Shown: positions 1 through 46,514 of the stretch, piece by piece | Layout of the letters: each line of letters starts with the position of its first letter | Position numbering within the stretch: position 1 is the first letter of the stretch | Source of the DNA: a virus | Strand: one strand, 5' to 3' | Virus record (IMG/VR): IMGVR_UViG_3300036944_000960 | Location: 1 to 46,514 of that record | Length of the DNA stretch: 46,514 bases | Position numbers and translations under genes: made by a program | The notes under the pieces: generated by a model | What the model saw: only the letters and a program-made list of their open reading frames with translations | The model's database searches: none | What the model was told of the DNA's origin: nothing

Positions 1-2782
1 TACGACCGACCGCCGTCGGTAGGGTTATCGTAAAGCCCGCCGACGTTGTATCGCATAGTACGACGTGATCGGTCGCCGTCGCCGTGTATGCCGCCGTTTT
101 CGTCGTTAAGGCTTGGATATGCCCCGCCCCTTTAATGGCTTGCGCGCAGGTTAAGGTGCCGTTCGGTATATCTAAGTTTCGGGTATTCGTCGGGTTTTGC
201 ATCAAAACGAACCCGTTTCGCGCAACGATAGTTAAGTCGTTCGTCGACCCGCCTCGCGAACCCGTGATCGTTAAACCAAGGTTCGACGCATGATATAGCC
301 GGTTTTGTCCCGACGAATATACGCCGCCCGATATTTGAACCATACCGCCGAACGTGCCGTCGCCCGAGGCGATTAACCCGCCGTTAAGTAGTTGAAAATT
401 GTTTGTACCGGTCGGTTGGCAGAAAATGATGTTTCCGGTCGACGACGCGAAGGCGAGATCGTAAGACGTGCCACTTTTCGCCGTGAATACCGTACCGTTA
501 ACACCGTCGGTATACATTCGGGCTTGGTTTGATACAAACGACCCCGCGCCCGCTTGAATCGCGCCGCCGACAGTTAGGTTCGTACCGTTAAAGGTGAGGT
601 TTGCCGACCCGGCAAGCGCGCCCGCGTTGTTATAGATTACTTGCGTCGTCGCCCCCGGCACCGGTGCCGAAACAGTTACCGCGCCGCCCGCGCCGCCGTC
701 GGTTATCGAAATACCCGCGCCCGCCGTAAGAACCCGTTCGTTCGGCGTCGCCGCCGACGTACCGAGTGTTACGAAACTCATCGCTTGCAAGTCGTCGACG
801 ACTAGCGGGGTACGCGCTACAATCGTTACCGACTTCGCCGTTACGTCGGCGATAGTTTGGAACCGCGAAACGCATTTAACTTGTATCGCCGTGCCGACGA
901 AAGAATCGGCGACGCTGATTCGTTGCACGTCGGTAGACAGCGCGACAAAAAGTTCGTTCGACCCGTGGGAGTTTGACGGGGTCGCCCGAAGACCTCGGGT
1001 AATGTTCGCCGCCGAATACGAAAGCGCGCCGGTAAGCGAGTAGTCGCGAACGCCGACAATCTCGCCGCCGAGGTACGCCCAATTAACGCCCTGCGTAACT
1101 TCGGACGCTGAACACGATTCTAAAAAGGTTTGCGAAGACAGGGTAACCGATAGCGTCGCCGACCCGCTTATCGTTCCCGAAGCCCCGGCGAAATTGGTAA
1201 TCGTCGCCAAACCGAAAGCCGAACTTCGCGAGATGTCGCCGCCTAGCGTCCAAGTCGAACCGGCGTCGGTCGAATAGTAAACCGAGCAACCCGCCCAACC
1301 CGCCGCACCCGCCGCCGCGACGTAGAAACCCGCGCTTTCTTGGTGCGCGTCTAGGATTTCGCGTCCCGACCATGCGACGAATTCAGTCGGTAGAACCGTG
1401 TACGTCGCCGGGGTCGACGGTACCGCCGCGCCGCCGGGTAGCGACTGCGAAATAATCGCCGCCGAGTCGGCGACGGCTTCAACCTTTATTTCGCCGAGGG
1501 GCGCAAGTGAAAGCCGCGTTACCCGAACCCGAACGTCGCCGGTATTCGTTGGCACCGTGACGACGTCGCCCGGGGAAAGGTAAAGATACTTCGGCGGCAA
1601 CTGGAAAACATACCGGTCGCTTTCGACGTGCCTTCGGTCAAGTTCTCGCGCCGCAATCGCCCGCGCCGCCGTGCCGGTCATACTCAGCGCGACCGCAACC
1701 GTATCGACGTTGTCGACGTCGGCGGTTTGCCTTACGTCGGATTGTAAACCGGCTTGGTTCGCGTTTTCGCTATCGTAGAACGTGACGTCGACGCGCCCCG
1801 GCAATTCCGACGCCATGCCCCGCGACCGGGTAAGCGTTGCGACCGTAGAACCGCCGGTCGTCGCCGCCAGTTCGCCCGCTGAAATCGTGACGATAGACGA
1901 CCCGCCCTTCGCGACGACCTTAATCTTTCCGTCGACTTCGACCAAGTCGTAAGCGTAGGCGGTAAGAAGCTGATTAACGGCGTCGCGGATAGATTGACGC
2001 GAAGTAACGACGAAGCCCGGTACGGACGCCGTAGCCGCCGTAACGTCGTATTCTGACGGCTTTAACCCGACCGCGCCGAATAGGTCGGCGAGAATGTCGC
2101 CAACGGTAACCGCGCTTGTTTCTATGTCGACACTGAACGACGGTATTCGGTTGCCAAAATCGGAAAGGTTCAGGTCGGTAAGAACGAAGTACGACGTACC
2201 GCGATAGGCGGGCGAATCCGTTTCAAGCGACGCGATTGTCGCGTTAACGGCTTGGGTTTCGTCGCCGTTCTGCCATGTCGGTACGACGACGTTCGTAACC
2301 GCCGAAGAATCGTAAATTACGACGTCGTCGGCGCGCACCCGCTTTAGGTTCGGCGACCGGTGCGAGAACGTACCGCCGAGGGCGTTCGACGGGTCGGGTA
2401 GGAATATCGACGACTGCGCGACCGCGACCGCGAACGTCGCCGAATAAGTGTACGTCGTTTGCGTTGCGCCGCCGCCACCCTTACCGCCGACCCGCGACGA
2501 CTGGCGCGACTCGCGCAAGTGATTACCGTTAGCGTCGCGCGCCGCCCATATGAGCGACCCCGGCAACGTGACGCGACCCCAACACCAAGGCAACCGCGTA
2601 CCGTAAGACGACGACCCGACGCGCAAGTCGGTAAGCCGCCCGGTTTCGACGCTCGGCATATTGTTCGCCGCGTCGATATACCCGCCAATAGCCGCGCCGA
2701 TATTCAACCCTTGTAAAAGGGTAAGCCCGCCAGCAAGCGAACCGTATGCCGCACCCAAACCAGCTAACGCGACGGTCGCCAT
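1..2782 (-). CDS. gpJ-like tail hub/host-specificity protein, C-terminus cut by window edge
   Basis: The reading frame is open from an ATG at 2782 to the left edge, giving about 927 residues. The N-terminus has a Gly/Ala-rich hydrophobic stretch, then a segment around residues 59-76 (LPWCWGRVTLPGSLIWA). That segment matches the conserved start of GTA-type and lambda gpJ-like tail hub proteins, whose bacteriophage members form the central tip and bind the host. The last visible residues (VLCDTTSAGFTITLPTAVGR) are a fibre-type module, so hub and fibre appear fused. A nearly identical module is in the minus-strand frame at the right edge, which is probably the rest of the same gene. It lies directly downstream of the NlpC/P60 and DUF2163 genes, the usual order. 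Family assignment is strong; receptor binding is inferred. Confidence 0.85.
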   Translation of the reverse strand, partial: MATVALAGLGAAYGSLAGGLTLLQGLNIGAAIGGYIDAANNMPSVETGRLTDLRVGSSSYGTRLPWCWGRVTLPGSLIWAARDANGNHLRESRQSSRVGGKGGGGATQTTYTYSATFAVAVAQSSIFLPDPSNALGGTFSHRSPNLKRVRADDVVIYDSSAVTNVVVPTWQNGDETQAVNATIASLETDSPAYRGTSYFVLTDLNLSDFGNRIPSFSVDIETSAVTVGDILADLFGAVGLKPSEYDVTAATASVPGFVVTSRQSIRDAVNQLLTAYAYDLVEVDGKIKVVAKGGSSIVTISAGELAATTGGSTVATLTRSRGMASELPGRVDVTFYDSENANQAGLQSDVRQTADVDNVDTVAVALSMTGTAARAIAARELDRRHVESDRYVFQLPPKYLYLSPGDVVTVPTNTGDVRVRVTRLSLAPLGEIKVEAVADSAAIISQSLPGGAAVPSTPATYTVLPTEFVAWSGREILDAHQESAGFYVAAAGAAGWAGCSVYYSTDAGSTWTLGGDISRSSAFGLATITNFAGASGTISGSATLSVTLSSQTFLESCSASEVTQGVNWAYLGGEIVGVRDYSLTGALSYSAANITRGLRATPSNSHGSNELFVALSTDVQRISVADSFVGTAIQVKCVSRFQTIADVTAKSVTIVARTPLVVDDLQAMSFVTLGTSAATPNERVLTAGAGISITDGGAGGAVTVSAPVPGATTQVIYNNAGALAGSANLTFNGTNLTVGGAIQAGAGSFVSNQARMYTDGVNGTVFTAKSGTSYDLAFASSTGNIIFCQPTGTNNFQLLNGGLIASGDGTFGGMVQISGGVYSSGQNRLYHASNLGLTITGSRGGSTNDLTIVARNGFVLMQNPTNTRNLDIPNGTLTCAQAIKGAGHIQALTTKTAAYTATATDHVVLCDTTSAGFTITLPTAVGR

Positions 2783-2791
2783 TATCTACCC

Positions 2792-3226
2792 CTACGCAAG
2801 CCGGTAAACCCTTGCGATACAACCGCGCCAGAAGTCATCGAACGGCGTTTCGACGACGCGCATCGCCGACGGCGTCGACCAAGCGTGTATGAAACCTTCG
2901 CCCGTGATAATCCCGACGTGATTTAACATCGGTTGCGTAGCCGCGTGTTTCGTGTTCCTGAAAAGGGCGACGTCACCGGGGTTCATTAGTTCGTATTGCG
3001 GGATTACCCAACCGTACTTCTTTAGGTGCGCCGAAAGCCGAACGAATTCGTCGCCGCTTGAATACTCCAATTCGTCGACGACGCCGATACCAAGTTCGGA
3101 AAAGACGCCGACCAAAAGCCCGACGCAGTCAACCCCGACCCCTTTAACGCGCCCCTTATGCGTCCAACGGGTGCCGATATACTCGCGCGCCTTCGCTACG
3201 ATTTCGTCGCCGGTCGGTTTAACCAT
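2792..3226 (-). CDS. NlpC/P60-family tail tip peptidase
   Basis: 144 residues. The catalytic Cys34 lies in GVDCVGLL, followed by His103 in NHVGIITG and His114 in FIHAW, the Cys-His-His arrangement of NlpC/P60 cysteine peptidases. In phage tails (lambda gpK C-terminal domain, GTA peptidase) these proteins sit at the tail tip and cut peptidoglycan during DNA entry. The gene overlaps the end of the DUF2163 gene by 8 nt and is followed 9 nt later by the gpJ-like gene, so the three are one translational block. The length is typical of GTA-type tail peptidases and no key residue is missing. Confidence 0.9.
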   Translation of the reverse strand: MVKPTGDEIVAKAREYIGTRWTHKGRVKGVGVDCVGLLVGVFSELGIGVVDELEYSSGDEFVRLSAHLKKYGWVIPQYELMNPGDVALFRNTKHAATQPMLNHVGIITGEGFIHAWSTPSAMRVVETPFDDFWRGCIARVYRLA

Positions 3227-4097
3227 TACCGCGCCCCTGAGTAGTCATAACTTCGTTACCCGGTAAAAGGGGTTCGCCGTGAAAGTTGGCGGCGTTGGCG
3301 AACTTCGATATACAAGTCGCCCGCACCCGGTCGCACCCGACGGTAAGTTCGGCGGTATCGCTAACGGCGACGACGAACGGAAACGCCGACCGCAGTTCGA
3401 TTACCGCCGACCCCGCGCTTAATGTATGGGTTTTAATCTCGGCTTCTAATCCGTTATTCAGTCCCGAAGTAAACCGAACGACGCCGTACTTATAAAAGTC
3501 GTTCGGCGCGGATTCACTCGCGAAGGTAAGCGTCGCGCCCGCCGATACCGAAACGGTGCGCGTCGCCTTCGCGCTTCGACCGCCTACGACCGTACCCGCG
3601 AGGTTAAATTTACACTGCGCGTCACCGAGTCGACGAACCCGGCAATTCTTCGCCGACAGGTCGCCGACCGTCGTATTCATGCGTGAGGCAAGCGACCGAA
3701 ATTCACAGGTAAAGACGCCGTCGGCGACGGTTATTTCGCCCATGTAACCGGCGACAATCGGGGCGGTCGCCTCGGCGGTTGTGCGGTCGTAAATCCGAAC
3801 TTCTAAACGAGCGTCGGCGTACAATCCCGCGACTATATCCGCTTCTTTTATCCGCGTCGACGATAGGAACCCGCCGCCGTTCAGGTTATCGACGCCGGTG
3901 CCGACCGCCGAAACAATGCCGGTAAGTTGCAAGCCGTCGACCGGTTCGTAAGTAAGCCCGCCGTACACGATTGGGGCGTCGTTCGATGTAAAGCCGAAAA
4001 CGACGGCGTCGGCGCGGGTGATTTTTACTAACTCGGTCATATCTAAGACGGGTTCGCCAAGACTGGCGGCGAATCCCGACGGCAAGGCGCGCGGCAT
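3219..4097 (-). CDS. DUF2163 / BR0599-family distal tail hub protein
   Basis: 292 residues. The pattern fits the phage BR0599 / DUF2163 family: an N-terminal segment describing tail-hub beta structure, a central region (MGEITVADGVFTCEFRSLAS), and a C-terminal Cys-rich part (NCRVRRLGDAQCKFNL, then GCDRVRATC). In GTAs the homologue is the hub protein with an iron-sulfur or metal site in the C-terminal half. The cysteines seen here would fit such a site, but that is inference. The gene starts the distal-tail block after the plus-strand island and has a CGTA-NN-GG leader 13 nt before its ATG. Its own promoter is not visible, so it may depend on transcription running against the plus-strand cassette. 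Confidence 0.85.
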   Translation of the reverse strand: MPRALPSGFAASLGEPVLDMTELVKITRADAVVFGFTSNDAPIVYGGLTYEPVDGLQLTGIVSAVGTGVDNLNGGGFLSSTRIKEADIVAGLYADARLEVRIYDRTTAEATAPIVAGYMGEITVADGVFTCEFRSLASRMNTTVGDLSAKNCRVRRLGDAQCKFNLAGTVVGGRSAKATRTVSVSAGATLTFASESAPNDFYKYGVVRFTSGLNNGLEAEIKTHTLSAGSAVIELRSAFPFVVAVSDTAELTVGCDRVRATCISKFANAANFHGEPLLPGNEVMTTQGRGNG

Positions 4098-4110
4098 ACT
4101 AACCGCTACG

Positions 4111-4175
4111 CTTTTCTAGTTTTTTCTACTTTTTTCGTTTTGGGTATTGCTTTTCAGAAATCGACGCCCTATAAT
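4111..4175 (+). promoter_or_regulatory. Class A decamer promoter for the sigma-factor cassette
   Basis: Three T-tract units with period 10 (cytosines 10 nt apart) run over 4111-4137. The CTAC ends at 4129, exactly 17 nt before the -35 TTGCTT at 4147-4152. A 17-nt spacer containing CAGAAA leads to TATAAT at 4170-4175. Expected transcription start is near 4182, giving a 30-nt leader with AGGAAA ahead of the ATG at 4212. Confidence 0.85.
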
Positions 4176-4211
4176 AAATGTCAGCGGGTAACCGTTCAGG
4201 AAAACAATACA

Positions 4212-4379
4212 ATGGGAAACACTTTCGAGGTAAACGGCGCGTTCTATGCAACCGACGCCGAGACGTTGGCACTACTGCGAAGCTACGCCAAGACCAATAA
4301 CGAGGCGTTCGGCTTGGTTATGATGCTCGGTACGGCTTGGGGTCGAATCATGCCGATTCCGTTTCGGGGGCGGAAATGA
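4212..4379 (+). CDS. Small hypothetical protein, first gene of sigma cassette
   Basis: 55 residues. I chose the ATG at 4212 because CAGGAAAAC lies 10 nt upstream, between the promoter start site and the codon. An upstream in-frame start would lie inside the promoter. The protein has no recognisable domain. It is a short mixed helix with a hydrophobic segment (FGLVMMLGTAWG) near residues 33-44. Its stop overlaps the start of the next small membrane protein by 4 nt (ATGA), so the two are coupled. Function unknown. Confidence 0.65.
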   Translation: MGNTFEVNGAFYATDAETLALLRSYAKTNNEAFGLVMMLGTAWGRIMPIPFRGRK

Positions 4380-4519
4380 AACGCCGCGACGGGTGCGAGT
4401 CGCCGGTTTTCTTTATCTTCATTTTTCTAATTTTCGTCGCTTGGGTTTACCAAGTTCGCGAAAACGAGCAAGCCCGCGAAGCTAGTCTTCGACCGACGAC
4501 CAAGGTAGTAACACGATGA
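4376..4519 (+). CDS. Small single-pass membrane protein ahead of ECF sigma gene
   Basis: 47 residues starting at the ATG that overlaps the previous stop. There is one strongly hydrophobic segment at about residues 10-23 (VFFIFIFLIFVAWV), flanked by basic residues before and a charged tail after, so it is probably a bitopic inner membrane protein with cytoplasmic tail. It overlaps the sigma-like gene downstream by 4 nt. Many cellular ECF sigma factors are cotranscribed with a membrane anti-sigma. This protein is far smaller than known anti-sigmas, so such a role is only a speculation from position. Confidence 0.6.
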   Translation: MKRRDGCESPVFFIFIFLIFVAWVYQVRENEQAREASLRPTTKVVTR

Positions 4520-5031
4520 ACGAAACAACCCTAACCCAATTTGTCAACACGAACCGCCGCCAGTTAGTACACTACGCCGCGCATATCGTCAGAAATCACG
4601 AACTAGCGACCGACGCCGTTAGCGACGCCTACCTTAAAGCGTTGCGAAAGCGAGAAACATTTAAGGGCGAACCGACCCCGAGGGCGGTAAGCGTCTGGTT
4701 TTACCGAGTCTTGCGAAACACTTGCGCCGACTTGGTCAAGTCCGACCGCCTTCGTTCCTGCGTTGGGATTTCCGAACTAACCATCGAACCAGCGACCATC
4801 GACCAAGCCTTCGACGCCGTCGACGACGCCGACCGAATCCGCCGCGCGTTCGGGCTACTGAACGAAAACGAACGGCAAGTCGTTACCATGATTGCCGAGG
4901 GTATCACGATTAACGACGTATCGGCGTCGACCGGGCTTCGGGTGCCAGCGATAAAGAATATCGTTTCACGGCTACGGCGCGCAGTCGGTTACCGGTACGA
5001 AGCGGTACACGCCGTCGCGAGGTTTGCATAA
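4516..5031 (+). CDS. ECF-type RNA polymerase sigma-like factor 1
   Basis: 171 residues. A region-2-like helix bundle at about residues 17-78 (VRNHELATDAVSDAYLKAL, then WFYRVLRNTCADLVKSDRLR) is followed by a linker. A region-4 helix-turn-helix lies at about 112-160 (LLNENERQVVTMIAEGIT, then STGLRVPAIKNIVSRLRRAV). This two-domain layout and length are those of ECF sigma-70 factors, which bind core RNA polymerase and direct it to dedicated promoters. It is coupled to the membrane protein before it and to a second sigma-like gene after it. It could redirect host polymerase to phage promoters. A non-sigma sigma-fold regulator is the main alternative. Confidence 0.75.
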   Translation: MNETTLTQFVNTNRRQLVHYAAHIVRNHELATDAVSDAYLKALRKRETFKGEPTPRAVSVWFYRVLRNTCADLVKSDRLRSCVGISELTIEPATIDQAFDAVDDADRIRRAFGLLNENERQVVTMIAEGITINDVSASTGLRVPAIKNIVSRLRRAVGYRYEAVHAVARFA

Positions 5032-5534
5032 TGCCCGCGACGATGGAAACACTAGGGCGCGCTTTTGATAAGTACGCCGGGTATTGGGTAACGGCGGTAC
5101 GCCCGAGGGTAAGAACGTGGCAAGACGCCGAAGATATGGTCGGCGACGGCGTAGCGACGGCGGCGGCGAACATCGGCAACTGTAAAGCCGACGACGTCGA
5201 AAGCGTAGGGGCTTGGGTTTTCGGCTTCATACGAAACGCCCTTCGCCAGTATTGGGATACTAGACGCCGCCAAGCGAAGGAACGCGCGACCGGCTACGTC
5301 GAAGAATTGACGCCGTACCAACTTCGCCAACTCAAGACCGAGGCGCAAGCCGACGACGGCTTTGCGCTACGCCTCGCGCTACTGCGCGCTTCGTCATACG
5401 ACCGGCAAGTTATCGAACTGATTATCGAAGGGTACACGCTTGCCGAAATCAGCGCGCTTTACGGCGTCACGACGTCGGCGATTTTCGCCAGAATGTCGAA
5501 GGTTCTCGCGTCGGCGAAAAGGCGGGCGGCGTGA
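5031..5534 (+). CDS. ECF-type RNA polymerase sigma-like factor 2
   Basis: 167 residues, starting at an ATG that overlaps the stop of the preceding sigma-like gene (TAATG). A region-2-like segment lies at about residues 9-86 (WQDAEDMVGDGVATAAAN, then VGAWVFGFIRNALRQYWD). A region-4 HTH is at about 117-165 (SSYDRQVIELIIEGYTLAEI, then YGVTTSAIFARMSKVLASA). It is clearly related in plan to its upstream neighbour but diverged in sequence, so it is not a recent duplication. Two adjacent ECF-like genes in a phage are unusual. They may recognise different promoter sets or one may antagonise the other. The assignment rests on motif reading only. Confidence 0.72.
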   Translation: MPATMETLGRAFDKYAGYWVTAVRPRVRTWQDAEDMVGDGVATAAANIGNCKADDVESVGAWVFGFIRNALRQYWDTRRRQAKERATGYVEELTPYQLRQLKTEAQADDGFALRLALLRASSYDRQVIELIIEGYTLAEISALYGVTTSAIFARMSKVLASAKRRAA

Positions 5535-5956
5535 TTCCAATAGTCGAAAAACGCCGGGTATCGCGTTGGTTCTACAACGGTAAAGGATTCCATACCGAAA
5601 CCGCCGCCCTTCGGTTCATCGCCGAAGGCGAACTTAAAACCGCCATGTACCGGCGCGCAAACGAACTGGCGAAACTGAACCCGCCAGTCGTGCCAGAAAC
5701 CGACGATTCGGGCGACGACCTAAAGCCGTACTTACTCCAAGCCTACGCCGAGAAGTTCCCGCATACGGTAGGGCATTGCGACAGATACCGGCACCCGTCG
5801 ACGGTTCGCCCGTGTCGAACATACAACCCGTTTGGCGACGACGGTGTACGGCTACCCATATTCGATTACGCGGTTTGTCGCGTCGCGAAAGCGGAACACC
5901 TCGAAAAGCGCGTCGCCGAGCTACGCGCCGCCGGGGTCGTAAAGGTGAAACAATGA
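5531..5956 (+). CDS. Hypothetical protein downstream of the sigma pair
   Basis: 141 residues, with a GTG start that overlaps the upstream stop by 4 nt (GTGA). The N-terminus (RRVSRWFYNGKGFHTETAAL) looks like a small basic beta-hairpin. The middle has an unusual Cys/His set (HTVGHCDRYRHPSTVRPC) that could bind a metal, and the C-terminus is helical and charged. I do not recognise the family. Tight coupling on both sides shows it belongs to the same cassette. Confidence 0.65.
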   Translation: MIPIVEKRRVSRWFYNGKGFHTETAALRFIAEGELKTAMYRRANELAKLNPPVVPETDDSGDDLKPYLLQAYAEKFPHTVGHCDRYRHPSTVRPCRTYNPFGDDGVRLPIFDYAVCRVAKAEHLEKRVAELRAAGVVKVKQ

Positions 5957-6354
5957 GATTCTATATTCGCAAGCCCGACGGGGAAATAATGACGCCTCAA
6001 GAATGGCGAACCGCCCCGTTTTGCGGTCGAACTGCGTATCGTGCCAGTTTTGGCGAAAACTACTTCGCGGAACCGATTAACGCCGCCGCTTTTGCCGCCG
6101 AAAGCGGCGACGGGTACCGCGTCGTCGAAGCGTCGAACGACGAACAACCGCCCGACCATGAAACGCGATACTTCATTCGCAAGCCGAACGGTATGTTAAT
6201 CGCCGACTTCGACGAAGCGAATGTGTTTTTTCGCGACGCGCAGTTTTACCACCGGCTTGCATGGCGGGGCGGGTTCCTATGTCGCGACTATCCCGACGAA
6301 ATGGCGCGCAGTAAACCAGGTTTTGCCGTCGTACCTCGCGAGGTCTTGAAATGA
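5953..6354 (+). CDS. Hypothetical protein with two repeated IRKP modules
   Basis: 133 residues from the ATG at 5953 (4-nt overlap with the previous gene). It consists of two similar halves. The first opens with FYIRKPDGEIMTPQEW and the second, near residue 77, with YFIRKPNGMLIADFDEA. Each is followed by an aromatic-rich strand and a downstream acidic segment. This suggests an internal duplication of a 60-70-residue domain. I recognise no function. Confidence 0.65.
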   Translation: MRFYIRKPDGEIMTPQEWRTAPFCGRTAYRASFGENYFAEPINAAAFAAESGDGYRVVEASNDEQPPDHETRYFIRKPNGMLIADFDEANVFFRDAQFYHRLAWRGGFLCRDYPDEMARSKPGFAVVPREVLK

Positions 6355-7013
6355 AAATCGGCACCCGGTCGATTTTGTTCGGCGCGCATTGTTGGTTTAT
6401 ACACCCGTGGTTTGTCGCCGCCGCTTGGTCGAAACTGTACGGGTTCCCGACCGACTTGCGTATATGGGTCGCGTTCTTCGTCCATGACCTCGGGTATTGG
6501 GGTAAGCCGAATATCGACGGCGTCGAAGGTGAGTCGCACCCGATTCTAGGGGCGGATATTATGTCGCGCTTCGATCATAAATTTATTGATGATTGCCAAT
6601 ATGCCGACCGCACTTCGTTAGGAAAAATGCGCGCGAAAGGTTGGCGACCGGCGACGTCTGCCGAGTCTATTGTATTGGGCGACCGCACCGAATGGTGGAG
6701 TACTCGCCGTTGGCTTTACGTCTATGAATATCAGCGTACCGACTGGCACGACTTCGTCCTATGTCATTCGCGATACTACGCCGACAAAATCGGTAAGCCG
6801 ACGTCGAAACTGTACGCCGCCGACAAACTCGCTATGATATTGGAACCGGCTTGGCTTTACTTGCCTCGCGTGATTCTATCGGGCGAATACCGCGAGTTTA
6901 AGGAACGGGCAACGTCGAAGTACGGCGTCGCGCCCGAGTTGGTTAGTACGCCGCTTCGTTGGTATCGAATCACGGTCGCCATGATGAAACGGCGGGCGGC
7001 GGGCGAAATCTAG
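6351..7013 (+). CDS. HD-domain-like putative phosphohydrolase
   Basis: 220 residues. Conserved metal-ligand-like positions are His18 (FIHPWFV), the His45-Asp46 pair in FFVHDLGYW, His63 in EGESHPILGA, the CHSRYYADKIG motif near residue 140 and the following AADKL aspartate. This order (H...HD...H...H...D) fits HD-superfamily metal-dependent phosphohydrolases. Similar short proteins occur as uncharacterised genes in many phages. The substrate is unknown; nucleotides or cyclic nucleotides are possible. It is the last gene of the cassette and overlaps its neighbour by 4 nt. Confidence 0.65.
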   Translation: MKIGTRSILFGAHCWFIHPWFVAAAWSKLYGFPTDLRIWVAFFVHDLGYWGKPNIDGVEGESHPILGADIMSRFDHKFIDDCQYADRTSLGKMRAKGWRPATSAESIVLGDRTEWWSTRRWLYVYEYQRTDWHDFVLCHSRYYADKIGKPTSKLYAADKLAMILEPAWLYLPRVILSGEYREFKERATSKYGVAPELVSTPLRWYRITVAMMKRRAAGEI

Positions 7014-7026
7014 TAAATGCGATTCG

Positions 7027-7076
7027 CGACCGAGTAAACCCCGTTTCGGATACTTCGCCGAATCGGGGTTCGGTCG
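7027..7076. terminator. Bidirectional hairpin between convergent genes
   Basis: The main stem AACCCCG (7037-7043) pairs with CGGGGTT (7064-7070), extended inward by TTCGG/CCGAA. An outer arm CGACCGA/TCGGTCG (7027-7033, 7070-7076) and a still more distal GCGATTC/GAATCGC pair enlarge it to about 70 nt. It sits between the plus-strand HD gene and the convergent minus-strand gene ending at 7134. U-tracts are poor, so termination may be factor-assisted. Confidence 0.6.
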
Positions 7077-7133
7077 ATAACTAGAATCGCAAGCGCGCAG
7101 GAATACCCGACCAAAAGGTCGACGCCGAAGTTC

Positions 7134-7505
7134 TTAATTCGCTTCATTGTCGACCATTACGGACAGTTCCGACATACCGCAAACCGTAAGGGCTTCGGTT
7201 TCGACGACGTCGTAGAACACGATTTCGACCCGTGCCAGATAGTCGGCGCATACCTCGGCGTAAGTCGACGCCTCGGTTAGTTCAGCGGGCGCAACGAAAC
7301 CGACTTCTTTCGCGTGTTTCGCATATTGGAGTAAATGACATTTCAGCGCGCCGTAAGTCGCCCAAGTCTTGCCCCGTTTCTTGAATTCTACGCGCGGGCG
7401 TCGGGGCGACGTCAGCGACGCCCAAGACGCCGACGGTACGCCCCCCGGCGAGAATAACCCGGCACGCTTATCGCGTAGCCGGTAAATGGTCGTTTTATCC
7501 GCCAA
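7134..7505 (-). CDS. Hypothetical protein in distal tail region
   Basis: 123 residues, no family recognised. The N-terminal part (TTIYRLRDKRAGLFSPGGVP, then WKRG-like basic residues) resembles short DNA- or RNA-contacting beta segments. The C-terminal half is acidic and helical. It overlaps the stop of the upstream 70-residue gene by 11 nt and is the last minus-strand gene before the convergent terminator. It therefore belongs to the small block attached to the DUF2460 tail gene. Confidence 0.6.
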   Translation of the reverse strand: MADKTTIYRLRDKRAGLFSPGGVPSASWASLTSPRRPRVEFKKRGKTWATYGALKCHLLQYAKHAKEVGFVAPAELTEASTYAEVCADYLARVEIVFYDVVETEALTVCGMSELSVMVDNEAN

Positions 7506-7707
7506 TGGGAACCCCGTACCCGTTCCGCGCCATATCTGCGCGAAGGGCGTCTTCTAAGTCGGCGGCGTCGCGAAGTTGGTCGTCGGTCGCTTCGCACAAT
7601 GCAATAAGCCCGCGAAGCGTCGTCGGCTTACCTTCGGGCGAACGTGCCATTTCGTGCGCGAGGTCGACGACCTCGGCGTTCGTTGGTCGAACCGGTACCC
7701 CTTCCAT
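7495..7707 (-). CDS. Small hypothetical helical protein
   Basis: 70 residues. The start ATG overlaps the stop of the 32-residue gene upstream (TAATG), and the stop overlaps the following gene. The sequence is mostly helical and acidic (NAEVVDLAHEMARSPEG, then CEATDDQLRDAADLEDAL), with no clear domain. It could be a small regulatory or capping protein. Function unknown. Confidence 0.6.
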   Translation of the reverse strand: MEGVPVRPTNAEVVDLAHEMARSPEGKPTTLRGLIALCEATDDQLRDAADLEDALRADMARNGYGVPIGG

Positions 7708-7805
7708 TACTTACCACCTCGGCGGCGCGAATCCCAATTCGCGAAATCCATCGGCGCGACGACCTTAAACCAACAAACCCGAAAGAATCGAATAACGCTT
7801 TCCAT
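7707..7805 (-). CDS. 32-residue small protein between tail gene and helical protein
   Basis: The ATG at 7805 is preceded by AGGTAAACGT, a good ribosome binding site, only 8 nt after the stop of the DUF2460 gene. The TAA overlaps the ATG of the next gene (TAATG). The product starts MESVIRFFRVCWFKVV and has an amphipathic, basic-hydrophobic N-terminal helix. Its size hides it from most gene callers. Coupling on both sides supports it being translated; function unknown. Confidence 0.55.
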   Translation of the reverse strand: MESVIRFFRVCWFKVVAPMDFANWDSRRRGGK

Positions 7806-7813
7806 ACGTTTAC

Positions 7814-8461
7814 CTATTCGCGAACTTCGACAATCTTCGCCGAGATACGACCGACCCGCAACGCCTCAAGATTGAAGCCGACGACGTCGCCGTCGAAGCG
7901 CGCCGGGGTGTCGAAGTGAAAGGCGGCGGCGATAGTTCCCGAGGCGGGGGCGACGCTGAACGTAACGACGCCGGTCGTAAGGTTTACCGACCATCCGGTT
8001 AATTGTTCGACGCCAGCGACGTAAACCTTAACGGTGCCGCCGACCGGCTTCGTAATCGTGCGGGTGTAAGTAAAGCCGCTACGGGTATACGTTTTGACCA
8101 ACTGGAAAGCGACCGTCGCGCCGTTGCCGGTGCCGATAGTTTGCAACGCCCCGAGGTCGACCGAAACGCCGACGCCGGGGGTCATAACGTAACCGGCGTA
8201 GTAATCCGCCCAATCGCGGAACCTGAACGAAAACGCATCGCCTTGCGCGACGGCGACGTAAAAGTTAATCAGGTCTTGTAAACGGGCTTCGTCCCAAAAG
8301 TCGGCGTTAAATGAGTATTCGCGAAGCGGCGTCGACCAACTCTTTATTCTGGTTTCTTGCCCCGAATCCGACGTCGCGGTACGTGTTCGCCACTTAATCG
8401 ACGACGTCGACCCGCGCGAAATGTTGGTCGGAAATAAGGCGTCGCGAAAGTTGGCGGGCAT
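7814..8461 (-). CDS. DUF2460-family distal tail protein (GTA-like)
   Basis: 215 residues. It shows the DUF2460 / TIGR02217 pattern: an N-terminal segment with FNADFWDEARLQDLINFYV and FSFRFRDWADY, then the internal GTGNGATVAFQLVKTYT, ITKPVGGTVKVYVAGVEQ, and the C-terminal FHFDTPARFDGDVV. GTA and siphovirus members form the distal tail ring that links the tube to the hub proteins. It would normally sit next to the DUF2163 gene. Here the two are separated by the plus-strand sigma cassette and three small genes. The leader contains CGTATTGG 15 nt before the ATG. Confidence 0.9.
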   Translation of the reverse strand: MPANFRDALFPTNISRGSTSSIKWRTRTATSDSGQETRIKSWSTPLREYSFNADFWDEARLQDLINFYVAVAQGDAFSFRFRDWADYYAGYVMTPGVGVSVDLGALQTIGTGNGATVAFQLVKTYTRSGFTYTRTITKPVGGTVKVYVAGVEQLTGWSVNLTTGVVTFSVAPASGTIAAAFHFDTPARFDGDVVGFNLEALRVGRISAKIVEVRE

Positions 8462-8486
8462 ACCCGAACCAATACGAGGCGATACG

Positions 8487-8531
8487 TTTTTTCTAGTTTT
8501 GTCACTATTTCAGAAATTGGCGCGTATATAT
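8487..8531 (+). promoter_or_regulatory. Decamer-type promoter variant for a leaderless gene
   Basis: TTTTTTCTAG is followed by GTCACTATTTCAGAAA and GCGTATATAT. The -10-like TATATA lies at 8525-8530, so initiation would fall at or next to the ATG at 8536. The -35 position is poor, and the CTAG-to-CAGAAA spacing is 11 nt (one helical turn) shorter than in the class A promoters. Confidence 0.6.
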
Positions 8532-8535
8532 TTAC

Positions 8536-8919
8536 ATGACTACCGAATACTACGTCGCCGCAACCCGCAAGGGTAACGAGGTCGTCGCGTTCGCCATGAC
8601 AGCACCCGCCGAGGTCGTCACGGTTACAACTACCGACGGGTTTCGATACGACGCGATTCTTCACGAAACGAAGAACGGCTTCGCGGTCGTTTGCCCCTTT
8701 ACCGGTATGCGTTGGTCGTACTCCGACCTTCGCCACAACCCGAAGGCGCGAACGTCGTCGGTTCAGCTTGCCCGCGACGCCGTCGCCAAAATGACGCGCG
8801 AACAATACTTCGACCGCGTTAAAAGACTACGATTTCAGTTCCCGGCTATTTCTTCACTAGCGACCGATAACGAACCCGCCCTTAAAGCGTTGCCTCGGTT
8901 CGTTGGGGGTGCGAAATGA
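8536..8919 (+). CDS. Hypothetical protein, probably translated from leaderless mRNA
   Basis: 127 residues with no recognised family. It is a beta-rich N-terminal half (VVTVTTTDGFRYDAILHET, FAVVCPFTGMRWSYSDL) followed by a basic helical segment (SVQLARDAVAKMTREQYFDR). There is no Shine-Dalgarno sequence before the ATG, and the -10 hexamer ends 5 nt upstream of it. It is monocistronic, closed by a strong terminator. It could be a small nucleic-acid-binding or anti-host protein, but nothing in the sequence decides. Confidence 0.65.
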   Translation: MTTEYYVAATRKGNEVVAFAMTAPAEVVTVTTTDGFRYDAILHETKNGFAVVCPFTGMRWSYSDLRHNPKARTSSVQLARDAVAKMTREQYFDRVKRLRFQFPAISSLATDNEPALKALPRFVGGAK

Positions 8920-8958
8920 AGTAAGCCGCCCGCCCCGTGTCTTGTGTTGTTTCCTTGG

Positions 8959-9000
8959 CTACGCCCGTCGGTTTGCATGATTTCCGACGGGCGTAGTTTT
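8959..9000 (+). terminator. Rho-independent terminator
   Basis: A perfect 13-bp stem CTACGCCCGTCGG / CCGACGGGCGTAG (8959-8971, 8984-8996) is followed by TTTT. It closes the single-gene unit at 8536-8919. Confidence 0.9.
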
Positions 9001-9016
9001 GACCCCTTAAACCCTT

Positions 9017-9439
9017 ATGAATCCCGCCCCCATCATTACAGATTTTCCGACCGTCGCGCCGCCAACGCCCGCCGTCGTGTACCTTAACCCGCACCATGAC
9101 CCCGCCGACGACGTGCCGACGCCGTCGCCTATCGAAGTCGTTCTTAATCGCCCCGCTTGGTCGCATATGGAACCCTTTAACAGTTTGCCCGCGAAGGTCG
9201 TCGCGCGCGACGATTACGACCCGTTCGACAATAAGCCGACCGGGCAAGCGTTCGCGCTGATTCTATTCAAACAGGGCAAGGCGCGCCGGGTATGTATCTC
9301 GCGCCAGTCTAACGGCTTATTTCGTTGTTGGGCGGAAAACCCGAATACGAAGGTCGGGTCGCGTTACATTTCGACCGGCGGCGTCGCCGATATGACGGTC
9401 GCGCAGGTCGGGCAATTTCTCGCCGAGGTCGCCGAATGA
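9017..9439 (+). CDS. Hypothetical proline-rich N-terminus protein
   Basis: 140 residues. The first 45 or so are Pro/Ala-rich and probably disordered. The C-terminal domain contains KQGKARRVCISRQSNGLFRC and a terminal helix. There is no clear ribosome binding site, and the ATG lies only 17 nt after a terminator. Expression may rely on terminator read-through or an unseen promoter. The stop overlaps the next gene by 4 nt. Not recognised. Confidence 0.55.
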   Translation: MNPAPIITDFPTVAPPTPAVVYLNPHHDPADDVPTPSPIEVVLNRPAWSHMEPFNSLPAKVVARDDYDPFDNKPTGQAFALILFKQGKARRVCISRQSNGLFRCWAENPNTKVGSRYISTGGVADMTVAQVGQFLAEVAE

Positions 9440-9699
9440 GCCGACCTATTTTCGAGGTCAATCGACCTATTATTAAGGTCGGCGACGTCGCCAGAATCCG
9501 CCACGAATCGGGTGTATACGCGGGCTTCGTCGTCGTCGGCACCCGCCCGAATTGGTTGAAGGTTCGCACCATCATACCGACGAAGGCGAAGCGGTACGGC
9601 TTTATTCATATCGGCGACGTCGACGCAATCGAACGCGGCGGATTCGGCGACGTCGTGTATTTCCGACCTCCCGTAATGGTTGAAGGTACGGGGGCGTAG
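9436..9699 (+). CDS. Small KOW/SH3-like beta protein
   Basis: 87 residues from the ATG at 9436 (ATGA overlap). IIKVGDVARIRHESGVYAGF is followed by a strand turn and VRTIIPTKAKRYGFIHIGDV. The VGD-type opening resembles small beta-barrel domains that occur repeatedly in this phage, for example in the 15556-16512 protein and the 11133 gene. Its last three codons lie inside the tRNA-Glu gene, so the transcript must be processed through the coding end. Confidence 0.55.
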   Translation: MSRPIFEVNRPIIKVGDVARIRHESGVYAGFVVVGTRPNWLKVRTIIPTKAKRYGFIHIGDVDAIERGGFGDVVYFRPPVMVEGTGA

Positions 9700-9764
9700 T
9701 TCAGCGGTTAGAATTTCGGGCTTTCAACCCGGCGATACGGGTTCGATTCCCGTCGTCCCTACCA
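9690..9764 (+). tRNA. tRNA-Glu (anticodon UUC)
   Basis: 75 nt including encoded CCA. Acceptor GGGGGCG pairs with CGTCCCT (two G-U pairs). The D-stem is GTTC/GAAT. The anticodon stem TCGGG/CCCGG closes the loop CTTTCAA with anticodon TTC. The T-arm ACGGG-TTCGATT-CCCGT is canonical. All landmarks are present, so it is probably functional. Phage tRNAs commonly boost codons frequent in phage genes; GAA is common here. It overlaps the end of the upstream CDS. Confidence 0.9.
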
Positions 9765-9769
9765 AGATT

Positions 9770-9860
9770 TACGGGTTAGCATATGGGTAATGCGGTTGGT
9801 ATCTCGACCAATCCGAAAGGATAAAGCCAGTAGAAGCGGGTTCGAGTCCCGCACCCGTGA
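9770..9860 (+). tRNA. tRNA-like element with long variable region and odd anticodon loop
   Basis: Acceptor TACGGGT/ACCCGTG, D-stem GCAT/ATGC and T-arm GCGGG-TTCGAGT-CCCGC all pair. The anticodon stem GTTGG/CCAAT leaves an 8-nt loop TATCTCGA instead of 7. The variable region is about 24 nt, with a small TCC-GAAA-GGA hairpin. No CCA is encoded. If U33 is the third loop base, the anticodon would read CUC (Glu). It could be a degenerate tRNA or a tRNA-like regulator. Confidence 0.5.
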
Positions 9861-9964
9861 TACGGTCGAAGTTGAACGCCTCGGGTTCGCCCGTTGCACC
9901 CGTCGAACTAGATTCGTCGGCGCGTCGCACAGACTCGCGACCGGCTTCGCAAAAAGACCGACTA

Positions 9965-9995
9965 CCCCGGAACGCATGGAAGCGACCGGGGTTTT
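9965..9995 (+). terminator. Terminator after the tRNA pair
   Basis: CCCCGG (9965-9970) pairs with CCGGGG (9986-9991), followed by TTTT. The next gene starts only 7 nt later. Confidence 0.75.
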
Positions 9996-10001
9996 ATCCT
10001 T

Positions 10002-10217
10002 ATGAGAAAAAAGCCAACCAAAACGACGTCGCAATACGACGCCGAAATCGCAGGAACCCGCCGCGTAATCGCCGTTCATATCGACATAGGCGAACGACTG
10101 CGCGCCCGTTGGGCGGGGTCGCCGATTGCCGAGATAATGGAACGCCAAAACGTCGCGTACCTCTCGAACCTCGAAACGTCGCTTAAAGAATCCGAAGCCG
10201 GTCGACGCGCGGCGTAG
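10002..10217 (+). CDS. Small hypothetical basic protein
   Basis: 71 residues, lysine/arginine-rich at the N-terminus (RKKPTKTTSQYDAEIAGTRR), then a helical central part and SNLETSLKESEAGRRAA at the end. No ribosome binding site is visible and the ATG directly follows the terminator U-tract. The reading frame is consistent with phage codon use, but the start and expression are uncertain. No family recognised. Confidence 0.45.
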   Translation: MRKKPTKTTSQYDAEIAGTRRVIAVHIDIGERLRARWAGSPIAEIMERQNVAYLSNLETSLKESEAGRRAA

Positions 10218-10303
10218 TTTTTCTACTTTTTTCTGTTTAGGTCTTGACAATCAGAAAACGCGCGCCTATAATCTAACTATCGAAGTCGTCGCGACGTCGA
10301 TAG
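10218..10303 (+). promoter_or_regulatory. Class A decamer promoter with perfect hexamers and 5' hairpin
   Basis: TTTTTCTAC/TTTTTTCTG repeats (10218-10235) lie 17 nt upstream of a perfect -35 TTGACA (10244-10249). The 17-nt spacer contains CAGAAA (10252-10257), and TATAAT is at 10267-10272. TTTCTG and CAGAAA form an inverted repeat around the -35. The transcript would begin with a hairpin CTATCGA/TCGATAG (10277-10303) directly before the AGGAAG ribosome binding site. Confidence 0.9.
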
Positions 10304-10309
10304 GAAGCC

Positions 10310-10588
10310 ATGCACGAAACAATCGACTACACCCAACCAACCGACCGACGACCCGCCCTTACCGGCGTCGTCATTTCGCCGACCGCGTTAAGCGACCTTT
10401 TCTTTAACCATGAAAAGCCGAACTACTCGGAGTATTGCGCGAGTAAACAGGCGCAACCGACCGACTTCGACGAAATGTTCGCCGCGATTCTTGAGGACGC
10501 GCAAACATTCGTTCAAAACTACTTAGAAGTAGATTTTGAACGAGCCTTCGCCTATAACCTCGCGTCGGATTTCTGGCACCGATTATGA
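10310..10588 (+). CDS. Hypothetical acidic protein under a perfect promoter
   Basis: 92 residues, acidic and helical in its second half (DFDEMFAAILEDAQTFVQN, then FERAFAYNLASDFWHRL). AGGAAG precedes the ATG by 4-5 nt. It is driven by the strongest sigma70-like promoter in the window, suggesting high expression at the time of activation. Small acidic phage proteins made early often inhibit host enzymes, but no specific motif supports that here. It overlaps the next gene by 4 nt. Confidence 0.65.
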   Translation: MHETIDYTQPTDRRPALTGVVISPTALSDLFFNHEKPNYSEYCASKQAQPTDFDEMFAAILEDAQTFVQNYLEVDFERAFAYNLASDFWHRL

Positions 10589-11070
10589 GCGCGCCCGCCA
10601 CGACCGCCCCGGTTTCGACCGGGGCTTTTTGCCGTTGGTCGCTCCGCTTCGATTGGTGCCAGTCGTGCGGCACCATCGAAAAGAAGCATAAGGGGCGGGG
10701 CTTATGCGCGACCTGCTACGCCGACGACCCGCTTACGCAAGCCCGCCACGCCCGCAACCGCAAGCGGCGCGCGCTGAACATGGACGCCGAGGCGACGGCG
10801 CGCGTCGACGCATATAAGGCGGCTTGGGCGGCGCGCAATCGCGACCGAGTTAACGCCAACTACCGCGCATGGGATAAGCGAACGCAAGCCCGTCGAAAGT
10901 TCGTCGTCGGGTCGTCGTGTTACTACGATATGGGCGGCGTTCGGGTGCCTTGCGTCGTGACGTTCGTAAGCGGCTATCGGGTTCGTGTTCGCCTCGGCGA
11001 CGGCGAGATAGTTCGCACAGCGGCGCAACGGCTTCGGTCAGTCGGCGGCGACTACGGCGACGTTTTGTAA
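10585..11070 (+). CDS. Zinc-ribbon-like hypothetical protein
   Basis: 161 residues. Two CxxC knuckles (CQSCGTIEKKHKGRGLCATC, near residues 25-45) form a likely treble-clef or zinc ribbon. A basic Arg-rich helix follows (ARHARNRKRRALNMDAEATA), with a C-terminal beta segment (SCYYDMGGVRVPCVVTFVSG) of the VGD/KOW-like type. The combination suggests nucleic acid binding. It is cotranscribed with the small acidic protein before it. Confidence 0.6.
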   Translation: MSAPATTAPVSTGAFCRWSLRFDWCQSCGTIEKKHKGRGLCATCYADDPLTQARHARNRKRRALNMDAEATARVDAYKAAWAARNRDRVNANYRAWDKRTQARRKFVVGSSCYYDMGGVRVPCVVTFVSGYRVRVRLGDGEIVRTAAQRLRSVGGDYGDVL

Positions 11071-11126
11071 TTATTTCTACTTTTTTCTTAAAAGGGCTTG
11101 CATTGTAGAAATTGCGCGCCTATAAT
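11071..11126 (+). promoter_or_regulatory. Class A decamer promoter for a leaderless gene
   Basis: TATTTCTACTTTTTTC (CTAC ending 11080) is followed after exactly 17 nt by TTGCAT (11098-11103), then a 17-nt spacer with GTAGAAA, and TATAAT (11121-11126). The predicted start, 7 nt downstream, is the A of the ATG at 11133. Confidence 0.85.
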
Positions 11127-11132
11127 ATCTGT

Positions 11133-11354
11133 ATGGGTTTCTTCAATCCTTCGACCCCCGAGGCGGGACAGCCTCTTTCGACGTTTAAGGTCGGCGACCG
11201 AGTTATTAACTTCGGTACGCTCGGTAAGGTTCTTTCGGTCGAACCTAACGGCGACCTAATCCTTATGTCGGTCGGGCTTACCGGCGACTTTTCAAAATGG
11301 CGCGCTTGCCCGCTGAAATGCCGGTACGCCGACGGCGTGAGGGTCGCGGCGTGA
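11133..11354 (+). CDS. VGD-type small beta protein, leaderless
   Basis: 73 residues from the ATG at 11133; the transcription start predicted from the promoter coincides with this codon, and no ribosome binding site exists. STFKVGDRVINFGTLGKVLS is an SH3/KOW-like opening, comparable to the modules of the 15556-16512 protein. The remainder is a short beta strand set ending in a basic tail. A role in nucleic-acid or ribosome contact is conceivable but not shown. Confidence 0.65.
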   Translation: MGFFNPSTPEAGQPLSTFKVGDRVINFGTLGKVLSVEPNGDLILMSVGLTGDFSKWRACPLKCRYADGVRVAA

Positions 11355-11650
11355 TTACCCGCGTCGCCGACATTTTGCCGGGAATGATTGCGACCTTCGC
11401 GGGCGCATCATTCCTGATTGTTTCCGAATCCCGTCTTTATCCGAAGACGGCAATCTTCGACGACGCGCGCCACGATATTTACGGCGTCGATTACGCGCCC
11501 TTGCGATTGAAGCGAGGTCGACCCGACTTCGACGGCGCGAAGCAATCGGCGCGACCTCACGCGATACAATGTTCCAAAACCGCCGGTTCGGAATTCGTCG
11601 GCGAGGGCTTGGTTATCGAACCCTACGACGCCGAAAAGCATCGCCCCTAA
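11351..11650 (+). CDS. Hypothetical protein coupled to the leaderless gene
   Basis: 99 residues from a GTG that overlaps the upstream TGA by 4 nt (GTGA). It opens with ITRVADILPGMIATFAGASF, another small-barrel-like pattern, followed by a charged middle and a hydrophilic C-terminus. I chose the GTG over upstream in-frame codons because the overlap type matches other junctions in this genome. No family recognised. Confidence 0.55.
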   Translation: MITRVADILPGMIATFAGASFLIVSESRLYPKTAIFDDARHDIYGVDYAPLRLKRGRPDFDGAKQSARPHAIQCSKTAGSEFVGEGLVIEPYDAEKHRP

Positions 11651-11710
11651 AACTCCGCCGCCCCGGTACCCTTTACGGATACACGGGGCAAGGCGCGAAG
11701 CGAGGAATCA

Positions 11711-11908
11711 ATGAGCAAGAAACACGCCGCAACCAATCAGCGACGTAAACCTTTACGCATTACCTCGCCGCTGAACCGCCGCCAATTTCTGCGCGAGTCG
11801 GGTAACGATTTGTTCTTCGGATTCGCGGAACGACTCGGCGTTCGGGGTTGTGATACTCATATAGACATTCACGCCGCCGCCAAGCCCGCCCGCAATCTGG
11901 CGCGATAG
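11711..11908 (+). CDS. Possible small basic protein antisense to the tape-measure 3' end
   Basis: 65 codons from an ATG preceded by GAGGAATCA, a good ribosome binding site. The first 25 codons lie in intergenic DNA; the rest overlap the minus-strand tape-measure gene in antisense. The product begins MSKKHAATNQRRKPLR. The overlap region looks like a shadow of the tape-measure frame, so the original gene may have been truncated by insertion of the plus-strand cassette. Confidence 0.3.
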   Translation: MSKKHAATNQRRKPLRITSPLNRRQFLRESGNDLFFGFAERLGVRGCDTHIDIHAAAKPARNLAR

Positions 11909-14900
11909 CGACGCCGGGATTACGACGCCGCCGTTTCGACTGGCGAAGATTTCGTCGCGACCGTGTTCGTTCATTCTAAACAGTTCGCCAGCGTTTACCG
12001 CGCCGCCGGTCGCGAAGCCGGTCGGGGTTCCGCCCATCATGCCGCCGAACGTACCCGCCGCCGCGCCGCCGCCCGAGTCGCCGCCGATAATGCCGCCGAC
12101 CAAGCCCCGAAGCCCGTTCGATAGGATTCGCCGAATTTCCGACTTCAACCATTCCTGCGCCATTTCCGCAAGCGTCGACCGAAACCCCTCAAGTAGATTT
12201 GAAAAGAACGGTTTAATACCGCCGGTAAACAGCGCGCCGAGCGAATCAGTTAACGTCGTCGAAAAGCCGTCGGCGACTTTGTCCAGCATCCCGACGAATT
12301 GTTCTAATTGTTCGACCTTAAACAGTCGGTTCATATAGTCTTGCGCGCGCGCCATACCGTCGGCGATTCGTTCCGCCGCCGTCGTGCCGTTCCCGAATTC
12401 TTCGGCGAGTTGCTTTAGTTGTTCGCGCGACGCGACCGACTGACTCGAAAGGCGGGTAATCCGTTCGGTAAGTCGGGCGATTTGTTCGCCATACCGTTTA
12501 TCTGCGCCCGCTTGCAATTCGACCCGATACTTAACGACCGCCGCCGTCAGCTTCGACCAAGCCGCCCGCGCCTTTTCCAGCATTTCGACCCGCGCCTTCG
12601 CGTCGTCGTCTTTGTCCAACGCCGCCGCCGCCAACAATGCCGCCGCCTTTTGTTCCTGCGTAAGCGAAGCGTACTTTTCTTTCGATAGTTCGATTTCGAG
12701 TTTATCGACGCGCGTCTTCGCGAGGCGAAGGGCAAGTTCTTCGCGCAGGTTGTCGACGGTTTGCTTTACCCAATCCGACGCCGATTTAATGCCCGCAAGC
12801 CGGTCGGCGTCGCGCTTCGCGGTGGCGGCGTCGACGACCGCCGCGCGGTTCTTTTCGTCGGTTAGGTCGGCGAAGTTCTTGCCGTACTTTTCGATAGCAA
12901 TAGAATCTTCGACGGTCGTCGCCAACGAAGCCCGAGTCGCCCGCACCTGCGCGGCGGTCGATTCGACCAACCCCGAGGTAATCGCGTTAAGAGCTTCGCG
13001 GGTTTTGCGGGCGCGTTCATGGGCTTCGCTTGACAGCGCGAGGTAATACGCTTGCAACCCGAGCAACCGGTTACCCTTTTCGATAATTCCGTTTCGCAGG
13101 TCGTAAGCAATCGACGCCGACTTCGTTTGATTGCTATCTAGTGCGGTCGCTTTCGTCAGTTCGGCAATCGTGCGGCGAAGTTCTTCGGCTTGTTCGTTTA
13201 CCGCCTTCATAGCGGGCGCGGGCGAAAGTCCGTCGCCCTTGCCGCCCGCCATTTTAGGTACACCGGGATTGAACGGCACGAACGCAAGTTTCGCCCGTTC
13301 GCGTTCCTCGAAAAAGAGTTTCGACTTAACCCAATTATCGCGATTTTCGCCTTCGTCTTGTGAACCAAACCCCGGCGAACCGTCGCCGACGCCGACGCCC
13401 TTGCCGGGTAGGTTTCCGGTAATTGCCTTTCGCCCCGCCGCCGCCGAGTCGTTAGCCTTTTTGGCAAAACTGTCTAGCTTATTGGCGAGTTGGTCTAACC
13501 CGCCGAAAATGCCGCCGAAGAATGAGTTAAACGACCGAAGCGACGACGCAAGGGCGGTCGCAATCGTCGACGCGATACCGCCCATAACCGAAATGGTCGT
13601 TACTCGCATCGTGACGAACGCGCCCGACCAATCGCCGGTAAGAACCTGCGCGAAGAACTTAACGCCGCCCTGAATCGCAGTCAAGGCAATCTGAATATAT
13701 CCTTTAATCTGCGCCCATGCAATCGACGCAGTCGCCGCCAACGACTCCCAACCTTTCCGAAGAATGAAGGCGAACGGCGCGAACGCCCGCTTAATCGCCT
13801 CGAACACGTTAACCGCCGCGTCGCGAATCAGCGGGAAATTATTACGCCAGAATGTCACGATCTGAGTAACGACGCCGTCGGTAAAATCGCGAAGCCCGCC
13901 GAAGTTGGTTTTCCACGCGACGACCAAGGCGGCGACGGCGGCGATAACCCAAGTTACCGGGCTTGTTAGGGCGGCGACGGCGACGCCTAGAACGCCCGCC
14001 GAGGCACCGGCGGCAACCAATCCCGGCGCGAGGGTGCCGACCAAGGCGGTAACCGTCGGGATAATCGACGCAAGCCCGCCCAACGCCAAAAGAACCGGCG
14101 CAATCGACGCCGCGAAGATACCGACGCCAATCGCGACGCCCTTCGCCCCGTCAGACAATCCCGAAAGCCAACGAGTAAGACCGCGAACGCCTTCGACGAC
14201 GACGGCAAGCGTCGGCGCGAGTACGTCGCCGAATTCAATCGCCGTAATCTTGAGTTGCTTAACCAGTTCAGCGAAGCCAAATTTCTGCCCGACCATCTGG
14301 CGATTTAACGCCGCTTGCGTTGCGCCCGCGCCGTCGGTCGCCGTCGACATTTTGCCGAGCATATCGGCGTAATCCTTTCCGGCGTTCGACGCCAAAACGG
14401 TAAGACCCTTAAACGCGCGAACCTCGGGCATAATCGTCGCGTATGCCTGTTTATTGTCGCCAATCTTCGCGACGGCGTCGGCAAGCCAACCCGAAAGCCC
14501 CTTCGATTCCAACGCCGCCACGCCGGTTTGAATTCCTAACGCCGCCATAGCGTCGCCCGCTTCTTTCGACGGTTTGACGATATGCAAAATTAGCTGATTA
14601 AGGGCGGTCGCCGACTCGGCGGCGTTAATGCCGTTTCGGGTAAGTACAGCCATACCCGCGCCGACTTCCTGCAACGAAATACCGGCAAGTTTCGCCGACG
14701 GCAAGACGTCGCCGATTTGATTCGCGAGGTCGCCGAAACTGTTAACGCCAAGGTCGACTTCCTTAAATAGAACGTCCATCGCCTCGCGCGCATTATTGAC
14801 GCCGCCGATACCCGAGTTCAGAACCGCCATAAGGGCGCGCGACGAAGTCGCGGTATCGGTCATACCCGCCGAGGCACCCGCCGCCGAAACCTTTAAAATG

Positions 14901-15349
14901 TCCATCGCCTTCGACCCGGCGAAGCCCGAAGAATAAATATCGTAAAGACCGGCGGCAAGGTCTTCGGGGGCTTGTTTAATTCGCCGGTCGTCGGCGAGTA
15001 AAAGAACCTCGCGGCGCATACGGGCGAATTGGTCGCCGGTCATTTTGGCAAGCGAGTCGACGTTACGAAGCCCTTCGTCGAAGTCGCCGGTCGTCTTGAT
15101 AATCGAACGCCCCATAAGGGCAAGCGGCGCAGTAATCGAAATGGCAAGCGTCGCGCCGAGGTTACGCGCGTACCCGCCTACCTTTTCAAACGATTCGCGA
15201 AATGAACCGTCGATATTCTTCGCGCCGGTCTTGGCGTTTTCGCCCATATCGGCGGCGGCTTTCTGTACTTGATTCTTCGACGCGGCGAGCGTTCGCGTTA
15301 AGGCGGAATTATCGCCGGTTAAAATAACCTCAAGTTCAGATACGACCAT
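11753..15349 (-). CDS. Tail tape measure protein
   Basis: 1198 residues. The N-terminus fits the TP901 core of tape measures (NVDSLAKMTGDQFARMRREV, DLAAGLYDIYSSGFAG). There is a central hydrophobic, repeatedly membrane-like region (about 395-480, rich in LALGGLASIIPTV-type stretches), then long heptad-like helices. The C-terminus is glycine-rich with ATGGAVNAGELFRMNEHGRD, the motif common near tape-measure ends. The protein sets tail length; by the usual 0.15 nm per residue the tail would be near 180 nm. Its ATG is the last base pair of a hairpin. It lies downstream of the chaperone genes but separated by small membrane and unknown genes. Confidence 0.95.
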   Translation of the reverse strand: MVVSELEVILTGDNSALTRTLAASKNQVQKAAADMGENAKTGAKNIDGSFRESFEKVGGYARNLGATLAISITAPLALMGRSIIKTTGDFDEGLRNVDSLAKMTGDQFARMRREVLLLADDRRIKQAPEDLAAGLYDIYSSGFAGSKAMDILKVSAAGASAGMTDTATSSRALMAVLNSGIGGVNNAREAMDVLFKEVDLGVNSFGDLANQIGDVLPSAKLAGISLQEVGAGMAVLTRNGINAAESATALNQLILHIVKPSKEAGDAMAALGIQTGVAALESKGLSGWLADAVAKIGDNKQAYATIMPEVRAFKGLTVLASNAGKDYADMLGKMSTATDGAGATQAALNRQMVGQKFGFAELVKQLKITAIEFGDVLAPTLAVVVEGVRGLTRWLSGLSDGAKGVAIGVGIFAASIAPVLLALGGLASIIPTVTALVGTLAPGLVAAGASAGVLGVAVAALTSPVTWVIAAVAALVVAWKTNFGGLRDFTDGVVTQIVTFWRNNFPLIRDAAVNVFEAIKRAFAPFAFILRKGWESLAATASIAWAQIKGYIQIALTAIQGGVKFFAQVLTGDWSGAFVTMRVTTISVMGGIASTIATALASSLRSFNSFFGGIFGGLDQLANKLDSFAKKANDSAAAGRKAITGNLPGKGVGVGDGSPGFGSQDEGENRDNWVKSKLFFEERERAKLAFVPFNPGVPKMAGGKGDGLSPAPAMKAVNEQAEELRRTIAELTKATALDSNQTKSASIAYDLRNGIIEKGNRLLGLQAYYLALSSEAHERARKTREALNAITSGLVESTAAQVRATRASLATTVEDSIAIEKYGKNFADLTDEKNRAAVVDAATAKRDADRLAGIKSASDWVKQTVDNLREELALRLAKTRVDKLEIELSKEKYASLTQEQKAAALLAAAALDKDDDAKARVEMLEKARAAWSKLTAAVVKYRVELQAGADKRYGEQIARLTERITRLSSQSVASREQLKQLAEEFGNGTTAAERIADGMARAQDYMNRLFKVEQLEQFVGMLDKVADGFSTTLTDSLGALFTGGIKPFFSNLLEGFRSTLAEMAQEWLKSEIRRILSNGLRGLVGGIIGGDSGGGAAAGTFGGMMGGTPTGFATGGAVNAGELFRMNEHGRDEIFASRNGGVVIPASLSRQIAGGLGGGVNVYMSITTPNAESFRESEEQIVTRLAQKLAAVQRRGNA

Positions 15350-15377
15350 ACCCCGACCATTACGGATAGTCGGGGTA
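15349..15377 (-). promoter_or_regulatory. Start-codon hairpin of the tape-measure gene
   Basis: A 9-bp perfect stem TACCCCGAC/GTCGGGGTA (15349-15357 with 15369-15377 on the plus coordinates) encloses an 11-nt loop. In the minus-strand RNA the GGGG ribosome site is inside the stem, and the A of the ATG is its last base. This would limit ribosome access unless opened by upstream translation. Confidence 0.55.
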
Positions 15378-15388
15378 CGGCGTCGGGG

Positions 15389-15559
15389 TTACTTCGTGCC
15401 GTCAACGGCGCGACGCCAAGCGCGCAGGAACGCCCGCGCCTTTCGTCGTTCATTCCAGGGGCGAAGGGCGACGGCAATCGCCGCCCATATCCAAACTACG
15501 AACGCGACGCCGAGAGTTAGCCCGACGCCGACGGCGACGCCTTCGATTAACCCTTTCAC
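15389..15559 (-). CDS. Small single-pass membrane protein
   Basis: 56 residues from a GTG overlapping the upstream TGA (GTGA). One transmembrane helix at about residues 6-29 (GVAVGVGLTLGVAFVVWIWA) is followed by a strongly basic C-terminal tail (NERRKARAFLRAWRRA), so cytoplasmic tail and outside N-terminus are likely. Small proteins like this serve as holins or superinfection factors in some phages. Its position before the tape measure does not decide. Confidence 0.6.
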   Translation of the reverse strand: MKGLIEGVAVGVGLTLGVAFVVWIWAAIAVALRPWNERRKARAFLRAWRRAVDGTK

Positions 15560-16512
15560 GCGACCGCCTCGCGAACTAACTCGCCGCCTCGCCATACCGC
15601 GCCGTTGCGAAGTTGGCGCGCGAATTCCTGATTACCATCTTTAATTTCCGACTCGAAAGCCGTTTCGGACATCCACGCCAACGGCTTAACGGCGGTTATG
15701 ATTCGCCCGCAAACGTCGGGAATAATCACGACGTCGCCGACTTGGAACGCGAACGCCTCGGGTTTCTTCGCCGCCGGGTCGGTCGATAGTACGGCGACGA
15801 CGACGCCGTTTCGTTCGACTTTACATCCGCTAAATTCACTCGCGAACTGTTTGAATGAATGACGCCCGCCCGACATTCCACCATGAAAGCCGACCCGATA
15901 AGTCGCGTCGATACCGTCAACATAAGTAACCGTTCGCGTATTGCGGTCGTCGCATTTCCAAGTATCGCCGACCTCGAAAACCATATCGTCGACGTGTACC
16001 GTCGGCGGTTCTGGCACCGGTTCAGGTGCGGGCGGCGTCGACGTCAGTATCGCGACGTATTCGCCGCCGCGAGAAACCCCGGCGCGGTCGAATAACTTAT
16101 ATTGCCCGCCTATCCAAGTATCGGGCGCACCTCGCCCGATACGGTACTTAACCCCGTCGGTTATGGTCGTGATAATGCGAACCCGACCGTCGGTACAATG
16201 GCACCGGTCGCCGACCAAAAAGGCGAACGCGCCGACGTACTCAGTCGGCAAGACCTGAACCGCGACGGTTTGCGATTCGCCCGCCGCGACGTCGACGCCG
16301 ATAGTCGGGCAAGTCGCGAAGGTTGACGACGGCGGTTTAAGTCCATCGCCGACGGCGAGGTTCCAAGCCGCCGACGCTTCATCGAAGCCCGCTTCGACTT
16401 GAATCAGGTCGTCGGCGCATTTAACCGCCGAAGTTACGTCGTTGGGCGAAACGGGTCGACGTTGCGCCGTCGTCGCGAGTAGCATCGCCGCGATTGTTAA
16501 TCGTTCGTTCAT
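15556..16512 (-). CDS. Hypothetical protein with three VGD beta modules
   Basis: 318 residues. An N-terminal hydrophobic segment (LTIAAMLLATTA) may be a weak signal or anchor. Three repeats follow, opening FAFLVGDRCHCTDGRVRI, MVFEVGDTWKCDDRNTRT and FAFQVGDVVIIPDVCGRI, separated by Pro-rich linkers (PPAPEPVPEPP). Each repeat looks like a small KOW/SH3-like barrel carrying cysteines. The leader contains CGTAAGGGG 15 nt upstream. It could be a secreted or virion-decorating protein. The family is not recognised. Confidence 0.6.
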   Translation of the reverse strand: MNERLTIAAMLLATTAQRRPVSPNDVTSAVKCADDLIQVEAGFDEASAAWNLAVGDGLKPPSSTFATCPTIGVDVAAGESQTVAVQVLPTEYVGAFAFLVGDRCHCTDGRVRIITTITDGVKYRIGRGAPDTWIGGQYKLFDRAGVSRGGEYVAILTSTPPAPEPVPEPPTVHVDDMVFEVGDTWKCDDRNTRTVTYVDGIDATYRVGFHGGMSGGRHSFKQFASEFSGCKVERNGVVVAVLSTDPAAKKPEAFAFQVGDVVIIPDVCGRIITAVKPLAWMSETAFESEIKDGNQEFARQLRNGAVWRGGELVREAVA

Positions 16513-16709
16513 TGGTTACCCCTTACGACGTGAGTCGAAACCGACCGACCATCGGCGCACCGGTACACGTTAAGCCCGCCGCGCGTCGTGCCGACGAAGT
16601 CGGGTTTCTGGCACCCGACGAACGGGTCGACCAACGGCACGGTAAGCCAACCGACGGCGGCGGCGACGCACACCGCTAGGATTACGGCGAGGCGTTCGGC
16701 GCGCTTCAT
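16509..16709 (-). CDS. Small membrane or exported hypothetical protein
   Basis: 66 residues. A basic start (MKRAERLAV) is followed by a hydrophobic helix (ILAVCVAAAVGWLTV, about residues 9-23), then a short exported-type domain with two cysteines (VGCQKPDF and YRCADG) that could form a disulfide. The layout resembles small periplasmic phage proteins such as superinfection or spanin-like factors. It overlaps both neighbours by 4 nt. Confidence 0.55.
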   Translation of the reverse strand: MKRAERLAVILAVCVAAAVGWLTVPLVDPFVGCQKPDFVGTTRGGLNVYRCADGRSVSTHVVRGNQ

Positions 16710-17077
16710 ACGGCGGCGACCTCGGCGGCTTCGGCGTCGGCGACGGCTTTAAGGTAGGCGTCGACGTCGTAAGGCGTCACGGTTTCGCCTGCTGAAATCG
16801 CGGAACAAGCTATCTCGCTAACGAGGTCGGCGAGTTGCGTACATAGTCGCTTCGTCGCGATTGCGGTGTCTAACTCGCCTTGTTTCATCGCACCGTTAAG
16901 GGTTTGGTCGGCGGCGTTAAGGGCGGTCGTAAACAATCCGATCATCTTTTCATAGACCGGAACGTCGAACGTGTCCAGCGTCGCGGCGATAGCTGAGTTA
17001 ATGGGCGTCGCGACGGCGTAGCAATACGCGCGAACTTGGTCGGTCGTCGGGTTCGGGTTCGTTTCTTTTTCTGGCAT
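16706..17077 (-). CDS. Hypothetical helical protein
   Basis: 123 residues, mostly alpha-helical (YEKMIGLFTTALNAADQTLN, LCTQLADLVSEIACSAIS) with an Ala-rich acidic C-terminus. No domain recognised. It starts a four-gene minus-strand block that leads into the tape measure. The upstream 50 nt carry the class A promoter on the opposite strand, so its own transcription probably comes from read-through. Confidence 0.55.
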   Translation of the reverse strand: MPEKETNPNPTTDQVRAYCYAVATPINSAIAATLDTFDVPVYEKMIGLFTTALNAADQTLNGAMKQGELDTAIATKRLCTQLADLVSEIACSAISAGETVTPYDVDAYLKAVADAEAAEVAAV

Positions 17078-17138
17078 TGTGTTACCTATGCGTCGACGAC
17101 GATTCGCGTCGACCTGTTAGTTATACGGTTCAGAAACC

Positions 17139-17195
17139 CTTTTTTCTACTTTTTTCTGCAAAATGGTTGCAATTCAGAAAACGACCGCCTATAAT
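17139..17195 (+). promoter_or_regulatory. Class A decamer promoter with no clear downstream gene
   Basis: TTTTTTCTACTTTTTTCTG, exactly 17 nt, TTGCAA (17167-17172), 17 nt with CAGAAA (17175-17180), TATAAT (17190-17195). An extra TTCAGAAAC copy lies just upstream at about 17129-17137. It points rightward into the antisense of the FxLYD gene, and no convincing plus-strand gene follows. It may make an antisense or small RNA. Confidence 0.8.
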
Positions 17196-17262
17196 GATTC
17201 TATCGACGGCGAAAGCCTGTGTTCAGATTGTCGAATAGACGACGAATCAGAGGTCGAAACCC

Positions 17263-17340
17263 CTACCCCTTCGGCTTAACCGCCACGACGACGCCGCCCT
17301 TAACGACGAACGTCGCCCAAGCGAGGCGACCATTAGTAAT
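17263..17340 (-). CDS. Possible 25-residue peptide with ATT start
   Basis: The frame ATTACTAATGG... overlaps the TAC-TAA end of the FxLYD gene by 8 nt and encodes TNGRLAWATFVVKGGVVVAV then KPKG. Codon use is phage-like (GTC, GGC, GTT), unlike the other frames. The same ATTACTAA junction occurs at the DnaQ-like gene. Without that parallel I would not list it. Confidence 0.25.
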   Translation of the reverse strand: MTNGRLAWATFVVKGGVVVAVKPKG

Positions 17341-17794
17341 ATGTAACTTCGCCGACCTTGAACGTCGACCCGGCTTTCGCCTCGGTAGCCAACGCCTTAA
17401 ACTTCCATTTCTGCCCCGGTTCGATGTTATTCGCGTTCGCCAACGTCGAACCGAGTACGCCGCCGTCCTTGTCCAGTATGTTTATCTGAATCTGAACATA
17501 CGACCAACGCTTCGCCGTCTGATTCGTCACGGTGCCGACGACGAACGGTATCGACCCGTCGCTTTTCCAGTTCAACCCGTCGACGGCGTAGGGCGGCTTT
17601 TCAACGGGTGGGGCGACCTCGCGTTCGACTTCCCTTTCGACCTGCGCGGGTTTCGTTGGCACGTCGACGCCCTTCGGTGCGCTGGCACCTATCGCGGCGA
17701 AGGTGAGTACAAGACAGGGGCAACCCGACAAAATGACTAGAATCGCCCATACTGGCACCTTGGCGCGTTGCGGGTTCGGAGTTAAGTTATTCAT
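17333..17794 (-). CDS. FxLYD-domain membrane-anchored protein
   Basis: 153 residues from the ATG at 17794, which overlaps the RHH gene stop by 8 nt. A transmembrane helix at about 14-36 (VWAILVILSGCPCLVLTFAA) is followed by a Glu/Val/Pro linker. The C-terminal FxLYD domain contains FVVGTVTNQTAKRWSYVQIQ, ILDKDGGVLGST and PGQKWKFKAL. FxLYD domains occur in bacterial surface and lipoproteins of unknown role. In a prophage this could be a lysogenic conversion protein. It is paired with a ribbon-helix-helix regulator, suggesting autoregulated expression from the lysogen. Confidence 0.75.
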   Translation of the reverse strand: MNNLTPNPQRAKVPVWAILVILSGCPCLVLTFAAIGASAPKGVDVPTKPAQVEREVEREVAPPVEKPPYAVDGLNWKSDGSIPFVVGTVTNQTAKRWSYVQIQINILDKDGGVLGSTLANANNIEPGQKWKFKALATEAKAGSTFKVGEVTYY

Positions 17795-17966
17795 CTTCTT
17801 TTTTCTTTTCTTTATGGCGATAGGCGGCAAGTTCGCGACGCATATACCGTTCTAGGCGGCGACTCATTGTCGTACCGAGGGCGTCACACATCGCCCGGTA
17901 TTCCTGATAAATTGCGGGGTCGAATGTCAGCCCGAAAGATTTTCGATTAGGCTTTTTTGAATTCAT
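17787..17966 (-). CDS. Ribbon-helix-helix (Arc/CopG-type) regulator
   Basis: 59 residues, too short for most ORF lists. The N-terminal strand KSFGLTFDPAIYQEYRAM and helix DALGTTMSRRLERYMRREL give the ribbon-helix-helix fold of Arc/CopG/MetJ-type DNA binders, with a lysine-rich tail. Just upstream, in the divergent promoter, is the perfect palindrome TAAATTCAGGTTGAATTTA. That is the expected operator type, so it likely represses itself and the plus-strand 18093 operon. It overlaps the FxLYD gene. Confidence 0.7.
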   Translation of the reverse strand: MNSKKPNRKSFGLTFDPAIYQEYRAMCDALGTTMSRRLERYMRRELAAYRHKEKKKEDE

Positions 17967-17980
17967 TTTGTAAAAATAAT

Positions 17981-18058
17981 TAAATTCAGGTTGAATTTAC
18001 TGATTAGTTGCCGTATAATCCAATTACTGAACCCCGCGAATGGTTGCACATTCCGGGG
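17981..18058 (+). promoter_or_regulatory. Divergent operator/promoter with 5' hairpin
   Basis: The palindrome TAAATTCA-GGT-TGAATTTA (17981-17999) covers the -35 TTGAAT (17991-17996). TATAAT lies 17 nt downstream (18014-18019). The transcript then has a hairpin with CCCC/GGGG and GAATG/CATTC arms (18032-18058) before AGGAG at about 18074. This promoter lacks the TTTCTAC decamer of the other islands. Confidence 0.8.
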
Positions 18059-18092
18059 CGCGGTGAAGACCGTAGGAGTCAACACAAGCAAA

Positions 18093-18377
18093 ATGGTATC
18101 ACAACAAGCCCTTAACGAATTTCTCGGCGCGAATTTTCCGAATCGCGTCGCCGTCAATATGATATACGACCGCGACGAAGACGGCGTCGAAAACCTGGCA
18201 GGTTTACGGGTCGTCGAAACCGACGGCGTTGCGAAGACCGTAGTCTTCGGCGAAGACGCGATACTTACCGAGTCGGGCGGCTATATAATGGCGACGGGTC
18301 GCGGCGTCGTTACGATTCCCGGCACATCGAAGCCCGTCGTACTCGCGGCTAACCTTGACCTCGCGAGGGCGGCGTAA
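18093..18377 (+). CDS. Hypothetical protein of the RHH-controlled operon
   Basis: 94 residues from the ATG at 18093, 16 nt after AGGAG; upstream in-frame codons would lie in the hairpin leader. The protein is mostly beta (RVAVNMIYDRDEDGVENLAG, then KTVVFGEDAILTESGGYIMA) with an Asp-rich DRDEDG loop that could bind calcium or a metal. No family recognised. Its stop overlaps the next ATG (TAATG). Confidence 0.6.
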   Translation: MVSQQALNEFLGANFPNRVAVNMIYDRDEDGVENLAGLRVVETDGVAKTVVFGEDAILTESGGYIMATGRGVVTIPGTSKPVVLAANLDLARAA

Positions 18378-18688
18378 TGTTCGGTAAACAGCTTCATTCG
18401 TTGGCGTTGCGAGAATTCTATATGATCGGCGTCGACGTCGCGACCACGGGCGCGATTGTCATTCTATCCGCAATGCAAGCCGAACGCGGCGACATTCCAG
18501 TCGAAGCCGACGAAATTCAGCGACTACTCAGAATGGACGCCGACGCATTTCAAAAAACATGGTTTCACATCAATAACCTATTTCCCGTACAACCCGACGG
18601 CACCCGGTGGAATTCCGTAATTAAGGAAATGCGTACAGCGCAGATTAAAAGGGCGGAGAACGCGCGGAAAGCAAAACGAAGCCGTTAA
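18377..18688 (+). CDS. Short DUF1376/YdaU-like protein
   Basis: 103 residues. The pattern AIVILSAMQAERGDIPVEAD, then a Leu-rich helix and DGTRWNSVIKEMRTAQIKRA, resembles the N-terminal winged-helix region of DUF1376/YdaU replication proteins. The 37029 gene here is a full-length member. This copy lacks the C-terminal part. It lies immediately before the structured 18.7-19.05 kb region, so a role in recognising that DNA is worth testing. The assignment is moderate. Confidence 0.45.
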   Translation: MFGKQLHSLALREFYMIGVDVATTGAIVILSAMQAERGDIPVEADEIQRLLRMDADAFQKTWFHINNLFPVQPDGTRWNSVIKEMRTAQIKRAENARKAKRSR

Positions 18689-18700
18689 TCTAGGTCTGTT

Positions 18701-19052
18701 TTACGACGGTCGTATTACGAGAATGATTATCTATAGTTGCCGCGTAATGCGAAAATCCTAACTATAAGCGTCTAGTATATACGACCGTCACTTTTTGCCA
18801 GTTTTGGCGACGTCGCGACGACGACGTTTCGCGAAACTTTTAGGTTCTTCGACGCATCGAAACGCATAAGGTAAAGGCGATTTGACGGGGTATCGCGCGC
18901 GGTATCGGCAAGCATTGAACCTAAAACGCGGCGGCGTATTACTGAAATGGTTATCTATAGATACAAGCGAATTACGTCGCGTCTATGGATAACTCGCCTA
19001 GTAATACAAGAATAGAATAGAAGAATATATATACGGTTATGTAAACATAACC
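18701..19052. other. Noncoding region with nested inverted repeats, DnaA-box-like sites and AT-rich tract
   Basis: No gene is supported here. Outer arms GACGGTCGTAT/ATACGACCGTC (18703-18713, 18779-18789) enclose TATAGTT/AACTATA (18732-18738, 18760-18766). TTATCTATAG occurs at 18727 and 18951. The latter is one arm of GTTATCTATAGA/TCTATGGATAAC (18950-18961, 18982-18993), whose reverse reads TTATCCATAG, close to a DnaA box. An AT-rich tract (18997-19040) leads to the palindrome GGTTATGTAAACATAACC (19035-19052). This fits an origin or a structured RNA. Confidence 0.5.
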
Positions 19053-19066
19053 GGCGACGACGCGAC

Positions 19067-19101
19067 AAAAAGCCCGAAATCGGAATACCGATAACGGGCT
19101 T
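19067..19101 (-). terminator. Terminator after the tail chaperone frameshift product
   Basis: On the minus strand a stem AGCCCG...CGGGCT, extended by TCGG/CCGA around an AATA-type loop, is followed by TTTTTG. It closes the tail-tube/chaperone block. Confidence 0.75.
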
Positions 19102-19107
19102 CGTCGT

Positions 19108-19329
19108 CTATTCGCCGCCGCTTTCCCGGCGTTCCTTTTCTTTCCTTGCCTTCGCCCGGTCTTCCAAAAACGCAAGGGCTTCGCAGTAGGTACGCGCCGA
19201 CCATCGTTCGACGGCACCGGGGTCGATTTGAAAGGTTTCCGCCAGAAAGAACTTCGTCGCCCAACCCGGAAATTCGGGGTACGCATCCGGGTCAGCGAGG
19301 TAAAGCCGTAGGGCGCGGCGGTCTACGCT
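19108..19329 (-). CDS. -1 frameshift extension of the tail assembly chaperone (gpGT-like)
   Basis: This frame has no start codon. It is entered from the upstream chaperone by a -1 slip on the heptamer C-CCA-AAA (plus coordinates 19329-19335, TTTTGGG), six bases before the chaperone stop. The extension adds about 73 residues (SVDRRALRLYLADPDAYPEF ...). They include an aromatic-rich helix and a lysine/glutamate-rich C-terminus. The heptamer fits the X-XXY-YYZ rule exactly. In lambda and most siphophages this gives two chaperones, G and GT, in a fixed ratio. Confidence 0.85.
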   Translation of the reverse strand, partial: SVDRRALRLYLADPDAYPEFPGWATKFFLAETFQIDPGAVERWSARTYCEALAFLEDRAKARKEKERRESGGE

Positions 19330-19745
19330 TTTGGGTTAATGGCTTCGTTTACCGCCTCGGCAATCTTGCCAAGCGTTCGCGCGCCGAGGGCGTTAAGAAT
19401 CGAATCGACGTTAACCGGCACCGGTTCAGTAATCGGCTTACCGTTGCCGTCGGCTTTCCAGGTCTTACCGGTCGGGTCGGTGTACTTCGGCGAAAGATGC
19501 CCTTCGGCGGGAATGTACGTCGTCAAGTTCCATTCGACGCCGAAGGCGACCAACATGCGCGCGGCGATTTCTAGGTCGGGCATATCGCCGCCCGCCAGCT
19601 TTTGAAGGTCGATAAGGTCGTTCGACGTTGCGGCGTCGGGCGAGAACGAAACGATACAGCCGTCGTGTACGCCGTCGACGGGCGGAACGATTGTAAGTTC
19701 GACGCGGTTCAGGTTTTGGAGTTCGTGGACTAACACGAAGACCAA
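19323..19745 (-). CDS. Tail assembly chaperone (gpG-like)
   Basis: 140 residues between the tail tube gene and the frameshifted extension, the canonical position of G. The start is uncertain: a TTG at 19745 has GGGG upstream, and a GTG lies a few codons inside. The protein is mixed helix and beta (EIAARMLVAFGVEWNLTTYI, LGARTLGKIAEAVNEAINPK). G-type chaperones bind the tape measure and tube protein and are not in the virion. The slippery heptamer lies in its last codons. Confidence 0.8.
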   Translation of the reverse strand: MVFVLVHELQNLNRVELTIVPPVDGVHDGCIVSFSPDAATSNDLIDLQKLAGGDMPDLEIAARMLVAFGVEWNLTTYIPAEGHLSPKYTDPTGKTWKADGNGKPITEPVPVNVDSILNALGARTLGKIAEAVNEAINPKA

Positions 19746-19776
19746 TACGGCGAAACCCCTACCCCTTCAAACGACG

Positions 19777-19796
19777 AAACCCCGGCGAACCGGGGC
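19777..19796 (-). terminator. Hairpin between tail tube and chaperone genes
   Basis: CCCCGG-CGAA-CCGGGG (19780-19795), read on the minus strand as a UUCG-loop stem followed by TTTCG. It is a weak terminator or attenuator. An identical hairpin with the same flank GGGGCTTCGT occurs at 25189-25206, upstream of the major capsid gene. Confidence 0.55.
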
Positions 19797-19823
19797 TTCG
19801 TGTCAGTCGTTAAGGTTTTGGTC

Positions 19824-22058
19824 TTAGTACGACGCGACGCCGTTGATAAGAACGATTTGCGCCGCTTGCCCCCAACCAGCATCAAACCGCGCGCCGAGTT
19901 CGTAGTCTCGCGCCACGACGTCGCCTTCGTCCTTAATGTCGCCAATCATGGAAACCCGACACGCCATGTCGATTATCAGCGAATACGGGTTACCGGCGGT
20001 AATGTCGGCGCCGGTCGCGATAATCCGGGCGAACCGGTCGGCACGGTTACGGGCGTCGGTTTCAAACGCGCTATTCGCGTCGTCGGCGTTTACCGTCAGC
20101 TTGGTAACTAGCTTAATGTCGGTTTCGGCAATCGCACCGAACGACGCTTGCGCGGCGTCGGTGTATTCGACCGGCTTATAACGCCCGTCAAGACTGAACG
20201 AACCCTTTAGGGTCGTGCCGACTTTGTTGCCGATAGTTGCAAGACCGGCGACGGTTGGCGAAACGTAAGCCGAGATATGCCCCGCGAGAATCGGGTTAAA
20301 CGGCACTTCGGTATATCCGCCGGGGGTCGTTATCGTAATCGGCATGGTCGGGGCGGTACCGCCGACAAAACTCGCGACTTCGATAAGCGGTTGGGCTACG
20401 CCAGCCAAGGCACCGGTAAACGTCACGACGAACGGCGCACTTGCACCGGTTACCGACACGTTGCCGACGCCGATAGTCGAAAGGGCAAGCAACGCGGTTT
20501 GAATCGTCGTATTTGAAATACCGGCGACGGTAATCGCGGCGGTTTCCGCGCCCTTAAATCGCAACTTGAACGACGTTGGCGCGCCAGTTACGGCGGCGAT
20601 AGACTGAACGCAGTTTGCGCCAGCTTGGCACGACGTAAGCGTACCGTCGACCTTTCGAGTAAAGCCGCTACAGGAACCCGACATAGACCGTTTACCCGAC
20701 CATTCGAGGTTAATCGCGTTTACGACCGCCGAAAGGGCTTCTTCGGCGTGGTTAAGGTCGCCGTACTGCGCGGTATAGAATTGCGGGTCAGCTTGCGCCT
20801 TCGTGTTCAGGTTGAACGTATGGCGGTAAACGCCAGTCGTAACCAGCGAGGTAACGGGCTTACCGACGACCGAGGCAAGCAAAAGCCCCATTTCGTCGAA
20901 TGACGGGTCGAAGTTCGCCGAGAATTGCCCTTCTTCGTAAGCGACCGCAAAGTCGCCGACCAAGTCGCCCGCGAACATGAATTCTTTATTTTCGTTGTTC
21001 GGAACGGGTCGAATCGCGAACGAACGGGTTCGGATTGTTGGGGTACCTCGCGTATTGCCGTCGGTTTGCTTTCCGAGTAACGCGTTTTGTAATGAAGCAG
21101 GTCGCATACCTGGAACCGGTACGAAATCGAACCAAACCGTTCTAACGACCGCGTCGACGCGCCGAAGCGAGTACGGCGAATCGACGGTTTGCGGTCGCCG
21201 AATCAGGAACCCAAACGACTCCGATTCGTATTCGGCTTCGGAAACCGTCGTACCCCATAAATCAGACTCGCCGCCCAACTCGAAAACGCCGCCCGCCGTG
21301 CCGACTTCGACGAACTTCGACGTACCGACCATCGTCGACCCGTCTTTCGTGAGCGCGATTTCGAGGCGAATCGCCGACGCGCCGCCGACGTAACCGGGCG
21401 TTAACAGCGTCGCGCCGTTGTAAAGTTTGAATTCATAAATTCGGGCTTGCCCTGAACCGAAATTATCGTCGCTTATGGTCGCCCGGAAATACCGCGCAGT
21501 AACCGCCGACGTCGCCGTGTAAATGTCTGACCAATCGCCGCCAGCAACCGCGACGATACCCATTCGCGGAACCGTCGACCAAGTCGTGCCGTCGTTCGAC
21601 GAATCGAATTCCCAACCGGCGAACGAATCAGTTCGCGCCGAGATTTGCGCCGAGTCGACCGCGACCAACGCGCCGAAATCATGAATAACGGTAATCACTC
21701 GGGTACCCGCCGTCGTCGCCGCGTCGCCGTAGTACGTCGCGCCGTTCAGGTCGTAGACTTCGGGCGCATCGGCTACCATGTCGGCGACGTTGCCGCGATA
21801 AACGCGCGCTACACGCCCAAAATTGACCGTAGCGGCGGGCGGAACCGCCGAGGCGTATAAAGTGACACCAAGCCCCGTAATGGCGGCGGATAGGTCATTT
21901 ATGGCGCGATTACCCCAATTTGTCAGCGATAGCCAGGTCGTCGGCGTCGCGTTCTCGGGGTATTCGGCATATCCGCCGAGCAACGAAAGGGCGTTCGTGG
22001 GGTTAATCCAATTCGACCCGGCGGCGGTTTGTGGCGACGAATATAGTTTTCCTTGCAT
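19824..22058 (-). CDS. Very large major tail tube protein with discoidin-like and Ig-like domains
   Basis: 744 residues from the ATG overlapping the upstream stop (TAATG). Its place directly before the chaperone pair marks the tail tube gene, but it is two to three times the usual length. About residues 90-230 look like an F5/8-type C (discoidin) fold (FAGWEFDSSNDGTTWSTVPR, YFRATISDDNFGSGQARIYE). Later, about 490-600, is a repeat-type Ig-like module (LRFKGAETAAITVAG, VTFTGALAGVAQPLIEVASF). The discoidin and Ig-like parts probably decorate the tube surface and may bind carbohydrate. If not the tube, it is a fused minor tail protein. Confidence 0.7.
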   Translation of the reverse strand: MQGKLYSSPQTAAGSNWINPTNALSLLGGYAEYPENATPTTWLSLTNWGNRAINDLSAAITGLGVTLYASAVPPAATVNFGRVARVYRGNVADMVADAPEVYDLNGATYYGDAATTAGTRVITVIHDFGALVAVDSAQISARTDSFAGWEFDSSNDGTTWSTVPRMGIVAVAGGDWSDIYTATSAVTARYFRATISDDNFGSGQARIYEFKLYNGATLLTPGYVGGASAIRLEIALTKDGSTMVGTSKFVEVGTAGGVFELGGESDLWGTTVSEAEYESESFGFLIRRPQTVDSPYSLRRVDAVVRTVWFDFVPVPGMRPASLQNALLGKQTDGNTRGTPTIRTRSFAIRPVPNNENKEFMFAGDLVGDFAVAYEEGQFSANFDPSFDEMGLLLASVVGKPVTSLVTTGVYRHTFNLNTKAQADPQFYTAQYGDLNHAEEALSAVVNAINLEWSGKRSMSGSCSGFTRKVDGTLTSCQAGANCVQSIAAVTGAPTSFKLRFKGAETAAITVAGISNTTIQTALLALSTIGVGNVSVTGASAPFVVTFTGALAGVAQPLIEVASFVGGTAPTMPITITTPGGYTEVPFNPILAGHISAYVSPTVAGLATIGNKVGTTLKGSFSLDGRYKPVEYTDAAQASFGAIAETDIKLVTKLTVNADDANSAFETDARNRADRFARIIATGADITAGNPYSLIIDMACRVSMIGDIKDEGDVVARDYELGARFDAGWGQAAQIVLINGVASY

Positions 22059-22546
22059 TAGCTTAAAGCATCCTGAATGAATCGACGGGTAACGACTTCG
22101 GCGTCGGCGGCGACCGATTCCGAAGCGGGTAAAAGAAACGGGCGCGCCGGTAAAACAATGCCGCGACCGAAGGCGTTTTCGACGCCCATTTCGATGCAAA
22201 TACCGTAGTTAACGCAGACGCCGACCTTAGCTTCTAACGCGCCCGAAACGACTTCGCCAGGTTCAGCGATTACGGTTTCTAGGTGCGGCTTTTTGGATTT
22301 CTTGCCGACCGTCTTGCCCGCCGCGATAGCGTCGACAATCGCTTCGGGGCGACCGTCTTCGCCGTCGACGGTTACGAATATCGACGCCCGTAGCGCGCCG
22401 GTATCTATCGCGTCGACCTCCTGAACGCCGTCGACGGCGCGGGCTTGCACGGCGAACGCAAGGGCGCGAATCGCTTCGGACAAGCCGCCGGTAACCCGCG
22501 CGTCGGCGGTATCGAATTTGTCTAAAGTGATTCGGAAACCAGACAT
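22058..22546 (-). CDS. HK97-gp10-like tail/neck component
   Basis: 162 residues. The pattern VDAIDTGALRASIFV near residues 44-58 and the C-terminal YGICIEMG...PARPFLLPA are hallmarks of the HK97 gp10-like family. These assemble between the head-tail connector and the tail terminator. The order (connector, closure, gp10-like, tube) in this block matches the family. Overlaps of 1 nt with both neighbours indicate coupling. Confidence 0.8.
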   Translation of the reverse strand: MSGFRITLDKFDTADARVTGGLSEAIRALAFAVQARAVDGVQEVDAIDTGALRASIFVTVDGEDGRPEAIVDAIAAGKTVGKKSKKPHLETVIAEPGEVVSGALEAKVGVCVNYGICIEMGVENAFGRGIVLPARPFLLPASESVAADAEVVTRRFIQDALS

Positions 22547-22953
22547 TAAACGATTACCCGCACGATAACGCCAAGGTTCTGGCGGATACCGCCCGCCGTC
22601 GACGGTTCAGGAAAGTTTATGTCGCGTTCGACTTGCATCGAACGGATACCGGCGGGTAGTTGCGCGCGCCGGTCGGCGTCGAAATGAAGCGCGGTACGAA
22701 TCGCGTCGCCAAGTTCGACAATATCCGAAACAGTTTCGGCGACCGTCGTCGCGACGACCTGAAAAAGAAAAGGCGAGTACAACGCCTTACCGTCAGTCGA
22801 AGCCACGTCGGAACCCGACGAAAGCGATTGATACACGACGGCGATTTTTGCGTCGCCGAACATCTTCGGGGGCTTAACCGGGTAATTCTGAATAGTCGCA
22901 TCGTCTAGCAATACGGCGCGAATAGCGGTAAGGGCGGCGGCGATAGGTTGCAT
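22546..22953 (-). CDS. Tail terminator-like protein
   Basis: 135 residues from the ATG at 22953, which overlaps the previous stop (TAATG). The sequence has MQPIAAALTAIRAVLLDDAT, then a beta sheet (DAKIAVVYQSLSSGSDVA; YSPFLFQVVATTVAETVSD). This resembles DUF3168/tail completion proteins that cap the tube and join it to the head. Homology is weak; the call relies on position and fold pattern. Confidence 0.55.
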   Translation of the reverse strand: MQPIAAALTAIRAVLLDDATIQNYPVKPPKMFGDAKIAVVYQSLSSGSDVASTDGKALYSPFLFQVVATTVAETVSDIVELGDAIRTALHFDADRRAQLPAGIRSMQVERDINFPEPSTAGGIRQNLGVIVRVIV

Positions 22954-23390
22954 TAAATCGTATCCTCTAAAACGACGTAGCACGTTACGGGCGTGGCGAC
23001 CGGGTTATTAACGACGGGTTCGACGCGAACGACTCGAAATAAGCCGCCGGTCGACATTTCACCAAGCGAAGAAAGCCCTTCGCGCGCCTCGCGGTAATCT
23101 TGCGAAGCGATTAGGTTACCGACACTCGGAACAAACGACCCGCCCGAGCCTATTCCAATAAACTTAAACAGCGGGCGCGCATCGGCACCCGTTGAAATAT
23201 CCTCGGGCGCAACACTAACCCGAGAAACGCGACCGAAAATCGGCGTGAATAAATCCCATTCAACTAACGGCTTGCCGAATGAATCAAAAGAATTCGATTC
23301 TTCGGGGTACCAACAAAACAGCGAAGCCCGACCGCTAAGGCTACGGCGAATCGCCGCCAATACCGCCGCGCGAGTCGTAGGCGACAGCAT
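22953..23390 (-). CDS. Head-closure / head-tail joining protein
   Basis: 145 residues. The N-terminal helix (LSPTTRAAVLAAIRRSLSGR) is followed by a beta barrel-like region (FGRVSRVSVAPEDIST, GGLFRVVRVEPVV), a common arrangement for head-closure proteins such as SPP1 gp16-type. The stop overlaps the start of the tail terminator-like gene. Assignment is by position between connector and tail genes plus general fold expectation. Confidence 0.55.
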   Translation of the reverse strand: MLSPTTRAAVLAAIRRSLSGRASLFCWYPEESNSFDSFGKPLVEWDLFTPIFGRVSRVSVAPEDISTGADARPLFKFIGIGSGGSFVPSVGNLIASQDYREAREGLSSLGEMSTGGLFRVVRVEPVVNNPVATPVTCYVVLEDTI

Positions 23391-23782
23391 TACCGAAGCC
23401 CCGCCGTCGACGGGTTCAGCAACGTACCGCCGATAAATACGCCGCCTTCGGGCGCGGGCGTGTTCGTCACAATCTGCGCGCGCAGGTCTTTCGCCAGTTT
23501 GTTAAGTTGGTCAATACGTTGCTTGAATTCCACGCGAAGCCCGCCGTCATCAGCATACGACGACGGTTCGCGCGAGAATTTGATAGCCAGCGAACCGGCA
23601 AGTTTGGCGACGCCTTCGGCGAACCCGTCGACTTCAACCCAACCGGCGATTTCTTCGTCGGTGAATTCCCAAACCGCGATACCAGCTTCGTTTAGAAGTT
23701 CGCCGGTATCCGCGAGTAGTCGACGCGCCCGGTCGACGGAATTCGCGACCGAAGCGTTTGCGGGGTTAAAGGTCGTCGCCAT
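23390..23782 (-). CDS. Head-tail connector (gp6/gp15-like)
   Basis: 130 residues, mainly helical, with NSVDRARRLLADTGELLNEA, an internal acidic stretch (EFTDEEIAGWVEVDGFAEGV) and FKQRIDQLNKLAKDLRAQI. The size and helical profile fit HK97 gp6 / SPP1 gp15 connector proteins that dock on the portal. The leader carries CGTATAGG 14 nt upstream. It is the first connector gene after the capsid block. Confidence 0.65.
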   Translation of the reverse strand: MATTFNPANASVANSVDRARRLLADTGELLNEAGIAVWEFTDEEIAGWVEVDGFAEGVAKLAGSLAIKFSREPSSYADDGGLRVEFKQRIDQLNKLAKDLRAQIVTNTPAPEGGVFIGGTLLNPSTAGLR

Positions 23783-23789
23783 AACTAAC

Positions 23790-24104
23790 CTATACGGCGG
23801 GCGCGTTCTTAATCAGGTCGCGCAAGGCGTCGACGGTTGCGCCGTCGGGAACCTCAAGCCCCTTCGATTCGGCGAACGCAATCAGTTCGGCTTTATTCAT
23901 TTTCGCTACGGGCTTTTCGCCTTCGGTTGCTTCGGATTCCGAACCGTCTTCGGTTGCGTCGGTTTCCGAACCATTAAGCGCGATTACGCTACCCGTTTCG
24001 ATATGCCACGCCAGCGCGTCGCCAAGTGTTGAGCCGTCGATAATGTCGCCTTTTTTAACGGGCGGGTCGGTAGCAATTACCCCGACACTTACTTCGTATT
24101 TCAT
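23790..24104 (-). CDS. Small protein with C-terminal HeH/SAP-like motif
   Basis: 104 residues from the ATG at 24104. An N-terminal beta segment (MKYEVSVGVIATDPPVKKGD) is followed by an acidic linker (SETDATEDGSESEATEGE). The C-terminal helix-extended loop-helix (NKAELIAFAESKGLEVPDGA...DALRDLI) is of the HeH/SAP type, a small nucleic-acid or capsid-binding motif frequent in phage structural operons. The terminator stem before it overlaps upstream codons, so this ATG is the natural start. Confidence 0.6.
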   Translation of the reverse strand: MKYEVSVGVIATDPPVKKGDIIDGSTLGDALAWHIETGSVIALNGSETDATEDGSESEATEGEKPVAKMNKAELIAFAESKGLEVPDGATVDALRDLIKNAPAV

Positions 24105-24108
24105 AGTA

Positions 24109-24140
24109 GAAAAGGGCGGGGGTTTCAAGCCCCCGCCCTT
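24109..24140 (-). terminator. Strong terminator after the major capsid gene
   Basis: An 11-bp stem AAGGGCGGGGG/CCCCCGCCCTT with a 7-nt loop is followed on the minus strand by TTTTCT. It separates the capsid gene from the connector block; the next ATG lies only 5 nt beyond, so read-through sets expression of downstream genes. Confidence 0.85.
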
Positions 24141-24161
24141 ACCGTTACGTTGAACTCGCGA

Positions 24162-25166
24162 TTAGATCGTAATCAGTACGACCGCGCTCGGGAATTCCAG
24201 CGCGATACCGCCGTTATGCCCGTTATGAACGGCAATCGAAACCGGTACGTCGTCTTCGACCTTAACCTTCGTATATTGCCCCGGTGCGGCGTTCGGGTTA
24301 TTGGCGTTGCGGGTCATCTTATATGCCCCGACTCGCCCGCCGTCGTCGCGTCGACCGACCAAGATAGCTCGGTTATCTGGCACGAACGTAACGAACGTAC
24401 CGGCGTCGTTAATATATCCTCGGTCGTATTCGACGATTTCGGGTAGGTCGGCGTCGACGAGGATTCGGTTAATTTCAGCCAAACCGCTAATGGTCGATTG
24501 TGTCGAAGTTCGCTTACCGAAAAGGTCGGCGGCGTTGGTGTTATTCAACAGCGCATTAACCGAGCCGGTATTCATAAAGAGTTGCGAACCGCGACCGAAC
24601 GAAACGCCCTTACCCCGTTGTAGCAACTTGATAGTACGCAGGTCTTTAAGCGGCGCGGCGGTTGCCGAGGTCGCCCAAGCTACAGCCGCCGACGCGGTTT
24701 GTACCGGGAACGTGTCGGCGTGAATTACTCCGCCGTCTTCGCCGAGAACCGAAATCGCACCTTGCAACGCGCCCCAAGCAACCAAACGAACGCGGTCGAC
24801 GAATCGGCTTTGTAGTTGGTCTTGCCGTTCCAAAACGAGCGAAGTAATGTCGATATTGTCGGTACCGCCAAGTCGTCGCGCGTCGGTAAGCTCGGTTTCG
24901 TCCAAAAGTTCAAACTCGCCGTACACGCCCGGTTCCATGACGTACTTTTTACGCCCCTTCGCCTTCACTCGCGACGGCTTGCCGTTAAGACCTCGCGCTT
25001 GTTGAAGACCGGTATACGAGTCGCGTTGTTCCCAGGCGACGTGCGCGTAATCTGAATTTTCAATCGGAATGATGCCGAAAATCGGGTCGTTGAGAGTCAA
25101 GACCGCCATTTTTTCTTGAGCGATTGCGCCCATTTCTTCGGCGGATGGATATAGGTAGTTTGCCAT
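24162..25166 (-). CDS. Major capsid protein (phage capsid E / Mu-T-like type)
   Basis: 334 residues. The pattern fits the HK97-fold capsid E family: N-terminal part ending KYVMEPGVYGEFELLDETEL, a long helix (SLVLERQDQLQSRFVDRVRL), SFGRGSQLFMNTGSVNALL, DLPEIVEYDRGYINDAGTFV, and a C-terminal P-domain segment VPVSIAVHNGHNGGIALEFP. It is flanked by the protease/decoration genes and the connectors. It is the highest-expressed structural gene expected, set off by a hairpin upstream and a strong terminator downstream. Confidence 0.9.
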   Translation of the reverse strand: MANYLYPSAEEMGAIAQEKMAVLTLNDPIFGIIPIENSDYAHVAWEQRDSYTGLQQARGLNGKPSRVKAKGRKKYVMEPGVYGEFELLDETELTDARRLGGTDNIDITSLVLERQDQLQSRFVDRVRLVAWGALQGAISVLGEDGGVIHADTFPVQTASAAVAWATSATAAPLKDLRTIKLLQRGKGVSFGRGSQLFMNTGSVNALLNNTNAADLFGKRTSTQSTISGLAEINRILVDADLPEIVEYDRGYINDAGTFVTFVPDNRAILVGRRDDGGRVGAYKMTRNANNPNAAPGQYTKVKVEDDVPVSIAVHNGHNGGIALEFPSAVVLITI

Positions 25167-25188
25167 AAGGGTTAGTTCTTTTTGCCTT

Positions 25189-25206
25189 GCCCCGGCGAAC
25201 CGGGGC
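25189..25206 (-). repeat. Hairpin identical to the 19.78 kb hairpin, before the capsid gene
   Basis: GCCCCGG-CGAA-CCGGGGC with the flank TTCGT. It duplicates the hairpin at 19780-19795 and lacks a U-tract on the minus strand. It may be a processing or stability element of the capsid mRNA. Confidence 0.6.
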
Positions 25207-25227
25207 TTCGTTCGTCAGCCGAAGGGC

Positions 25228-25659
25228 TTACAATAGGGTGATTTTGTTCGCGCCCTTCAATTTCAATCCGGTTTGCTTGGTCGTTCCAAGGTTGGCGACG
25301 GTAAGCGTCGCGGCTTGGGTCGATTGCAAGTCAGCACGGTTGAAGGTTCCGCCGACATACACCGGGATAGACTGCGCGTACCCGCTTTGTGGAACGGTCG
25401 CGGTCGCATCGCCGAAGATAACACCCGACGCGGTTACGTTGGTATCCTGCGCGATAATCGCGGCGGCGACGCCCTTAATTGCCGGGTCGTTAGCGAACGC
25501 CCAAACTTCCCACGCGCCAGCGGCGGTATAGCAAAGAATCGTACCGGCGATATAGAAAGCGACCGGCAAGGCGTTCGGCGCGAGTGAAATCGACGGGATT
25601 TCGTCGCAAGCGAAAGCGGGGTTCAGTTTGTTGTAGGTGTAAGAGTGAACGAGAGGCAT
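25228..25659 (-). CDS. Capsid decoration-type protein
   Basis: 143 residues, start immediately before the protease stop. It is beta-rich with PSISLAPNALPVAFYIAGTI, AIIAQDTNVTASGVIFGD and VYVGGTFNRADLQ. Small beta proteins between protease and major capsid genes are usually head decoration or stabilising proteins (lambda gpD position). Sequence similarity to gpD itself is not evident, so function is by position and fold. Confidence 0.6.
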   Translation of the reverse strand: MPLVHSYTYNKLNPAFACDEIPSISLAPNALPVAFYIAGTILCYTAAGAWEVWAFANDPAIKGVAAAIIAQDTNVTASGVIFGDATATVPQSGYAQSIPVYVGGTFNRADLQSTQAATLTVANLGTTKQTGLKLKGANKITLL

Positions 25660-26877
25660 TTACTTAGATTCCTTTAGGGCTTGTTTGCCCAAGGTCGTAG
25701 CCGAAAGCAGTTCGGCGCGGCGTTCTGGCGTCAATCCGTCAGGTCGTGCCGGGTTAGCGGAAAAGGTCGACTGATTGCCTAGCACTTCTTTTTGAAGGTT
25801 CAGCACCGGGCGGGCGGCGACCATGTCGATAACCGCTTTCAGGATTCCAACCGAAGCCGATTCGCTGAACGCGACCGAGTCGGTAAATTCAGCGGCGGCG
25901 GCGTTGGAATACAGCGCGACCAAGGCGTCGCGCTCGGCGGGTACGGCTTTATCGGCGGCGATTGCACCGTCGGCGAAGACCGTCGCGGCGGCGGTAATTG
26001 CGGCGTCGTTGCTGAACTTGACGACGACGGTCGGTTCGACTGTCTTCGGTTCAGCGGTTGGCGAAGGGGTCGCGCCGAACTTCGCGGGGTCGACTTCGCC
26101 GGTCGCGATTGCGTCGCGTTCCGCCTCAGTCAAGCCCGAAAAGAACGCCGCCAGTTTTTGTAGGAAGTTCATCTTCTTTTTACCTGTACGTTCGGTTTCC
26201 GAATCGTCTTCTTTTTGATTCGCACTAAACGCGGCGATTAGCTCGGCGTCGGCGATTCTCGGGTTTAGGGTTAGCCCTATACCCGAAATTGTCTTTTTGG
26301 CGCGGTCGATAGCGACGGATACCTTAACCTTGCCGCCGGTCTTTTCGTGCAACCATTTCGGCATAGAATAAACGCCGAATAGTTCGGAACCCTTGCGAGT
26401 AATTTCGACTAGCTTGCCGAGTTGCCCGTTAAGAAGCCCGTTAACGTGTTCGTAGTCGCCATTAACCGGCGCGCCGAAAGCGGTAACCGCGTTTTCTAGG
26501 TCGGCGTCGGTTACGTTAATGCCCTTATCGGCGGAGTAGTCGCCCGCCTCGAAAATCTTGCCAGCGTAAAGAACCGCGTCGCCGTCTTCGTTGGTTGAAT
26601 CAATCGAAAACGTCGCGCCATTAACGACCGGTTGGTATGTACGAACTTCGTCGACTTCGACCATTTCCGACAGCGTGACGTCGCCAGAATCGCCGAGGGT
26701 ATACGCGACTCTGTACGACTTGTTTTCGCCCGAAGAATCGTCGCCGAAGATTGCATAATCGTCGAACATTTCGCGCACCCAAATACCCGAATAACCGTCG
26801 GGGCGTTTAGGTCGAACCGCGACAATCGCGTCGCGTACCTTTTCGCGTATAGCATCGAACGAAAGCATTTTCGGCAT
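25660..26877 (-). CDS. Prohead protease/scaffold fusion with possible internal start
   Basis: 405 residues. The N-terminal two-fifths (DYEHVNGLLNGQLGKLVEIT, KVSVAIDRAKKTISGIGLT) resembles Mu gpI-type phage proteases. The rest is acidic and helical, as in scaffolds. Inside the frame an ATG at 26172 (MNFLQKLAAFFSGLTEAERD) is preceded by AGGTAAAAAGAAG, a good ribosome site. It would make a separate 170-residue scaffold, like lambda Nu3 within C. The leader has CGTACCGG 15 nt upstream. Catalytic residues are not certain by eye. Confidence 0.65.
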   Translation of the reverse strand: MPKMLSFDAIREKVRDAIVAVRPKRPDGYSGIWVREMFDDYAIFGDDSSGENKSYRVAYTLGDSGDVTLSEMVEVDEVRTYQPVVNGATFSIDSTNEDGDAVLYAGKIFEAGDYSADKGINVTDADLENAVTAFGAPVNGDYEHVNGLLNGQLGKLVEITRKGSELFGVYSMPKWLHEKTGGKVKVSVAIDRAKKTISGIGLTLNPRIADAELIAAFSANQKEDDSETERTGKKKMNFLQKLAAFFSGLTEAERDAIATGEVDPAKFGATPSPTAEPKTVEPTVVVKFSNDAAITAAATVFADGAIAADKAVPAERDALVALYSNAAAAEFTDSVAFSESASVGILKAVIDMVAARPVLNLQKEVLGNQSTFSANPARPDGLTPERRAELLSATTLGKQALKESK

Positions 26878-26898
26878 ACTCCGACCGGTACGCGAAGT

Positions 26899-27288
26899 TC
26901 AGCTTTTAAGGAAAGCGTCGACGTCGGGGTCGTCGTCGTACTTGGTCGGCACGTCTGCCAAGGAACCCGGAACCCCGAAGGAACCGCAAGCGGCGGCGTA
27001 CAGCCGGGTAAGGGCGCGGTACAGCGTCGCGCGGCGAGGGTCGTCGACCGGCGCGGCATTAAACCCGGCGGGTCGCAAGTCGCCGAGGCGTTCAGTCATA
27101 AGCGAAAGGAATTCGTCGACGTGTATCGTCGCCGTGTACGCAAAATCGGCGCATCGCCTTCGCTTAACTTTGGCGGTCGGGGCAAACCTTTCGAGGTCGC
27201 CGCGAATACGAGCGTACAAGAAAAGGCGCGACGGGTCTTCGGGGTCGGGTCGAACCTCGAATATCGTATCTTGCAAGCCAATCAGCAA
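26899..27288 (-). CDS. Hypothetical head-region protein with TTG start
   Basis: 129 residues. A TTG at 27288 is the only practical start: an upstream stop closes the frame, and AGTAGG lies 9 nt before. The sequence (FEVRPDPEDPSRLFLYARIR, VDEFLSLMTERLGDLRPAGF, RRATLYRALTRLYAAACGSF) is helical with a basic central loop. It lies between the minor head protein and the protease. No family recognised. Confidence 0.6.
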   Translation of the reverse strand: MLIGLQDTIFEVRPDPEDPSRLFLYARIRGDLERFAPTAKVKRRRCADFAYTATIHVDEFLSLMTERLGDLRPAGFNAAPVDDPRRATLYRALTRLYAAACGSFGVPGSLADVPTKYDDDPDVDAFLKS

Positions 27289-27317
27289 ACGTATAAACCT
27301 ACTTCATTAGGGCGGCG

Positions 27318-28460
27318 TTATTGCCCGCCATTATTGCCAGTAATCAGGCGCGCACTTTCGGGCGGCGTCGTGTTAAATCGTTGTCCGAGGGCGTTCGACC
27401 GCTCCGCCTGTTTCAACTCGAAAAGCGTTCGCGGCTTTACGCCTTGCCCCCACTTCGCCGAGTTGGTTATATTCGTCATATCAGCAAGCGTCGCGCGCCC
27501 GTCTTTCCACATAGCGAAGCGACTCGCGCCTAGTTTCTCGCGCTGAACGTCTTCGCCTTGCGTTCTTAGCCACGCCTCGCCGTCGATTCTCGGGCGGTCT
27601 AAATACTTTACGACCGGTTGCAAGGTACAGCGGCAACCGGGGTGCGACCCGAAGATTTCGCCGGGTTCCAAAATCGTACCGTCGCGGGCGATACATAGAA
27701 AACACGTTCGGGCGTCGCGCGAAGATACGATTCGTTGCGCGACGACGACGTCGGAATTCGCCTTAAAATTTCGGGCTTGGGCGGTACGATAAACGCGAAG
27801 CGACTCGGTTCGCGCAATCAGTACGGCGCGCTTTTTGGGTAGCGGAACCAACCGGCGAAGGTCGCGCGCAATCTTTCGAGGATTGTCGCCCGCCGCGAAA
27901 CCGGCGACCATTGTGCGGCGGAAATCGGCGACGGCGTCGGTTCCCATTTTCTTAAACAGGTTGATAAGCGGCGACCCGTTGGCAAGCGCGCCGACCATGT
28001 CGGTAATGGCTTCGGTCGGTAGCATGATAAACCCGCCAGAAACGCCCGAGGATTTGATAAGCGCGGTCGCGTGGCGGTTCGCCATGTTCGCGGCGGTTTC
28101 TTGCATTTCGACCGATTGCGCGTAAGCAACCGCCGAATACCGGTCGACCTGAACCAACGCTTCGGCTAAAAGTTGCGTCCATTCTTCGCGCTGATAAAAC
28201 CAAGCGGGCGAAATGTCGATACCCGCCGCCTCGGCGGCTTTAAGTTTGGCTTCGACCGCGCGAAGTCGCTTCGTTATTTCCGCTTGGGCGATTTTGTAGG
28301 CGGCTACCATCTTGCGCGCCGCCTTCGTTTCGCCGCGCAGTAATTCCGCACGGTGCCGCGCGATTACGTCGTAAATCGACGCCTCGCCAACTTCGGCAAA
28401 GACGGCGACGCGACCGCCGTTAAACTGAATCGTTCGGTTAAAGATTTTTACGGCGGTCAT
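27318..28460 (-). CDS. Phage minor head protein (Mu gpF-like, SPP1 gp7-like)
   Basis: 380 residues from the ATG at 28460 (GGGG 7 nt upstream); an earlier TTG at 28499 is less likely. Long helices are followed by the conserved C-terminal motif RDARTCFLCIARDG ... GSHPGCRCTLQPV, the Cys/His cluster typical of gpF-like proteins. Members bind the portal and enter the capsid, acting in DNA packaging or ejection. The position directly after the portal is standard. Confidence 0.85.
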   Translation of the reverse strand: MTAVKIFNRTIQFNGGRVAVFAEVGEASIYDVIARHRAELLRGETKAARKMVAAYKIAQAEITKRLRAVEAKLKAAEAAGIDISPAWFYQREEWTQLLAEALVQVDRYSAVAYAQSVEMQETAANMANRHATALIKSSGVSGGFIMLPTEAITDMVGALANGSPLINLFKKMGTDAVADFRRTMVAGFAAGDNPRKIARDLRRLVPLPKKRAVLIARTESLRVYRTAQARNFKANSDVVVAQRIVSSRDARTCFLCIARDGTILEPGEIFGSHPGCRCTLQPVVKYLDRPRIDGEAWLRTQGEDVQREKLGASRFAMWKDGRATLADMTNITNSAKWGQGVKPRTLFELKQAERSNALGQRFNTTPPESARLITGNNGGQ

Positions 28461-28534
28461 ATAGCCCCAACGAATAACCAGCGGCGTAGCCGAGAACAAA
28501 GAACACGAAGCAAAGAAACGCGACCCCGGCGGCG

Positions 28535-29995
28535 TTAATCACCGGCGACCGCCGCCGGGTCTAAGACTTTCGCCATATTGTCGGCGTTCATAGCGGCTTG
28601 GCGGTTACGGTCTTCGACTTCCATGCGAACCGCCTCGGCGTCAGCCTCGAAACCGAACCGCGCCCATATCGCGGGTAGGTGCGCGGTCATAATTACGCCC
28701 GATTGCATCGCCCGACTGATTGCGTCAAGTTCGCGCGCCCAGTCTTGTTGCTCCACCTGTTTAAGCGCGACGACCGGCGCGTACCGAAGCGCGTCTTCGC
28801 CGAAGTTGACGGAAACAAGTAGCCGCACAATGTCGCGGTAAATGACCGACGAAATCAGTTCTTTAAGGTAGGCGATACGAAGTTGGGTAATATCCTGCGC
28901 GACCGACGAACCGCCCTTATCGCCGCCCTTTCCTTCCATCGAAGCGCGCGAGGTTCCCATAATCGCGGTTACGATTTGTTTGTCGAAATAGTCGTAAGCA
29001 TTGGTAAACGCTTCGCCGCCGCCTTCGCTATGAATAAGGTCGATTTCGGTACCGCCCTTAACGGCGAGAATCGACCCGCCGACAAAGACTTCTAAGGCGC
29101 GGTATAACGCCATTTCGGCGGTTATGAATATCGGCGTACCGTCGACGTTGGTCGCGACCGTGCCGTCGGCGTTCGTCTTGTTTACGAACCCTTGCGCGTC
29201 GCTTTCTGGCGTCTTTCCGACAATCGACGGCGTCGCGAATTGCCGAAGATACTTATAGTAGTCGGGCAAGATTTGCGACTTGATAAACCAAGCGTTATAC
29301 GCCGGTCGAAGAATCGACGTACCGCGAGGGTCGCCGTTGTTCGGTCGGTGTTGGGCTAGGGCGAACTTCCAGCGGGGTAAGAAGTTCTTCGCGGTTTCCG
29401 GGTCGACGGTGCCAATCGCGCTAACATTTACCGGCGTTCCCGGCATAGCGGCAAGGATTCCATCGACGTTAAAGTTTTCGTCGACGACGAAGTTAATCAG
29501 CTTGAAATGCTTACCCTTGCACGACTTGAGAATAAGCCGACCCGAGTCTTCGCCGCGCCCCTTTTGAAGCGTGATTTCGGCGACCTTGTAACCGTAAATC
29601 AAACAGTCTAGTAACTCCGAAGCGACCGACGATTCGGAACCGTCGAACGCGCGCTTAACGAAGTCGCATACCTCGCGGGCGCGGTCGGCTTCGGCAACCT
29701 GCGCGGGTTCAGGTGCGGCGAATCCGTTCGGCGTTGCATACGCAGGAATAAACGTAACGCCTTCGGACAATACCGCCAACTGAATAGAATCGACCGCCGA
29801 GGCGACAACCGGGTCGGTAATCATTCGTTCATAAATCTCGCCGCCGAAGTCGCGCGTAATATCGTCGACGTAGGTCGGCAACGCCCGACGAATCGAAACC
29901 ATCGCGGGCGACGACGTACCGCCCGCGATAAACTCGCGCTTCAAAACTTCGGTTTCTAACGGGCGCGGTTCGACATTTAGGGGCGTTTCTGCCAT
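28535..29995 (-). CDS. Portal protein, DUF935-like
   Basis: 486 residues. It has the order and features of Mu gp29-like portals: YVDDITRDFGGEIYERMITD near residue 40, a WKFALAQHRP region, LDKQIVTAIMGTSRASMEGK-type C-terminal helix and the QQDWARELDAISRAMQSGVI finish. Portals form the dodecameric channel for packaging. Its leader CGTAACGG precedes the ATG by 15 nt and also marks the end of the truncated methyltransferase. Confidence 0.75.
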   Translation of the reverse strand: MAETPLNVEPRPLETEVLKREFIAGGTSSPAMVSIRRALPTYVDDITRDFGGEIYERMITDPVVASAVDSIQLAVLSEGVTFIPAYATPNGFAAPEPAQVAEADRAREVCDFVKRAFDGSESSVASELLDCLIYGYKVAEITLQKGRGEDSGRLILKSCKGKHFKLINFVVDENFNVDGILAAMPGTPVNVSAIGTVDPETAKNFLPRWKFALAQHRPNNGDPRGTSILRPAYNAWFIKSQILPDYYKYLRQFATPSIVGKTPESDAQGFVNKTNADGTVATNVDGTPIFITAEMALYRALEVFVGGSILAVKGGTEIDLIHSEGGGEAFTNAYDYFDKQIVTAIMGTSRASMEGKGGDKGGSSVAQDITQLRIAYLKELISSVIYRDIVRLLVSVNFGEDALRYAPVVALKQVEQQDWARELDAISRAMQSGVIMTAHLPAIWARFGFEADAEAVRMEVEDRNRQAAMNADNMAKVLDPAAVAGD

Positions 29996-29998
29996 ATC

Positions 29999-30379
29999 TT
30001 AACCGTTACGCGAAGTCGAAAAGCCCGCCGCACGAGGGTCGCAGTATTCCGGGTCTGCCATAAGCCGCGCCGTTAGGGTGTCTTTGTTATTCACTAGCCA
30101 TAAATGCCGCGCGTGTAAATCGCACTCATTGACAGGCGAACACGCGGCGGCGGCGACCTCGGTCGGCTTATACATCATCGAACGCCAAAAGTTTGAAATC
30201 AAACCGTCGAGGTCGTTAAGGGTTACCCAACCATCGAACGCGGCGGGGCGGTTCAGTGCGACGGCGCAACTACCCGCGAACGGTTCGACGAAAGTGCCAA
30301 TATCGGAACCAAGGCGCGACCAGATTAAATCAGCCGCTAAAGCCTTGCCACCAAACCAAGGAAACGGGGCGCGTATCAT
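29999..30379 (-). pseudogene. Truncated D12-class DNA adenine methyltransferase
   Basis: 126 residues. The N-terminus carries motif-like APFPWFGGK and TFVEPFAGSCAVALN, with LNDLDGLISNFWRSM after it, the SAM-binding half of Dam/D12-type adenine methylases. The reading ends with YCDPRAAGFSTSRNG at the point where full-length relatives continue to the DPPY catalytic motif, which is missing. It cannot methylate DNA as it stands. It is inserted between TerL and portal, and its leader CGTATCGG resembles the neighbours, so it is a decayed moron or a truncated regulator. Confidence 0.75.
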
Positions 30380-30393
30380 GCCGACCGATACGA

Positions 30394-31899
30394 CTAACCC
30401 GCGCGAATGTTAGGGCGTTCGACCCCGCGACCGCCCGCGACGGGCGCGCTTGGCAAGACCTCGGGCGCGAGTAGTTGGAATGTCTGGAATAGCTTAGTAA
30501 CGGCGTCGACTTGGTCGTCGTGTTTGCCGCGCGGGAACCGCTTACATTCTTCGATAAAGTCGTCGACCCAACCCGAACCGTCGTCGATTAAGTAAATCAT
30601 ATCTTGATTCAAAAACGGCGTCCAAGTTCGCGCGCCGACGACCTTATCGGCGACCGTTGGAAGTTCAATAATCGCGATACCTTGCATACCGGGAACCTTT
30701 CGCAAGTGTTGAGGCGTCGACGCTTGGAACCCGACGGCTTCGACGCCGACGCCGTGTACCCTCGCGCTTTTGGCACGTTGGGCAATCATAGTAACGCCTT
30801 CGGGGGCTTCGCACCGGCGGCGCGAATTCCTTTCGAGGTAATAGGCGCGGTTAACGCCGACGTACCCCGGTTGGGCGACCGTATAGTCGTTCGTCTGTTT
30901 CGTTTTAAGCGCGAGGTCGACGCCCATCGCCTTATACATCGGCGGCGCGGCTTGCTCAGGCGAAACGATAATAAATTTCGACGTGTCGATTACTACGCCC
31001 GATTGCTTTCGGGGGCGTTGTAGGAATTGCGCCCAATACGCATCTTCGTCTAATTGTTGTTCTAAAAGGTATTCGGGCGTAAGAATCAGCGGACAAAGAT
31101 TTTCACCGACCGCGCGCTTATCCGGGTACAGCGTGACGCCCGCCGGTACGTTAAATGGTTCGTCTTGTTTAATGGCGTCTAGGGCTAGAATCGTCCATTG
31201 TTTCGCGTTCTTATGAGTCAGCAACCAACCGCAAAGGTCTTCGTCGTCTAAGCGTTGCATAACGACGACTATCGCCGCTTGTTTCTTAAAGAATCGGTTT
31301 TGACGGTTTAGCCAAGTTCGCGCCCACCACCGGCGAAACGTATCTTTTTTGGCGTCGCTTTCGAGGTCTTCCGCGCCCTTATGCGGGTCGTCGATAATAC
31401 CAAGGTGAAACCGCTTACCGCGAATCGCACCGGCGAAACCCGCCGACCACATACCGCCGCCTTCGGGGGTTCGCCAAAACGACTTCGCTTTCGTCGAATC
31501 GTCGGTAACCCCGCCCGATTCTTCGTAGTAATCGCGGGCGTCGCCCGACAATCCTTCGGCGAGGTCGGCACCGTAGGAAACAAGCCCGACGGTACGCGCA
31601 GGATACCGGCGCAAGTAGTAAGCGGGTAGAAGCCGACTAATCGTTTCCGACTTGCCGGTTCCCGGCGGTACCCATATCATTACCCGCGTAAGTTCGCCGT
31701 CGGCGATTTTCTGCGCGACCTCGGCAAGGGTGTAATTGTGCGGGTGCCAGTCGAAAGAATCGTTCGCCGTCGGCACGAATTCGCGAAACGTGCCGACGTT
31801 CTTTTCTAGCCCCGACAAACTATTCGGGTCGGTTTTCTGTATTTCCTGCGCGAGTTGAGTCGCGAAACATTCCAATAATCCCGGTTGCGAGTTTTGCAC
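30394..31899 (-). CDS. terL: Terminase large subunit
   Basis: 501 residues from a GTG. ATPase Walker A VPPGTGKSE at about 77-85, Walker B LGIIDDPH at about 166-173, then VVVMQRLDDEDLCGWLL (coupling motif). The C-terminal nuclease has GVDLALK near residue 330 and HDDQVDAVTKLF near 465. The protein cuts concatemers and drives DNA into proheads through the portal. It overlaps the TerS gene by 80 nt. Confidence 0.9.
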   Translation of the reverse strand: MQNSQPGLLECFATQLAQEIQKTDPNSLSGLEKNVGTFREFVPTANDSFDWHPHNYTLAEVAQKIADGELTRVMIWVPPGTGKSETISRLLPAYYLRRYPARTVGLVSYGADLAEGLSGDARDYYEESGGVTDDSTKAKSFWRTPEGGGMWSAGFAGAIRGKRFHLGIIDDPHKGAEDLESDAKKDTFRRWWARTWLNRQNRFFKKQAAIVVVMQRLDDEDLCGWLLTHKNAKQWTILALDAIKQDEPFNVPAGVTLYPDKRAVGENLCPLILTPEYLLEQQLDEDAYWAQFLQRPRKQSGVVIDTSKFIIVSPEQAAPPMYKAMGVDLALKTKQTNDYTVAQPGYVGVNRAYYLERNSRRRCEAPEGVTMIAQRAKSARVHGVGVEAVGFQASTPQHLRKVPGMQGIAIIELPTVADKVVGARTWTPFLNQDMIYLIDDGSGWVDDFIEECKRFPRGKHDDQVDAVTKLFQTFQLLAPEVLPSAPVAGGRGVERPNIRAG

Positions 31900-32614
31900 G
31901 TTCTGACGAATCCTTTACGACTTCACTAATAAGGGCTTGTAAGCGGGCGACAAAAATCGTTAATTCCTGAACCGATACGAATTGTTTAGCCGCGACCAAC
32001 CGCTTTAACTCCGATTCGGATAACTTGCGTTTTTGCTCGGTGTACGCCATGATTCGCCCGATTCGTTCATAGACGCCGTTACCGTTTTCGAGTGTTTCCT
32101 TTAGGGCGTAGTACGCGGCAAGCGCGTCGCGTAAACCTTCGGCTTCGCTATCCTTACCGCCGTCGTAAATGGCGAAAAGGGTACGGGCTTTTTTCCAAAG
32201 TTCGGCGGGCTTATCTTCGCCGAGGTTTTCACATTCTTCGCTAATTAAAGCGTCCATAAGGGCGACGTCTTCGCCGAGCGAAATAAGGTTCGTATCGTTT
32301 AAGCCGTCTTCGACCCGTTCCAATAGGCGGGCGGGCAGATACTTCGACCGTCGCCCGTGAATGATCGGGCGACCCGGCGACGCGCCGCCGTGTTGCTTGC
32401 ATCGGTCGCGCCCGTCTAACGGTATCTTGTGGCAACATTCGCCCCGGTCGCGGTTCTGGCGTTGCGCCCCGCAAACGTGTAACCGATTCTTGCAAGCGCG
32501 GCAAACTTGGAAAGCCGCACCCGGCGGCGCGCCTTCGATGAAGGTATCGGTCGACTTGCACTTTCGGCACGGGCGACCGGTACGGGCGGGTATCGCGGGT
32601 TTCTTGACTGGCAC
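31820..32614 (-). CDS. Putative small terminase with N-terminal zinc motifs
   Basis: 264 residues from a GTG. Zinc-knuckle pairs CRKCKSTDTF and CRACKNRLHVC lie in the first 50 residues. A CCHKIPLDGRDRCKQHGGAS signature then appears near residues 60-80. The rest is helical with a coiled coil. Its place directly before TerL, overlapping it, suggests the DNA-recognition subunit. The HGG signature is common in phage packaging-region proteins. Function is inferred from position and motif. Confidence 0.6.
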   Translation of the reverse strand: MPVKKPAIPARTGRPCRKCKSTDTFIEGAPPGAAFQVCRACKNRLHVCGAQRQNRDRGECCHKIPLDGRDRCKQHGGASPGRPIIHGRRSKYLPARLLERVEDGLNDTNLISLGEDVALMDALISEECENLGEDKPAELWKKARTLFAIYDGGKDSEAEGLRDALAAYYALKETLENGNGVYERIGRIMAYTEQKRKLSESELKRLVAAKQFVSVQELTIFVARLQALISEVVKDSSERAKLATGIIGMFRDSTRAGNTENRPE

Positions 32615-32629
32615 CCGAACCGATACGGT

Positions 32630-32663
32630 AAAGAAAAACGCCCCGGCGCGAAACGTCGGGGCG
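32630..32663 (-). terminator. Terminator before the packaging genes
   Basis: On the minus strand CGCCCCGACG/CGCCGGGGCG stem (10 bp with one G-U) is followed by TTTTTCTTT. It separates the lysis and unknown block from the packaging and head genes. Confidence 0.85.
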
Positions 32664-32682
32664 AAACCATATTAAACCGTTC

Positions 32683-33000
32683 TTACTTATCGAAGAACGA
32701 ACCGATAGCGTCGGCGAACGCCTCGGCAAGTTTGGCGAAAGCCGCCTTTACTTTGACGGGGTTCGACCCGAAGTTCGACGCCCATCGTTCCAGCGAATCG
32801 GCGCGAATCGTCGCCATACGAACGACGGCGTCGCGACCGAAAGTTCGATACGCCTCGAAAGCGTTGCCGACCAACGTGCCGAGCATATCGGTAATGCCGA
32901 ATTGAGAAACCAGCGCGCCGACCAAGTCGCGTAAACCGAACTGATTCAGTACGCCGCCGAGAACCTTATGTAAACCTAACCGACCCAAAAGCCATTCCAT
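32683..33000 (-). CDS. Hypothetical amphipathic helical protein
   Basis: 105 residues, with repeated short helices (LGRLGLHKVLGGVLNQFGLR, LVSQFGITDMLGTLVGNAF) and a Lys/Ala-rich C-terminus. There is no signal or clear transmembrane helix, but it is amphipathic enough to associate with membrane. It precedes the terminase block and follows the metallophosphoesterase. It might be a lysis accessory or antiholin; nothing decisive is seen. Confidence 0.5.
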   Translation of the reverse strand: MEWLLGRLGLHKVLGGVLNQFGLRDLVGALVSQFGITDMLGTLVGNAFEAYRTFGRDAVVRMATIRADSLERWASNFGSNPVKVKAAFAKLAEAFADAIGSFFDK

Positions 33001-33011
33001 AACGGTAACTC

Positions 33012-34355
33012 TTACGCGCTTCTCGCCGTCGGCACGTTGTAGACAGCCGTGCCGATAAGCCCGTCGAATTCATCCCATACATACGCCTCGGCGGAACGAA
33101 TATTTCCGATATAGCCCTTACTAACGTGCCAGTCTTCGGGGGCGCATAGCGACGGCAAGATTCGCACGGTTACGCCCTTATTCTCGCCGACGCCTACCCA
33201 ATTCGTCGCGCGGCGTTGGTGTAAATGCCCGACGTGCCATTCGCGAAAATCGGTTAACGCCCACAAGTCGGGCTTCTCGGTCGCCATGATAAGCGGCAAG
33301 TCGCCCGCCTTTTCTTTGTCGCCGTGAGTGAAGCCGAGTAACACGCGCCCGAAGCGGTAATACTTGCGAAGCGGCGGCGAATTGTCGATTTGCACCGTCG
33401 GGGTTTTGGAAAAGTACGCCGCCAAGACCTCGCCAAGCGCGAACACACTAAATGTATCGTGATTACCGGGGCATATCACGACGTCGACCGGGGCGACCAA
33501 AATAAGTCGTTCAATAACCGCCGTCATAAGTTGCCGAGCATCGCGGAACATTTTAAGGTGCCGACCGTCTGAACTTTGCGGCGTCCCGGCGGTCGTCTGA
33601 TTCGACGCCGTATCGACGTTAATCAGGTCGTTACCGACGACTAGAAGAATACGGTCGGGTGAATAACTGGCGGTTTTATAAAGCAAGTCTTCGACCGCTT
33701 CCATATACAGCGCAACAGCGATTTTAGAATCGTAGTTCTCGCCGCACTCTTCGCCCCAAGCTAGTTTACCGATATGAAGGTCGGGTATCGAAAGTTCTAA
33801 CAACCGTTCGCCGCCGCCGAACGGTAGCGTCGCGTTTACGACCCCGAGGCGCGGTAAGGCGTTCGCGCGCAGGTCGTCGATTAGGTCGCGAATGTCATCG
33901 AAGACGCCCTTCGCTTTCTTGGGAACCAACGAAGCCGAAACGCTGAACAACTGAACCCGTACCGTTTCCTTTTCTTTGTTCTTATGAAAACCCGCGTATG
34001 CCTTGCATTTCCAGCCCTTAACGTCCCATTCGTTAAGGTCGATTTCGCAGACGCGAACCAAGTCGGTAAGCGAACGAACTTCGTCGGTTAGGTTGGAAAC
34101 TTCGACCGTCGCACCGTTACCAGTCGACTCGAAAACGCGGTCGGGATTCACTGGCGCGGGTATCGACGCCTCGCGGCTTGGCTTGCGCCCGCGCGTTAGT
34201 TTTGCGTATTTGAATCGCGCGGCGTGACCGCTTCGACCCGGCAAGAAATCACCGGCTAGATTAAACCAGTCTTCATGCGTTCGACATTCGCCGCCAATCC
34301 TTAGCAGTAAATCGACTTCGTTCTTCGTCCAAGATCGCGCGTATTGCAAGCTCAT
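33012..34355 (-). CDS. Calcineurin-like metallophosphoesterase with SANT/HTH N-terminus
   Basis: 447 residues. The N-terminal 55 or so (SWTKNEVDLLLRIGGECR...) form a SANT/Myb-like DNA-binding helix set. The C-terminal metallophosphoesterase has SIPDLHIGKLAW, GNDLINVD, CPGNHDTFS, FTHGDKEKAG and VGHLHQRR, the five ligand motifs of calcineurin-like enzymes. It likely cleaves phosphodiesters of nucleic acid or nucleotides in a sequence-dependent context. The leader has CGTAAAGG 15 nt upstream. Substrate not decided. Confidence 0.8.
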   Translation of the reverse strand: MSLQYARSWTKNEVDLLLRIGGECRTHEDWFNLAGDFLPGRSGHAARFKYAKLTRGRKPSREASIPAPVNPDRVFESTGNGATVEVSNLTDEVRSLTDLVRVCEIDLNEWDVKGWKCKAYAGFHKNKEKETVRVQLFSVSASLVPKKAKGVFDDIRDLIDDLRANALPRLGVVNATLPFGGGERLLELSIPDLHIGKLAWGEECGENYDSKIAVALYMEAVEDLLYKTASYSPDRILLVVGNDLINVDTASNQTTAGTPQSSDGRHLKMFRDARQLMTAVIERLILVAPVDVVICPGNHDTFSVFALGEVLAAYFSKTPTVQIDNSPPLRKYYRFGRVLLGFTHGDKEKAGDLPLIMATEKPDLWALTDFREWHVGHLHQRRATNWVGVGENKGVTVRILPSLCAPEDWHVSKGYIGNIRSAEAYVWDEFDGLIGTAVYNVPTARSA

Positions 34356-34382
34356 ACCCGAACCTTTACGAAGGGTCGGGGC

Positions 34383-34727
34383 TTATGCCCCGACTTTATC
34401 TTCGACCGCTTTAAGGCGGGGTACCAAGTCGTCGCGCATCGTCGCAGTAAGTTCTTCGACACTGTGCGAAATAGCGCGCAAGCCCGAAAGGAATTCTTCG
34501 CGTTCGGTCGCGCGTTCGATACGGTCGGCGGCGCGTTCTTCGACGGCTTCGCGTTGCGTTCTTTCCAAGTGTTCGATAAACCGGTCGCTTACGTCTGCCT
34601 CGCGCTTCGCCGACGTTGCATCGCGGGCGGTCGACTTCTTAACCATCCAAACGGCAAGGGCGACAATCGTGCCGAAGATTGTAACCAGCGTACCGAGAAA
34701 CGCGAAAGAATCCATACCCCAAGCCAT
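34383..34727 (-). CDS. Membrane protein with cytoplasmic coiled coil
   Basis: 114 residues from an ATG overlapping the upstream stop. One transmembrane helix at about 7-30 (FAFLGTLVTIFGTIVALAVW) is followed by a long charged coiled coil (READVSDRFIEHLERTQREA, RIERATEREEFLSGLRAISH). In the lysis region this could be an i-spanin-like or holin-regulating protein. It differs from classical holins by having one helix and a long soluble tail. Confidence 0.6.
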   Translation of the reverse strand: MAWGMDSFAFLGTLVTIFGTIVALAVWMVKKSTARDATSAKREADVSDRFIEHLERTQREAVEERAADRIERATEREEFLSGLRAISHSVEELTATMRDDLVPRLKAVEDKVGA

Positions 34728-34975
34728 TAGCCCGACCCCTTGCGCTTCGGCTTATTGTCCGCCGTGATTACCTTGGCACCGTCGACCGGTTCCGCATCGG
34801 GTTCGACGACGGGTTCGGCGTATCTCGCCTTTACTTCGTCGGTCGCCCCGATTTCGTCAAGAATCGCGGCGACGCTCATTCGGTCGGGGTTTGATTCGTC
34901 CCAATATTGGTACTTTGCGTCGGCGAAGTTTGGCACGATTAGCGCGCCGTGTTGGTCGATAAATGGTTTATTCAT
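34727..34975 (-). CDS. Small hypothetical protein of the lysis block
   Basis: 82 residues from the ATG at 34975 (TAATG with the endolysin stop). The N-terminus (MNKPFIDQHGALIVPNFADA) and mid part (SNPDRMSVAAILDEIGATD) are compact. The C-terminal 30 residues are acidic then basic (EPVVEPDAEPVDGAKV, KPKRKGSG). No family recognised. It is coupled on both sides, so it probably acts with the endolysin and membrane protein. Confidence 0.6.
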   Translation of the reverse strand: MNKPFIDQHGALIVPNFADAKYQYWDESNPDRMSVAAILDEIGATDEVKARYAEPVVEPDAEPVDGAKVITADNKPKRKGSG

Positions 34976-35499
34976 TAGCTTAAATCCTCGCGCAGAACCA
35001 TAAAAGTACAGCCGGGGCGACCGAGGAAAAATGAAAGGTCGCGTTCGGTAATCGCTTGCCCGAGTCGCTTCGATTGACCCGACGAACAATCAATACCGGA
35101 AATCTTCGCGACTGAACCGTCGGTATTAAACGTCGACCCGGTTACAATCGCGGTATGACCTTGCCCCGCGCCCCTATCGGGATAGGCGACGATACAGCCC
35201 GGTACGGGTTTGTCGATTCGCATAAAGGCGCGCTTCGCGTTATTGGCGTCGAAACACATCGCCGAGGTTTCAACCCAAAAGGCGCGGGTCTTTTTCGGCT
35301 TGCGCGAAATTTCGATTACCCAAGCGACATACCCCGAACAATCGCACAGATTAAAGCCGGTACGCGAATCGAAGTCGGCGGGCGAACCTTGCGCCGGGTC
35401 GAAGCCGCCCTTACCGAGTTTATACCGAATACCTCGGTTAAGGGCGGAACGCGCGCGAACGACGCGCCCCGCTAATCTTTTTAGGTTTAACGTAACCAT
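34975..35499 (-). CDS. Cysteine-peptidase endolysin (NlpC/P60 or CHAP fold)
   Basis: 174 residues. Catalytic Cys54 in CDCSGYVAW and His115 in GQGHTAIVTG match CHAP/NlpC-P60 amidase-type lysins; a second Cys-containing motif (GIDCSSGQSKR) lies near 134-144. There is no signal peptide or cell-wall binding domain. It is the second peptidoglycan-type hydrolase in the window, the other being the tail tip peptidase. It probably releases virions. The leader is CGTACCGG. Confidence 0.75.
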   Translation of the reverse strand: MVTLNLKRLAGRVVRARSALNRGIRYKLGKGGFDPAQGSPADFDSRTGFNLCDCSGYVAWVIEISRKPKKTRAFWVETSAMCFDANNAKRAFMRIDKPVPGCIVAYPDRGAGQGHTAIVTGSTFNTDGSVAKISGIDCSSGQSKRLGQAITERDLSFFLGRPGCTFMVLREDLS

Positions 35500-35515
35500 G
35501 CAAACCGGTACGCAA

Positions 35516-36406
35516 TTAAGCGGCGGCGCGAACTTCGTCGATTTCTTCGTCGACTTCGACGCCGAACACTTCCGAGCGAACTTCTTTAATCGCGGCGAGG
35601 ATTTCAGAAACCAGCGATTCGGCGACGCCGAGGTTCGCGGCTATTTCGGGTATCGCGTTGCCATACGCCAAGCCCTGTAATACCCCGTATTGTAAACCGG
35701 CGTAAGACTGAAAGACCCAAAGCAAAAGCCGTTCAGCCTCGGGGCTTGCCGGGTCGGGCGCAAGGGCGAAAAGCCTCGGCGCGTTCTCGGTATCGGCAAA
35801 CAGTTCGCGAATATCGGCAAGGTTTTCGACCGATAGTTCGCCGGTTTCGTGCCGGTGTTCAGCGAACGCAAGAAACGACGCGACCAGGCGGCGCATACCC
35901 TTCGCCCCGGCGCGTTCCATCATTTCCTGCAAACTGAACCGCGAGGCGGCGGCGAGTTTAGCGACGGCGTCGCGGGCTTCGTCGCGTAGTTGCACAGTAT
36001 CGGCGACCGACGCCGACGGGTCGGCAATCATGTCGGAAAGCGTACCGGCGTCGTCGAAGCCCGCCGGGTCGTCTAGCCCGTCCAAAAGGTGCGCGGGAAT
36101 TTCCGAAACCTGATTTCGCGACCGGTAAAGGTCGACCAATTTGCGCCGAGTTAGCAACTTGATAAAGTTCTTAACCGACATATTCTTCGACGGGTCGAAT
36201 TCGCGAACCGCTTTAAGCATCGCCGGTAAACACTCGGCGGCGCGGTCATCCCTATCCATACCGTCGATAGGGTATTCGCCCGCAATCGTCACGACTAGCC
36301 CGAAGTGTCTTCGATGAAAGTCGGCTTCGATTTCTTCTTTCATTGTCGGCGACGTGCGCGGTTCGTTGTACTTTTCGATTAGTTGGTTATCTGTAAAATG
36401 CTTCAT
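35516..36406 (-). CDS. Sigma-70-family-like phage transcription factor
   Basis: 296 residues from the ATG at 36406 (ATGA overlap); longer upstream extensions are in the previous gene's frame. The N-terminal part has a region-2-like helix set (FGLVVTIAGEYPID, LPAMLKAVREFDPSKNMSVK, NFIKLLTRRKLVDLYRSRNQ). The C-terminal segment (LLLWVFQSYAGLQYGVLQGL, AIPEIAANLGVAESLVSEIL) is a region-4 HTH. A long central region replaces the usual region 3. As the early part of the minus-strand operon, it is a candidate late-gene sigma. Confidence 0.65.
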   Translation of the reverse strand: MKHFTDNQLIEKYNEPRTSPTMKEEIEADFHRRHFGLVVTIAGEYPIDGMDRDDRAAECLPAMLKAVREFDPSKNMSVKNFIKLLTRRKLVDLYRSRNQVSEIPAHLLDGLDDPAGFDDAGTLSDMIADPSASVADTVQLRDEARDAVAKLAAASRFSLQEMMERAGAKGMRRLVASFLAFAEHRHETGELSVENLADIRELFADTENAPRLFALAPDPASPEAERLLLWVFQSYAGLQYGVLQGLAYGNAIPEIAANLGVAESLVSEILAAIKEVRSEVFGVEVDEEIDEVRAAA

Positions 36407-37032
36407 TCGGTTTCGGTTCCTGTATTGGCGGCTTCGCGTCGGCGCAAGTCGTCCATAACTTCGCGACGGGCTTCGCGTTCGCGTTCCCGTGCGGCGTCTT
36501 CGGCTTGGCGGGCTTGTTTGACTATTTCGATTTCTTCGGAAACGTCGACGCCGCCGGTCGACAGCATCGCGACGAATCGCGCGGCGCAATCCGCCCCGAG
36601 GTCTTTCGCCATGCGCGCAACCCGTTCGCGCCGAACCTCGGGCGATAGCGGCGGCGACGGCAAGGCGTCGACGGTTTGCGGGTTCGGGTTTCGTTGCCCC
36701 GGCGGCAATAGGCGACCGTTAAGGATTCGGTCGGGCGGCGCGAGTACAGCGAAGCCGTAGCCGTCTAAACACTCGCGGTACCCGGCGACCGGGTTTCGGT
36801 AGTTGCGCGCCCGATAGTCGTCGATTACGCCGAGAACGTCGGCGGGCTTTATGACGAACTTGGTTCGCTTAACCGCTTCCAACGCCGCGAAATCCCATTC
36901 GGCGGCGTTTACCGCCTCGCCTTGCATGATTGCGGTAAAGGCGTCGATAAGGTCGGCGTCGACGTCTTTCGCAAGCCCGAGGCGTTCCCATACTAGCAAC
37001 GTGCGCCCGACGGCTTGGCGTTCGACCATCAT
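36403..37032 (-). CDS. Hypothetical replication-associated protein
   Basis: 209 residues. The N-terminal half (LIDAFTAIMQGEAVNAAEWD, FVIKPADVLGVIDDYRARN) looks like the helical fold of helicase-loader or replisome-organiser proteins. It is followed by a Pro-rich stretch and a strongly charged coiled coil (AREREREARREVMDDLRRRE). Its place between a DUF1376 replication protein and the sigma-like gene is in agreement. I cannot place it in a named family. Confidence 0.5.
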   Translation of the reverse strand: MMVERQAVGRTLLVWERLGLAKDVDADLIDAFTAIMQGEAVNAAEWDFAALEAVKRTKFVIKPADVLGVIDDYRARNYRNPVAGYRECLDGYGFAVLAPPDRILNGRLLPPGQRNPNPQTVDALPSPPLSPEVRRERVARMAKDLGADCAARFVAMLSTGGVDVSEEIEIVKQARQAEDAAREREREARREVMDDLRRREAANTGTETE

Positions 37033-37790
37033 ACGCCCAACTCCAACGCCCTATCGGCGACCGTCTTGCGGGCGGTTGCCTTGCGCGCGCCGCCGTTCAT
37101 CTGCAAGCGAATCGCGTCGCGTTGCGTATAAACGCCTTGCCAACTCGCGCCGCCGTTCCAATTATTCGCGGCGTAAACATAAAGGTCGACCGTTTCCGAC
37201 TCGCCGAACATTTCGATAAGCGAAAGAACCGCCGAGCCGTCTTTCAACCATCGCTTTACGTCAATAACAGTAACGGGCGACCCGTCCAGCTTTTCGCGCA
37301 CAGCGTTAAGAACCCGTTCAACCTTCGGGTACGGGTCGTTCGGGTTCGGCGGCGGCTTCGGCGCGGCTTCTTTCGGTTCCGGGGTCGCCTTCGGCGTCTT
37401 TTTCTTCGCGGGCTTATCTTGTTTCGGTGCCTCGGGCGCATCGCCTTCGGGGCGATTACCCCAACGCTTCGCCGCCAATATACGCGCCTTTTCCGACCGT
37501 TCATTCTGCGCGGCGCGTACCGTTTCTAGGTTTTGGTTACGACGTTGCCCGTCGCCGTCGACCGGGAAAAACTGCGCGACCTCGCGCCATATCGCGGCGA
37601 ATTCTTGAGGCGTCGACCCGACGAACCGCGAAAGGGTCGGTTCGTCGTCGGGTAATCCGCCGTTATCCCATTGGAAACAAAGAAGACGCATATACGCGCC
37701 TTGGGCGGAAAGTGTAAGCCCGTGTTTAACGGCGGTTAAAAGCCATTCGGAAACGTACAGCGGGAACCAAAAGTGTTTACCTTCGTTCAT
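37029..37790 (-). CDS. DUF1376/YdaU-family replication protein
   Basis: 253 residues. The N-terminus (WFPLYVSEWLLTAVKHGLTL, AQGAYMRLLCFQWDNGGLPD) is the DUF1376/YdaU signature found in phage replication-initiator-like (lambda O-position) proteins. A Lys/Pro linker follows, and a C-terminal domain (VERVLNAVREKLDGSPVTVI...GYTQRDAIRLQ-type end). It probably binds the phage origin. A short relative occurs at 18377. It overlaps the RuvC-like gene by 14 nt. Confidence 0.75.
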   Translation of the reverse strand: MNEGKHFWFPLYVSEWLLTAVKHGLTLSAQGAYMRLLCFQWDNGGLPDDEPTLSRFVGSTPQEFAAIWREVAQFFPVDGDGQRRNQNLETVRAAQNERSEKARILAAKRWGNRPEGDAPEAPKQDKPAKKKTPKATPEPKEAAPKPPPNPNDPYPKVERVLNAVREKLDGSPVTVIDVKRWLKDGSAVLSLIEMFGESETVDLYVYAANNWNGGASWQGVYTQRDAIRLQMNGGARKATARKTVADRALELGV

Positions 37791-38370
37791 TCTTTACCGC
37801 CTTGCGTTGCGAGTCAGTTAAGAAAAGCGTCGGCGTTTCCGAATGAAGGTCGCGCCATGCGTAGGCGCGCAAACAAACGGCGTCGGCTTGGTTTTGGTCG
37901 CTGATTACTTCGCCGGTCGTCTTGGCGTATGATTTCGCGAATTCCATCGCGACCGGCTTCGGGTCGACCTTAACGCGGTTTCGACCGCCGCTACTGACGC
38001 CGAGTAGTTGCGACTGCCATGTTTGCGGGGCGACTTTGTCCAGAATCGCCACGCGACCGCGTCGACCGGCGACGATATATCTAAACCAGCAATTCGCGGC
38101 GGCGCGAACTTGCTCGGCACCATGCCCCGACCATGCCGGGTACTCAACTAAAACAAAAATTCGCGCACCCATTGGCGCGAAGCAAACGACGGCAAGCGGG
38201 TCGACTCGCGCAAGGTTTTCGATACCGTCGACAATTCCCGAAGCGTTTGCCGGTACCATCGGTTCGCCGTATCCGGGCGTCGGCAAGCGAACCGCCCAAC
38301 CGCTTACCAACATAGCCGGGTCGATTCCGATAAGTACGTCGACGTTCGGGTCGTAGGGCTTACGCGCCAT
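37777..38370 (-). CDS. RuvC-like Holliday junction resolvase
   Basis: 197 residues from the ATG at 38370, GAGG 9 nt upstream; a TTG two codons earlier is less likely. RNase-H-fold acidic residues are visible: Asp17 in IGIDPAMLVSGWA, Glu76 in VLVEYPA, and Asp158/Asp163 in DQNQADAVCLRAY. The arrangement matches RuvC-type resolvases, which trim recombination branches before packaging. It is the first full gene of the minus operon, next to a 12-residue leader ORF. Confidence 0.8.
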   Translation of the reverse strand: MARKPYDPNVDVLIGIDPAMLVSGWAVRLPTPGYGEPMVPANASGIVDGIENLARVDPLAVVCFAPMGARIFVLVEYPAWSGHGAEQVRAAANCWFRYIVAGRRGRVAILDKVAPQTWQSQLLGVSSGGRNRVKVDPKPVAMEFAKSYAKTTGEVISDQNQADAVCLRAYAWRDLHSETPTLFLTDSQRKAVKNERR

Positions 38371-38398
38371 GTTCAAAAACCTCGGTTAAATCGCTCAT
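38360..38398 (-). CDS. 12-residue leader ORF overlapping the RuvC-like start
   Basis: ATG at 38398 with AGGGAAT upstream encodes MSDLTEVFEHGA and stops 11 nt inside the RuvC-like gene in another frame. Its GAGG also serves the RuvC-like ATG. It may couple translation; the Sak4-like gene has a comparable leader on the other arm. Confidence 0.45.
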   Translation of the reverse strand: MSDLTEVFEHGA

Positions 38399-38400
38399 AT

Positions 38401-38526
38401 ATTCCCTTTCGTTTTCTTTTGATTGTCTGATAATCAGATAGAACCAGATAGTAGATATACGGGGCGTACACTGTATTAGTGACAGTAAAAGTAGAAAAAG
38501 GAAGATTCGTACCGTAAAATAAAGGA
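38401..38526. promoter_or_regulatory. Divergent switch region: operators and promoters for repressor and minus operon
   Basis: A perfect palindrome TCTGAT-A-ATCAGA (38426-38438) lies near the minus-strand start. On the minus strand a decamer unit TTTTTCTACTTTTACTG (38482-38498) leads to GTATATCTAC, with TATATC at 38454-38459 as -10. A second inverted repeat ACTGT/ACAGT spans 38470-38486. On the plus strand TAAAAT (38515-38520) ends 7 nt before the repressor ATG, so the repressor mRNA may be leaderless. Confidence 0.7.
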
Positions 38527-39195
38527 ATGACGCCGGGGCAAAAATTAAAACGGTTTCGGCTATTGGTCGGGGCGACACAAAAAGAATTCGACGCCGTCGT
38601 CGGCGCGAACATCGGTCGAACGCAGTCTTACGAGAAAAAGGGCGCGGTCGTAAAACTCCAACGCGATTACGTCGCGCGGCTTTTGGAGCATTACCGGGCG
38701 ACGGTGCCAACGCTTTCGGTCGATTGGTTCTATACCGGCGTCGACGACTTGCCGCCGGGGTTCGACGCCCCGAAGTCGGCTTCGGGCGGGGTCTTTTCCT
38801 ACCCGACGATTCAGGAAATACCCGGTCGACCCGCCGCGCTTACCGGTTCGTATGCGCCCGCCGAATCAGCGGCGAAGTATCCCGACGGTTCATATTGGGC
38901 GGTCGTCGCCGACAATGAACGCGCGCCGCACCTAAGACGCGGCGACGCCGTTCTAGTCGTGCCAGAATCGACACTTCAACCCGGTACCCTTTACATCGCC
39001 TCGGGCGACGTCGTCGACGCTTACGAAGCGAAGCGGGTCGGCGGCGAAATGACGCTTTCGACGCTATTCGACGGGCAATCCGCACCGGGTACAGCGACGG
39101 GCAAAATCTGCGAACTTAAACGGTCGGTCGGCGGCGGCGTTATCGTCTTTCGTTGCGAAACCGGGCTTTCGGTCGAAATGCTCGGCGGGTTCTGA
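38527..39195 (+). CDS. Phage repressor: HTH plus LexA/S24-like C-terminus lacking the catalytic Ser
   Basis: 222 residues. The N-terminus is a short XRE-type HTH (LKRFRLLVGATQKEFDAVVG, NIGRTQSYEKKGAVVKL). The C-terminal half (about 115-222) matches S24 folds: VVADNERAPHLRRGDAVLVV, then DAYEAKRVGGEMTLSTL. In LexA/CI the position before the conserved Pro is occupied by the active Ser. Here the aligned residue is Glu131 (and Arg132 for Met), while Lys169 is kept. Autocleavage upon SOS is therefore unlikely, and induction may use an antirepressor or other signal. The mRNA start from TAAAAT coincides with the ATG. Confidence 0.8.
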   Translation: MTPGQKLKRFRLLVGATQKEFDAVVGANIGRTQSYEKKGAVVKLQRDYVARLLEHYRATVPTLSVDWFYTGVDDLPPGFDAPKSASGGVFSYPTIQEIPGRPAALTGSYAPAESAAKYPDGSYWAVVADNERAPHLRRGDAVLVVPESTLQPGTLYIASGDVVDAYEAKRVGGEMTLSTLFDGQSAPGTATGKICELKRSVGGGVIVFRCETGLSVEMLGGF

Positions 39196-39202
39196 AAGTT
39201 TC

Positions 39203-39248
39203 TTTTTTCTGATTTCTTTCTACTTTTAAGATAGTTTCGGCGTATACA
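39203..39248 (+). promoter_or_regulatory. Class B promoter for the recombination operon
   Basis: TTTCTTTCTACTTTTAAG with CTACTT at 39220-39225, 17 nt, then TATACA at 39243-39248. Here the decamer element itself sits at the -35. A further TTTTTTCTG copy precedes it at 39203. Start near 39255. Confidence 0.65.
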
Positions 39249-39281
39249 TATTAGGCGAACACGATTCGCACGGTATACGAA

Positions 39282-39326
39282 ATGAGAAACACAAACCTAG
39301 CCAAAACTAGCCGAGGCGGTCAGTAA
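39282..39326 (+). CDS. 14-residue leader ORF coupled to the Sak4-like gene
   Basis: ATG at 39282 encodes MRNTNLAKTSRGGQ and ends in TAATG, overlapping the recombinase ATG. The CCGAGGCGG inside it is the ribosome site of the next gene. It may act as a translational coupler or regulator. Confidence 0.4.
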   Translation: MRNTNLAKTSRGGQ

Positions 39327-40495
39327 TGGCGATTGAAATTAAAAAGGCGTCGCGTTCGCGGGTACGCCTCAAGATTGGTATTAACGGTACGCCAGGTTCG
39401 GGCAAGTCGTACAGCGCGTTAAAGATTGCGCGGGGGCTTATCGGCAAAGACGGCAAACTCGGCGCAATCGACAGCGAAAACGGTTCACTATCGTTGTACG
39501 CGCACGTTACCGACTTCGACGTTTACGACCTAGACGACTTTGCGCCAGAAAAGTACGTCGAAGCGATTCACGCTTTCGAGGCGGCGGGTTACGACGCGCT
39601 TATTATTGACTCGGGTTCCCATGCTTGGAAGTACATCCTAGACCAAAAAGCGGCGTTAGACGCTCGGGGCGGTAATAACTTCACTAACTGGAAAATACCC
39701 AAGGAAAGGTACGCCAAACTAACGACCGCCGTACTACAGTCGAATATGCACATTATTTACTGTATGCGTTCAAATACTGAATTCGTACAAGCCGAAACCG
39801 GTCGCGGATACGTTAAAGCCGGTACGAAGTCCATCGCCGAACCTGATAGCGAATACGAATTTACGGTCGTGTTTAGTATGGGTATGGATCATAGGGCGTT
39901 AGCGGGTATCGACGGGCAAGGTAAAGACCGAACCGGGATTTTCGCCAATAAGGGCGCGTTCGTTCCCGACGAATCGACCGGGCAATTACTCGCCGCTTGG
40001 CTAGACAGCGCGACGAATCAAGCGTATGTCGCGCCGTCGGCGGCAACCGTAGCCCCTACGCCGCCGCCCGCACCTGCGACCGCCACGGCGTCGCCGACAG
40101 CGGCGTACTTGCGCGATACGATGCAACTAGACCGCGACGGGCTTACCGCTTACCGTGAAAGGTGTACGGGTAACGGCTTCGACTCAAAAGACGTTACGCC
40201 CGTTCTTATGGCAGTCGGTACGCAGGAAATCGAAGGCGCGTTTCGCATGGTCGCGATTATGGTCGGCTTGCGCGATATGGGAATTAGCCCCGACGTCGAT
40301 AGCGTCGTCGCGTTCCTGAACGCCGTACCCGAAAAGGTCGACGCGCTTAACGTCTTAGACCAAGCCGCGAAATTTGCGGTCGCCGCTAACATCGCCGACC
40401 TAGTCGAATACGCGAAGACGTTCGACGAAGCCCCGGCGGTCGACGAAAAGAAGACGAAGGCGAAGCAAACCAAGCCCGCCGAGGCGGCGGCGTGA
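39326..40495 (+). CDS. Sak4-like RecA-family annealing ATPase
   Basis: 389 residues. Walker A GTPGSGKS at about 21-28, Walker B ALIIDSGSHAW near 94-105, NMHIIYCMRSNTE after it; a Pro/Ala-rich linker leads to a C-terminal helical extension (EIEGAFRMVAIMVGLRDMG, AAKFAVAANIADLVEYAKT). Sak4 proteins are short RecA-like ATPases that anneal ssDNA in phage recombination and often pair with SSB, as here. Start ATG overlaps the leader ORF stop. Confidence 0.8.
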   Translation: MAIEIKKASRSRVRLKIGINGTPGSGKSYSALKIARGLIGKDGKLGAIDSENGSLSLYAHVTDFDVYDLDDFAPEKYVEAIHAFEAAGYDALIIDSGSHAWKYILDQKAALDARGGNNFTNWKIPKERYAKLTTAVLQSNMHIIYCMRSNTEFVQAETGRGYVKAGTKSIAEPDSEYEFTVVFSMGMDHRALAGIDGQGKDRTGIFANKGAFVPDESTGQLLAAWLDSATNQAYVAPSAATVAPTPPPAPATATASPTAAYLRDTMQLDRDGLTAYRERCTGNGFDSKDVTPVLMAVGTQEIEGAFRMVAIMVGLRDMGISPDVDSVVAFLNAVPEKVDALNVLDQAAKFAVAANIADLVEYAKTFDEAPAVDEKKTKAKQTKPAEAAA

Positions 40496-40713
40496 AGAAC
40501 CGAACGCCGTTAAAAGACCGGCTACTTTTGACGATTCCCCAAGTTCAGCAACTTACCGGCGTATCACGGGCAACCGTGACGCGCCGGGTCGCCTCGGGCG
40601 ATTACCGAACGATGCAAGAGGGTAAGCGGGTGCGAATCGTAACCGCTTCAATCCTCGAAACCATCGACCGCGAAACGAAAGCAACCCGCGAAGCCGTAGG
40701 GCTTGCCAGTTAA
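40492..40713 (+). CDS. Small HTH protein, excisionase/MerR-like
   Basis: 73 residues from a GTG overlapping the previous stop (GTGA). LLTIPQVQQLTGVSRATVTR followed by a wing (RVASGDYRTMQEGKRVRI) is the HTH_17 fold common in excisionases and small regulators. Its place in the recombination operon of a temperate phage makes an excisionase or Cro-like control role plausible. I cannot separate these by eye. Confidence 0.65.
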   Translation: MKNRTPLKDRLLLTIPQVQQLTGVSRATVTRRVASGDYRTMQEGKRVRIVTASILETIDRETKATREAVGLAS

Positions 40714-40717
40714 AACC

Positions 40718-41476
40718 ATGAGTACAGAAACACTAGAACCAACCATCGACGACGCATCGACCCCGCTACCCGTAGGGCTTCAAGTTCATTCAGGATTGAA
40801 AACCCGCGAAGAATACGACGGTCGCCTTATCACTGAGGACGGCGAGGTAATCGAAACACCCGCCGAATTCTTGCCCGTCATTCGTGACGAAAAGCCGCCC
40901 GACGAAGGGTTCGTTAAATGGGTTCTACGTCGACTTACCGAGGCGCAAGCCCAAGCGGTCGCCGCCGAAGCCGTCGCCGAATCAGCCGAAGCGGTTATTG
41001 TCGACCTTCAAAACGCCGCTGTCGCCAAGCTGAACGAAAACCCCGAGTACGTCGAAGCTATGGCGCGCCACGACCACGCCCAACGGTGCGCGGTTAAATC
41101 GTATGCCGTACTCAAGCGGCTACAGTTCTATACCCCTATGCTTCAACGATTCGCCGAGACAATGACGGCGGGCAAAAAGTCGCGTACATGGGATTCGCCC
41201 TTCGGGTCGATTAAACTTCGGTCGAAGCCCGGTCGCCTCAAGATTCGCGACGAAGCGGCGGCGGTTGCGTTCGCCCGTAAGTTCGGTATCGACGACGCGG
41301 TTAAGGTTACCGAGGCGTTCCAAGTTTCGCAAGTTTCCGACGATTGGAAGAAAACGATTTTCGACCAACTTGCGCGAGGTCGCGACGGCGACGAATTGGG
41401 AATTACTGCAATCTTTGAACGAACGCCCGACGAAACTTCGGTCGAAATCGTTACCGGCGTAAAGGTGAAGGCATGA
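40718..41476 (+). CDS. Gam-like / Gp157-like protein
   Basis: 252 residues from the ATG at 40718. A long coiled-coil region (ALTEAQAQAVAAEAVAESAE) is followed by TWDSPFGSIKLRSKPGRLKI and DEAAAVAFARKFGIDDAVKV. This matches the C-terminal pattern of Mu Gam / siphovirus Gp157 proteins. Gam binds dsDNA ends and protects them from RecBCD. The neighbours are Sak4 and SSB, the normal context. The identification is at family level only. Confidence 0.6.
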   Translation: MSTETLEPTIDDASTPLPVGLQVHSGLKTREEYDGRLITEDGEVIETPAEFLPVIRDEKPPDEGFVKWVLRRLTEAQAQAVAAEAVAESAEAVIVDLQNAAVAKLNENPEYVEAMARHDHAQRCAVKSYAVLKRLQFYTPMLQRFAETMTAGKKSRTWDSPFGSIKLRSKPGRLKIRDEAAAVAFARKFGIDDAVKVTEAFQVSQVSDDWKKTIFDQLARGRDGDELGITAIFERTPDETSVEIVTGVKVKA

Positions 41477-41892
41477 GTCTAAACAGAGTTACGGCGGTCG
41501 GGCGATTGGTGCGCGACCCCGAAATGAGAACGACGACGACCGGTAAAAGCGTAGTATCGTTTACGATTGCGGTACAGAAACGGATTAAGCCGAGCAACGG
41601 CGACCCCGACGCCGACTTTTTCCGGGTAACGGCTTGGGGGCAAACCGCCGAGTTTGTTAACACCTACCTAACGAAAGGGCGACTGATTTCGATAGACGGG
41701 CGACTAGAATCGCGCAAGTTTACAGACAGCGCTGGCAATAACCGCGAGGTCGTCGAAATCGTAGCCGATAACGTGAGCGGATTGGATAAGCCGCGCGACG
41801 ACGACGGCGGGGGTTCAACCGCGCCGCGCGCCGCAAGCAACGCCGCGCCGCAACCCGCCGCCGACGAATACGACCCCTTTCAAGATGAATGA
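41473..41892 (+). CDS. ssb: Single-stranded DNA-binding protein
   Basis: 139 residues. OB-fold signature LNRVTAVGRLVRDPEMRTT, TIAVQKRI and FFRVTAWGQTAEFVNTYLTK, LISIDGRLESRKF. A Gly/Ala/Pro-rich flexible segment leads to an acidic tail EYDPFQDE, a degenerate form of the DDDIPF tip that recruits repair proteins. The gene overlaps both neighbours by 4 nt, within the recombination operon. Confidence 0.92.
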   Translation: MSLNRVTAVGRLVRDPEMRTTTTGKSVVSFTIAVQKRIKPSNGDPDADFFRVTAWGQTAEFVNTYLTKGRLISIDGRLESRKFTDSAGNNREVVEIVADNVSGLDKPRDDDGGGSTAPRAASNAAPQPAADEYDPFQDE

Positions 41893-42356
41893 GGGAAATA
41901 CCGTTAGCCAATAACCGAGGGGTCGTCATAGTTGACGACCATTGGTTTCCGATTCTATCCCGGCATAAATGGCATTTAACGTGCCGGGGTTACGCCGAAA
42001 GGTCGATAAAGCCGGGGTTCGGTATTATGATGCACCGCGTTATAAACATGACCCCGACCGAATTGCAAGTCGACCATATTAACGGTAACAAGTTGGATAA
42101 TCGCGAATCGAATCTTCGACCTTGCGAGAACCGCGAGAACGCAAGAAATCGCGCCCGAAAAAAGCCGACGAAAAGCGGGTTTAAGGGCGTTTCGATTCGA
42201 CCGAACGGCAAGTTTCAAGCCGAGATAACTACCGACGGGCGAAAGCTATACCTCGGGGTTTTCGATACTGCAATCGAAGCGGCGCGCGTGTACGACGCCG
42301 CCGCGAAATCGGTACACGGCGCGTATTCGCTCGGCAACTTCAAAAAAGCCGCCTAG
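41889..42356 (+). CDS. HNH endonuclease with AP2 domain
   Basis: 155 residues. HNH core LQVDHINGNKLDNRESNLR at about 60-78, with MMHRVINMTP before it, and a C-terminal AP2 domain (SGFKGVSIRPNGKFQAEITT, LYLGVFDTAIEAARVYDAAA). This is the typical free-standing phage homing endonuclease. No intron boundary is evident nearby. The start overlaps the SSB stop by 4 nt, so it is expressed with the operon. Confidence 0.9.
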   Translation: MREIPLANNRGVVIVDDHWFPILSRHKWHLTCRGYAERSIKPGFGIMMHRVINMTPTELQVDHINGNKLDNRESNLRPCENRENARNRARKKPTKSGFKGVSIRPNGKFQAEITTDGRKLYLGVFDTAIEAARVYDAAAKSVHGAYSLGNFKKAA

Positions 42357-42393
42357 ACGAATAAGTCGACCGAAACGATTCAGTAAAAACACT

Positions 42394-42420
42394 AAAGCCC
42401 CCGGTATACGGGGGCTTTTT
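42394..42420 (+). terminator. Rho-independent terminator after the HNH gene
   Basis: A 10-bp stem AAAGCCCCCG/CGGGGGCTTT with loop GTATA, then TTTTT. It ends the recombination operon. Confidence 0.92.
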
Positions 42421-42501
42421 GGTACAAGTGTCTACGCTTTTCTGTACCGGTATGATATGCTAAACCCCGGCGGGTAACGAAGAGTTACACGCAGGAACCT
42501 T

Positions 42502-42672
42502 ATGATATTACACAATGGACAGTTCCCGCCGAAGGAACACCCCGACCCCGGTACGCTAGTCGTTACCGTCACATTTACCAGACTTTCGCCCGGTTCTGAT
42601 TCTTTCCAGATAACAGAAACCAAAATCGAAAAGGGGAATAATGAGAATAGCGGGCGAAGGGCGATACTTTAA
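42502..42672 (+). CDS. Small hypothetical protein overlapping the integrase start
   Basis: 56 residues. ATG at 42502 is preceded by AGGAACCTT. The upstream promoter has TCTACGCTTTTCTG and TATGAT-like sequence near 42440-42460. Product MILHNGQFPPKEHPDPGTLV, then VTVTFTRLSPGSDSFQITE. It overlaps the integrase reading frame by 32 nt. The short beta protein is unrecognised. It could be a regulator coupled to integrase. Confidence 0.55.
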   Translation: MILHNGQFPPKEHPDPGTLVVTVTFTRLSPGSDSFQITETKIEKGNNENSGRRAIL

Positions 42673-43765
42673 GGATAAGAACGGTTACTTCGCTTGGCGG
42701 CTACGCGTCGACGGGCGCGAGATAACCCGGAAAGCCAAGACGCAGAAAGAACTAAAGGCGAAGGTCGCCGTCGTTCTGCGCGAGGTCGACGACGGCGCGC
42801 CGCCGACCGAAGCAACGGTCGCCCAATTCTTCGACGATTGGCTTACGACGGCGGTACAGCCGTCGCGGGCGCGTAAGACGTTCGTCGGCTATGAATCGGC
42901 GGTACGGCTTTATATCGCCCCGACGATTGGCGGCGTTCGCCTTCGCGACCTAACCTTTCGGGATTGTCAAAAGTGTATACGGTTGGCAGACTCGCGCGGG
43001 CTTGGCGGGCATACGGCGGCGAAGATTCGTACCGTTCTACGCCGCGCGCTCGGCGTCGCCGTTCGCCGGGGCTTGATTCGGTCGAACCCGGTCGACGGCA
43101 CCGAACCGGCGAGGATTGTCGCCCGCGAGGTCGCAACGCCGTCGCCCGCCGAAGTCGCCGCCATTATTGCCGAGGCAACCCGCACCCGCGAGTTATTGAC
43201 GCGCCCCGGCGAGTTTGCCCCGGCACATCGGTACGGCGCGGTCGCCGTCGTCTTGGCGTGTACCGGCTTGCGGATTTCCGAGGCGTTAGGGCTTGCCGAC
43301 GACGACGCGGGCGACGCGCTGAACGTGCGGCGGCAATTAGAACACGACGGCGACGTTTGGCGGTTCGTTCCGCTGAAAACCCGCCGGTCGAAACGGGTCG
43401 TACCGCTTAACGACCAAGCCCGCGACGCCCTTACGGCTTGGCGGGCGGTACGCGACGACGACGCCCTTCGCGCCGGTGCCGATTGGCAGAAACACGGGCT
43501 ACTATTCACGACCCGGAACGGCGAACCGTTGCACCCGCGAAACGTACAAAGAACATTCGACGCGATTCTTTCGGCGGCGGGGCTTCGCCATTACGGCTTA
43601 CACGCGCTTCGTAGGGCGTTCGGGTCGACGCTTGCCGCGCAAGGGGTACCGATTCACGTCGTCGCCGCCCTTATGGGGCATAGCGACGTAAAGACGACCT
43701 TAACCTTTTATACGACGCCGTTCGCCGAGGATAGCGCGAAAGCTATCGGGGGTTTGCGCTTCTAA
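42641..43765 (+). CDS. int: Tyrosine site-specific integrase
   Basis: 374 residues. An N-terminal arm-binding part, SAM-like core-binding region at about 60-150 (AQFFDDWLTTAVQPSRARKT), and catalytic domain with Arg211 (CTGLRISEAL), Lys246, His321-x-x-Arg324 (HALRRAFGS), His347 (MGHSDVKTTLTFY) and Tyr357. All residues of the R-K-H-R-H-Y set are present. AGGGGA precedes the ATG. The attP-like tRNA-Thr copy lies 1.2 kb downstream. Confidence 0.95.
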   Translation: MRIAGEGRYFKDKNGYFAWRLRVDGREITRKAKTQKELKAKVAVVLREVDDGAPPTEATVAQFFDDWLTTAVQPSRARKTFVGYESAVRLYIAPTIGGVRLRDLTFRDCQKCIRLADSRGLGGHTAAKIRTVLRRALGVAVRRGLIRSNPVDGTEPARIVAREVATPSPAEVAAIIAEATRTRELLTRPGEFAPAHRYGAVAVVLACTGLRISEALGLADDDAGDALNVRRQLEHDGDVWRFVPLKTRRSKRVVPLNDQARDALTAWRAVRDDDALRAGADWQKHGLLFTTRNGEPLHPRNVQRTFDAILSAAGLRHYGLHALRRAFGSTLAAQGVPIHVVAALMGHSDVKTTLTFYTTPFAEDSAKAIGGLRF

Positions 43766-43766
43766 T

Positions 43767-43800
43767 TCTTTCTACTTTTCGGGAACCGTAAGCGTATATC
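43767..43800 (+). promoter_or_regulatory. Class B promoter for a leaderless gene
   Basis: TTTCTACTTTT with CTACTT at 43772-43777, 17 nt, TATATC at 43795-43800. The ATG at 43805 lies 5 nt after the -10, so the mRNA would be leaderless or nearly so. Confidence 0.6.
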
Positions 43801-43804
43801 TAGT

Positions 43805-44356
43805 ATGCGCGTCGCCAACAAAGAAGAAATGAGTCGTCTTTACCATGACGGGAAATTCGGCAACCATATCGCCACGTTCCCGAGTCTTTCGGCGTACTAT
43901 CGGGCGATTTATTGCGACCCGATAACGCTTCGATACCGAGGCGAATCGGGCGGTAAATTCTGCGCGTACAATGTCGCCCCCGAAGCGGTTCAGCCGACGG
44001 TGCGGGCTTGGGTTCGGCAAGGTGCCGACCCGGCGAAGATTTACGCTAACGGTTATATCGAATCGGAGTTAATCACGTTTCAAGCCGAGATACAGCACGG
44101 GTACCGAGGCTACGATATTCGGTATTCGACCGCCGCCTTACCTATGCGCGAGGCGTTGGCGTTCGACCAAGAACACGCGCACGGGCTTCGCGCGCTTGCG
44201 ATTCTTCGTTACTACCTATGCCCTAACAGCTTCGCAGACTTAGAAGCCCTTTTCGACACTTACCCCGACTCGGTCGTCGAAACGACGACGGTTCGCGGGA
44301 ACATTGGAGTAATCCCGCATCGGAATACAGTTTTTTGGGAAGTGAGAAATTACTAA
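43805..44356 (+). CDS. Hypothetical protein downstream of integrase
   Basis: 183 residues, no recognised family. ATFPSLSAYYRAIYCDPITL, AYNVAPEAVQPTVRAWVRQG and RALAILRYYLCPNSFADLEA show helical segments with aromatic residues. It has no ribosome site and starts next to the class B -10. Its stop overlaps the exonuclease reading frame. It could modify recombination or be a regulator, but no motif supports either. Confidence 0.6.
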   Translation: MRVANKEEMSRLYHDGKFGNHIATFPSLSAYYRAIYCDPITLRYRGESGGKFCAYNVAPEAVQPTVRAWVRQGADPAKIYANGYIESELITFQAEIQHGYRGYDIRYSTAALPMREALAFDQEHAHGLRALAILRYYLCPNSFADLEALFDTYPDSVVETTTVRGNIGVIPHRNTVFWEVRNY

Positions 44357-44993
44357 CCGCTTCCTATCGTTGGATTTTGAAACGTCGACCGACGACCCGA
44401 AGACCGGGTTCGCGTGTTCTATCGGCGTCGCGCTTTTTGAAGGCGATAAGCCCGTCGCGACGTTCGGCGACGTGCTAAAGCCGCCGGTCGACAAAGACGG
44501 TAATTTACTGCGCGCCTACGACCCCGAAGCGTTAGCGATTGGCGGCTTCGACATAGACACGCTTTTACGGGTCGGTACGCCGTTGGCGGCGTCTATCTGG
44601 CGGCTTCATTCTTGGGCGTTGCAACACGAAGCGCGCGACCTTATGATTACCGCCTATAACGCGCCGTTCGACTTCGCGTATTACGGCGTCTATTTGCGAT
44701 ACGGGTACGCCAACGTCGGCGAGAAATGGACACGCCCGAAACCGCCGTTTCGCGGGGCTTGGGTAGATACCCGCCTACTCGCGCAGGATTCACTAGACGA
44801 AGTGAAGTCGCTTACCCTTTCCAGTGTCGCCGCCGAGTGTGGATTACCGCCGCAAGGGTCGAAACACGACGCGACCGAAGACGCGATTCTTAACGGGCGG
44901 GTTTTCAATACCCTCGCGAAATGGGCGGGGTACCAACCGGGGTTACCCGTTTTCGGCGACCCCGAAGAATTCGACATTTACCGGGATTTCTAA
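44349..44993 (+). CDS. DnaQ-like 3'-5' exonuclease, apparently starting at ATT
   Basis: 214 residues if started at the ATT at 44349 (ITNRFLSLDFETS). An upstream TGA leaves only ATT 44349 or TTG 44370, and the TTG would cut off the first beta strand of the fold. Exo motif I LDFETSTDD, motif II AYNAPFDFAYY, motif III KHDATEDAILNGRV with the terminal HD. It may proofread or process ends in replication and recombination. GGGAAG lies 8 nt before the ATT. Confidence 0.75.
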   Translation: MTNRFLSLDFETSTDDPKTGFACSIGVALFEGDKPVATFGDVLKPPVDKDGNLLRAYDPEALAIGGFDIDTLLRVGTPLAASIWRLHSWALQHEARDLMITAYNAPFDFAYYGVYLRYGYANVGEKWTRPKPPFRGAWVDTRLLAQDSLDEVKSLTLSSVAAECGLPPQGSKHDATEDAILNGRVFNTLAKWAGYQPGLPVFGDPEEFDIYRDF

Positions 44994-45002
44994 CCGGGAT
45001 TG

Positions 45003-45050
45003 TGGAGCCGATAAGGGGAGTCGAACCCCTGACCTACTCTTTACGAATTA
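45003..45050 (-). other. Candidate attP core: 3' half of a tRNA-Thr(CGU) gene
   Basis: The minus strand reads from the anticodon loop TTCGTAA through AGGTC, T-arm AGGGG-TTCGACT-CCCCT and acceptor TATCGGC to T-CCA. This matches the 3' half of bacterial tRNA-Thr(CGU) almost exactly, with no 5' half. It lies between the exonuclease gene and a terminator, downstream of the integrase. Integration would restore the host tRNA 3' end. Confidence 0.85.
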
Positions 45051-45092
45051 TACCAAAAGGTGCGCGAACGTGTCGATTCGCCAGAAATAAGT

Positions 45093-45121
45093 AAAAGCCC
45101 GCCGGAAACTTGGCGGGCTTT
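45093..45121. terminator. Bidirectional terminator
   Basis: A 9-bp stem AAGCCCGCC/GGCGGGCTT with loop GGAAACTT, flanked by A/T runs on both sides. It ends the plus-strand integrase block and the minus-strand late operon, whose last gene is at 45161-45442. Confidence 0.85.
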
Positions 45122-45160
45122 AATGTTTAATCAGATTTGCGCGGGGTACGCGCCGGGGTA

Positions 45161-45442
45161 CTAGACCGACTTCGCGCCCTCGAATTCCGGCAAGGTTAAA
45201 AGCGCATCATAGAACACGCCCCGAAAGTCGTCGTCGCGTTCTTCCATCGCGCCAATTTCGCCAAGGTCATAAACATCGCATCGGAGCGGGTCGTACCCGT
45301 TAGCGCGCGCTTGGTGGTTAGCGTATAGCGCGATTTCGACCCGCGCCGTCGCGCCGTCGGAGTAGTCAGCGATAATCTGGCGTATGCGAACGTAATTCGC
45401 GACGACGCCGGTCGGTAAGGTTGTTTCGATTTCTAATGCCAT
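45161..45442 (-). CDS. Small hypothetical protein after the tail fibre
   Basis: 93 residues; AGGATAAC precedes the ATG. LEIETTLPTGVVANYVRIRQ and YSDGATARVEIALYANHQAR are beta-type and acidic segments. The position directly after the fibre/hub gene is typical of small tail-fibre-associated or chaperone proteins. No family recognised. It is the last minus-strand late gene before the terminator. Confidence 0.65.
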   Translation of the reverse strand: MALEIETTLPTGVVANYVRIRQIIADYSDGATARVEIALYANHQARANGYDPLRCDVYDLGEIGAMEERDDDFRGVFYDALLTLPEFEGAKSV

Positions 45443-45443
45443 G

Positions 45444-46514
45444 TTATCCTATAATTAACCAGTTCGCGCCGTCAGATACGACGACCCATGTATTCCACTG
45501 AGTCGCGGACGAAATAGACGTCGCGCCGTCGATAGTTTGCGCCGAGGTCGTTGCGACCGTGAGCGTATTCGCATCGGCGGAAACCTTTTTAATCGTGTAG
45601 GTTTGACCGCTTCGACCTACAGCCGTCGGCAAGGTTAAAGTAAACCCGGCGGTCGTAGTGTCGCCAAGAATAACCGAATCGTCGTTCGTTAACGTGTACG
45701 TCGTCGTTTTTGTTGAGATTGCAGAAACTACGCCGGTCGACGAAATTCGCCCGGTTACAACTACTTCGCCGTCGAATCGGCTTCGTCCAGAATCAACCCA
45801 CAACGCCCAAGTATTAACTATGGTCTGATTGGTGCCTTGAACTGGCGCGCCTTCAATGTAAACGGTCGCCGCGTCGGTCGTCGTCGTTCCCGCGTTGGTT
45901 GCCGCCAGTGTCGGAACATGAAACGAGTTGAAAACGGCGGTCGCGTATGTACCCGCCGCTGAACTATTGGTGCGGGTACCCGCGCGACTCCTGAAAAATG
46001 CGCCTTCGATTAACCAGGACGTTTGCGACTTTGCGCCGTTGGACAGCGTTAGGCAAGACGCCTGATTCGACGCACCTCCGTTTAGGGTTAAGTTCCGAAA
46101 CGTATTATCAGCCGAACCGGCGGAAATGGTTCCATCGCCGCCGATTAGAAACAGACTCGCACCGTTCAGGGAGCTATAGACTTGTAAAATGTTTTGTTCG
46201 CCATTACCGTAACCTACGGCGGATATAATCGCGCTTGCGCCTGAACCGCCGCCGACGACCGTGTTCAATATTGCTTGGTTTGTCGCCGACGGGGCAATAA
46301 ATAAGCCGGTCGTATACATTGCCGGGTTAGCGTTGGCGGGCAAGTTGCTTGCCGACGGCGCGCGCGTAAACCTGAAATTCGGGGCAACTGTATAAGCGGT
46401 ACTTACCGTCGCGCGAATCCAATACGCCGACACCCCGTTAATAGATGTCTTACTTGTCGCGGTTATCGGTATTGTGATATTTCCGCTATCGCTTGTTAAG
46501 TTATTGCCGGTAAT
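45444..46514 (-). CDS. Tail fibre C-terminus, probably continuation of the gpJ-like gene
   Basis: The frame is open through the right edge; 356 residues are visible. The upstream part reads NNLTSDSGNITIPITATS, then repetitive Ser/Thr/Ala beta sequence. Near the end, TKTTTYTLTNDDSVILGDTT and GFTLTLPTAVGR match the module at the left-edge gene end (TATDHVVLCDTTSAG...). It ends with WVVVSDGANWLIIG, a common fibre finish. A literal circular join shifts the frame, so some bases are missing at the junction. An independent fibre gene is the alternative. Confidence 0.75.
   Translation of the reverse strand: MTGNNLTSDSGNITIPITATSKTSINGVSAYWIRATVSTAYTVAPNFRFTRAPSASNLPANANPAMYTTGLFIAPSATNQAILNTVVGGGSGASAIISAVGYGNGEQNILQVYSSLNGASLFLIGGDGTISAGSADNTFRNLTLNGGASNQASCLTLSNGAKSQTSWLIEGAFFRSRAGTRTNSSAAGTYATAVFNSFHVPTLAATNAGTTTTDAATVYIEGAPVQGTNQTIVNTWALWVDSGRSRFDGEVVVTGRISSTGVVSAISTKTTTYTLTNDDSVILGDTTTAGFTLTLPTAVGRSGQTYTIKKVSADANTLTVATTSAQTIDGATSISSATQWNTWVVVSDGANWLIIG

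Follow-up and report, generated by a model that had tools for sequence, protein, structure and literature searches.

The window analysed here, a 46.5-kb viral record (46,514 nt), belongs to a temperate tailed phage whose terminase, portal, capsid and tail genes lie on the minus strand and which carries a tyrosine integrase gene at 42641. About 1.3 kb from the integrase, positions 44995–45060 of the minus strand resemble the 3′ half of a tRNA-Thr gene (anticodon CGT) and could form the attP core; a host search by means of this attP-like tRNA 3′ end found no match in two phyla (392 and 296 genomes). The minus-strand tail genes are interrupted by plus-strand accessory genes with the promoters that we call class A.

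Predicted class A promoters among the tail genes

The TATAAT hexamers of the four class A sites, as read directly on the plus strand, are at 4170, 10267, 11121 and 17190. The original prediction had described four plus-strand sites at which TTTCTAC, a -35 and a -10 hexamer keep fixed spacings, and all four are where it had placed them: the pattern TTTCTAC-N17-TTGNNN-N17-TATAAT has four exact matches on the plus strand of the window, none on its minus strand and none in 300 simulated genomes (third-order Markov). Aligned on TATAAT, the sites give the consensus T(T/A)TTTCTACTTTTTTC-N10-TTG-N5-(C/T)AGAAA-N9-TATAAT, with fixed spacing and 32 of 55 columns invariant. Since the identity of the 40-nt flanks (24% and 30%) is that of the background, a recent block duplication was ruled out as the source of this match. 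Among the repeat families of the window, that of the class A sites is the largest. With leave-one-out profiles, the omitted site was recovered at 59–67 bits in each of the four cases, the next best genomic site scoring at most 12 bits and the simulated genomes at most 7, so that more than 45 bits separate each class A site from everything else.

All four cores have hexamers of the sigma70 type at a spacing within 16–18 nt (TTGNNN-N17-TATAAT), the core at 10244–10272 being a perfect 12/12 consensus, TTGACA-N17-TATAAT. Their reading as promoters for the housekeeping, sigma70-type sigma factor is credible and supported by these features, and the placement of the translation signals fits the predicted transcription starts, with an SD sequence for the ATGs at 4212 and 10310 and an ATG at the predicted +1 at 11133.

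Promoter 1 (4113–4175, plus strand) contains at 4123 the 11-mer TTTCTA[C/G]TTTT, hereafter the tag, with an additional TTTCTAG 10 nt upstream, at 4113, and continues with TTGCTT and TATAAT (4170–4175). The first ATG with an SD sequence, at 4212, belongs to a small ORF, which is followed by a cassette with two consecutive ECF-like sigma factor genes (4516–5534, plus strand; Sigma70_r2 and r4_2). These two genes overlap by one base, and a third protein with sigma region 2 is encoded at 35516–36589 on the minus strand. A divergent fifth member of the family (8490–8530, plus strand) reads TTTCTAGTTTT ... TTTCAGAAA ... CGTATATA and ends 5 nt before the ATG at 8536. Inside the second accessory cluster, at 9690–9861 on the plus strand, there is a tRNA-Glu gene together with another, irregular tRNA-like gene.

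Promoter 2 (10218–10272, plus strand), which has the perfect core, precedes a gene of 92 aa with an SD sequence (10310–10588). As a strong intrinsic terminator (10606–10630, plus strand; a GC stem plus T5) lies behind this gene, promoter, gene and terminator make up a self-contained unit (10218–10630). No strong intrinsic terminator was found after the remaining cassettes, and possession of both an own promoter and an own terminator is clear for 10218–10630. At promoter 3 (11072–11126, plus strand), the ATG at 11133 lies 7 nt behind the -10 hexamer and falls exactly on the start site predicted from it, and the mRNA is predicted to be leaderless. Downstream of promoter 4 (17141–17195, plus strand; TATAAT at 17190) there is no ATG-initiated ORF of at least 40 aa, and a search for a non-coding RNA behind 17190 gave neither an Rfam match nor an unusual RNA fold. 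Note that a ribbon-helix-helix-like ORF on the minus strand (17790–18019) diverges from an untagged promoter, TTGAAT-N17-TATAAT, at 17991.

The accessory genes had been taken for inserted cassettes, for which composition offers no support: the GC content of the cassettes is 56.5–57.4%, versus 56.8% for the late backbone. They resemble morons in that genes placed between late genes have their own promoter, and once also their own terminator, but they differ from them in their unexceptional composition and in a promoter tag that is common to the early operons.

The tag in the early region

Of all AT-rich 11-mers in the window, TTTCTACTTTT is the most frequent, and TTTCTA[C/G]TTTT occurs nine times in it, versus about 0.05 expected. 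All the copies are intergenic and in the sense orientation, and each of them, except that of the 17143 site, has a same-strand gene directly downstream. Contrary to the view that the tag is a feature of the late region, copies also occur at 39217 and 43769 on the plus strand and at 38497 on the minus strand. The minus-strand copy (38487–38497) belongs to the region of the leftward early promoter, which diverges from a candidate CI-like repressor gene (38527–39195, plus strand), and the copy at 39217–39227 lies in the rightward early promoter region, directly after that gene, with TATACATA 26 nt downstream of where the tag begins. The third copy (43769–43779) is found between the integrase stop codon and the gene at 43805–44356, with CGTATATC after it; the spacing, measured from tag to CGTATA, is identical to that at 39217. 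These early tagged sites have no recognisable -35 hexamer and an ambiguous -10, and are thus not of the sigma70 hexamer type. The presence of the tag at both early promoters and before gene 43805 indicates a phage-wide tag of early and accessory promoters; judged from its placement, it marks early and accessory transcription units.

The assignment of the repressor candidate relies on weak HTH_31 and Peptidase_S24 matches (E about 0.02); no relatives of it were found in phages or plasmids, nor among the capsid relatives of the phage. In temperate phages, a repressor gene usually lies between the early promoters that its product controls. A comparison of the 8-mers shared between promoter regions showed that the early regions on either side of the repressor gene have, except for the tag, no sequence longer than 8 nt in common. 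The same site is found at early promoters and at dispersed loci, as are operators of the P1 C1 and L5 type. We predict that near-identical strong promoters tagged with TTTCTACTTTT front the scattered accessory genes and both early operons; because the tag is shared, one common signal probably switches them together.

Possible modes of tag recognition

The original prediction had combined an UP-like T-tract block with a shared control signal at credible sigma70 promoters before plus-strand genes, a combination that the sequence supports, the control being presumably common. The YAGAAA motif begins 8 nt past the start of the -35 hexamer at all four class A sites, as proposed. The second TTTCT, 10 nt after the first, is exact at three of the four (promoter 1, with its tag at 4123, reads TTTCG), and the inverted repeat TTTCTG...CAGAAA is exact at 10218 and 17139 and inexact at the other two. 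As to the suggestion that T-tracts recurring every 10 bp bend the DNA, the class A sites rank in the top 0.04–1.7% of 60-bp windows for predicted bend, according to a crude A-tract phasing model, the bend coming mostly from two phased tracts; at least four are present only at 4111.

Could the tag be an UP element and nothing else? If it served only for alpha-CTD docking and curvature, the promoters would be strong on the host polymerase with no phage regulator, constitutive in the manner of T4 early or moron promoters. The class A T-run at -52 to -47 coincides with the position of the T-run in the E. coli UP consensus (Estrem); the phased tracts, the near-consensus cores and the self-contained unit at 10218–10630 also fit. 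UP elements are made up of subsites (PMC4390567), and of the A/T-rich block expected at -59 to -38, the distal half is T-rich and in position, while the proximal half (-45 to -38) is not conserved and invariant Cs lie inside. Indeed, the tag has a conserved C at position 4 and a C, sometimes a G, at position 7, neither of which is needed by an UP element. Their invariance in a T-rich tag that is also the only long sequence common to the early promoters argues for a sequence-specific phage regulator. Since UP function alone leaves unexplained these Cs, the invariant AGAAA of the spacer and the other distances at which the same 11-mer stands from the weak, -35-less early cores, we consider it doubtful as the whole explanation, and favor the binding of a repressor.

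Our first choice, to which we would give a little short of an even chance, is therefore a phage repressor acting on dispersed asymmetric operators, on top of UP-like promoter strength. The core of the late-region members would be a housekeeping-sigma -35/-10 promoter, and the asymmetric 11-mer TTTCTA[C/G]TTTT stands upstream of it, in the sense orientation, before the scattered accessory genes as before both early operons. The T-rich block at the distal UP subsite (-59 to -46) would probably aid the host RNA polymerase via alpha-CTD and curvature. A sequence-specific phage protein would most likely contact the AGAAA of the spacer and those invariant bases of the tag that are not A or T. This protein would most probably be the product of the CI-like repressor gene that the two early tags flank, and it would keep the early operons, together with the scattered accessory genes, in a single lysogeny regulon, like the P1 C1 and L5 repressors. 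The position of the repressor gene, the tag as the sole shared operator candidate of more than 8 nt and the P1 and L5 precedents all favor this reading, in which we infer repression rather than activation. Several features speak against it: the repressor candidate is assigned from weak HMM matches, the class A tag lies upstream of the -35 hexamer (-59 to -49), where a simple repressor would not usually bind, and the missing -35 and ambiguous -10 of the early promoters fit an activator or another sigma factor equally well.

Activation, by an early phage protein that would bind the tag and recruit the host polymerase, replacing the -35 hexamer at 39217 and 43769 like a MotA box, is unlikely. The early tagged promoters do lack TTG, the tag-to-TATA distances of 26 and 47 are two helical turns apart, and T4 middle promoters have a MotA box instead of a -35 hexamer (PMC2988021), but class A promoters, with a core as good as 12/12, should need no activator, and no candidate activator was identified. 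The least probable alternative is that the phage's own ECF-like sigma factors, two of which are encoded in the first cassette, read part of the family: four sites (39218+, 43770+, 8500+ and 38484-) fit [TTCTAC or TGTCAC]-N17-CGTATA, a layout that resembles known ECF promoters, but the pattern was fitted after the fact, has five other AC-N17-CGTATA matches, some within genes, and leaves class A unexplained.

The repressor reading has its closest parallels among known dispersed operators. The C1 operators of P1, 22 in number (PMC8546580), are asymmetric, likewise dispersed over a temperate phage genome and tied to the promoters of scattered genes; the P1 site is a 17-mer of different sequence whose binding is proven in P1, while binding is predicted here. 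The binding sites of L5-type repressors are asymmetric 13-mers, more than 20 of them, that follow the direction of transcription (PMC9283540). These Cluster A stoperators are, like the tag, short, asymmetric, intergenic, oriented with transcription and probably phage-specific, but they number more than 20 and also stop elongation, whereas each of the nine tags precedes a promoter core. In T4, UP elements and near-consensus cores occur together in the early promoters (PMC2988021), which share with class A the UP-like T/A tracts, the near-consensus sigma70 core and an extra phage-specific consensus; T4, however, has TGn, which class A lacks, its spacer having a fixed AGAAA. The SAS/ESAS repeats of Cluster K mycobacteriophages are also phage-specific and adjoin the starts of non-structural genes, but SAS sits at the ribosome-binding site, with 3–7 bp between it and the start codon, and its role is regarded as translational.

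Dispersed sets in related phages

The absence of the motif from related phages had been named as half of one case against the prediction; it is absent from about 26 capsid relatives (38–51% identity). Strict and relaxed patterns for the motif gave no match, or only AT-rich chance matches, in the viral contigs of IMG/VR. The motif was not found in L107 either, a relative in its tail and HD genes with the same GC content, and searches for relatives of the sigma and early genes found none. One near-identical contig matches only 24957–29324 of the window. Positions 9218–9862 of L107 encode the homolog of the tail gene at 7814–8461; with respect to the genes around it, its strand is the reverse of that in the window.

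One capsid relative, G007 (L054–L056), carries a different dispersed promoter family of its own, in which TACAAT is embedded in GTGTACAATGT, with seven exact copies and a variant at 17145. The sequence around TACAAT is of the GTGTACAATGTAC type and in most cases follows TTGCCT-N17; a near-palindromic GTGTACAATGTACAC covers the -10 at several sites (e.g. L054:12991, 15729 and 17147), and several have an ATG a few nt downstream, often within 10 nt. This different set suggests that the strategy is common to relatives and the sequence is not. In another relative, G020 (L068–L070), repeated inverted-repeat units GAAACGTCTTTGCATGTGACCGC...GGTACACGGCAAAGACGTTTC lie inside or beside genes (e.g. 47737, 49855 and 53327).

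A broader reading appears rather improbable to us, namely that one asymmetric 11-mer, which a phage protein would read from various distances upstream of the -35 that keep the helical phase, controls both early operons and all the scattered accessory genes, and that relatives have replaced the whole set by a different motif, operator specificity turning over genome-wide at once.

Dispersed control elements are already known in other phages; the sequence of this tag is new. It offers an entry, at the level of sequence, into the regulatory circuit of a little-known group of temperate phages, and predicts which of the scattered orphan genes are coexpressed. Should the relatives really each have a dispersed set of their own, it becomes a testable question how the specificity of a repressor shifts in step with that of all its sites.

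Follow-up and report, generated by a model that had tools for sequence, protein, structure and literature searches.

Three sigma-70-family genes, including an ECF-like tandem pair, and two candidate promoter classes in a 46-kb siphophage-like genome

The DNA window analysed here, the whole of an IMG/VR record (IMGVR_UViG_3300036944_000960; 46,514 nucleotides), is a 46-kb siphophage-like genome that carries genes for an integrase and a weakly matched CI-like repressor. It encodes three proteins whose membership of the sigma-70 family is supported by profile searches: two ECF-like proteins encoded in tandem (sigma 1 and sigma 2) and a larger protein encoded elsewhere (sigma 3). From their sequences, all three are predicted to be phage subunits that set the specificity of the host RNA polymerase; structural models of sigma 2 and of the N-terminal part of sigma 3 point in the same direction.

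Results

Three sigma-70-family proteins

A six-frame search of the record with Sigma70_r2 yielded exactly three places, which are identical with the three open reading frames that the initial annotation had described as sigma-like, all of them present at the coordinates claimed:

4516-5031, + strand: sigma 1, ECF-like sigma-70-family protein, 171 amino acids (Sigma70_r2 42.7 bits, r4_2 20.8 bits)
5031-5534, + strand: sigma 2, ECF-like sigma-70-family protein, 167 amino acids (Sigma70_r2 25.5 bits, r4_2 17.5 bits)
35516-36406, - strand: sigma 3, larger sigma-70-family protein, 296 amino acids, ATG start (Sigma70_r2 33.9 bits)

All three Sigma70_r2 scores lie above the Pfam cut-off (gathering score) of 24 bits, and all three proteins match PHROG sigma-factor families, in agreement with the claim of three sigma-70-like genes. 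The further claim that each carries both region 2 and region 4 held for sigma 1 and sigma 2, with region 4 recognisable at scores under the Pfam cut-off, but in sigma 3 the HMM search recovered region 2 without region 4.

Sigma 1 exceeds the TIGR02937 cut-off of 42.9 bits with 63.5 bits, and sigma 2 falls about 1 bit short of it with 41.8 bits. For both, the best PHROG is phrog_1740 (RNA polymerase sigma factor), with E-values of 9.8e-19 and 4.1e-11, respectively. The region 4 scores in the whole-protein search (E 3e-4 for sigma 1 and 3e-3 for sigma 2) are below the r4_2 cut-off of 25.7 bits, and separate scanning of the C-terminal parts gave E-values of 7e-5 and 6e-4. Regions 2 and 4 were the only sigma domains matched by Pfam in either protein; both are thus short proteins with these two regions and without region 1.1 or 3, as is characteristic of ECF (group 4) sigma factors. 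They share 28% identity (E 1e-6 for one comparison) and, judged at the sequence level, are diverged paralogues of ECF size and layout. The predicted fold of sigma 2 matched both the ECF sigma-2 domain 5uxx (Z 10.4, rmsd 2.5, 84 residues) and the sigma-4 domain 3vfz (Z 8.7, rmsd 2.6, 60 residues), values that have to be read with the reservation that a Z near 10 is barely beyond the chance level reachable by helical models and that the Foldseek E-values for the sigma 2 and sigma 3 models were all >0.001.

The start of sigma 2 overlaps the stop of sigma 1, and both genes belong to a rightward operon at 4212-7013. ECF sigma factors are usually, though not obligatorily, co-encoded with an anti-sigma factor; no anti-sigma family was found among the scanned operon neighbours of the pair. 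Directly upstream lies a small gene that shares an ATGA overlap with sigma 1 and whose product is a possible partner of it:

4376-4519, + strand: 47-amino-acid open reading frame with a hydrophobic stretch (sole Pfam match FixQ, E 0.081)

Sigma 3 has a different profile. It matched NF006147 (SigH-like) with an E-value of 2.5e-10, beneath the cut-off of that model, and phrog_1740 with an E-value of only 0.02. Profile searches found no region 4, the best C-terminal match being a LuxR-type HTH (E 0.25), and a weak region 3 match (E 0.15) is located at the C-terminus. TIGR02937 nevertheless aligns with residues 28-274, that is, with nearly the full sigma profile, at a score under the cut-off. The structural model is confident only for roughly residues 1-110, and the C-terminal two thirds are of low confidence. 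Residues 1-102 matched sigma-2 domains (best among the matches listed: Z 12.4, rmsd 2.7, 96 residues), and the low-confidence part contains predicted helices at 252-258 and 263-281, the expected location of an HTH. Structural matches to sigma regions 2 and 4 are available for sigma 2, but for sigma 3 they extend only to the sigma-2 domain, its C-terminal model being unreliable.

Genomic setting

The tail module around the sigma 1/sigma 2 operon is oriented leftward, and the pair resides in a rightward cassette of small genes of unknown function, which is placed between the tape measure and tail-tip genes and thus has tail genes on both sides. The sigma 3 gene is flanked by primosomal and exonuclease/terminase genes. 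The codon usage of all three sigma genes is like that of the structural genes of the phage. Two further genes characterize the genome:

30394-31899, - strand: large terminase (phrog_38, 6e-70; the best-ranked phage records are cyanosiphophages)
42641-43765, + strand: tyrosine-type integrase (phrog_1, 1e-62), context for a temperate life style

An attP-like tRNA 3' end had zero exact matches to genome contigs at 43 or 33 bases. Both ends of the record lie inside open frames, and joining them did not form a single long frame; therefore, the record is not called complete.

Relatives and frequency

A tblastn search of IMG/VR with the three proteins and with the sigma 1/sigma 2 alignment retrieved no close relative, and sigma 2 and sigma 3 had no matches among GenBank phages. 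Sigma 1 had a single weak match there, MT836608, which was rejected as a phage relative on our reading of its other open reading frames, which look like an actinobacterial chromosome. Plasmid matches to sigma 1 (up to 30% identity) were discarded as ordinary ECF genes.

As a baseline, Sigma70_r2 was searched in 126 viral records reached via other genes of the phage, many of them fragments: 46 of 49 loci (the three weakest, L050-L052, were left out) and 80 of 264 relatives. One record (G061) exceeded the cut-off, one more remained under it (E 1e-4), and none of the 126 contained two matches, although the baseline is weak because only 28 of the records are at least 35 kb long. In G061 the sigma gene is about 1.7 kb from an exonuclease gene, as is that of sigma 3 here; this was not counted as synteny, the two sigmas sharing only 22% identity over 161 residues. 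According to PMC9429907, any sigma homologue occurs in <15% of >4,000 phage genomes. The initial assertion that phages normally carry zero or one sigma factor is thus correct on average, but SPO1 and SP10 have three, and PSS2, S-CBS2 and S-CRES2 have two (see Discussion). Among open-licence papers, none was found that deals with this phage or describes any phage with ECF-like sigma genes in tandem.

Two classes of promoter-like sites

The two variant promoter classes proposed for the genome fared differently. Class A, defined as TTGNNN-N17-TATAAT behind TTTCTACTTTT, occurs at four sites:

4123-4175, + strand: TTTCTACTTTTTTC ... TTGCTT-N17-TATAAT, preceding the operon 4212-7013 with sigma 1 and sigma 2; member of repeat family D1 (71-nt unit)
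10220-10272, + strand: TTGACA-N17-TATAAT, promoter-like architecture
11074-11126, + strand: TTGCAT-N17-TATAAT, promoter-like architecture
17143-17195, + strand: TTGCAA-N17-TATAAT, promoter-like architecture

This architecture is far beyond chance (four in the record versus zero in each of 200 shuffles), and a search of IMG/VR with the class A pattern gave zero exact matches. Class A looks like a host-sigma-dependent promoter. A general sigma-70 promoter scan was barely above shuffles (13 versus 8.4 and 12 versus 7.8) and is therefore not relied on by itself.

Class B has a CGTATAnnT -10-like element and comprises five sites:

38452-38497, - strand: TTTCTACTTTT, CTGTCAC-N17-CGTATATCT, before the leftward operon from 38370 (sigma 3, packaging genes)
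39217-39250, + strand: TTTCTAC-N17-CGTATACAT, before recombination/SSB genes
43769-43802, + strand: TTTCTAC-N17-CGTATATCT, promoter-like
8490-8531, + strand: TTTCTAG, TTGTCAC-N17-CGTATATAT, before open reading frame 8536-8919
17118-17127, - strand: -10-like CGTATAACTA lacking a matching -35-like element, before the leftward genes from 17077 onward, including the tape measure

CGTATAnnT is present at all five sites and TATAAT at none. Support for class B is moderate: 11 of the 31 copies of CGTATA are in the 7.7% of the record that is noncoding (P 1e-5, uncorrected), but the ten-base form CGTATANCTA is no commoner than expected when one mismatch is allowed (nine versus a shuffle mean of 7.8). 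It should be noted that class B is a post-hoc motif with a -35-like element that varies among sites. As a rough estimate, it would not stand out in an unbiased two-block motif search, and the class therefore rests on the counts quoted. ECF promoters combine an AAC-type -35 with a CGT-type -10, and their spacing is like that of the class B arrangement TTTCTAC/TGTCAC-N17-CGTA; the -35-like element of class B, however, ends in AC and not in AAC at four of the five sites.

A repeated element common to both classes

Seven copies of TTTCTACTTTT are found in the record, compared with a shuffle mean of 0.04, and all seven copies of its 9-mer core are inside the noncoding fraction. Each of the four class A sites has the element, as do three of the class B sites. 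Its distance to the -10 region is 47 nt in class A; at the three class B sites it is 24 nt twice and 36 nt once (33 nt for TTTCTAG). The class A spacers contain inverted partial copies (CAGAAA/GTAGAAA). The TTTCTAC element may be read by the following protein:

38527-39195, + strand: candidate CI-like repressor with HTH (PF13560, E 0.018) and S24 peptidase-like (PF00717, E 0.022) matches, both below the cut-off

Most likely, TTTCTACTTTT is a putative operator of this repressor, or else an activator site, layered over a proposed sigma relay.

Discussion

The joint reading that we tentatively favour, at slightly short of an even chance in our estimate, leads from a host sigma factor via class A to sigma 1 and sigma 2, and from these via class B to sigma 3 and the late genes. 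Upon infection or induction, the host holoenzyme would transcribe the operon of the pair from its class A site, and one or both ECF-like sigmas would then steer the polymerase to the CGTATAnnT sites of class B, the targets being the recombination/SSB genes, the leftward packaging operon with sigma 3, and tail genes. Sigma 3, as a product of this second step, would back late transcription; since no region 4 can be recognised in it, it may act together with a helper. The TTTCTACTTTT operator or activator site would overlie the relay. Such a staged relay is compatible with the predicted promoter positions.

Part of the same pattern might be produced by repressor logic only, with the housekeeping sigma reading both classes, TTTCTACTTTT acting as a dispersed CI-like operator, and the sigma genes being accessory. 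The occurrence of the element in class A and in three class B sites, with a spacing to the -10 region that varies, the inverted partial copies in the class A spacers, and the weak HTH and S24 matches that mark a repressor at 38527-39195 are all in line with this; however, both matches are under the Pfam cut-off, and three sigma genes as well as the systematic contrast between CGTATAnnT and TATAAT would be left unexplained, making this explanation unlikely, if still deserving serious attention. Sigma 1 and sigma 2 could also mainly redirect the transcription of the host instead of that of the phage, in the manner of sporulation-like phage sigmas. Host-directed phage sigmas are described in PMC9429907, and the neighbours of the pair in its rightward cassette are small genes of unknown function, but the promoter of the pair bears the phage-wide TTTCTAC element, so that the pair looks wired into the phage programme, and CGTATA-type sites precede phage operons; we consider such host reprogramming rather improbable.

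Concerning sigma 3, the profile finds region 2 only and two thirds of the model are of low confidence, as would be expected of a region-2-bearing core-polymerase binder that either works as a late factor dependent on a co-activator or inhibits the host sigma. The model for such a partial sigma would be T4 gp55, in which a canonical region 4 is missing. The alignment of almost the whole TIGR02937 profile, even if below its cut-off, and the two helices at the place of the HTH, even if in a low-confidence model, speak against it, and we give it a small chance. That host DNA or a chimeric contig supplied the sigma genes is hardly credible: ECF genes are common in bacteria and both contig ends are in open frames, but tail genes flank the cassette of the pair, sigma 3 has primosomal genes on one side and exonuclease/terminase genes on the other, and the codon usage is phage-like.

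The tentatively favoured relay also has a more specific form, which is itself rather doubtful, in which a small temperate siphophage would combine a split ECF-like pair, a hand-over to a third sigma produced from the late operon, and one repeated repressor operator at both promoter classes. The split might consist of different promoter subsets, for example, the TTTCTAC versus the TGTCAC sites of class B, or of one paralogue tuning the other. Multi-sigma programmes are best known in large lytic phages such as SPO1. If true, the proposed programme would offer a compact system of about nine candidate promoters for a temperate repressor switch and a sigma relay, and a way to see how duplicated sigmas divide promoters, and the few phage-sigma promoters on record would be joined by an ECF-type element, CGTATAnnT.

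Single components of this arrangement have precedents. The phages phiEco32, which is lytic, and 7-11 have one sigma factor each, in contrast to three here. According to PMC4331800, 7-11 is likewise lytic, a distant phage sigma goes along with early use of host promoters and later use of a phage promoter containing GTATA, and the phiEco32 sigma reads TAATGTATA, a phage precedent of the GTATA type. The sigma genes g168/g169 of Bacillus phage Eldridge adjoin each other (PMC9429907), but they encode SigF-like sporulation sigmas, whereas the pair described here is ECF-like; phrog_1740, the phage RNA polymerase sigma factor family that matches the pair, has a name that carries no tested function.

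The closest parallels in number are found in other phages. In the terminase comparison with phage records, the cyanosiphophages PSS2, S-CBS2, S-CRES2 and S-CRES3 ranked best (29-33% identity), and a SigF-like/type III sigma gene adjoins terL in all four. For PSS2, an integrase is reported together with two sigma factors (PMC2784084), and our Sigma70_r2 search hit two places per genome in PSS2, S-CBS2 and S-CRES2, one of the two being below the cut-off in the latter two. However, the cyanosiphophage sigmas belong to group 2 and group 3, the genomes are 71-108 kb in size, no ECF-like pair was seen in them, and sigma 3 aligned with the two cyanosiphophage sigma sets at hhalign probabilities of only 4.8% and 0.7%, over a short region-2 stretch. 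The Bacillus phages SPO1 and SP10 (Herelleviridae) resemble the present record in encoding three sigma factors each, two of which run a middle/late programme; the passages of PMC9429907 on these sigmas do not call them ECF-like. They are large lytic myoviruses, with linear genomes of 125-170 kb given for the family in its abstract, in contrast to the 46-kb integrase-bearing siphophage-like record with its tandem ECF-like pair. Three sigmas in one phage are thus already known from SPO1 and SP10, and two from cyanosiphophages; the transcription toolkit described here is unusually rich for so small a phage and is assembled from known kinds of parts.

The sigma-70-family genes

The record is of linear class and represents a whole IMG/VR entry of 46,514 bases. 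All three ORFs that the initial annotation had claimed as sigma-70-like genes are present:

4516-5031, plus strand, sigma 1, 171 aa
5031-5534, plus strand, sigma 2, 167 aa
35516-36406, minus strand, sigma 3, 296 aa

Each exceeds the Pfam cut-off of 24 bits for Sigma70_r2 (42.7, 25.5 and 33.9 bits for sigma 1, 2 and 3, respectively), and a six-frame search of the whole record placed Sigma70_r2 at exactly these three positions and found no further place. All three are also matched by PHROG sigma-factor families, and their codon usage is similar to that of the structural genes of the phage. The NCBIfam sigma superfamily model TIGR02937 (cut-off 42.9 bits) scored 63.5 bits on sigma 1, 41.8 bits, narrowly under the cut-off, on sigma 2, and 25.9 bits on sigma 3. 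The claim that each protein carries both region 2 and region 4 holds for region 2 throughout; for region 4 it stands for sigma 1 and sigma 2, though below the Pfam cut-off (E 7e-5 and 6e-4, respectively, when the C-terminal parts were scanned separately), and is only half shown for sigma 3, in which a profile scan gave no region 4 match. Sigma 1 and sigma 2 align over 143 residues at 28% identity (E 1e-6 in a single comparison); the best interpretation is a pair of tandem paralogues that have diverged.

The Foldseek list for the sigma 2 model (alignment of two rows, mean pLDDT 67.5) was headed by sigma factors, mainly of the ECF type, at E 0.014 to 0.05, with no match at E <= 0.001. In structural alignments the N-terminal part of sigma 2 matched the ECF sigma-2 domain of 5uxx over 84 residues (Z 10.4, rmsd 2.5), and the C-terminal part matched a sigma-4 domain, 3vfz, over 60 residues (Z 8.7, rmsd 2.6). 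The sigma 3 model (single-sequence input, mean pLDDT 57.9) is confident for residues ~1-110 only and of low confidence in the remaining two thirds. The confident portion matched sigma-2 domains, the best alignment covering 96 residues with Z 12.4 and rmsd 2.7.

Gene setting

According to PHROG matches, the gene order is siphophage-like:

2-4097, minus strand, tail-tip genes (PHROG)
11753-15349, minus strand, tape measure (PHROG)
24162, minus strand, capsid (PHROG)
28535, minus strand, portal (PHROG)
30394, minus strand, terminase (PHROG)
33012, minus strand, exonuclease (PHROG)
37029, minus strand, primosomal protein (PHROG)
from 39326, plus strand, Sak4-like and Mu-Gam-like genes (PHROG)
41473, plus strand, SSB
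42641, plus strand, integrase (PHROG)

The leftward structural region is broken up by rightward cassettes at 4140-11650 and ~17219-18688, the first of which contains sigma 1 and sigma 2 in a run of ORFs with overlapping members (4212-7013). Sigma 3 belongs to a leftward operon that starts at 38370, with the exonuclease and terminase downstream of it. The protein encoded at 38527-39195(+), with weak, sub-cut-off HTH and S24 matches, may be a CI-like repressor.

Both cassettes carry their own class A promoters (described below) within the leftward tail module, and one of them separates the tape measure from the tail-tip genes. A 47-aa ORF at 4376-4519(+), with a single hydrophobic stretch and a stop that overlaps the sigma 1 start, is a possible mini anti-sigma. 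The final gene of the sigma 1/2 operon, 6351-7013(+), has HD-like features by eye and no match in a Pfam scan. A glycoside hydrolase gene (7814-8461(-), phrog_2913, 1e-53), leftward within the rightward cassette region, perhaps encodes a lysin. ARAGORN gave two plus-strand matches, tRNA-Glu(ttc) at 9690-9764 and, at 9769-9861, an unusual tRNA-like one whose anticodon has two bases. No convincing gene lies in the ~420 bases at 18689-19109; this stretch contains repeated words of the TTATCTATAG type as well as long inverted repeats (GACGGTCGTAT ... ATACGACCGTC), and may serve as an origin or partition site or encode an RNA.

Minus-strand frames encoding tail or fibre-like proteins are open at both contig ends (1-2782 and 45444-46514); joining the ends yields no single long frame, and therefore a piece may be missing from the record. 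A likely attP core lies at 45003-45047(-), ~1.2 kb from the integrase; it resembles the 3' terminus of a tRNA-Thr(CGT) gene and had no exact match at 43 or 33 bases in genome_contigs.

Promoter-like classes and a possible relay

Class A is a conserved 71-nt block at 4121, 10218, 11072 and 17141, rightward in all four cases, with the order TTTCTACTTTTTTC, 24 nt from TTTCTAC to TTG, N17 and TATAAT. The complete architecture occurs four times in the record and in none of 200 local shuffles; TTTCTACTTTT occurs seven times versus a shuffle mean of 0.04. One copy precedes the operon of sigma 1 and sigma 2. Class B sites have CGTATA where class A has TATAAT:

8523, plus strand, class B site
39241, plus strand, class B site
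43793, plus strand, class B site
38461, minus strand, class B site
17127, minus strand, class B site

All five read CGTATAnnT, and four have TTTCTAC, TTGTCAC or CTGTCAC precisely 17 nt upstream. Noncoding DNA, which makes up 7.7% of the record, holds 11 of the 31 copies of CGTATA, an enrichment with an uncorrected P of 1e-5. The two-block pattern, picked after the sites were seen, occurs four times versus a mean of 0.04, and the ten-base form, when one mismatch is allowed, is not commoner than in shuffles (9 versus 7.8). Because of this post hoc choice and the shuffle-level count, the two variant promoter classes initially proposed are graded differently: class A is considered secure, class B likely. 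Site 8523 shares the spacer CAGAAATTG..GCG with class A and therefore may be a class A variant.

The simplest reading is a relay from host sigma via sigma 1/2 and class B to sigma 3, in which the gene identities, the positions and the class A motif are demonstrated, whereas we infer all sigma-promoter links and all timing. The host holoenzyme would read class A, leading to production of sigma 1 and sigma 2, one or both of which would read class B; sigma 3 would then aid late transcription. Class B sites precede the recombination genes, the operon that contains sigma 3 and the packaging genes, and also tail genes. A repressor-only account of the sites is a serious rival to this relay, since the TTTCTAC element is present in both classes and its distance to the -10 differs, a pattern more fitting for an operator or activator site than for a core element of fixed position.

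Comparison with other phages

No close relative of sigma 1, 2 or 3 was found in IMG/VR. Among 126 records reached via the terminase, tail and exonuclease genes, 98 of them below 35 kb, one had Sigma70_r2 over the cut-off and none had two matches. A 53.8-kb viral record (G061; L082, 7623-9223) has a sigma gene ~1.7 kb from its relative of the exonuclease of this phage; the sigma is 22% identical to sigma 3. The best-ranked terminases among GenBank phages are from cyanosiphophages (29-33% identity), and in all four examined (L054, L055, L056 and L059) a SigF-like or type III sigma gene directly follows terL. Sequence comparison detected no closer kinship of sigma 3 to the cyanosiphophage sigmas than to sigmas generally. 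In seven records searched, Sigma70_r2 was found twice in PSS2, S-CBS2 and S-CRES2, once in S-CRES3 and MT836608, and not at all in the two others. The ORFs of MT836608.1 (L060), a GenBank 'Bacteriophage sp.', include an ECF sigma and look like those of an actinobacterial chromosome.

The sigma gene set is real and unusual, an uncommon combination of ordinary parts. A sigma homologue is present in <15% of >4,000 phage genomes, according to PMC9429907. PSS2 has an integrase and more than one sigma factor, as here, its authors describing two (PMC2784084). Three sigma factors in one phage are already known: SPO1 and SP10 have three each, the same number as here, as stated in PMC9429907.
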